DNA of 27,629 nt from a virus. The stretch covers positions 1-27,629 of IMG/VR virus record IMGVR_UViG_3300036801_000101; one strand, given 5' to 3'. Within the stretch, counting starts at the first letter, position 1; the number at the start of each line of letters is the position of its first letter. Positions 1 to 27,629 of the stretch are shown here, one piece after another. The translations under genes and the position numbers were made by a program. The notes under the pieces were generated by a model. The model made no database searches, was not told where the DNA came from, and saw only the letters and a list, made by a program, of their open reading frames with translations.

Positions 1-143
1 GCCCGGCGTGCGGGAACATCGGGTGCATTCTGAATTACGACATGATCGCGAAAATGGTTCAACGTAAGTGTGGGCATTGCGGTTGCGTCGTACGGCAACC
101 GCCCGTCGCGCCGCGGTTGTTCGCCGATCCCCAAGCGAAATAG
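1..143 (+). CDS. zinc-ribbon protein, C-terminal fragment (5' end outside window)
   Basis: The open frame enters from the left edge and ends at TAG 141-143, giving about 46 readable residues. The first partial codon (xGC) followed by PAC suggests a CPAC knuckle. A second C-x2-C (CGHC) lies about 23 residues on, as in a zinc ribbon. A proline-rich tail follows. Small zinc ribbons are common in phage regulatory and packaging-adjacent regions, but the fragment is too short to assign a role. It lies in the same orientation as the next two genes. The coding assignment rests on the paired cysteine motifs. Confidence 0.6.
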   Translation, partial: PACGNIGCILNYDMIAKMVQRKCGHCGCVVRQPPVAPRLFADPQAK

Positions 144-146
144 AAG

Positions 147-175
147 TTGACTTAGATTTTATATTTATATATTGT
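147..175 (+). promoter_or_regulatory. AT-rich sigma70-like promoter candidate
   Basis: TTGACT at 147-152 is followed either by TATATT at 168-173 (15-nt spacer) or by TATTGT at 170-175 (17-nt spacer). The stretch is the most AT-rich in the left end of an otherwise GC-rich sequence and lies in a non-coding gap just after a stop codon. It could drive the small zinc-ribbon gene at 299 and the genes beyond. The box match and position are seen; activity is inferred. Confidence 0.45.
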
Positions 176-298
176 CCGCGCATGCGAGACATTGCCGCCA
201 CCGGGCATCCCAACACAAACCCCGACAGCACATCGCTTCCCCGCACTTCGCGCTCCGGAACAAAACAATCCATTCTCTTATTTTTTCAGGAGCGTTGA

Positions 299-403
299 AT
301 GAGCAAACCGAAATGCCCATCTTGCGAGAGCGCCAACGTGCGCTTCACGTTGAAAAAGAAGATTTTCGTATGTAACCGATGCGGACACAGTTGGAAGAAA
401 TGA
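299..403 (+). CDS. 34-residue zinc-ribbon protein
   Basis: ATG at 299 is preceded by AGGAG at 288-292 with a 6-nt spacer, a good ribosome binding site. The product is 34 residues long: CPSC at residues 6-9 and CNRC at 25-28, separated by a basic strand-rich stretch, then GHSWKK. This is a minimal zinc ribbon with almost nothing outside the zinc-binding core. Such proteins may bind nucleic acid or act as adaptors, but the target cannot be told. It follows another zinc-ribbon gene end and an AT-rich promoter candidate. The strong ribosome site and the intact four-cysteine motif make a real gene likely. Confidence 0.7.
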   Translation: MSKPKCPSCESANVRFTLKKKIFVCNRCGHSWKK

Positions 404-596
404 ATCTTATCGAAACGGCCCGTGCCCTATCGACACGGCTCTTGCCAATCCCCCGACGTGCCAAAACAAAACACGACATCACCCGACTGCACATCGCGAC
501 ACGTAGCGGATCATGCCGACGAGTAACCATCCAAAACAAAAAACAATTTCTATTCGGGCCAAGTAGAAGCAAATCAAAACAAGGAGAATCGAAACG

Positions 597-1190
597 ATGT
601 CAAAGCAGAGGTTTTACGAAATAGAAATCGAGGGGATCGCTCCGCTCATTCAGAACAATCCCCAGAAGTCCAATCAGATCCGCGATCTCGATCCCAACCC
701 AACCCGCAGATCATCCCCCGACGATCCGCAAGAAGAGTGGCGATGTCTAGTCTACCATGTCGGCGAAAACGGAACGCTCGGGCATCCGTCAGAAGCGATG
801 GAGATGTGTCTGCGCGAAGCCGCGAAAGAGATCAACGGGAAGGGGAAGCGCACGTTGGCGAAGCCGGTAAAACAAACGTGTTTTCTTGAAGGCGAGCACA
901 TGATTATCACGAATCGCAAAATCGTCGATTGTTCGCCGAAGCGCATGGCACCGCGCAATTCGACGGGACAGACGACGCCGTACTACGCGCCGGAATTCGC
1001 GGCCGGATGGCGGATGAAGTTTCAAATTCATCTGATGAACGATCAATCGGTTACGCCGAATCTTCTCAAACGCGTGATCGATGAAGCTGGAGAGAGAATC
1101 GGACTCGGCGTGCATCGTCCGAAGTACGGGCGATTCATGGTGGTGCGCTTCGATGAAATCGACGTGCCATTGAAGAAAGCGGCGGCATAA
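597..1190 (+). CDS. phage protein of unknown function, 197 aa
   Basis: ATG 597 is preceded by AAGGAG at 581-586 (10-nt spacer). The N-terminus reads as a beta-strand followed by IEGIAPLIQNNP, and the C-terminus contains GLGVHRPKYGRFMVVRF. A similar pair of end motifs occurs, from memory, in a group of uncharacterised phage proteins in which 'G..PL' near the start and 'G.G..RP..GRF' near the end are conserved; no function is firmly known to me. There is no signal peptide or membrane segment. The gene lies upstream of the head operon, where terminase genes often sit, but it has no Walker or nuclease motif. A 227-nt leader separates it from the portal gene, so it may be a separate transcription unit. 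Confidence 0.85.
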   Translation: MSKQRFYEIEIEGIAPLIQNNPQKSNQIRDLDPNPTRRSSPDDPQEEWRCLVYHVGENGTLGHPSEAMEMCLREAAKEINGKGKRTLAKPVKQTCFLEGEHMIITNRKIVDCSPKRMAPRNSTGQTTPYYAPEFAAGWRMKFQIHLMNDQSVTPNLLKRVIDEAGERIGLGVHRPKYGRFMVVRFDEIDVPLKKAAA

Positions 1191-1365
1191 TTTTTCCCAC
1201 GAAGCGCGACATGACGAACCACGACAAACCCGGCCAAATCTATCCTTGCCGCGATCCTTCGGCACGAGTCCTAACGGCACGTACACGTGACATGCCTTGC
1301 CCTGACGCGCACGCTTCGACACCGGACAAGCACAGCCGCGACTAGACGTGGCGAACCGGAAACGT

Positions 1366-1387
1366 GGGGAGATGATTCCATCTCCCC
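1366..1387 (+). terminator. 9-bp hairpin in the portal-gene leader (terminator or attenuator candidate)
   Basis: GGGGAGATG at 1366-1374 pairs perfectly with CATCTCCCC at 1379-1387 across an ATTC loop. The following bases are pyrimidine-rich with several Ts but no solid U-tract. It sits in the 227-nt gap before the head operon, about 30 nt before the GTG start of the portal gene. It could be a weak terminator for the upstream gene, an attenuator, or an mRNA 5' stabiliser. Confidence 0.5.
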
Positions 1388-1417
1388 CGTTTCATTTCTT
1401 GTGGTAGAAATGCGTGC

Positions 1418-3838
1418 GTGCCTTCTCCTTCGCAAGCGATCGTCCGCCAACTTTCCGGGTTGTCCCAGATCGCGCAACGCATCACCCGGCGCAATCCGCA
1501 AACCACCGCACCGTCGCCGTACCAGAACGGCGACATGTCCAATTATTTCGGCCCGGGCCTAGAGGTTCAACCGATCGCACCGGTTGGGACTGATCCCCGC
1601 GGTTGGCAATATTGGATCAATCAAAACATGGTGTTCACGCCGCGGCCGGATTCCGAGTTCACCGCGCAAGCGTTGCGTGCGTTGGCGACGTACCCGTTGG
1701 CGCGATCCGCAATCGAGAACTCGAAAGATGTGATCTCCAATCTACCGCGGCAGATCCGCGCGAAGAAAAAGCCGGGCGAGAAAAATTCGGACGTGGACAA
1801 GCGTTCCCGCGGCGATCAAACGCTCAAGATGTTGAACGATTTTTTCGATTGTCCGGACGGCGAACACGATTGGGCAACGTGGGCACGCGAGTGGTTGGAA
1901 TATCTATACACGATCGACGCCGCATCGGTGTTCGTGCAGAAAATGAAATCCGGCCGGATCGTTGCGATGCGCATCATCGACGGCGCATTCATCACCCGGC
2001 TTGTCGATCAGTACGGTTACACGCCGCAACCACCGGATGCCGCCTATCAGCAATTGTGGAGTGGAACGCCGTCCACGGTTGGCGGAATCCCGTTCGTCGA
2101 TCTCACCACGGATCAATTGATCTACCGGCCGCGGAACATCGTGCCGCGCAACACCGTTTCCAGTTTCCTGTACGGGATGTCGCCCACCGAACAGAACGCC
2201 CAAGAAATTCAGATCGGACAAGAGCGGTTGAATTTTGTTCTCGCCTATTACACGACGGGCACGATCCCCGACGCGATGCAGATCGTTCCCCCGAACGTTT
2301 CCCCGGATCAATTGGCCTCGTCGCAAAAAGCGTTGACGGCCGAAATGTCCGGGCAGCCGTTCAAACGATCCGGGTTCATCAAACTGATTCAAGGGTTCGT
2401 CGATCGCGCACAACCCGGCGCGTCAAGCGGCGATCAATTCCTTTTCCCGAAAGAGAAATTGCTTGCGGATCCATTCGACGAATTGCACATCCGGAAGATT
2501 TTCTACGCGTACGGCGCATCAACGCAGAGGATTATGAAGCAGATGAACCGCGCGTCCGCGCAAACGAATCAAGAGGCGGCCGAAGAAGAAGGGACGATGC
2601 CGTTTGCGTTGTCTCTCGCGGGGATGGTGAATTGGGCGATCGCGAAACATTTCAAACTCGGGTTCGGCGAATACGAAATGACATTCGACGCGCAGAAGGA
2701 ACTGGACGTTGTGAAGCGATCGACGGCCGACAAAAACGATGTCGATGCCGGAATCATCACGCGCGATGAATCACGCACGGCCCGGGGATTGGACGAGGTG
2801 GGCGGCGACGCGGCGACGTTGATGATTACGACGGCGACGGGAACCGTGCCCGTCGATCTCGGCGATCAGGTGCAACACGCGAAAGATATGTTCGCCGCGA
2901 AACCACCACCGGCACCGATGAACGGCGGCGGCGGCGGTGTCCGCAAGTTGTGGGGACATTGCGCGGATCACGATGAATTTGCCCACGGTTGCAGCGAATG
3001 CGGATACGCGGAATTGAACCGCGTTCGTGATGAAGTCCGCAAACGCCGCACGCCGAAGATCGATCCCGGCCGTCACACGCCCGACACCCGGCAAGCGCAA
3101 GCGAAATTGGAACGCGCCGTCAGCCGGGTTTTCATGCGCCAAAAAGAAAAAGCCACGCTTGCGGCGAACCGGTTGCTAAAGAGTTGGAAAACGTTGTCCA
3201 AGGCCGGTGCGCAACACACCGCGGACGAAATCAACAACTCGCTGATCGCGGAATGGGCGTCGTTGCCGGTGGAGGCACGCGCGGCGATCGAACAAGCGGC
3301 GTTGTCTGCGGTTGCCGATTCGATGATTCAAATCGAATTGTCCGACGCCGGGTTGTTGTCCTCCGCGAACAAGATCGCCACGGAATACGCCGCCGATCGC
3401 GCGGCCGAAATGGTGGGGATGAAATACAACGCGGCCGGTGATCTCGTTGAAAACCCGAATGCGAAATGGGCGATCTCTGACACGACGCGGGATCGGTTGC
3501 GAGAGATCGTGAAAAACGCGTTTGAGGAGAAAACGCCGTTCTCGGAAGTGATCGACGACATCCGCGACGCCGATATTTTCTCGGAGTCACGCGCGGCCAT
3601 GATCGCGCGAACGGAGATCTCCAACGCGCAAGTCGGATCGAACTTCACCGTGTGGAAACAATCCGGGTTGGTGAAATCCGCGAAGTGGTTGGCGCTCGGG
3701 CCGGATCCGTGCCCGATCTGTCTCGCGAACAACAACGAAGTGCGGCCGTTGGGATCCCGGTTCACATCCGGAGACGAGTATCCGACTGCACACCCGAATT
3801 GCTATTGCATCTTGCAGGCCGTGGAATTCGCAGAGTAA
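1418..3838 (+). CDS. portal protein fused to Mu F / SPP1 gp7-like head morphogenesis domain
   Basis: This 806-residue protein appears to join two head proteins that are usually separate. Residues about 40-480 look like a phage portal: the SAIENSKDVISNLPRQI region, a YGMSPTEQNAQEIQIGQERL helix region, and RSTADKNDVDAGIITRDESR near the end of the core. The portal ring is the DNA entry and exit channel of the capsid. The C-terminus (about 690-806) carries RAAMIARTEISNAQ, CPIC at 765-768 and HPNCYC at 792-797, which matches the Phage_Mu_F (PF04233) signature of minor head proteins that bind the portal. The linker adds a possible metal knuckle (C515, H518, H523, C525, C528) after a glycine run. 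The start is GTG 1418 without a clear ribosome site; an in-frame ATG at 1535 is an alternative. The protease gene follows after 12 nt. Confidence 0.9.
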   Translation: MPSPSQAIVRQLSGLSQIAQRITRRNPQTTAPSPYQNGDMSNYFGPGLEVQPIAPVGTDPRGWQYWINQNMVFTPRPDSEFTAQALRALATYPLARSAIENSKDVISNLPRQIRAKKKPGEKNSDVDKRSRGDQTLKMLNDFFDCPDGEHDWATWAREWLEYLYTIDAASVFVQKMKSGRIVAMRIIDGAFITRLVDQYGYTPQPPDAAYQQLWSGTPSTVGGIPFVDLTTDQLIYRPRNIVPRNTVSSFLYGMSPTEQNAQEIQIGQERLNFVLAYYTTGTIPDAMQIVPPNVSPDQLASSQKALTAEMSGQPFKRSGFIKLIQGFVDRAQPGASSGDQFLFPKEKLLADPFDELHIRKIFYAYGASTQRIMKQMNRASAQTNQEAAEEEGTMPFALSLAGMVNWAIAKHFKLGFGEYEMTFDAQKELDVVKRSTADKNDVDAGIITRDESRTARGLDEVGGDAATLMITTATGTVPVDLGDQVQHAKDMFAAKPPPAPMNGGGGGVRKLWGHCADHDEFAHGCSECGYAELNRVRDEVRKRRTPKIDPGRHTPDTRQAQAKLERAVSRVFMRQKEKATLAANRLLKSWKTLSKAGAQHTADEINNSLIAEWASLPVEARAAIEQAALSAVADSMIQIELSDAGLLSSANKIATEYAADRAAEMVGMKYNAAGDLVENPNAKWAISDTTRDRLREIVKNAFEEKTPFSEVIDDIRDADIFSESRAAMIARTEISNAQVGSNFTVWKQSGLVKSAKWLALGPDPCPICLANNNEVRPLGSRFTSGDEYPTAHPNCYCILQAVEFAE

Positions 3839-3850
3839 ACTTCCGGCGCG

Positions 3851-5080
3851 ATGGACAAGCTTCTAAAATATTTCCCCCTCGTGAAGATCGATGAAGCGGC
3901 GCACATGGTCTGGGGCGTCGTCACGTCCGAAAAACCCGATTCCGATGATGAGATCTGCGATTATCCGTTCACGAAAGGTGCAATTCAGAAATGGTCAGAC
4001 GACACGTTCGCGAAAACCACGAACGCCGGACAGGATCCATCTCTCGGCAACATGCGGGTGATGCATCAATTGGAGATCGGCGGCAAGGCAATCAAAATCA
4101 CGTTCGACGACGACGCGAAAAAAATCTGGGTTGGATCGGAACCGGCCGACGATGATGTTTGGCATTTATTGAAGGGCGGGTTTCTGACGGCGCATTCGAT
4201 CGGCGGCGGGTACGCGTGGAAACGGAAAGAAGGGGAGTACATCCGGTTCGGCCCGACGATCACGGAAATCAGTTATGTGGACAAAGGCGCGAACCCGGAC
4301 GCGTCGTTTTCGTACGTCAAAGCCGATGGTTCGATCGAAATGCGCAAGTTCGCGCAACCCGGGGATCGAGAGAAAAACCTGATCCATAAATTGCACACGC
4401 CGATGGTGACGGTGCCGCTAGAAGAACTCCGTGCCGAACTGGGCACAGGGTTAGCAAAAATCCGTGCGGTGATTGACGATTTCGTGGCACAAACGTCCGC
4501 AGTAAATGGAGCACACACGATGAATCCGGAACAAATCAAGAAAGCCGCCGCCGCGTTGGGAATGTCCGAAGAAGATTTCAAGAAACACTTTGTTTCGGCC
4601 GACGCGTTGGAGAAGGCCAAAGGCGGCATCGCCGCATTACACGGGCATCTTGAAAAGGCGATGGAAGATCACGACGCGATGGCGAAGGCGCACGCCGCGT
4701 TGGGTTCGATGCACGAAAAAAATTCCGCGCACCTCGGCAAATGCATGAAGGCATGCAAGGCCGTCATGGGTTCCGACGACAAGGAATCGGAAAAGGCGAT
4801 CAAGGCGCTTCTCGCCGATCTGGTAAAAGCCGAACCGAAACCGGAACCGGCACCCGCACCGGCACCGGCACCCGGAACGCCGGAAGTATTCACCAAGGCG
4901 GATTTCGCCGCGGCCGTGCAGAAGTTGAAAGAAGATTCCGACGCCGCGATCGCGAAGGCCGTCAAGGACGCGTTGGACAAGGTGCCCGACAATCCACGCG
5001 CGGCGTTGTTCTCTGTGACGCGCGAGAACGACATCAAGAAGGCCGCGGAGGTCAACACCGCGGATCCGTTGCCGGTTTAA
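3851..5080 (+). CDS. XkdF-like prohead protease fused to scaffold-like C-terminus
   Basis: The N-terminal 165 residues resemble the XkdF/S78_2-type herpesvirus-fold phage protease. Candidate catalytic residues are H72 in MRVMHQLEIGG and S116 in LTAHSIGGGY, followed by TEISYVDKGANPDASF, a segment typical of these proteases. Residues about 224-409 are helical and charged, with an Ala-Pro repeat near 335-350, as in capsid scaffolds. Such enzymes cleave scaffold and capsid termini during head maturation. The position between portal and capsid genes fits. The ATG lies 12 nt after the portal stop with no obvious Shine-Dalgarno, so it may be translationally coupled. An internal start within the gene is listed separately. 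Confidence 0.88.
   Translation: MDKLLKYFPLVKIDEAAHMVWGVVTSEKPDSDDEICDYPFTKGAIQKWSDDTFAKTTNAGQDPSLGNMRVMHQLEIGGKAIKITFDDDAKKIWVGSEPADDDVWHLLKGGFLTAHSIGGGYAWKRKEGEYIRFGPTITEISYVDKGANPDASFSYVKADGSIEMRKFAQPGDREKNLIHKLHTPMVTVPLEELRAELGTGLAKIRAVIDDFVAQTSAVNGAHTMNPEQIKKAAAALGMSEEDFKKHFVSADALEKAKGGIAALHGHLEKAMEDHDAMAKAHAALGSMHEKNSAHLGKCMKACKAVMGSDDKESEKAIKALLADLVKAEPKPEPAPAPAPAPGTPEVFTKADFAAAVQKLKEDSDAAIAKAVKDALDKVPDNPRAALFSVTRENDIKKAAEVNTADPLPV
4520..5080 (+). CDS. possible nested scaffold protein (internal start in protease gene)
   Basis: An in-frame ATG at 4520 (residue 224 of the protease fusion) is preceded by TGGAG at 4507-4511 with an 8-nt spacer, better than the site of the full-length start. 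It falls just where the protease part has ended and the helical scaffold-like part begins. The product would be 186 residues, starting MNPEQIKKAAAALGMSEEDF. In phage lambda, the scaffold Nu3 is made from an internal start in protease gene C in the same way. The site and domain boundary are seen; separate expression is inferred by that analogy. Confidence 0.45.
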   Translation: MNPEQIKKAAAALGMSEEDFKKHFVSADALEKAKGGIAALHGHLEKAMEDHDAMAKAHAALGSMHEKNSAHLGKCMKACKAVMGSDDKESEKAIKALLADLVKAEPKPEPAPAPAPAPGTPEVFTKADFAAAVQKLKEDSDAAIAKAVKDALDKVPDNPRAALFSVTRENDIKKAAEVNTADPLPV

Positions 5081-5130
5081 TTCCGTTTCCCGATTATCGG
5101 TTGCACGTCTGATTTCAAGGAGAGCACGCA

Positions 5131-7032
5131 ATGTCGAATTACGCGGGGATGAAAGCAGGCGGACAACTGCAGCCGTATGCCGGATCTCTGGGCGACACGA
5201 AAATCGCGCAGCAGTATTTGATCGCCGACAAGATTCTGAAATCGTGGTCGGACGCGAAGAAAAACGATCTGCGCAAATATAAGAAAGTTGCCGGATCTCT
5301 CAAGCGCGTGCGCGACGACATCAACGAGTTCGTGCAAACGAAGGGGTACATTTCCCAGGACGATCTGAAAAAGATCGAAACCGAATTCAACGAACGCGCG
5401 GATGCGGCGAACGATCTGATGAAGGCGCTCGTTGCCGACTACCGCGAAACGATGATGAAGGCCGGTGTTACAACGGCACTTGGCTATAATTTTTTCGACC
5501 TTCGCGGCCCGGCCTACCTGATTTATCCGGTGAACACACCGATGCGGAATTCTCTGCCACGTTGGGGGCGTGTAAACGCTGGCGTGGGCACCGCCGTCAA
5601 TTGGAAATATACCTCGCTCGGGCCGGGCACATCCTACGCGGGTGCGGCCGAAGGAAAACGCGTCGCGACGGCAACATCGAACGAAAACAACGCGATCGCC
5701 ACATACGCGGAACTCGGAATCGAACGGGCCGTGACGTTCACCGCAGAATTTGCTGGCGAAGGCTACACCGATAACGTCGCCGACGAACACATCCGCGGCG
5801 CTCACGAATTGTGGTTGCAAGAAGAGTCGTTGATCTGGGGCGGCAATCCGGGAACAGCAGCGGGATTGAATGGCTTTGCGTTGGGCACGGCCAACACGCC
5901 GACATGTTTGGCTGTAACCGCGTTGCCATCCGGCCCGGCCGGGCTTGTCACGGACGGCGGTACGGGTTTCTCTGGCGGGGGAACCAGCGTTTCCGTCCGC
6001 GTCGTCGAACTGGAAATGTTGGGATACCCCAACAACGCGCAGTTCGGTTATCAAGCCGCACCGAGTGTTGCATCCGGATTGACGCCAACGTTTACGCGCA
6101 CGAACGCCGACAACACAACGGATCCGATCAAGGGCGGCATGGGGGCGATCTCCGCATCATCGAACGTCGCCACGGGTTCCACGTCGTATCCGTACGTTCT
6201 CGCCGATGTCGCGCCGAAGAAGGGCGCCTTTGCGTGGGCGTGGTTCGTCGATACAACCGATGCGACAACGCCATCGGCCGCGAACGCGAAACTCGTTGCG
6301 ATCACCACGGTTCCGTTTATCTACCTCGCGAACGGAACGCCGAACGCGTCGTATGTCGGAACCGCAACCGGTTTGAGCTCCGACAATTCGCAACAGCCGT
6401 TGGATTTCGCCGGGATCATCGCGTGGGCCGTCAACGCCGGTGCGTTCATCAACATGTCGGATCTGACGATAAAAAATCCCGTCACCGGCGCAACGAACAC
6501 CGGACTTCTGACGCCCGGCATGACGAACAGTTCCAGTTCTGTTCCGGCCGTCGCCGAAATCGAGTTGGACCTGAAAAACCAGTGGAACTCGTTCCAGACC
6601 GTCGCAGATGAAATCTGGGCGAGCGTCGATGCGAAGTTGTCGATCGCGCAAGCGTTGTTCAAGAACACGTCGGGCGTTCCGGCGTACCGCTTCGAAGTTT
6701 CGCGCGACGCGCAGGGAAACATTCTCGGTGGGTTCGTCGTGTCCGGGTACAAATCGCAATATGCGATGAAGGCCACGGGATCGGAAGAAATCCCGATCCG
6801 GATCCATCCGATGTTGCCTCCCGGAACGTTGATCTATCGTAAAACCCAGAACCCCTATCCGCATTCGCGGATCCCCGGCGTCGCCGGAATGTTCGTGCAA
6901 CGTGACTACTACGGAATCGAATGGCCGATCACGACACGAAGTTGGACTTTTGGCGAATACGTGCATGAAACCTACGGCGATTACATCCCCGGTTTGCTCA
7001 CCGTGCGCACGGGAATCATCGGTAGCCAATAG
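5131..7032 (+). CDS. major capsid protein, HK97-fold type, with large internal insertion
   Basis: A strong ribosome site (AAGGAG at 5117-5122, 8-nt spacer) precedes ATG 5131. The 633-residue product has a charged helical N-terminal segment (about 37-115), then YPVNTPMRNSLPRWGRV near 133-149 and a W-K-Y strand, which is the usual entry to the HK97-type capsid fold. The C-terminal part carries HPMLPPGTLIYRK near 557 and YYGIEWPITTRSW near 593. Between about 250 and 445 lies a Gly/Ser/Thr/Pro-rich stretch that looks like an inserted beta domain and makes the protein far longer than the usual 300-400 residues. It follows the protease-scaffold gene and is followed by strong termination signals, as expected of the most abundant virion protein. 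Confidence 0.9.
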   Translation: MSNYAGMKAGGQLQPYAGSLGDTKIAQQYLIADKILKSWSDAKKNDLRKYKKVAGSLKRVRDDINEFVQTKGYISQDDLKKIETEFNERADAANDLMKALVADYRETMMKAGVTTALGYNFFDLRGPAYLIYPVNTPMRNSLPRWGRVNAGVGTAVNWKYTSLGPGTSYAGAAEGKRVATATSNENNAIATYAELGIERAVTFTAEFAGEGYTDNVADEHIRGAHELWLQEESLIWGGNPGTAAGLNGFALGTANTPTCLAVTALPSGPAGLVTDGGTGFSGGGTSVSVRVVELEMLGYPNNAQFGYQAAPSVASGLTPTFTRTNADNTTDPIKGGMGAISASSNVATGSTSYPYVLADVAPKKGAFAWAWFVDTTDATTPSAANAKLVAITTVPFIYLANGTPNASYVGTATGLSSDNSQQPLDFAGIIAWAVNAGAFINMSDLTIKNPVTGATNTGLLTPGMTNSSSSVPAVAEIELDLKNQWNSFQTVADEIWASVDAKLSIAQALFKNTSGVPAYRFEVSRDAQGNILGGFVVSGYKSQYAMKATGSEEIPIRIHPMLPPGTLIYRKTQNPYPHSRIPGVAGMFVQRDYYGIEWPITTRSWTFGEYVHETYGDYIPGLLTVRTGIIGSQ

Positions 7033-7042
7033 AAACTAGGGC

Positions 7043-7081
7043 GGTTGCGGAAATTGTTCCACAAGGAACAATTCTGCAACC
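7043..7081 (+). terminator. 17-bp stem-loop just after the capsid gene
   Basis: GGTTGCGG (7043-7050) pairs with CTGCAACC (7074-7081), and AATTGTTCC (7052-7060) with GGAACAATT (7065-7073), with only A7051 bulged and an ACAA loop. It begins 11 nt after the capsid stop codon. There is no U-tract, so it is more likely a 3' stability element or processing hairpin acting with the terminator 40 nt further on. A small CCCGT/ACGGG hairpin (7081-7094) adjoins it. Confidence 0.7.
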
Positions 7082-7121
7082 CCGTTTCTACGGGTAAGCG
7101 CCGAACGTCCAAGCGCGGGTT

Positions 7122-7153
7122 GTTCAGAAAAGCCCTCGAGGGGTTTTTTGAAC
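7122..7153 (+). terminator. Rho-independent terminator after the capsid gene
   Basis: GTTCA (7122-7126) pairs with TGAAC (7149-7153); inside, AAAA pairs with TTTT and CCC with GGG around a TCGA loop, with one G-G mismatch and one G-T pair. Six Ts run at 7144-7149. This is a classic intrinsic terminator, and because the A-run and T-run flank the stem it could work in both directions. It would cap transcription of the head genes after the capsid gene. Confidence 0.75.
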
Positions 7154-7165
7154 GTGCGAACGTGC
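7150..7165. repeat. perfect tandem 8-mer GAACGTGC x2
   Basis: GAACGTGC at 7150-7157 is repeated exactly at 7158-7165, starting inside the 3' arm of the terminator and running into an extended -10-like sequence. Tandem half-sites at a promoter can be activator or repressor sites, but no regulator is identified here. Confidence 0.5.
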
Positions 7166-7171
7166 TACGAT
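7163..7171 (+). promoter_or_regulatory. extended -10 promoter candidate for the connector/tail operon
   Basis: TGCTACGAT at 7163-7171 matches the extended -10 pattern TGnTAnnAT, directly after the terminator and tandem 8-mer. No -35 box lies at normal spacing, which extended -10 promoters can tolerate. It would restart transcription for the genes from 7301 on. About 130 nt of leader would follow, containing GGAGGA at 7262-7267 but no gene start next to it. Confidence 0.3.
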
Positions 7172-7300
7172 GCGTCGGGCGATCGGAAAGCCAACATCGG
7201 GAAGGCAGAGACTGGAACCCGCTGAAAATTTGATAGGCGCTGCGGATAACGGGAGAGTTTTGGAGGACTCGATCAGTTTCTCTCCGATCGCTCTTGAAAA

Positions 7301-8002
7301 ATGGCCGCACCAACCCCGAACCCGATTGATCTGACAACGTACACCGCCGTCAAATCGTGGGTTCAAATCGCCACGGGCAACACCTCGGACGATCAAACCA
7401 TTCAGGATGCCGTCACCGCGTTTTCCGCGGACGTTCTGCGCATGACGGGCCGCGGCCCGATCGACGGCACGATCCCCACGACATCGCCGTTTGTCACGCC
7501 GGTTACCTACGATGATTTTTACGACGGATCCGGATCCATGCGCCAACCGGTTCGCAATTGGCCCGTCGTGTCCGTTTCGTTGGTGAACATTTCCGGAGAG
7601 GTGATCCCGGAATCGACATCGATTCGGGTTTGGGGTTGGGTGATCGACGCCGATCGTCGATTCATTTCCTTGCGCGGCGGATACGCGCCGGGCGTCGCCA
7701 CGTTCCAGAACTATCGCTATCAGGGTGGACGGTACGGATACGGTGCCGGTGTGCAAGGCCCGGGATTCGCGGCCGGGATTCAGAATGTCGAAATCGTTTC
7801 TTCGGCCGGCTTCGCATCGGTGCCGTACGATCTGGAAATGGTTGCGCGGAAAACCGTTTCGCTCAATTATAAACGCCGATCGTGGATCGGACAGAAAACA
7901 CAAGCGATGGCGCAAGGCGCCGGAACGGTGGTTTACAACGAATGGGCAATGGATCGGGCGGATGCAAACACGATCGACTATTACCGGCGACGCGTCGCTT
8001 GA
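7301..8002 (+). CDS. head-tail connector (gp6-like adaptor)
   Basis: The 233-residue product opens with PIDLTTYTAVKSWVQIATGN followed by IQDAVTAFSADVLRMTGRG, the helical layout of gp6/gp15-type head-tail connectors that dock beneath the portal. A beta-rich middle and a C-terminal ADANTIDYYRRRVA helix follow. It is the first gene after the capsid terminator, the usual place for the adaptor. The start is fixed because an in-frame TGA lies at 7295-7297. No Shine-Dalgarno is next to the ATG; the nearest purine-rich site is about 33 nt upstream, which is unusual for this phage. Confidence 0.8.
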   Translation: MAAPTPNPIDLTTYTAVKSWVQIATGNTSDDQTIQDAVTAFSADVLRMTGRGPIDGTIPTTSPFVTPVTYDDFYDGSGSMRQPVRNWPVVSVSLVNISGEVIPESTSIRVWGWVIDADRRFISLRGGYAPGVATFQNYRYQGGRYGYGAGVQGPGFAAGIQNVEIVSSAGFASVPYDLEMVARKTVSLNYKRRSWIGQKTQAMAQGAGTVVYNEWAMDRADANTIDYYRRRVA

Positions 8003-8100
8003 TGCAGTCGAACGACGTTCGCGGGTTTCTCATCCCGTGGTATTTGATCCCGTGGCATTTGCGATTCCCGGCTTTACGTGAGGATGTTTGTTCCAGATAA
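8002..8100 (+). CDS. possible 32-residue protein coupled to the connector gene
   Basis: ATG at 8002 shares its A with the TGA stop of the connector gene, so terminating ribosomes could restart here. The 32-residue product includes a repeated IPWYL-IPWHL, encoded by a 15-bp near-perfect tandem repeat at 8032-8061. Its end overlaps the TTG start of the next gene by 13 nt. No family is recognised. It may be a real mini-gene, a coupling peptide that carries ribosomes to the weak TTG start, or chance. Confidence 0.35.
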   Translation: MQSNDVRGFLIPWYLIPWHLRFPALREDVCSR

Positions 8101-8597
8101 AAATCATCACCACGCCCGACAACATCGAACGGTTGCGCACGCGCGGCCCGGCGATCATCGACGCGTTGACGCAACGCATGAATTTGCTGATGTTCAAATT
8201 GCAATCGAAGATCGTCGGCGAAACAATCCCCGCATTCTTTCCATCCGGAGCGCCGAACATCGCGTCAACGGTTCGCGCGATCCCCGCGCAATTGGAAGGC
8301 ACCGTGGTTCACGGTGAAGTTCAAGCCGGTGGGCCGCGAACAACAAAGGTGACGTTGCGCACCGGCGCAGAAGTCGATTACGCGGCCGTGCAAGAGGTGG
8401 GCATCTATCACAGTTACCAGATTTTGCCGTTCAACAAAAAGATGCTCAGTTTTCTGATCGACGGGAAACGCGTGTTCGCGAAAATGGTGACGCACCCGGG
8501 GTTGATGCAACGTCCGTACATGCGCTACGGGTTGCAAGAAATGGAAGCGGAGATCTATGCCGGTTTGAGCGAAGAAGTTTCGGCAATGCTTGCATGA
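8088..8597 (+). CDS. HK97 gp10-like neck/tail-completion protein
   Basis: The 169-residue product begins with FQIKIITTPDNIERLRTRGP, then a long helix (MNLLMFKLQSKIVGETI), a strand region ending VDYAAVQEVGIYHSY, and a C-terminal helix after QRPYMRYGLQEM. This layout matches the HK97 gp10/Neck1 family that links the head connector to the tail. TTG 8088 is chosen because an in-frame TGA at 8079-8081 blocks anything further upstream, and GAGG at 8080-8083 lies 4 nt before it; the first ATG would delete about 30 conserved-looking residues. Its stop overlaps the next start (ATGA). Confidence 0.75.
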   Translation: MFQIKIITTPDNIERLRTRGPAIIDALTQRMNLLMFKLQSKIVGETIPAFFPSGAPNIASTVRAIPAQLEGTVVHGEVQAGGPRTTKVTLRTGAEVDYAAVQEVGIYHSYQILPFNKKMLSFLIDGKRVFAKMVTHPGLMQRPYMRYGLQEMEAEIYAGLSEEVSAMLA

Positions 8598-9064
8598 CGA
8601 ACTGGCCGCAATTCGATCCCGAACCGATCGCCGTCGCGTTGTTCAATTTGTTGTCGTCGTCGGGCGGCACGACTCCCGGCAAATATCCGTTTCAAACATT
8701 CGATCGCCGCGGGAAACTTCCGGAGAACGTTCCATCTGCGGCGCAGCCGTATCTGGGCGTCGTCGAACTCGGCTTTTCACAGGTGGAGAATCAGGCACAG
8801 GGTTTAGAGAAATGGTTATTCCATTTCCGCGTCCTAGTCTATATTCGCGCCGATGCAACGCCCGACGCCATCCCCGCAACGGAGATCAACGCAGCCATGA
8901 AAGCGATCGTGAACATCATGCGATCGTCGCCGATCGGCGAACGTCAAACGTTGGGCGGCCTCGTCGATAATGCGTGGATCGAAGGCCAAGTTTTAATCGA
9001 CACCGGAATTTTGGATCAGCAAAGTGCGTTGATGATCCCGATCGTTGTGGATTGCGGAATCTAA
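8594..9064 (+). CDS. tail terminator / tail completion protein
   Basis: This 156-residue protein starts at ATG 8594, overlapping the previous stop (ATGA). It has an N-terminal helix (EPIAVALFNLLSS), then beta strands such as QPYLGVVELGFSQVE and KWLFHFRVLVYIRA, a helix around NAAMKAIVNIM, and a final strand. This order resembles lambda gpU/HK97 gp17-type proteins that cap the tail tube and meet the head connector. Position supports it: after the gp10-like gene and before the tail tube gene. The assignment rests mainly on gene order and predicted fold, because sequence in this family varies greatly. Confidence 0.65.
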   Translation: MTNWPQFDPEPIAVALFNLLSSSGGTTPGKYPFQTFDRRGKLPENVPSAAQPYLGVVELGFSQVENQAQGLEKWLFHFRVLVYIRADATPDAIPATEINAAMKAIVNIMRSSPIGERQTLGGLVDNAWIEGQVLIDTGILDQQSALMIPIVVDCGI

Positions 9065-9077
9065 CGGAGGAACTTAG

Positions 9078-9851
9078 ATGCGAATTCTTTTCGGCGTGGC
9101 AAACGTTTTCGTCAATCCCACCACCGGGAACATCCCCTTGAAGCCGACGAACCAGCAGTTAATCACCTTGCAAGATTTCGCGATCGACATCGACGTGACG
9201 GTGAAAGATCTCCGCGGCCAATTTCAATTCCCGGACGACACCGCCGACGCGGATCGCAAGATCACGTGGAAGTCGGGATTCGGGCGGATGGACATCGACG
9301 CCTGGAACAACGTCGTGTTCGGTGAGGAATCCATCACGTCGGGCGGCGAAGATGTCAACGTGAACGAGCAGCACACGGTTCCCGCATCGACACCGTTCAC
9401 GATCACCGTCACGAACTCCGCAAATTTCGTGAAGGATGAAGGTGCGATCTATGCCAGCGGCACCGCCGCGCAGATCGGCCAGAAGTTGCAGAACAACGGC
9501 CTGTCCTCACCGTCCACCGGGCAATACATCAATTCGGTTGGCGGCGTTTACACGTTCGCCGCGGCCGACGCCGGCTTGGTCGTGAACATTTCCTACATTT
9601 CGACGGTGACATCCGGACGCGGTTTGCTCGTCAGCAACCACACGCAGGGTTGGGGGCCGGGACTCGAAATCTACGCCGCGAACCCCTATCAGGAATTCAC
9701 GGCCGGGATCCCGAACTACGTCCATCTGTACGCGTGCAAGGTGACGAAAACCGGCATGCCGTTGAAACGCGCCGACTACATGATTACGACGCTGGAAGGA
9801 GAGGCGTACGCCGACTCGTCCGGGCGTGTTGCTTATTTCTACGAAGATTGA
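9078..9851 (+). CDS. major tail protein (tail tube)
   Basis: GGAGGA at 9066-9071 with a 6-nt spacer gives the strongest ribosome site of the tail genes, as expected of a highly expressed tube subunit. The 257-residue product is almost all beta: FAIDIDVTVKDLRGQFQFP and KITWKSGFGRMDIDAW near the start resemble strands of tail-tube proteins, and YVHLYACKVTKTGMP with MITTLEGEAYAD near the end form the closing strands. A Ser/Thr/Gly-rich middle (about 95-190) may be a surface-exposed insert. It sits between the tail terminator and the chaperone genes, the canonical place. Confidence 0.8.
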   Translation: MRILFGVANVFVNPTTGNIPLKPTNQQLITLQDFAIDIDVTVKDLRGQFQFPDDTADADRKITWKSGFGRMDIDAWNNVVFGEESITSGGEDVNVNEQHTVPASTPFTITVTNSANFVKDEGAIYASGTAAQIGQKLQNNGLSSPSTGQYINSVGGVYTFAAADAGLVVNISYISTVTSGRGLLVSNHTQGWGPGLEIYAANPYQEFTAGIPNYVHLYACKVTKTGMPLKRADYMITTLEGEAYADSSGRVAYFYED

Positions 9852-9860
9852 TACGATCGC

Positions 9861-9899
9861 CGCGTTTTTGGGATGGCGCAATTCTAATCCAAAAAAGCG
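9861..9899 (+). terminator. T-rich/A-rich hairpin after the tail tube gene
   Basis: CGCGTTTTTGG (9861-9871) pairs with CCAAAAAAGCG (9889-9899) at 10 of 11 positions, with a 17-nt loop. It starts 9 nt after the tail tube stop. The T-run lies in the 5' arm, so it would be a better terminator on the opposite strand; on this strand it is more likely an mRNA end-protecting hairpin. Confidence 0.4.
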
Positions 9900-10040
9900 A
9901 ACGCAGTGGCAGAGGCATAGACGGATCCGGCAATCCCGCGGATGAACGGATCCTGAAACGATGGACGCCGCGAAGTTCATCGAACATCGAGTCTGCGACG
10001 CGGGTGCCGTTCTCTGAAACACACGATGAGCACTAGAAGT

Positions 10041-10077
10041 CTTTCGGTGGATCGCGACGCGGCGGATCCACCGGAAG
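10041..10077 (+). terminator. 13-bp hairpin upstream of the tail chaperone gene
   Basis: CTTTCGGTGGATC (10041-10053) pairs with GATCCACCGGAAG (10065-10077) with one G-T wobble and an 11-nt loop. No U-tract follows. It lies about 80 nt before the chaperone start and could reduce readthrough or protect a processed mRNA. Confidence 0.5.
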
Positions 10078-10158
10078 CAACCCCGAATCCCCCATCATTT
10101 CAGTAGGACGGCCTCCACGGGCCGGAAAAATCCAACCAACAAATTGTGAGGAAAAGAT

Positions 10159-10521
10159 ATGGCTGTGCGCATCGTCGATTTTGTTATGGACGGCGTGAAC
10201 GAAAAACTCGCGTCGATGACATGGAAACAGGCGGAAAAATTCGTCGAAGAGGGCCGCGAGTTGTTGAAAAACAAGGAAACCCCGGAAGATGTTTGGCTCG
10301 ATCGCTTGGTGCGCGTCGTGGCCGAATCCATGAATCGTGCCGGAAAAGAGATCTCCATCGACGAATTGAAAGATCAATTCGACATCCCCATGTTGAATGA
10401 AATGAATTACAAAATTCTGGTGATCTCCGGGTTGCGATCTCCGAAGGCGATCTCTGGCGGCGGTGCGGCGGGGGAATCTGGGACGGCACCGGCACCTTTA
10501 GCGAACTCCGCTGCCGTCTGA
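10159..10521 (+). CDS. tail assembly chaperone, short form (G-type)
   Basis: The 120-residue product starts at ATG 10159 with GAGGAAAAG just upstream. It is helical and acidic (VNEKLASMTWKQAEKFVEEGRE; EDVWLDRLVRVVAESMNRAG) and ends in a Gly/Ala/Pro-rich stretch. Tail chaperones of the lambda G type coat the tape measure before tube assembly. Gene order, with the tube upstream and the tape measure two genes downstream, fits. The glycine-rich end encodes a run of five Gs where a -1 frameshift would pass ribosomes into the adjoining frame; the fused product is described with that segment. Confidence 0.8.
   Translation: MAVRIVDFVMDGVNEKLASMTWKQAEKFVEEGRELLKNKETPEDVWLDRLVRVVAESMNRAGKEISIDELKDQFDIPMLNEMNYKILVISGLRSPKAISGGGAAGESGTAPAPLANSAAV
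10470..10476 (+). other. candidate -1 slippery site GGGGGAA
   Basis: In the chaperone frame the codons are GCG-GGG-GAA. After a -1 slip the P-site tRNA re-pairs perfectly GGG to GGG, while the A-site would move from GAA to GGA with a mid-position mismatch, so this is not an ideal X-XXY-YYZ heptamer such as the lambda GGGAAAG. It is the best candidate in the 10401-10519 overlap where a shift must occur. Confidence 0.5.
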
Positions 10522-10817
10522 TAACAGAAACGGGCTGGACGCGTGACGCGATCGATGAAATGGATTTCGCCGACGCGGTGGATCTGTTCAATTATTGGGC
10601 GGACAACCCGACGATCACGATGATGGTTCGCGGGTATCTGGGGATCGACGAATCGAAGCCGATCAACACGTCGGATCCGATGGCCGTCGCCGCGGCGATG
10701 AAAGCGGTGGGGATCAAAGGACGCGCGGAGAAATTAGATAGAGCGCCGCCGAAAGATCGGCAACGTTTTCTCGCTCTCAAAAAGCAATTGGAGGAATCGC
10801 GTGGAAGAAAGAATTAA
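10473..10817 (+). CDS. T-type extension of the tail chaperone, made by -1 frameshift
   Basis: The frame one base back from the short chaperone gene is open from 10401 to the TAA at 10815-10817. It encodes ELRCRLITETGWTRDAIDEM followed by DAVDLFNYWADNP, closely like the C-terminal extension of lambda gpGT-type chaperones, where an L..TGW...I..M segment and a YWA..P segment recur. The only ATG (10560) has no ribosome site and would delete the first motif, so expression by frameshift is much more likely than independent initiation. The fusion would be about 219 residues (join 10159-10473 and 10473-10817). The extension probably contacts the tail tube protein while the shared part holds the tape measure. 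Confidence 0.85.
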   Translation, partial: GIWDGTGTFSELRCRLITETGWTRDAIDEMDFADAVDLFNYWADNPTITMMVRGYLGIDESKPINTSDPMAVAAAMKAVGIKGRAEKLDRAPPKDRQRFLALKKQLEESRGRKN

Positions 10818-11118
10818 AAACCTGTACGGAACGCACCAATTCCCCGTCGATTCAGTCGTTCAAAACGTCGATCAGATACTCCCAGAGGTTCGCCGGCTCG
10901 ACGCGTATCAATTCAGCGGCTACGATTCGCCGAACGTTTCGTTTGGGATGGATCCCAAGAAGTGCGCCGACGTGTTGCGTGCGATCGCCGAGCGCGTCGA
11001 ATCCGGGGAATACATCCTGCAGTCGGGCGGCGTGTTCACCTACGCGCAGCGCGACGAATATCACATGACGGTTGTGAACGTGAAATTTCACGCGAAAAAG
11101 GTTTCCGTAGATGGCTGA
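10801..11118 (+). CDS. small tail-module protein of unknown function, 105 aa
   Basis: GTG 10801 has GGAGGA at 10790-10795 with a 5-nt spacer, and overlaps the end of the chaperone extension by 17 nt. The product has an acidic-basic mixed sequence with a helix (DPKKCADVLRAIAERVES) and C-terminal strands (HMTVVNVKFHAKKVSV). No family is recognised. Its place between the chaperone pair and the tape measure, and its overlap with both, suggest co-translation and a role in tail assembly, but this is inference from position only. Confidence 0.7.
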   Translation: MEERIKNLYGTHQFPVDSVVQNVDQILPEVRRLDAYQFSGYDSPNVSFGMDPKKCADVLRAIAERVESGEYILQSGGVFTYAQRDEYHMTVVNVKFHAKKVSVDG

Positions 11119-14100
11119 TTCAAACATTCTGCGCGTCGGTGCAGAGTTCGACGTAAGCGCAATCATCGATGGAACGGCGCAAGCCGTCGCGTCGATCGAT
11201 GAATTACAGAACTCTCTCGCGCAGATCGCCGCCAACGCCGAAGCGGTTGACGACAAATTAACCGAGAACGCCGCGCGTTTCATGGCGTCGGGATTGTCCG
11301 CGCAAGATGCAACCCAGAATCTAATCCGGTTCGGGTACGGAGAAAAAGAAGCGGAAGCGGCCGTGAAAGCCATCACGGATGCGTTGGCCGCGCAATCATC
11401 CGCACAGGCCGCGCAATCGGCATCGACGCAACAATCCTCGACGGCGACATCGACGCAAACCGCAACCATCAAAACCAACATTGCGACATTGCAGCAACGC
11501 GCCGCCGCGCAGACGACGACGGCAACGGCGCAAACCGCGGCGAACGCCACGACGACGGCGGCAACGGCGGCAACGCATTTGAACAACGTCGCGACGGCGC
11601 AACAAGTCACCGTGTCCGGAAACGCCGCCGCGCAGATCGCCGCATTGCAACAACAAGTCGCCGCGTTGACGGCCCGGGTTACTCAATTGGCGCAACAACT
11701 CGCGAACGCGCGTTCGGGGTTGGGCGGCATGGGTTCTGCCAGTGCCGCGGCACGCGCTGAAATGGGGGCGTTGACGGATTCGACGGGGATGGCGTTGGGC
11801 GGGATGGCACGGATGGCGGCGCAATCGAAGATCCTCGCGCCGTTGATCGCCGCGGCGTTCCCGGTTTTCGCGATTCTGATTTTCATCGAAGTGTTGGACA
11901 CCGCAATCAAGAAGCTAGAGGAATGGGCGGATGCGGCGCGGAAATCCGCCGACGAACAAGCGGCGTTTGAACGTTCGATGATGAAATCCGGCGAAGCCGC
12001 GAACCAGGCGAAAGAACGGCTCGTCGGGTTGTCGTCCGCGTCGGGTGAACTGGCGCAGAAAGTGGAGGATTCCGGATCTAAGGTTTTGGATCTCTCCGAA
12101 TCCGTGAAGAAGTTGAACGAGCGGCAAGCGGACACGGATGGATTTTTCAAAACGTTCAAACAAGGCGCCGGGGATCTGTTCACCGTCGTCGGCGAATCCG
12201 TTGGCGCGTTGGACAAGAGCGAACGATCGTTGAAGGAATGGAACAGCCGGATCGCGGAAGGTTACAAACAAAACAAGGATCTCGCGTCGGCCGTTTTGCA
12301 GGTTAAGGAATCGATCAGAGAACTGGAAGCAACCCGCATGGCGATCACGGCCGAAGAGGACAACACGGCCGATCTGAAAAAATATGATACGTGGATCACG
12401 AACCAGCGATCGTTTTTGAAATCCTTGGAGGGGGATCTCTCCGCATCGCAAACGTCGCTGCGCACGATGCAGATCGAATCAGATCAGAAAACGCTGGAAG
12501 AGCACGAAAAGATTATGAAGGCGCGTGCGTCGTTCGACGAAGCCGATGCGCGTTCACAATTGCGTGCCCACGCCGTCACGTTTGAACAGGAACGCACGTT
12601 GATGTTGTCGGCGGAATCGGAACGATCCCGGGCCGAAGAATCGATCATCACATCGCGGATCGCGTTGATCCAAACGGAAGCGCGGGAAAAGATCATTTCG
12701 CAAGAAGTCGCCAACGCGTCGATCCGGGAATTAACCGACGAACGCACCGTGATCGAAGTCAACGCGGCGACGAAGCGCATGGAGATCAACCGCACCACCG
12801 ACGACGACATCTTGCGTCGGGATGTTGAAACCGGCGACGCGCGGATCGAATCGACGCACAAGGTGACGGAGGCGATCAACAAATTAGAGGAGCAACGCGC
12901 GAAACGATCGTTCCAAGATGCCGACACCGTTCACGAGGTGGAATCCGCGTCCGTGTCGATGGTCAAGGCATCGACGGCCAGCTATCAGGAACAGATTCGC
13001 ACGTTGCAACAACGCGCGGCGCTCATGGAATCCACGCTGAAAATCAATCAAGGCGGGGTTATCAAACAAGCGGTTACGGCCGATCTGGGATCCGACGATT
13101 TCACGAAACAAGTCGAACAGATCAAAAACCTAGATGAACAGAAATACCGGCAATTGCTCGCGTTCGATCAACAGGTGCGGGAATTGCAGATCAAGGAAGT
13201 GAACGATTCCGAAGCGTCAGAGAAAGAGAAATCCGACAAGATCAAACGGATCCGGACGCAGGAATTGAACGATCAGATCTCCATGATGAACGCCCGGATC
13301 GAGGTGGAAAATACGTCGTACTCGGAATCCACCGCAAAGCTCGATGCGCAACTCGCCCGGAACAAGGGTTTGTGGTCATCGTATTACGATTCAATCGCCG
13401 CACTCGCGAACAAGAGTTACACCGCGCAGATCGAAATCCTCACGAAAGAAGCGTCGGAAACACGCGCGGCCGTCGAAGCGAAAACGATCACGGAGGAACA
13501 GGGATCCAAACGGTTGACGGAAATCTATGATCGCGAAGAAAAAGCCTACAACGAAATGCAGAAGCGGGAAGTGGAGGCCGCGAAACGCGCCGTCACCGAA
13601 GAAGAAAACGAAATCAAATCCGTCACCGAGAAGATCTCGCAGGATTTTGTCCAATCATTCAATTCGGTGATCGAAGGCCACAAACGCGTCGGGCAGGCGG
13701 CGCTGGAACTGGCCGGGAAAATCGAATTGTCGCTGATCGATCGCGGGATCAAAACCGTCGTACAGAAATACACGGAAAACCTTTTGAAAATCGTGGCCGA
13801 ACATTCGTCGATGTTGGCGAAGGTTCTGGGGATCCACGTGGCCGGTGCGAACGCGCAATCCGCGGTGGACGCGAAGCAGGCGCTGCAAAAAGAAACGTTC
13901 GACATCACCGAAGAAGAAAAACAACGCGCCGCCAACGCTGCGCAATTGGCCGATTATCAGGCGACGCAGTTGGGCGAAACGGCTTCGCACACCGCGGCGA
14001 TAACGGCACAATCCGCCGACGATGCGGCCAAAGTTCTAAAGTCCGTTGCGGCCAACGACACGATCATCACGTCGGACGCCGGGTTAGCCGGTGCTGCGGC

Positions 14101-14509
14101 ATTCGCATCCGTCATGGAAGCGTTGCCGTTTCCGGAGAACGTCGCGACGGCACCGGAAGTTACGGCCGCGACGATCGGAGCCGTCCTCGCGAATCTGTCA
14201 ATCGGATCGGCCGAACGTGGCGCGATGTTGGATCGCGACATGATGGTTGCGGCGCACGCCGGGGAAATGATTCTGCCATCGAACATCGCCGGTGCGGTGA
14301 AGGGTGCCGTACCCGCGATCAACACGTTCAACCGATCGGTGACGAACTCGGCGGCGTCGTCCTCGAGCGTCGTTCAAAAATCCATGACGAACCACATTCA
14401 CATCAACATTCCCCCGGGCGGCGGCGGCGGCGGAATCGATCACGACGCGATCATTGCATCCGTGATGCGGGGGATCCGAATGGGCGCTTTGAAGTTGGAC
14501 GCATCGTGA
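11111..14509 (+). CDS. tail tape measure protein
   Basis: The longest gene in the window, 1132 residues, overlaps its upstream neighbour by 8 nt. Nearly the whole protein is predicted helical and rich in Ala, Gln, Glu and Lys. Residues about 90-180 are an Ala/Thr/Gln low-complexity stretch; 241-265 form a hydrophobic segment (LAPLIAAAFPVFAILIF); several long coiled-coil blocks run from about 280 to 950; and a glycine run with a short basic helix closes the protein. Tape measure proteins set tail length and are ejected into the cell during DNA entry, where the hydrophobic segment may contact the membrane. At about 0.15 nm per residue, as in lambda, the tail would be about 170 nm if unprocessed. 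Location and length make the assignment secure. Confidence 0.93.
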   Translation: MADSNILRVGAEFDVSAIIDGTAQAVASIDELQNSLAQIAANAEAVDDKLTENAARFMASGLSAQDATQNLIRFGYGEKEAEAAVKAITDALAAQSSAQAAQSASTQQSSTATSTQTATIKTNIATLQQRAAAQTTTATAQTAANATTTAATAATHLNNVATAQQVTVSGNAAAQIAALQQQVAALTARVTQLAQQLANARSGLGGMGSASAAARAEMGALTDSTGMALGGMARMAAQSKILAPLIAAAFPVFAILIFIEVLDTAIKKLEEWADAARKSADEQAAFERSMMKSGEAANQAKERLVGLSSASGELAQKVEDSGSKVLDLSESVKKLNERQADTDGFFKTFKQGAGDLFTVVGESVGALDKSERSLKEWNSRIAEGYKQNKDLASAVLQVKESIRELEATRMAITAEEDNTADLKKYDTWITNQRSFLKSLEGDLSASQTSLRTMQIESDQKTLEEHEKIMKARASFDEADARSQLRAHAVTFEQERTLMLSAESERSRAEESIITSRIALIQTEAREKIISQEVANASIRELTDERTVIEVNAATKRMEINRTTDDDILRRDVETGDARIESTHKVTEAINKLEEQRAKRSFQDADTVHEVESASVSMVKASTASYQEQIRTLQQRAALMESTLKINQGGVIKQAVTADLGSDDFTKQVEQIKNLDEQKYRQLLAFDQQVRELQIKEVNDSEASEKEKSDKIKRIRTQELNDQISMMNARIEVENTSYSESTAKLDAQLARNKGLWSSYYDSIAALANKSYTAQIEILTKEASETRAAVEAKTITEEQGSKRLTEIYDREEKAYNEMQKREVEAAKRAVTEEENEIKSVTEKISQDFVQSFNSVIEGHKRVGQAALELAGKIELSLIDRGIKTVVQKYTENLLKIVAEHSSMLAKVLGIHVAGANAQSAVDAKQALQKETFDITEEEKQRAANAAQLADYQATQLGETASHTAAITAQSADDAAKVLKSVAANDTIITSDAGLAGAAAFASVMEALPFPENVATAPEVTAATIGAVLANLSIGSAERGAMLDRDMMVAAHAGEMILPSNIAGAVKGAVPAINTFNRSVTNSAASSSSVVQKSMTNHIHINIPPGGGGGGIDHDAIIASVMRGIRMGALKLDAS

Positions 14510-16155
14510 GCGGCGCAGTTTTCCCGACAATCCGCGGACTGACGTGGAACGTGATGGCGACGCCGGAATTTTCGACGATCGTGCAGGAGTCGCCGTCCGG
14601 TGCAACGTTGCGGATCGCGCAACGCACGAATCCGTTGTGGCATTTCGTTCTGGTTTACGACTACCTGAAAGACAACCCCAACGACGTTCCACCGGGCACC
14701 GGGCAGGCGCCGTACACGGACCTCGAAACGCTTCTCGATTTCTATAATGCCCGGTACGGCGCGTTCGACGATTTCTTGCTGGATTGTTCGATTCTCGGGT
14801 TGGGATCGGAATGGTACTCGGTGATCGATCAGTCGCAAATTCTTGTTCCCGCAACGATCACCACCGACACGACGTTCACGCAATGGTTCACGCCGATCCA
14901 ACGTTCGGCCGGTGGGCAATTCGCAGAGGACATCACCGACATCAACCCCAACGGGCCGGTTACGGTGATGGTGAACGGAATCGCCGCGCAAACCTCGCGC
15001 GATTATTTCATCCTTGGCCGCGGACTAACCGGCAACACGCCCACCGGATCCGGGTTTTCCTACGCGGGGTTGTATCTCTATTGGCAGCCGTGGCAGAAAT
15101 CGTTCCCGTACACGTTGGGCACGATGTTCATCGATCCGGCCGGGCATCTACAGATCGTCACCACGGCCGGGGGAAATTCCGGAACGACGATTCCCACGTT
15201 CGATGATTCCGGATCGACGACAACGGACGGCGGCACGACGTGGACGGACAACGGGCTTGCGGCCGTTCGCGCGACATTCGATTTCTATCTGCGCATGCGT
15301 TTCGAGGAGGATACCCAAGACTTTGAAGCATTCATGGGCTTGTTGTGGACGATCGGCGGCGGGAGCTCGAAAAGCGGATCCGGGCAATTGAAAATGGTTT
15401 CATCGCGCAGCGGCCCTCCGGGACTTGCAACGGGATCGGCCGGCTCGACGCCGATCACCGGGCCGGGCGGCCCGACGTTGGCCGCGGGAACCGCATTCGC
15501 GGTGTTGTTGCCGAACACGTTTTCCGGGCCGGAATCGTGGCCGGGCGGTTTCGGATGCACTCCATTTCCACAAACCGCAGGCGCGGCCGGTACGGGATGG
15601 TCATCCCTCGGGGGCGTCGAAGTGCACAAGGGGCCGATCTCTCGCGCGTTGTCGGATAACCCGGTTCAATACATCGGCAGTTACGCGCTACCGCCCGGCA
15701 TTGGCCCGTCGCAAGTCACGAAAGTTTGGGCGGTTGCGTCCGGGCAATTTTCTGAGTCGGACATCTGCGGGGAAGTTCCGTGCGGGTTCGGTGCAACCGG
15801 TTGTTGGACGCCGGGCGATCAGGCGATTCTGCTATGCATGGTATCGACGCCGCGCACGCCGGTTTTGTTGCACCTCCAACATCTGATTTATGGCGGGATC
15901 ATTTTTTCGCCGGGAACTGGTGCCGTGCAATCCCCACCGGATCCGAACATCGATTATTTCAACACGTCGGATCCGTTCATCGGCACATCGACGATGCTTC
16001 TTTCGCCGACATCGACCTACTCAAACCCGGCGGATCTGGCGGCCGATCTTCCCCAAGTGTTGTTTTATGCCTCTCTCGCGCAAACCACGAACCAGTTGTG
16101 CGACGCCGATTTCGGCGGAACCATGATTATCGTGATCGAGTACACGCTGCCATGA
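14506..16155 (+). CDS. distal tail protein, DUF2460/GTA g12-like, with extra domains
   Basis: GTG 14506 overlaps the tape measure stop (GTGA). The N-terminal 190 residues fit DUF2460-type distal tail proteins: FPTIRGLTWNVMATPEFSTI, RTNPLWHFVLVYDYL and LLDFYNARYGAFDDFLLDC, a strand-helix layout followed by FDFYLRMRFEEDTQDFEAF. Inserted at about 190-265 is a W-rich repeat-like module (YLYWQPWQKSFPYTLGTMF ... DGGTTWTDNGL), which recurs in phage tail proteins and may bind glycans. A C-terminal beta-rich extension (about 300-549) is unrecognised. The family member usually has about 200 residues, so this one is more than twice as long. It forms the ring at the end of the tail tube. Confidence 0.82.
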   Translation: MSGAVFPTIRGLTWNVMATPEFSTIVQESPSGATLRIAQRTNPLWHFVLVYDYLKDNPNDVPPGTGQAPYTDLETLLDFYNARYGAFDDFLLDCSILGLGSEWYSVIDQSQILVPATITTDTTFTQWFTPIQRSAGGQFAEDITDINPNGPVTVMVNGIAAQTSRDYFILGRGLTGNTPTGSGFSYAGLYLYWQPWQKSFPYTLGTMFIDPAGHLQIVTTAGGNSGTTIPTFDDSGSTTTDGGTTWTDNGLAAVRATFDFYLRMRFEEDTQDFEAFMGLLWTIGGGSSKSGSGQLKMVSSRSGPPGLATGSAGSTPITGPGGPTLAAGTAFAVLLPNTFSGPESWPGGFGCTPFPQTAGAAGTGWSSLGGVEVHKGPISRALSDNPVQYIGSYALPPGIGPSQVTKVWAVASGQFSESDICGEVPCGFGATGCWTPGDQAILLCMVSTPRTPVLLHLQHLIYGGIIFSPGTGAVQSPPDPNIDYFNTSDPFIGTSTMLLSPTSTYSNPADLAADLPQVLFYASLAQTTNQLCDADFGGTMIIVIEYTLP

Positions 16156-17096
16156 GGACATTCATCGCCGGGGATGGAACGGATTCGACATCGCGCGTGA
16201 ACGCGTTGCTGGCCGCGGGATCGGAATTTCGTTTCGCCGATCTGTACGCCATCGGCGCGAATGAAGATCCGCAAACGTTGTGGTTCACCGATTGGGACGG
16301 GCCGTTGACGTGGCCCGTGTATTCGGACAGGCCGTTTTCGCCGGTGGTGGTGGAACGTGGCGGGGTTAGATCCGAAGTGGGCTTGAAAGTTCAATCGATC
16401 GATGTCACATGGTCACCAAAACTCGCGCCATTCATTTCCGGCACGTCGTTCGCGAATCCGTACCTCCAAGCGCAGAACGGATTTTTTGACAGCAGGATTT
16501 TCCGTTTGTGGCGCACGGTGATGCCGTCGCCCGGCGACGCGTACAGTCTGGGCGCTTGCCAGTATTTCGGTGGGCGGATCGCGGAAATAGAAACCAGCCG
16601 CGGGAAAATCAAATTCACCGTCAATTGTTTCCTCGATGTGGTGAACCAGAAAGTTCCGCCGAACACGATCGAATTGTCGAACACGTTGGCACAATACGCC
16701 GGGAACGTTCCGGTTCTCGTCGAAGGAGAAACCGCGATTCCGACGTTCACCGTGCAAGATCCATCATCGACGACGATCATCATGGGCGACTGCATCGGGC
16801 CGACTGCGCACAAAATCTATGGAACGAACAACCTGCGCAAAGGTTTCATGGTTTTCCTGCCCGGATCCACGCTGGCCGGGTACTGGTCAGTGATCGGCGC
16901 GAATGCAAATTTCAACGCTGGCGGCGGGATCCATTACAACCAAATTCAGGTGTACTCGCCATTCCCGGAAGCGCCGGTTGTCGGCGACACGTTCTATATT
17001 TCGACGCAATTTCCGGTGGATCTCGCGACGGCAACCGCGGCCGGTGCCGCGTATTTCGGGTTCCCGTACGTTCCGGATCCGGCAACCGCAATTTGA
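16152..17096 (+). CDS. DUF2163-like tail-tip protein (GTA g13-like)
   Basis: ATG 16152 overlaps the previous stop (ATGA); the 314-residue length is normal for the family. The N-terminal TLWFTDWDGPLTWPVY (residues about 42-57) and the following PFSPVVVERGGVRSEVGLKV are the recognisable DUF2163 pattern, and the region with FSRDxxxVxxLD-like spacing is replaced here by VQSIDVTWSPK. Family proteins sit between the distal tail ring and the hub and are thought to belong to the baseplate hub. The neighbouring genes are in the order expected for this type of tail tip. Confidence 0.8.
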   Translation: MRTFIAGDGTDSTSRVNALLAAGSEFRFADLYAIGANEDPQTLWFTDWDGPLTWPVYSDRPFSPVVVERGGVRSEVGLKVQSIDVTWSPKLAPFISGTSFANPYLQAQNGFFDSRIFRLWRTVMPSPGDAYSLGACQYFGGRIAEIETSRGKIKFTVNCFLDVVNQKVPPNTIELSNTLAQYAGNVPVLVEGETAIPTFTVQDPSSTTIIMGDCIGPTAHKIYGTNNLRKGFMVFLPGSTLAGYWSVIGANANFNAGGGIHYNQIQVYSPFPEAPVVGDTFYISTQFPVDLATATAAGAAYFGFPYVPDPATAI

Positions 17097-17131
17097 TGGT
17101 GACGATCCGGAAGAAGCATTGAACGAAATGC

Positions 17132-17150
17132 CCGGAGAGGTCATCTCCGG
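17132..17150 (+). promoter_or_regulatory. 7-bp perfect hairpin upstream of the NlpC/P60 gene
   Basis: CCGGAGA (17132-17138) pairs with TCTCCGG (17144-17150) around a 5-nt loop, in the 74-nt gap between the DUF2163-like gene and the peptidase gene. The ribosome site GGAGG at 17154-17158 follows 3 nt after the stem, so the structure could tune translation of the peptidase. Confidence 0.4.
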
Positions 17151-17170
17151 ATTGGAGGCGGATTCAAGAA

Positions 17171-17719
17171 ATGTTGGGAGAAGGCATCGACGATCGGACG
17201 GTGATGGCGCGGCTTGCGGTGATCTCCGAAGCGCGATCGTGGGTCGGCACGCCGTACCACAAAAACGGACGAACGAAAAAGGTGGGGGCGGATTGCGCTA
17301 CGTTGATTTTTTGTGTGTATTGCAACACGGGTTTGATTTCGTCCGAGGAGGGCGGGATTTTCTCGGATCCATCGATTGTGCCGCGATCGCACGACTGGTG
17401 GCAGCACACGTCAGAAGAAAAATACATGCTGCGCGTGTTGCGCCACGCGTTGAAAGCCGTGGAGGGCATTTCCTACCCGTCGTTGAAAGCGTTGCCGGGA
17501 AACATCGCGCTTGTGAAACCGTGGAACCGCGAAGGAACCACGGAACGGAAATTATTCAATCACGCGGGGATCGTCGTGAAATGGCCGATCGTGATCCATT
17601 CGATCGGAACGCAGGGCGTGGAACAGTGCAACGCAACATCGCATCGGTTGTGGGCAAATAAAACCGTGGCCGTGTTTGATCCGTTTGAAAAAGCGGTTGC
17701 GGAAGGACGGTTGACATGA
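17171..17719 (+). CDS. NlpC/P60 cysteine peptidase of the tail tip
   Basis: The 182-residue product fits NlpC/P60 peptidoglycan peptidases. ARSWVGTPYHKNGRTKKVGADCATLI places the likely nucleophile at C42 after the characteristic WVGTPY; the catalytic histidine is probably H131 in NHAGIVV, with H143 as the third polar residue. These enzymes cut cell-wall peptides, here during tail penetration, or process tail proteins as in lambda gpK. It lies between the DUF2163-like and hub genes, as in gene transfer agents. ATG 17171 has GGAGG 12 nt upstream, rather far. The stop overlaps the next gene (ATGA). Confidence 0.88.
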   Translation: MLGEGIDDRTVMARLAVISEARSWVGTPYHKNGRTKKVGADCATLIFCVYCNTGLISSEEGGIFSDPSIVPRSHDWWQHTSEEKYMLRVLRHALKAVEGISYPSLKALPGNIALVKPWNREGTTERKLFNHAGIVVKWPIVIHSIGTQGVEQCNATSHRLWANKTVAVFDPFEKAVAEGRLT

Positions 17720-17901
17720 TCGGCGGAAAAGTTTCTGCGCAACAAAAGCCAACGGCACTTGGAACCATGCTGCAGGCATCGACGTACGGCATGACGATTC
17801 CGAACGTATACGGCACAACGCAAGTTCCGCTTCTCGTTTTCTGGGCGGCGGATCTGCGCAAAGGCAAGTGCCACGGAAAGAGCGGGGGCGGATCTAGCTA
17901 A
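17716..17901 (+). CDS. N-terminal piece of the split tail hub, 61 aa
   Basis: ATG 17716 overlaps the peptidase stop. The protein reads TALGTMLQASTYGMTIPNVYGTTQVPLLVFWAADLRKG and ends in a Gly/Ser tail. A TYG..IP..YGT..V pattern followed by a Gly-rich linker is the usual beginning of a single-chain tail hub of the Phage-tail_3/gpJ-like type. Here the frame stops with TAA at 17899-17901, and the next gene starts with the same A (TAATG). The -1 frame carries TAG at 17895-17897, so a ribosomal -1 shift in the G-run cannot fuse the two. Reinitiation is the plausible link. Confidence 0.75.
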   Translation: MIGGKVSAQQKPTALGTMLQASTYGMTIPNVYGTTQVPLLVFWAADLRKGKCHGKSGGGSS

Positions 17902-20900
17902 TGAGCGGCGGCGGATCTCTCGGCGGATCATTCGGATCGCAACCGACGTACATCGAGAACATCGATTTCCTCATCGGTGCGAACCCGATCGAATGCGTTT
18001 TGCAGATCTGGGAAAGTTCCCAGATTTTCAAATTGGATTATCCGGCCGCGCAACGATCCGTAGCGGGGATCACTACCGGGTTGGTCACCATCACCGATCC
18101 ACATTTCTATGCCGTTCTCGCGGTGACGGCCGAAATCGCCTTGTCGGGAACGTTCGACGATTTCGGAGCGCCCGGTGCGGTGCCGTATTCGGGCACGTAC
18201 GAACTGCCGTTGTGGAACGCCGCGCAACCCGGCCCGGATCTAATCAATCCGTCCTATATCCGTTTCCCCTGCTACAAATGGAATTTCCTCACCGATGGCA
18301 ACGTCGTCGATTGCTCCAATTTGTTGACGCGCACCGGGCGGCCTGCCGGGTTCAACGGATTCGTGAACATCTATTACGCCGCAACGTCGGCGCAACACGG
18401 GCACAAAACCCCGCTGCAAGAACTGTGCTTGGAGTTTGAATCTTCGGCCGGAAACAACGCCGCGGTTTACGTTCCGATCCCCGGGCAACAAATCACCTAT
18501 TCGATGTATGCCGGGATCGGTTCATCGGAAATCGATCTGGGATCATCCCCGGCGATCCCCGTCGTTCTGCCAGAAGTGAAGGGAAGTTTTGCGTTGTTCC
18601 CACCGCGCGGTGACGCCCATTTCCCGGACATGATCGAGGACATCATCAAATCCGGGCAACGCCAAGCCGACGCCGCGATCAGTCAGATTCAACGCGGGTT
18701 GAACTGCAACGAAATGCCCGGGCCGATCCAATCAAACATGTATATCGCGCTCGGTGGGCGGCCGGTGGTTCTGCCCTGCCGTTCGCCGAATTTCGTGGGC
18801 GACGCGTTGATCGCGTTCGGTTGCTTCCAATACAACGCCGGTGCGGGTGCGTCGATCGGCGACACGGCCGGAAACGCGTGGACGCCGATTCACGCCGCGG
18901 ACAACGCCGGTGCGTGGTATGCAACGGCCGTGGCTGCGAATCCGGGAACCGAAATCACGATCGGCGACAACGGCGACGCGGTTGATGGTGCCGGTTTCGT
19001 TCTCGAATTGGATCAAGGAACCACGGCGTTTGACAATTCAAACGTCGCCACGGGAACCGGCGCGGAACTAGAAATCGACATCGACATCACGGTTTCGGGA
19101 ACGCCGACGTTCATCGTGGGCTTTGCGTTCGCTTCGCCGGTTTCCGGATTGGACAATCCAATCACGGACATCCCGGCACCGTGGACGCAAATGTTTCTCG
19201 CGTCTGATTTTTACGAAAACGCGGTTGTGTTTTATCGCGTCGTGTCGAACCCCGGAACGTATTCGATCTCCATTCCGAAAGATGTCTCGCAGCCGTGGTG
19301 GGCCGTGTTGATGGCATTCAAGGCGCCGCAACCGGTGCCCTACCCCGTGGCGCTGGGAAAGATCGTTGACGACGACACGATGAACGTCGTGCGTGCGCAA
19401 TGTCAGGCAACCGGATTGATGGGATCTCTCAACATGAATGCGCAGCAGGACGCGGGGACGTGGCTAGAGCAGATCTATCAATGCGCGAATGCGGATCCGT
19501 TGTGGTCTGGGTTTGTTTTGAAATCGATTGCGCGATCGGAAGTTTCCGCCGTGGGCGGCGGCGTGGTTTACACCGCACCAACCGCGGCCGGGCCGGTTGC
19601 CGTTCTGACGGAGGACGATTTCATCGGCGATCGCAGTCAACCGCTCGTCACCGTGAAACGAAAGGCGCAGGTCAACGCGTACAACATCATTCAAGCGCAA
19701 TATTTCGATCGAGACGACGACTACCATCCGTCCACCGCGGCCGAACCGTTGGCGGGTGCGTCGGCGTTGTTCGGGCCGCGGAAAAAGAGTCCGGACAATC
19801 TGCCGATGATTCAATCGCCGCTCGTCGCGCGGAAGATCCTCACGGTTGCCGGGAACCGGTATTCGATGCTGCGCAACGTCTATGCGTGGAAGGCCAAGGC
19901 GAAATGGTTGAATCTGGAAGCACGCGATCTCGTCGAAATCACGGAAAGCAAAATCGGGATTTTCGATCTGGCCGTGCGGTTGACGAAGATCACCGAAAAC
20001 AACGATGCCTCGCTTTCGATGGAAGCGGAGGATTTCGTTTACGGATGCAACGATCCCAACCCGATCGACATCGCGACGGTGCAAGATTCGACGAACCCGA
20101 ATTTCGGCGGCGATCCCGGAACCGTCAACGTTCCAATCATTTTTGAACCACCGCCGCGGTTGTTGTCGCAGCAAAATCAAGCGCAGATCTGGGCCGTCGT
20201 TTCCGGTGCCAGTCCGAATTATGGCGGTTGCGTCGCGTTCGTTTCAACGGATGGCGGCGCGTCGTATCCCACGATGCTCGGCGCGATCGGCGGCAACGCC
20301 GCGCAAGGTTTCACCGTGGGGGATTGGCCTGCAGCCGCGGATCCGGACACGACAAACGATCTGTCCGTCGATCTGACGGAATCGTTGGGCACGTTGCAAA
20401 CGTTCGATCCGGCCGAACGCGATGCATTCTTTCAATCGTTGTGCTACGTCGGCGGCGGCGGGGATCCGTGCATCCCGTACGAATTGATGGCCTACGACAT
20501 CGCGAATCTGACGGGTGCGAATCTATACACGCTACCGGCAACGGGCGGCGGCACGAACGAATTGCGGCGATCGGTTTTCGGTGCTCCGCTTGTCGGCGTG
20601 GGCGTCGATCATCCCAACGGATCCGATTTCGCCTACCTCGATCCCGGTGGTTCCGGAATCCTAAAAATAAACATGGATCCGGTGTGGATCGGCAAAACCT
20701 TGTATTTCAAATTCCTTGCGGTGAACACGTTTTTCTCCAATCAGCAGGATCTATCCGACGCGACGCCGTACGCGTTCACGCCCACGGGGTGCCCCACGGG
20801 AACACAGAACCCGAACAACAATTACGTCAACACGCCCACGGTTGATCTGTCCGAAACCACGACGACAAACGTTCACATGGTTCAAACCTCGGTTCAATTC

Positions 20901-21182
20901 CCGTCGAACAAGGTGAATTACAACGCGCGGGATTTCGCGATCGCGGATCCCGGGGGAACCCCGGCCGTGTACTACGTGACGATTCAAGACACCGCGCAAG
21001 TCGGCGACACCGGCGCGTTGACGAATCTGCCGTCGTTCTGCGAATTGACGACGGACAAGGTTGGCGTGCCCGGCTATACATACATGGGATTCATCCAAGT
21101 GACGAACCCGACTTCGGATCCGCGCGATGTCGCCGGGCCGGGCGGTTGGCCGCCGCCGCAAACGTTTATCGTGAGTCCGTAA
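17901..21182 (+). CDS. tail hub / central fibre protein (Phage-tail_3-like, gpJ-type)
   Basis: The 1093-residue body starts MSGGGSLGGSFGSQPTYIEN, so its N-terminus is a Gly/Ser linker rather than a normal domain start. Residues about 15-290 form the first hub region. Residues about 295-475 look like an inserted beta-sandwich module (SPNFVGDALIAFGCF ... AWYATAVAANPGTEITIG), a kind often associated with receptor or glycan binding. LVARKILTVAGNRYSMLRNV near 641 starts a stretch matching Phage-tail_3 (PF13550)-type hubs, ending DASLSMEAEDFVYG. The remaining C-terminus is beta-rich. The protein plugs the tail end and probably holds the fibres. Translation depends on the TAATG overlap with the 61-residue piece. 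Confidence 0.85.
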   Translation: MSGGGSLGGSFGSQPTYIENIDFLIGANPIECVLQIWESSQIFKLDYPAAQRSVAGITTGLVTITDPHFYAVLAVTAEIALSGTFDDFGAPGAVPYSGTYELPLWNAAQPGPDLINPSYIRFPCYKWNFLTDGNVVDCSNLLTRTGRPAGFNGFVNIYYAATSAQHGHKTPLQELCLEFESSAGNNAAVYVPIPGQQITYSMYAGIGSSEIDLGSSPAIPVVLPEVKGSFALFPPRGDAHFPDMIEDIIKSGQRQADAAISQIQRGLNCNEMPGPIQSNMYIALGGRPVVLPCRSPNFVGDALIAFGCFQYNAGAGASIGDTAGNAWTPIHAADNAGAWYATAVAANPGTEITIGDNGDAVDGAGFVLELDQGTTAFDNSNVATGTGAELEIDIDITVSGTPTFIVGFAFASPVSGLDNPITDIPAPWTQMFLASDFYENAVVFYRVVSNPGTYSISIPKDVSQPWWAVLMAFKAPQPVPYPVALGKIVDDDTMNVVRAQCQATGLMGSLNMNAQQDAGTWLEQIYQCANADPLWSGFVLKSIARSEVSAVGGGVVYTAPTAAGPVAVLTEDDFIGDRSQPLVTVKRKAQVNAYNIIQAQYFDRDDDYHPSTAAEPLAGASALFGPRKKSPDNLPMIQSPLVARKILTVAGNRYSMLRNVYAWKAKAKWLNLEARDLVEITESKIGIFDLAVRLTKITENNDASLSMEAEDFVYGCNDPNPIDIATVQDSTNPNFGGDPGTVNVPIIFEPPPRLLSQQNQAQIWAVVSGASPNYGGCVAFVSTDGGASYPTMLGAIGGNAAQGFTVGDWPAAADPDTTNDLSVDLTESLGTLQTFDPAERDAFFQSLCYVGGGGDPCIPYELMAYDIANLTGANLYTLPATGGGTNELRRSVFGAPLVGVGVDHPNGSDFAYLDPGGSGILKINMDPVWIGKTLYFKFLAVNTFFSNQQDLSDATPYAFTPTGCPTGTQNPNNNYVNTPTVDLSETTTTNVHMVQTSVQFPSNKVNYNARDFAIADPGGTPAVYYVTIQDTAQVGDTGALTNLPSFCELTTDKVGVPGYTYMGFIQVTNPTSDPRDVAGPGGWPPPQTFIVSP

Positions 21183-21183
21183 A

Positions 21184-22632
21184 ATGACGCTCGTTCCATC
21201 GATCATCCGGTTGAATTCGATCCTTCCCGCGGCGCCTGCCGGGTACATCAACGTGCGGCCACAACACGACGGGAATTTCCCGATCGACGACACGACGTTC
21301 TATGTGCCGAATCTGGGTTTTGTTGACGCGCGAACCACCATCACCGAAACGATCCGGGATGCGTCGTACGGAAAGCTAGTCACGTTCACGAACGCCGCGG
21401 CGATCGCCGTGACTCTCGATTCCAACGTGTTAGATACACCGGCCGGTTTCATGTGCTTCGCGCTTGTTGCCGGTGCGGGTACGGCCACATTTACGCCGTC
21501 GTCCGGAACGATCAACGGCCTCGCGTCGATCCCGTTGGCGCAAGGCGAAGGCGGGATTTTCTTTTTCGACGGCACCAACTGGGAAGTCGCGACGATGATC
21601 GGCACAACCGTCGTGATCCCCGTCACGGAAGGCGGAACCGGTAGAAGTACCCTCACTGCGCATGCCGTCCTTGTGGGCGAAGGCACGTCGCCGATCGGCA
21701 TGGTTGGGCCGGGAACGGCCAATTGGCCGCTGCTAGGGGCCGGTGGTGCGGCGGATCCGGCATTCTCGCAACCCCGCGGCAATACCGCCGTCGCGCAGTT
21801 CGCCGATTCGACGACGAACCCCACAACCGGAGATCTCGCGAAGTTCGACGCCAACGGCAACGTCGCCGACGCCGGGATCCTCGCAAGTGCCGTAGTTTCA
21901 ACCGGCGTGACATTAACGGCCGATCTGCCGGTGTTCGGCGCTGGCGGCAACGCCGTCAAAGTTGGAACAAAAAGCGGAAATACGGACGAAGTTGCAACCG
22001 TCACCGGATCGTTGACATCCGGAAACCTTGTCGAATCTGACGCTTCCGGAAACATCGTCGATGCGGGTGTCGCGCCGGGTGCGTTGGCGACGAAAGCCGC
22101 GATTCAAGCGGAATCGTACACGTATTGGCCCGACACCGGCGCGGCCAACGCGTACGTCATCACGCCGTCGCCTGCAGTCTCGTCGTACACGGCCGGGCAG
22201 GGTTGGCTCGTCAAAATTTCCGCGGCGAACACCGCCGCATCGACAATCAACGTTTCCGCACTTGGAACGAAAGCAATTAAAAAATGGTCGTCCGGATCTC
22301 TCGTCGATCTCGCGTTGGGCGATTTCTCCATCGGCCAGATCGTCTATCTGAAATATGACGGCACGTTGTTCCAAGTCGTCGCCGGTCTTTCTGCGAGCGG
22401 CGGATCGACGGTGCCGACACCGGTTCCGGAAGAAGTTGTGGCCTTCACAGGCACGGGTGGAACTCTCGCGAACACGCCTAGCGCGGTGATCGGATATACG
22501 TTCGTGAAGTTGTTTCGTGACGGCCAGAGATTGCTTTCCGGTGGGGGAAACGATTACACATTTTCGGGAACGGCGATCACGCTCGCGACGGCATCGCCCG
22601 GATCGACGTTCATCGCCGACTATTACAAGTGA
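21184..22632 (+). CDS. tail fibre / receptor-binding protein
   Basis: ATG 21184 lies 1 nt after the hub stop, without a Shine-Dalgarno site. The 482-residue product is rich in Gly, Ala, Thr and Ser. It contains EGGTGRSTLTAHAVLVGEG (about 149-167), a motif repeated in many phage tail fibres, and two related units, GDLAKFDANGNVADAGI and GNLVESDASGNIVDAGV. The C-terminus ends in FVKLFRDGQRLLSGGGNDY followed by a beta segment, as in fibre tips that bind the cell surface. There are no catalytic motifs or membrane segments. The host receptor cannot be predicted. Confidence 0.78.
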   Translation: MTLVPSIIRLNSILPAAPAGYINVRPQHDGNFPIDDTTFYVPNLGFVDARTTITETIRDASYGKLVTFTNAAAIAVTLDSNVLDTPAGFMCFALVAGAGTATFTPSSGTINGLASIPLAQGEGGIFFFDGTNWEVATMIGTTVVIPVTEGGTGRSTLTAHAVLVGEGTSPIGMVGPGTANWPLLGAGGAADPAFSQPRGNTAVAQFADSTTNPTTGDLAKFDANGNVADAGILASAVVSTGVTLTADLPVFGAGGNAVKVGTKSGNTDEVATVTGSLTSGNLVESDASGNIVDAGVAPGALATKAAIQAESYTYWPDTGAANAYVITPSPAVSSYTAGQGWLVKISAANTAASTINVSALGTKAIKKWSSGSLVDLALGDFSIGQIVYLKYDGTLFQVVAGLSASGGSTVPTPVPEEVVAFTGTGGTLANTPSAVIGYTFVKLFRDGQRLLSGGGNDYTFSGTAITLATASPGSTFIADYYK

Positions 22633-22642
22633 GGTGCAACCC

Positions 22643-24019
22643 ATGAAGAAATTTTTCGGTGGAGTCCTAGCAGTTCTGACGATGTTGGCCTTGTTGGGCG
22701 CGGCTTCGATCATCATGCCGATCGGCGGCGGCACCGGGCTTTCGTCGCCAACCGCGAATCAGATCATGTATACGAACGGCGCGGCGGCGTTTGGTTTGAT
22801 CTCCGGAACCACCGGGCAATGCGTCGAATTCGTCACATCCTCGCCGCCGATCTCCACAACATGCCCGATCTCTGGCGGCACGACGGGCGGCGGGTTTGCG
22901 TGGAGCGGATCGCAAACGGACTCGGCAATCACCGCGGACGGATCGACGACGATCCGATGTTTGGGCGTGGCGGGAACGCATTTCACGATCGCGAGTTCGT
23001 ACTTGATGGTGACGGATTGCAACGCGACAACGTTCGTGGTCAACGACGGCGTGACGATCTTCACGGTGGGGCATCGTATTTTCGCATCAACGTCGATCAC
23101 TGTCGGCGGCGGATCCAGCGGCACGATTCGCAACAACGGACAACTCGCGGCAACCGGTGGAAACGCGTCCGGTGCTACGGCCGGCTCCGCTGGCGGGGCC
23201 GGTGCGATGGATCAATCTGCTTGGGGCGGCCTGCCAACCGGTTGTTTATGGTCTGGGCTTGCAACTTGTGGCACGAGCGTTCCCGCAGGCGTGATCGGAA
23301 TCACGGCGACGACGGGCAACGGTGGACAGGGAACGACTAGTATCGGTAATGGCGTGGCGACGGGCGACATCTGTAGCGCGAGCACAACCGGCGTGAACGG
23401 CACGCAAGGTGGTAGCGGCGGAAACGCTGGCGGCGGTGTTCATTCGGGCGGTGGCGGTGGAACCGTTCACGCGCAAGCATCTTGCACGACGAACAATCCC
23501 GCGGCATACGCGCAGTTAAGTTTGCCGTTTGCGCTCACGTGGATCGGGATGACGGGCGGCAATAACAACACGATGGGATACATCCCGACGAACGTGGGTT
23601 CGTCGTCGGGCGGCGCTGGCGGCGGCGACAACACAAGCGCCGGTGGTGGATCTGGCGGAAGCGGCGGAAACGGTGGTAATGGAAACCTTGTGATCCTCAG
23701 TTCACCAACGATCACCGTCAACACCGGCGCGGTGATTTCATCGGATGGCGCGAACGGGGGAAACGGCGGCAACGGCGCGAACGGTGTCGGCGGAAATGCT
23801 GGCGGCGGTGGTGCGGGTGCCGGTGGGCAAGGCGGCAACGGCGGCGTGATCGTTCTCGTTTACCACGCGTTGACGAACGGCGGATCGATTCACGCGAGCG
23901 CCGGAACGCACGGCAATCATGGAACGCACGGCAACGGGGCAGGCACCGGATCTGCTGGAACGGATGGAAACAACGGCAACGATGGACTCGCCGGATTGGT
24001 TTTGCAGATTCCGCAGTAG
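22643..24019 (+). CDS. glycine-rich adhesin-like protein with N-terminal signal sequence
   Basis: ATG 22643 has GAGGTG at 22631-22636 with a 6-nt spacer; the frame extends further upstream, but this start is the one with a ribosome site and it avoids overlapping the fibre gene. The 458-residue product starts MKKFFGGVLAVLTMLALLGA, a typical Sec signal or anchor sequence. Then comes a GGGTGLSSPTANQIMY unit like the one in the neighbouring fibre. The rest is beta-rich with long Gly/Asn-rich stretches (about 155-200, 230-295, 330-405) and a GxxGxxG-like tail near 420-450. Polyglycine-helix stretches are known in T-even-type gp38 adhesins. It is probably a surface-binding protein; a signal sequence is unusual on a tail component assembled in the cytoplasm. 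Confidence 0.75.
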   Translation: MKKFFGGVLAVLTMLALLGAASIIMPIGGGTGLSSPTANQIMYTNGAAAFGLISGTTGQCVEFVTSSPPISTTCPISGGTTGGGFAWSGSQTDSAITADGSTTIRCLGVAGTHFTIASSYLMVTDCNATTFVVNDGVTIFTVGHRIFASTSITVGGGSSGTIRNNGQLAATGGNASGATAGSAGGAGAMDQSAWGGLPTGCLWSGLATCGTSVPAGVIGITATTGNGGQGTTSIGNGVATGDICSASTTGVNGTQGGSGGNAGGGVHSGGGGGTVHAQASCTTNNPAAYAQLSLPFALTWIGMTGGNNNTMGYIPTNVGSSSGGAGGGDNTSAGGGSGGSGGNGGNGNLVILSSPTITVNTGAVISSDGANGGNGGNGANGVGGNAGGGGAGAGGQGGNGGVIVLVYHALTNGGSIHASAGTHGNHGTHGNGAGTGSAGTDGNNGNDGLAGLVLQIPQ

Positions 24020-24045
24020 AAATTTTGCGATCTGTTCTATTGCGG
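24011..24045 (+). terminator. 11-bp hairpin spanning the adhesin stop codon
   Basis: CCGCAGTAGAA (24011-24021) pairs with TTCTATTGCGG (24035-24045) with one G-T wobble and a 13-nt loop; the adhesin TAG is inside the 5' arm. No U-tract follows. It may end or protect the fibre mRNA and separate it from the lysis cassette. Its position argues against a start of the next gene at 24025. Confidence 0.5.
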
Positions 24046-24075
24046 ACGGTGTTACCGCGTGCAATTATCCGTGGC

Positions 24076-24528
24076 GTGAAGTCGGATCTTATTTTTTGGC
24101 TCGCCTTCGCGTTTGGTCAAGGTCTTTTCATTCTGCGACGCGCGGCGCTCGCCGTTCGATCTCCGATGAATGCAATGCGGACGCGGCGGCAATACGTCCG
24201 TTTGAATTGGGACATTCTCGGGATCCGTTCGGCGTTGGAATTTGTTTTCGTTTTCACACCCTACCGGCACGTTCCACTTGATCGGTTGACGGCCGCGTTG
24301 CCGTGGCATCTACCGTTCAACATTCCGCAAGACAGCCTCGCATTCTGCATTCTGCTCGGGTATCTCTCCAGTTCCATGATGGATTCGGCGGCGATGCAAG
24401 AAAAATTGTTCGGTTTCCCGATCCCCGGTTGGGTGAAAGAAACCATCCCGCAGATTCCGGCCGTGCAACAATTGGTTCAAAATCTGACAACTAAAACGGT
24501 GGCGGGAGAGCCGGCCGATCGGGATTAA
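24076..24528 (+). CDS. membrane protein, holin candidate
   Basis: GTG 24076 is chosen because it follows the 24011-24045 hairpin and because its first residues MKSD match those of the other small membrane protein at 25097; TTG 24025 in the same frame is possible. Neither has a good ribosome site. The 150-residue product has a membrane segment at about 3-28 (DLIFWLAFAFGQGLFILRRAAL), a moderately hydrophobic stretch near 50-60, and a second likely segment near 90-105 (SLAFCILLGYLSSSMMDS), then an amphipathic C-terminus. No family is recognised. Presence just upstream of a lysozyme-like candidate makes a holin-type role possible, but this is inference. Confidence 0.6.
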   Translation: MKSDLIFWLAFAFGQGLFILRRAALAVRSPMNAMRTRRQYVRLNWDILGIRSALEFVFVFTPYRHVPLDRLTAALPWHLPFNIPQDSLAFCILLGYLSSSMMDSAAMQEKLFGFPIPGWVKETIPQIPAVQQLVQNLTTKTVAGEPADRD

Positions 24529-24535
24529 CTTGGCG

Positions 24536-24808
24536 ATGTCACACGGGGGGAATGTGAACATCCGACAACATTTCGAGACTACACCCGAAGGACGCTTGGC
24601 CGCGGTGTGCCGGATCGCGATGTTCCGGGAAGTGAATCTGCATCACCACCTCCCAGATTATGCCGATCTGCGCGAATCGTTGCGCATCCCGGTTCAGGTC
24701 GAATTGTTAGGAGCACAACTGGACGAGGCGCGATTGAAACCGGACAACGACGAACGGATCCGGCAACTGATCGAAGAAATCGCGCTTCTAAAGGCGGCCA
24801 ATGTTTAA
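24536..24808 (+). CDS. small soluble protein of unknown function, 90 aa
   Basis: The frame opens at TTG 24530 or ATG 24536; the ATG is preferred although neither has a clear ribosome site. The product is helical, with a short His-rich stretch (NLHHHLPDYADL) and a C-terminal amphipathic helix (NDERIRQLIEEIALLKAA) that could form a coiled coil. No family is recognised. It overlaps the next gene by 8 nt, so the two are probably co-translated within the lysis/membrane cassette. Confidence 0.6.
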   Translation: MSHGGNVNIRQHFETTPEGRLAAVCRIAMFREVNLHHHLPDYADLRESLRIPVQVELLGAQLDEARLKPDNDERIRQLIEEIALLKAANV

Positions 24809-25100
24809 GTGGGCGGTGTTGCTGGAGGATGCAAAGTGTTGCGTTTCGCATTGCGATGTCGGAGCTCGGCACGTCTGGGCACAGGATTTCCCACGCGGCG
24901 CAGAGGTGGCCTACTGTTGCAAACATTTCACCGCGGTGATCTCGGAGATATTCGACGCGCGTGATGCCATCTATGCGCGTTCGACGCAAAACGCGTTGAT
25001 GGAATTGGAGAAGCGGGTTCGTTCGATCATCACGCTTCATAAGCGGATGGACGAAGAAACGTTGCGCGTCAACAGGGTGTTGAATGGAGTCGACGAGTGA
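24801..25100 (+). CDS. Cys/His-containing protein of the lysis cassette, 99 aa
   Basis: ATG 24801 overlaps the upstream gene and has AAAGGCGG just before it. The N-terminal half has CCVSHC (residues 13-18) and CCKH (39-42), spaced like a zinc-binding site. The C-terminal half is one long charged helix (ALMELEKRVRSIITLHKRMD). No family is recognised. Its stop overlaps the GTG of the next gene (GTGA). The combination of a metal-like knuckle and a coiled-coil-type helix suggests protein-protein contact, but its function is unknown. Confidence 0.65.
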   Translation: MFKWAVLLEDAKCCVSHCDVGARHVWAQDFPRGAEVAYCCKHFTAVISEIFDARDAIYARSTQNALMELEKRVRSIITLHKRMDEETLRVNRVLNGVDE

Positions 25101-25309
25101 AATCCGATTTCAGCGTGTTGATCTGGATCGTCGGCGTCGTGTTCATGGCGGGGATCACCTACGCGGCATTCCAACAATTGCGGAAAGATGTGAACGCGGT
25201 GGGCGGAAAGCAACGCCGTTTCGAGAAAAATCTGGTTCTCGTTTTGATGGCGATCACCGACAAGCCGGAACACCGGATTTTCCTGGCGCAATTTCTGAAA
25301 GATCCTTAG
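25097..25309 (+). CDS. small single-pass membrane protein, 70 aa
   Basis: GTG 25097 has TGGAG at 25085-25089 with a 7-nt spacer and overlaps the upstream stop. The product has one strong membrane helix at about 6-26 (SVLIWIVGVVFMAGITYAAF), a short basic linker, and an amphipathic C-terminal helix. That layout fits small lysis-associated membrane proteins such as holins or spanin-like partners, but no defining motif (such as a lipobox) is visible. It lies immediately upstream of the lysozyme-like gene. Confidence 0.7.
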   Translation: MKSDFSVLIWIVGVVFMAGITYAAFQQLRKDVNAVGGKQRRFEKNLVLVLMAITDKPEHRIFLAQFLKDP

Positions 25310-25323
25310 ACGAGGTGCGGCCG

Positions 25324-25707
25324 ATGCAAGATCTATCCGTGAAAATCGATGTGATGATTAAAGGGATCGCGAGGGCGGAAGGTTTCTACAAACCGGATAG
25401 CCTACCCGCGCGGATCCACAACCCGGGCGATCTGGAAATCGGGGATCGCGGGTACGGTGTGCAAGCCGGGAAAACGTGTTTTCCGGACGATCGCACCGGA
25501 TGGAATTGGCTTCACGGGGAAGGCACGTTGATGTTGTCGTCGATGCAAACCCGGCATCGTTCGCGCATCTACACGCTCGACATGACGTGGTTGCAAGTCG
25601 CCGATCATTGGACAGGGCACGACAATCCGGAAGCGTGGGCGGAAATCGTAAGCGCCGCGTGCGGTGCGCAACCGTTCAACACCTTGCAGGAATACGTCGA
25701 TTCTTAG
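25324..25707 (+). CDS. lysozyme-like candidate endolysin, 127 aa
   Basis: ATG 25324 has GAGGTG at 25312-25317 with a 6-nt spacer, the same site type as the adhesin. The frame is open upstream but that part lies over the previous gene. The product reads IARAEGFYKPDSLPARIHNPGDL, then a Gly-rich GYG segment, FPDDRTGWNWLHGEG and WLQVADHWTGHDNPEAW. E19 in RAEGF and the N-P-G-D-L stretch resemble small lysozyme/transglycosylase-like phage proteins, in which a glutamate acts as catalytic acid. Its position after small membrane genes supports a cell-wall role. It could instead be a virion-associated protein. Its stop overlaps the stop of a convergent gene. Confidence 0.55.
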   Translation: MQDLSVKIDVMIKGIARAEGFYKPDSLPARIHNPGDLEIGDRGYGVQAGKTCFPDDRTGWNWLHGEGTLMLSSMQTRHRSRIYTLDMTWLQVADHWTGHDNPEAWAEIVSAACGAQPFNTLQEYVDS

Positions 25708-25865
25708 AAAAACGTCGATGCGGTCAGAAACATCAACCCACACGCGATCAACCGCGTGCGGTACGGATCCACCACCGCAGGCCACGCGAACGCGCCGATC
25801 CCGAAAAGAACGGCCGCGATAACAACTAAGATGATGTGCAACGGCGCCTCGTTTCTGGGGAACAT
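25704..25865 (-). CDS. 53-residue membrane protein, two predicted helices
   Basis: On the minus strand ATG at 25865 is preceded by GGAGG with a 5-nt spacer (CCTCC at 25871-25875 on the plus strand). The product is MFPRNEAPLHIILVVIAAVL and onwards: helix 1 at about 9-31, a short polar loop (VDPYRTR), and helix 2 at about 39-53. Similar two-helix mini-proteins are common in phage genomes; function is unknown. Its TAA overlaps the plus-strand TAG of the lysozyme-like gene by 4 nt (TTAG), so the two operons converge with no space between them. Confidence 0.7.
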   Translation of the reverse strand: MFPRNEAPLHIILVVIAAVLFGIGAFAWPAVVDPYRTRLIACGLMFLTASTFF

Positions 25866-25866
25866 T

Positions 25867-25965
25867 TCAACCTCCAATTTTGAGATCGGGCACCAACCCG
25901 GAGGGGTTAATTCCGAACGGTGCCCGATCCCATTTCCCTGAGTGTGGGCAGGGAAAACGTTTCAT
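25867..25965 (-). CDS. possible 32-residue protein upstream of the membrane gene
   Basis: A minus-strand ORF starts at ATG 25965 (an in-frame ATG at 25986 would give 39 residues) and stops 1 nt before the ATG of the 53-residue gene; its last codons contain that gene's GGAGG. The sequence MKRFPCPHSGKWDRAPFGIN has a protein-like mix but no known family, and the starts lack good ribosome sites. Two strong hairpins fall entirely inside it, so the region may be a structured leader instead. Confidence 0.35.
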   Translation of the reverse strand: MKRFPCPHSGKWDRAPFGINPSGLVPDLKIGG

Positions 25966-25999
25966 GGCGCGTACGGTGGTTTCCATGTGACGTACCACC
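25884..25999 (-). promoter_or_regulatory. array of three hairpins in the leader of the minus-strand membrane gene
   Basis: First: GATCGGGCACC (25884-25894) pairs with GGTGCCCGATC (25919-25929), 11 bp without mismatch, enclosing a nested AACCC/GGGTT hairpin. Second: TTTCCCT (25933-25939) pairs with AGGGAAA (25950-25956). Third: GGTGGT (25975-25980) pairs with ACCACC (25994-25999) with ATG 25986 in its loop. On the minus strand the 11-bp stem ends 8 nt before the GGAGG ribosome site. Attenuation, mRNA protection or a protein-binding RNA are possible; no known riboswitch consensus is recognised. Confidence 0.55.
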
Positions 26000-26019
26000 A
26001 CACGCAATGCGCAACGAAT

Positions 26020-26238
26020 TTAGCCGCCACTACCACCGGGTGCGTCAGATGATGCAACGCTGGGTGAAGCATTCAATTGCGCCTCCAATTCGATGATCGC
26101 CGGGTACGCCAACTCCACCAACTTTTCCGGATGGATCCCCAACGTGATCGGCTTTTCGTTGCGGTAGATGTCGAACGTCGTCGTTCCGAACGGGTTCACG
26201 TGGGCGTGTACGCGCACGTCCTTGAAATTGATGTCCAA
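26020..26238 (-). CDS. small protein of unknown function, 72 aa
   Basis: The start is TTG at 26238 with AGGAG 5 nt upstream (CTCCT at 26244-26248 on the plus strand), lying inside the end of the preceding gene. The N-terminal two-thirds alternate strands (INFKDVRVHAHV, TTTFDIYRNEKPITLGI) and a helix (PEKLVELAYPAIIELEAQL); the end is a flexible Ser/Ala/Gly tail. No family is recognised. The gene is co-transcribed with the 135-residue gene; the ribosome site is well placed and the TTG start is the only one close to it. Confidence 0.7.
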   Translation of the reverse strand: MDINFKDVRVHAHVNPFGTTTFDIYRNEKPITLGIHPEKLVELAYPAIIELEAQLNASPSVASSDAPGGSGG

Positions 26239-26246
26239 GATTTCTC

Positions 26247-26654
26247 CTATGCCGCGGGTGCGGGTGCGGCCGTCGCCGGTGGCGGCGGCGGAAGCGCATT
26301 CAGAAATGCGACGACGGCGTTGATGTATTTTTGCACCGTGGGAATATCGGCCGTGTGCCCGGCATCGGAAAGCGCCGTCGTGAGAAGCGGCGCAAGAATC
26401 GTCGTCGCTTCCGACAATTTTTGTGGGCCGGTTCCCGATTGCGTTCCCATTGCGGCGAATTTCTGTTCGACGCCGACAACCACGCCAACGGTGGTTTGAA
26501 AAACGGATCCCAGAAGTGGATTGAAAAGCGCGATCTCGGGGCCTGCAGCAATGGCGATCTGCGTGGCTTTTCCGATCAATGGTTCCAGCGCCTTGAATCC
26601 GTTTTTGAAATCTGTTCCAAGGTGTTTGAGGAAGGAAACGAAGCTGTTCGTCAT
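26247..26654 (-). CDS. helical protein of unknown function, 135 aa
   Basis: The ATG at 26654 has no Shine-Dalgarno site but lies 9 nt after a good -10 box, so the mRNA is probably leaderless or nearly so. The product is amphipathic and hydrophobic in stretches (ATQIAIAAGPEIALFNPLLG, VFQTTVGVVVGVEQKFAAMG), contains SGTGPQKLSEATTILAPLL, and ends in a Pro/Ala-rich tail. A similar 'VE..M....GS/T...KL..A' layout occurs, from memory, in uncharacterised phage proteins. It may associate with membranes, but no clear transmembrane helix is certain. Its stop overlaps the ribosome site of the next gene. Confidence 0.72.
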   Translation of the reverse strand: MTNSFVSFLKHLGTDFKNGFKALEPLIGKATQIAIAAGPEIALFNPLLGSVFQTTVGVVVGVEQKFAAMGTQSGTGPQKLSEATTILAPLLTTALSDAGHTADIPTVQKYINAVVAFLNALPPPPPATAAPAPAA

Positions 26655-26663
26655 GCGGGAGAA

Positions 26664-26691
26664 TCTATACCGGATCGCGATCGCGATTCAA
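26664..26691 (-). promoter_or_regulatory. minus-strand promoter with 14-bp palindrome in the spacer
   Basis: Read on the minus strand: TTGAAT (26691-26686), 16-nt spacer, TATAGA (26669-26664). The spacer and -35 overlap ATCGCGATCGCGAT (26674-26687), a perfect 14-bp palindrome that could be an operator. The ATG of the 135-residue gene begins 9 nt after the -10, so a normal start point leaves about 0-3 nt of leader. Confidence 0.55.
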
Positions 26692-26694
26692 CTG

Positions 26695-26919
26695 TTAAGG
26701 TTTTGAATGTTTCGGACAGAGATCGCGATCGATGCCATCCGGCGTCGCGTGGCCGTTGCAGATCGGCGCGTCGCACGTGATCGGTTTACCCGACAATGCT
26801 CGGCCGATCTCCGCATCGCATAATTTCGTGGACGACAACGCGCAGAACCGGCACCGCGGCGCACGGCCTTTGCCGCGGGAACAAACGATCATGTTGTTTC
26901 CGATTCTTTCACAGGGCAT
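26695..26919 (-). CDS. Cys-rich probable zinc-binding protein, 74 aa
   Basis: ATG at 26919 has a GGAGGGAG ribosome site directly upstream (CTCCCTCC at 26921-26928 on the plus strand); the longer upstream frame overlaps other genes and lacks sense. Cysteines at 3, 13, 23, 26, 34, 49, 54 and 68, with H57 and H71, suggest two metal sites; CRFC, TCDAPIC and LCPKH are the clearest groups. Small proteins with CDxPxC and CPxH groups recur, from memory, in phage genomes without known function. It overlaps the upstream zinc-ribbon gene by 31 nt, as part of a tightly packed operon. Confidence 0.75.
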   Translation of the reverse strand: MPCERIGNNMIVCSRGKGRAPRCRFCALSSTKLCDAEIGRALSGKPITCDAPICNGHATPDGIDRDLCPKHSKP

Positions 26920-27092
26920 GCTCCCTCCATTTCCGACGCGAGGACGCCGTTCGGTTCCGTCCAAAACGTGCCGCATTGCGAACATCCCCACTCTTGATCG
27001 ACATCGCGAAAATGCACGTCGCGCACAAGGTGGATTTCGTTCCCGTAACACATCGGGCAACGTTTCGACGGCGGCCAGATCCGCAACATCAT
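26889..27092 (-). CDS. zinc-ribbon protein, 67 aa
   Basis: The ATG at 27092 overlaps the TGA of the preceding gene (ATGA), implying coupled translation; a second ATG follows at once. CPMC (residues 12-15) and CSQC (37-40) are spaced as in a zinc ribbon, with a WGCSQCGTFW strand that is typical of the second knuckle. A basic N-terminus and an acidic C-terminus flank it. The function may be nucleic-acid binding or adaptor, but nothing in the sequence fixes the target. Confidence 0.75.
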   Translation of the reverse strand: MMLRIWPPSKRCPMCYGNEIHLVRDVHFRDVDQEWGCSQCGTFWTEPNGVLASEMEGACPVKESETT

Positions 27093-27403
27093 CCGTGCAT
27101 TCCCACGGCATCGCGGAAATTCTGACAACCACAAAATTGATCGCCGCGGCAGAGAACGGCGTTGTGTTTCCCGCGCGGGTGTCCGCACATGCAAAGCGCG
27201 TTGTCGTCGGGCACGGCGGCCAACGCGTCCAACAATCCATCGACGGTGACAACGCGAAGGAGGCCGTGCGGCGTTGGGATTGTGAACGCGGCGCGTTCGA
27301 TCCATTCTTTTATCGATACCGGAATCCGATCTCCCTCGATCGCCCGAAGATATTCGCGGCACGCATGCGCCAACGACATCGATCCATTAACTTTATCGCT
27401 CAT
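27089..27403 (-). CDS. protein with C-terminal Cys/His cluster, 104 aa
   Basis: ATG at 27403 overlaps the stop of the truncated upstream gene (ATGA), with a GGGGGA-like site nearby. The N-terminal 65 residues are helical (LAHACREYLRAIEGDRIPVS, VDGLLDALAAV). The C-terminus has LCMCGHPRGKHNAVLC and FCGCQNF: C71, C73, H75, H80, C85, C91 and C93. A CxCGHxxxxH...C...CxC layout is, from memory, frequent in small phage proteins and looks like a zinc site. No enzyme motif is visible. Confidence 0.75.
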   Translation of the reverse strand: MSDKVNGSMSLAHACREYLRAIEGDRIPVSIKEWIERAAFTIPTPHGLLRVVTVDGLLDALAAVPDDNALCMCGHPRGKHNAVLCRGDQFCGCQNFRDAVGMHG

Positions 27404-27629
27404 AGATCCCCCAACGTGATTTCCCGTTCGACAAGTTGCCACGTTTTTTTTTGTCCGCGTGGGCCTTTCTTCCCCCAACCGTGAACGAATATCTTTCCGC
27501 GTGACAAGATCCACACTTCCGCGTTGTCTCTCGCGGCGCGTGCCTGCTCTACTTCTTTTTCGTCGTCGGGATCGGCCGCAAATCCTTGAATCTTCCGGAT
27601 CCGTTTGTTGAAATTCGACGATGCCGTTG
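27400..27629 (-). CDS. unknown protein, C-terminal fragment (5' end outside window)
   Basis: The minus-strand frame enters from the right edge and stops with TGA (27402-27400), overlapping the next start. The 75 readable residues include a charged helix (DDEKEVEQARAARDNAEVW), strands (WILSRGKIFVHGWG), a basic loop (KKGPRGQKK) and a final strand ending in LGDL. No family is recognised. It is the first visible member of the leftward operon that also makes the three Cys-rich proteins. Confidence 0.65.
   Translation of the reverse strand, partial: TASSNFNKRIRKIQGFAADPDDEKEVEQARAARDNAEVWILSRGKIFVHGWGKKGPRGQKKTWQLVEREITLGDL

What the first reader, a model, noticed from the sequence alone, without database searches (positions are those of the whole stretch)
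1..27629. Strong excess of GATC
I counted 11 GATC in 1441-2040 and 14 in 12001-12600, where about 2 per 600 nt would be expected at this base composition; the minus-strand operon shows fewer (about 7 in 26020-26620). Many lie at codon borders such as GCG-ATC. This points to a host without GATC-cutting restriction, to protective methylation, or to a sequence preference like that of the cyanobacterial HIP1 octamer.
Basis: seen in the sequence. Interest (0 to 1): 0.6.

Follow-up and report, generated by a model that had tools for sequence, protein, structure and literature searches.

The report
Phage genome rich in GATC, GACC-poor
This phage fragment really does use the four-letter word GATC about twice as often as its proteins and codon habits require, while it has almost erased the one-letter neighbours GACC and GGTC; some of its closest sequenced relatives do neither, so the pattern is recent and looks like DNA-level selection, probably imposed by the host's sequence-specific defence or methylation, although the enzyme is unknown.

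Summary
The window (a tailed-phage contig) has 423 GATC, 15.3 per kb, evenly spread, against 103 expected from base composition and 212 from dinucleotides. Codon usage does not explain it: a shuffle keeping amino acids and codon counts gives 193 in coding DNA against 348 seen (z 16), and matched synonymous-choice tests favour GATC in all three codon phases.

GACC/GGTC are nearly absent: 22 in coding DNA against 191 expected; [GC]GG before TC 0 of 87; G before ACC 1 of 69. ACC codons are kept and the preceding codon changes instead, so this is avoidance by any route, not GACC-to-GATC mutation. Several hexamers are also missing.

Both halves recur in G002 (a relative) and, more weakly for GACC, in the distant virus L112; they are absent from relatives 78-83% identical in the same capsid-like protein. 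It is not HIP1. Subcluster B3 mycobacteriophages are a published precedent for the GATC excess, but lack the GACC purge.

Best reading: restriction-type counter-selection of GACC/GGTC and other sites, with GATC partly the synonymous refuge and partly favoured for an unknown reason. Host and methylation are unknown. Interest moderate.

The parts
1..27629 (.). genome-wide GATC excess: 423 sites, 15.3 per kb, even along the contig
1..27629 (.). genome-wide near-absence of GACC/GGTC: 28 sites left (5 GACC, 23 GGTC on the + strand); longest site-free stretch 3.9 kb
1418..3838 (+). portal-MuF fusion gene (phrog_2662), used for relatives; contains the 1441-2040 cluster of 11 GATC
3851..5080 (+). putative head maturation protease (phrog_80, weak; phrog_21715)
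5131..7032 (+). capsid-like structural gene (phrog_13692), 83% identical in signature-negative L024 and in signature-positive G002
9078..9851 (+). phrog_8234 structural gene used for comparison of relatives
11111..14509 (+). long ORF (1132 aa, no family match), carries the 12001-12600 cluster of 14 GATC
17901..21182 (+). tail protein (phrog_1101)
22000..26000 (.). 8 of the 28 surviving GACC/GGTC sites lie here, in a stretch with few confident genes after 22632
26020..26654 (-). two small minus-strand genes; GATC density there is not reduced

Best explanation
The DNA of this virus has been reshaped by selection on short DNA words, on top of ordinary codon usage. SHOWN: GACC/GGTC is purged to about a tenth of expectation through any available synonymous route, and GATC is chosen more often than codon usage, dinucleotides or the purge predict. 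INFERRED: the purge is counter-selection by a host restriction-type defence (restriction-modification, BREX-like or similar) that recognises GACC/GGTC, together with others that explain missing hexamers such as GCGCGC, GCCCGC, GTCGAC and TGATCA. GATC is a permitted word and the main synonymous refuge for GAC|C and [GC]GG|TC, so it absorbs part of the purged sites. A further, separate pull towards GATC remains (modest in this virus, strong in G002 and L112), of the kind published for subcluster B3 mycobacteriophages. Its likeliest cause, inferred only, is a GATC-directed DNA methylation or repair process in the host or virus. Host, enzyme and methylation state are unknown.
For: Synonymous null: GATC 348/193, GACC+GGTC 22/191. 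Stepwise model of coding DNA: GATC predicted 187 (codons), 243 (+dinucleotides), 270 (+dinucleotides and GACC ban), 318 (+trinucleotides and ban), observed 337; GACC predicted 139 even with trinucleotides, observed 22. Context-matched choices in the window: G before ACC 1/69 vs 124/282 before other Thr codons; G before GTC OR 0.02; [GC]GG before TC 0/87 vs 49/149; with GGTC excluded, GATC still favoured, OR 2.6 (p 0.002) and, where GACC/GGTC is no alternative, 1.84 (p 0.01). Avoidance rather than mutation: ACC is 26% of Thr codons in the window and 28% in signature-negative G003, so G|ACC was not turned into G|ATC (from counts). Surviving coding GGTC sit mostly after TGG or ATG, where the first codon has no synonym. 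GATC in the window aligns to CATC 8, GACC 7, AATC 4, GATT 4 in L024. GATC pooled OR: window 5.2, G002 7.2, L112 8.2; 71 cellular stretches reach at most 3.56; GACC OR 0.03 in the window, cellular minimum 0.3. Missing hexamers beyond a 4-mer model: GCCCGC 0/17.5, GCGCGC 0/16, GTCGAC 0/11, TGATCA 0/9, GACGTC 0/9.
Against: No restriction or modification enzyme with GACC/GGTC specificity is identified, and a non-palindromic 4-bp target this frequent would be unusual (general knowledge; a literature search for such a motif returned nothing). The composition is also distorted at dinucleotide level (AG/CT 0.46, TA 0.36), which restriction alone does not easily explain and which could be a host mutational signature. 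Host unknown; the cellular sample is nearly all Pseudomonadota and at most 20 kb per genome. In the window the independent GATC pull is modest. The surviving sites are orientation-biased (5:23, p 0.0009), which is unexplained.
Confidence: 0.45

Rival explanations
1. Host genomic signature: the virus follows the context-dependent mutation and repair bias of an unsampled host whose own genome is GATC-rich and GACC-poor.
For: Distortion extends to dinucleotides and trinucleotides and to uncalled DNA; phages often resemble their hosts in word usage (PMC1360066, PMC5224470, abstracts only).
Against: Window and G002 have different overall profiles (correlation 0.65) and share mainly GATC up and GACC down. 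None of 299 Pseudomonadota is near zero for SSGACCSS relative to its control, and 71 cellular stretches have GATC OR at most 3.56 and GACC OR at least 0.3. The B1-B5 mycobacteriophages examined were all isolated on Mycobacterium smegmatis, yet only the B3 phages show the strong GATC pull, so isolation host alone does not set it. Loss of G|ACC without loss of ACC codons argues against a simple GACC-to-GATC mutation.
Confidence: 0.25
2. Methylation-directed ratchet as proposed for HIP1 (Elhai 2015, PMC4390886): a GATC methylase linked to mismatch repair preserves any mutation that creates GATC, so GATC accumulates without function.
For: GATC gained from several one-step neighbours and in all codon phases; in L112 most one-step neighbours are depleted together.
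Against: In the window AATC/GATT, CATC/GATG and GTTC/GAAC are not depleted while GACC is almost gone; B3 phages have the pull without any GACC loss. No methylase found in the virus genes scanned.
Confidence: 0.15
3. Pure displacement: GATC is high only because GACC/GGTC and other words are banned and GATC is the leftover synonym.
For: Phase 0 (GAT|C vs GAC|C) OR 37.7, where the ban and the pull coincide; adding the ban raises predicted GATC.
Against: GATC stays favoured where GACC/GGTC is not among the alternatives (window OR 2.6 and 1.84; G002 4.5 and 4.9); it is the top-favoured 4-mer when all others are in the model; codons + dinucleotides + ban predict only 270 of 337.
Confidence: 0.1
4. 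Codon usage and amino-acid content alone.
For: GAT and ATC are common codons, and the codon-preserving shuffle already gives 193 GATC in coding DNA, well above base composition.
Against: 348 vs 193, z 16 under the codon-preserving shuffle; uncalled DNA 13.2/kb.
Confidence: 0.01

Closest known systems
GATC/GGATCC over-use in subcluster B3 mycobacteriophages (Siranosian et al. 2015, PMC4841201)
   Same: Genome-wide GATC about 4x base-composition expectation, lineage-specific within a cluster; the same synonymous test is strongly positive (OR 3.9-4.4); GGATCC also raised.
   Different: B3 phages (Bassalto, RagingRooster) show no GACC/GGTC loss (0.96 of expected; 1.00 under the codon null); GC 0.68; unrelated host group and GC content.
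HIP1 (GCGATCGC) of cyanobacterial genomes (PMC4390886)
   Same: Repeated enrichment of a word built on GATC, cause debated, possibly methylation-linked.
   Different: The octamer is not clearly enriched here beyond its parts (9 vs about 5); the unit is GATC itself; HIP1 is a chromosomal feature.
Restriction-site avoidance in phages and prokaryotes (Rusinov et al. 2015, PMC4687349)
   Same: Near-absence of defined words, including palindromic hexamers; differs between close relatives.
   Different: The main avoided word, GACC/GGTC, is a non-palindromic 4-mer; that study of prokaryotic genomes saw avoidance only for orthodox Type II sites and GATC, not for Type I, III or IIC/G sites; no enzyme identified here.
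GATC avoidance in phages and mobile DNA (phiX174, PMC5014478; Neisseria provirus loci here)
   Same: GATC under strong genome-wide pressure.
   Different: Opposite sign (L045, L046, L053: OR 0.04-0.12).

Membership tests
HIP1-type repeat | octamer GCGATCGC strongly over-represented relative to its parts | tested here: not met
   9 observed, about 5 expected from CGATCG and flanks
HIP1-type repeat | cyanobacterial chromosome with CGATCG methylase | tested here: not met
   sequence is an IMG/VR phage contig with head and tail genes; host and host methylase not testable
B3-type GATC-rich phage | genome-wide GATC excess not shared by near relatives | tested here: met
   window 15.3/kb vs L024/L026 6.0/kb; OR 5.2 vs 1.1-1.2
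B3-type GATC-rich phage | GATC excess survives codon-preserving null in all three phases | tested here: met
   phase 2 is the weakest in the window (OR 1.56 to 1.84)
B3-type GATC-rich phage | GACC/GGTC unaffected | tested here: not met
   window 0.12 of expected, B3 1.00
Restriction-site avoidance | defined words depleted on both strands beyond codon and short-context expectation | tested here: met
   GACC 5/92 and GGTC 14/87; GCGCGC, GCCCGC, GTCGAC, TGATCA near 0
Restriction-site avoidance | avoidance by any synonymous route rather than one mutational change | tested here: met
   G before ACC lost while ACC usage kept
Restriction-site avoidance | host enzyme cutting the avoided word | not testable with these tools
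   host unknown
GATC-modifying phage (methylase) | virus encodes a DNA methylase or other DNA modifier | tested here: inconclusive
   none found in the window genes scanned or in G002 genes scanned by Pfam/PADLOC, but the window is a fragment
IbrA/PAPS-reductase + ParB module as cause of GATC excess | phages with the module show GATC excess | tested here: not met
   Laroye OR 0.44, Bacillus 031MP004 OR 0.28, RHph_I4 1.48

The most novel reading that the evidence does not exclude
GATC attraction and the GACC/GGTC purge are two faces of one unknown system that tells GATC from its transition neighbour, sparing or marking GATC and attacking GACC/GGTC, and that acts on several environmental phages: the window and G002 lineages, and more weakly the distant virus L112.
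Probability: 0.2. Interest if true: 0.75.

Novelty: new variant of a known kind. Interest (0 to 1): 0.48.

Why it matters
GATC over-use in phages has one published, unexplained case in the literature found here (B3 mycobacteriophages). This adds further lineages, rules out codon usage and, from three phages with the same gene pair, a PAPS-reductase module as a sufficient cause, and pairs the excess with a near-total purge of a non-palindromic four-base word. Because near relatives with and without the trait are available, it makes the cause directly testable by native sequencing and host finding. If a defence reads GACC/GGTC while sparing GATC, it would be a new specificity with a strong evolutionary footprint.

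Tried and rejected
Codon usage as sole cause: rejected. HIP1: rejected. Simple GACC-to-GATC deamination: not supported, since GATC gains come from several words and ACC codons are retained (with 104). PAPS-reductase/ParB (IbrAB or Dnd-like) module of B3 phages as cause: rejected, because phages carrying the closest homologues avoid GATC or are near neutral. Virus-encoded methylase in G002: none found. One shared overall composition in the signature-positive viruses: rejected, correlation 0.65. AGACC (EcoP1-like) as the true avoided word: only 6 of the 28 surviving GACC are AGACC, so GACC itself is avoided. Single origin of the trait: not settled; the capsid-like protein tree allows one change (weak, 56/59), the portal and phrog_8234 trees need two, with moderate support. 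Host search: the portal alignment hit mainly Pseudomonadota proviruses and a Methanoregulaceae MAG contig (37% identity), and none shows the trait; 299 Pseudomonadota genomes screened without a match. Literature search for a GACC/GGTC methylated motif: nothing. Direct accession look-ups for older B-cluster phages failed.
Full report
What the sequence is. The window is an IMG/VR virus record of 27,629 bases with a portal-MuF fusion, head protease, capsid-like, tail and other structural genes. A 10 kb contig (L001) is a near-identical strain (99.45% over 8.9 kb). No phage in the annotated collection matched the 8 kb of DNA searched. Portal relatives are found mostly in environmental viral contigs and proviruses. 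The host is unknown.

The count. The window has 423 GATC (15.3/kb), against 103 by base composition, 212 by dinucleotides and 378 by the maximum-order Markov model. The last is conservative because it takes GAT and ATC as given. Density is even (variance/mean 1.07) and the minus-strand end is not poorer.

Codon usage. Shuffling synonymous codons within the genes, keeping protein and codon counts, predicts 193 GATC where 348 are seen (z 16), and 191 GACC+GGTC where 22 are seen (z -19). A context-matched test asks whether the third base of a codon is chosen to make GATC, compared with the same codons in front of other bases. It gives odds ratios of 1.56, 11.3 and 37.7 in the three phases for the window, 5.1, 5.7 and 40.7 for G002, and 0.5-1.7 for signature-negative relatives. 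Pooled, GATC is the most favoured of 16 palindromic 4-mers in the window (OR 5.2), G002 (7.0) and L112 (7.7).

The missing word. GACC/GGTC is almost banned. G precedes an ACC codon 1 time in 69, against 124 in 282 before other threonine codons; [GC]GG precedes TC 0 times in 87 against 49 in 149. Threonine still uses ACC in 26% of cases, like G003 (28%), so the neighbouring codon has moved away instead of ACC mutating to ATC (counts). Most surviving coding GGTC follow TGG or ATG, codons without synonyms. Both strands are depleted, so the pressure acts on DNA, not on mRNA. This is the pattern expected from counter-selection, not from a single mutation type.

How much of the GATC excess follows from the ban. 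A synonymous-choice model of coding DNA predicts 187 GATC from codons, 243 with dinucleotide preferences, 270 with the GACC ban added and 318 with trinucleotides and the ban; 337 are observed. Trinucleotide terms may themselves be consequences of GATC. With the GGTC alternative removed, GATC is still favoured modestly in the window (OR 2.6 and 1.84) and strongly in G002 (4.5 and 4.9). So displacement is part of the cause, not all of it.

Distribution among relatives. Of about 170 loci compared, the window/L001 and G002 (L002, L025, L098) are the outliers for GACC, and L112 joins them for GATC. L027, a short fragment close to G002, also has the trait. L024 and L026, 83% and 78% identical in the capsid-like protein, do not have it: GATC 6.0/kb, GACC at expectation. 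L024 comes from the same metagenome as L001. In the portal and phrog_8234 trees the window groups with signature-negative viruses and G002 lies outside, with moderate support; the capsid-like protein tree weakly joins the positives. Window and G002 differ in general composition (correlation 0.65) and in which hexamers are missing, so they share the GATC/GACC trait rather than one composition. Among 71 cellular stretches, nearly all Pseudomonadota, the GATC OR reaches 3.56 at most and the GACC OR 0.3 at least.

Known cases. Siranosian et al. (PMC4841201) reported GATC and GGATCC at four times expectation throughout subcluster B3 mycobacteriophages, unexplained. Two B3 phages (Bassalto, RagingRooster, annotated Pipefishvirus) tested here give pooled OR 3.9-4.4, while B1 and B2 phages isolated on the same host species give 1.6 and 0.9; B4 and B5 phages are near or below 1.7 in every phase. 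That these two are B3 rests on their genus, Pipefishvirus, and on the subcluster of the phage Pipefish as I recall it. B3 phages carry a PAPS-reductase/ParB gene pair beside the terminase, which suggested a sulphur-based DNA modification. Phages with the closest homologues of that gene show no GATC excess, so the idea is rejected as a general cause. B3 phages show no GACC loss, so the paired pattern is new relative to that case. HIP1 does not apply.

Interpretation. Shown: a DNA-level excess of GATC and a near-ban on GACC/GGTC, both beyond codon usage, in some but not all close relatives. Inferred: the ban is counter-selection by a restriction-type host defence, since it uses any synonymous route, resembles the missing hexamers that phages commonly show, and changes quickly between relatives. 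GATC is partly the synonymous refuge and partly favoured on its own, perhaps through GATC-directed methylation or repair. The main rival is a host mutational signature; the dinucleotide distortion (AG 0.46, TA 0.36) fits it, and the host is not known, so it stays open.

Limits. Gene calls were made by a simple codon model and partly by long ORFs; about 20% of the window is uncalled. Relatives are saturated at synonymous sites, so substitution directions cannot be polarised well. Cellular comparison is mostly Pseudomonadota. Methylation cannot be seen in assembled sequence.

Noticed in passing
1-27629: Dinucleotides AG/CT (0.46 of expected) and TA (0.36) are unusually rare in the window; close relatives are at about 0.9 and 0.6. 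CT is avoided even across codon borders (0.39).
   Followed up: partly
1-27629: Hexamers absent or nearly so beyond a 4-mer model: GCGCGC 0, GCCCGC 0, GTCGAC 0, TGATCA 0, GACGTC 0, TTCGAA 1, GCCGGC 4 (coding DNA).
   Followed up: partly
3907-25722: The 28 surviving GACC/GGTC sites are orientation-biased: 5 GACC and 23 GGTC on the + strand (p 0.0009).
   Followed up: no
L056-L058 (contig 3300028072_000005): The related virus G002 lacks a different, longer list of words, many non-palindromic (CATCGA 0 of 22, GAACTC 0 of 16, GAGCTT 3 of 31, CGTACG 0, CAATTG 0), and enriches CCGCGG, GAGCTC and CTCGAG.
   Followed up: partly
L070-L071 (contig 3300005537_000038): GGACC/GGTCC is absent (0 of about 41 expected) from the 40 kb of this relative searched, as expected if the host cuts GGWCC.
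   Followed up: no
L112 (contig 3300046472_000096): A distant relative with GATC 15.7/kb, pooled OR about 8, and partial GACC depletion.
   Followed up: partly
L045, L046, L053: Neisseria and Bergeriella provirus loci show the opposite: GATC 0.3-0.6/kb, OR 0.04-0.12.
   Followed up: no
L178:13543-17995; L010:200-2632; L017:5521-7250: PAPS-reductase-like gene with ParB-like neighbours near the terminase in B3 mycobacteriophages, with homologues near the portal in two relatives of the window virus; a possible DNA-modification module.
   Followed up: partly
L062:4677-5414 (-): Signature-negative relative G004 carries a gene that looks like a C5-cytosine DNA methylase (its start reads LDLFCGAGG; one member of the scanned set matches PF00145).
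   Followed up: no
L029: A 6.9 kb contig in a Methanoregulaceae (peat archaeon) genome bin encodes a portal 37% identical to the window's; host or mis-binning unresolved.
   Followed up: partly
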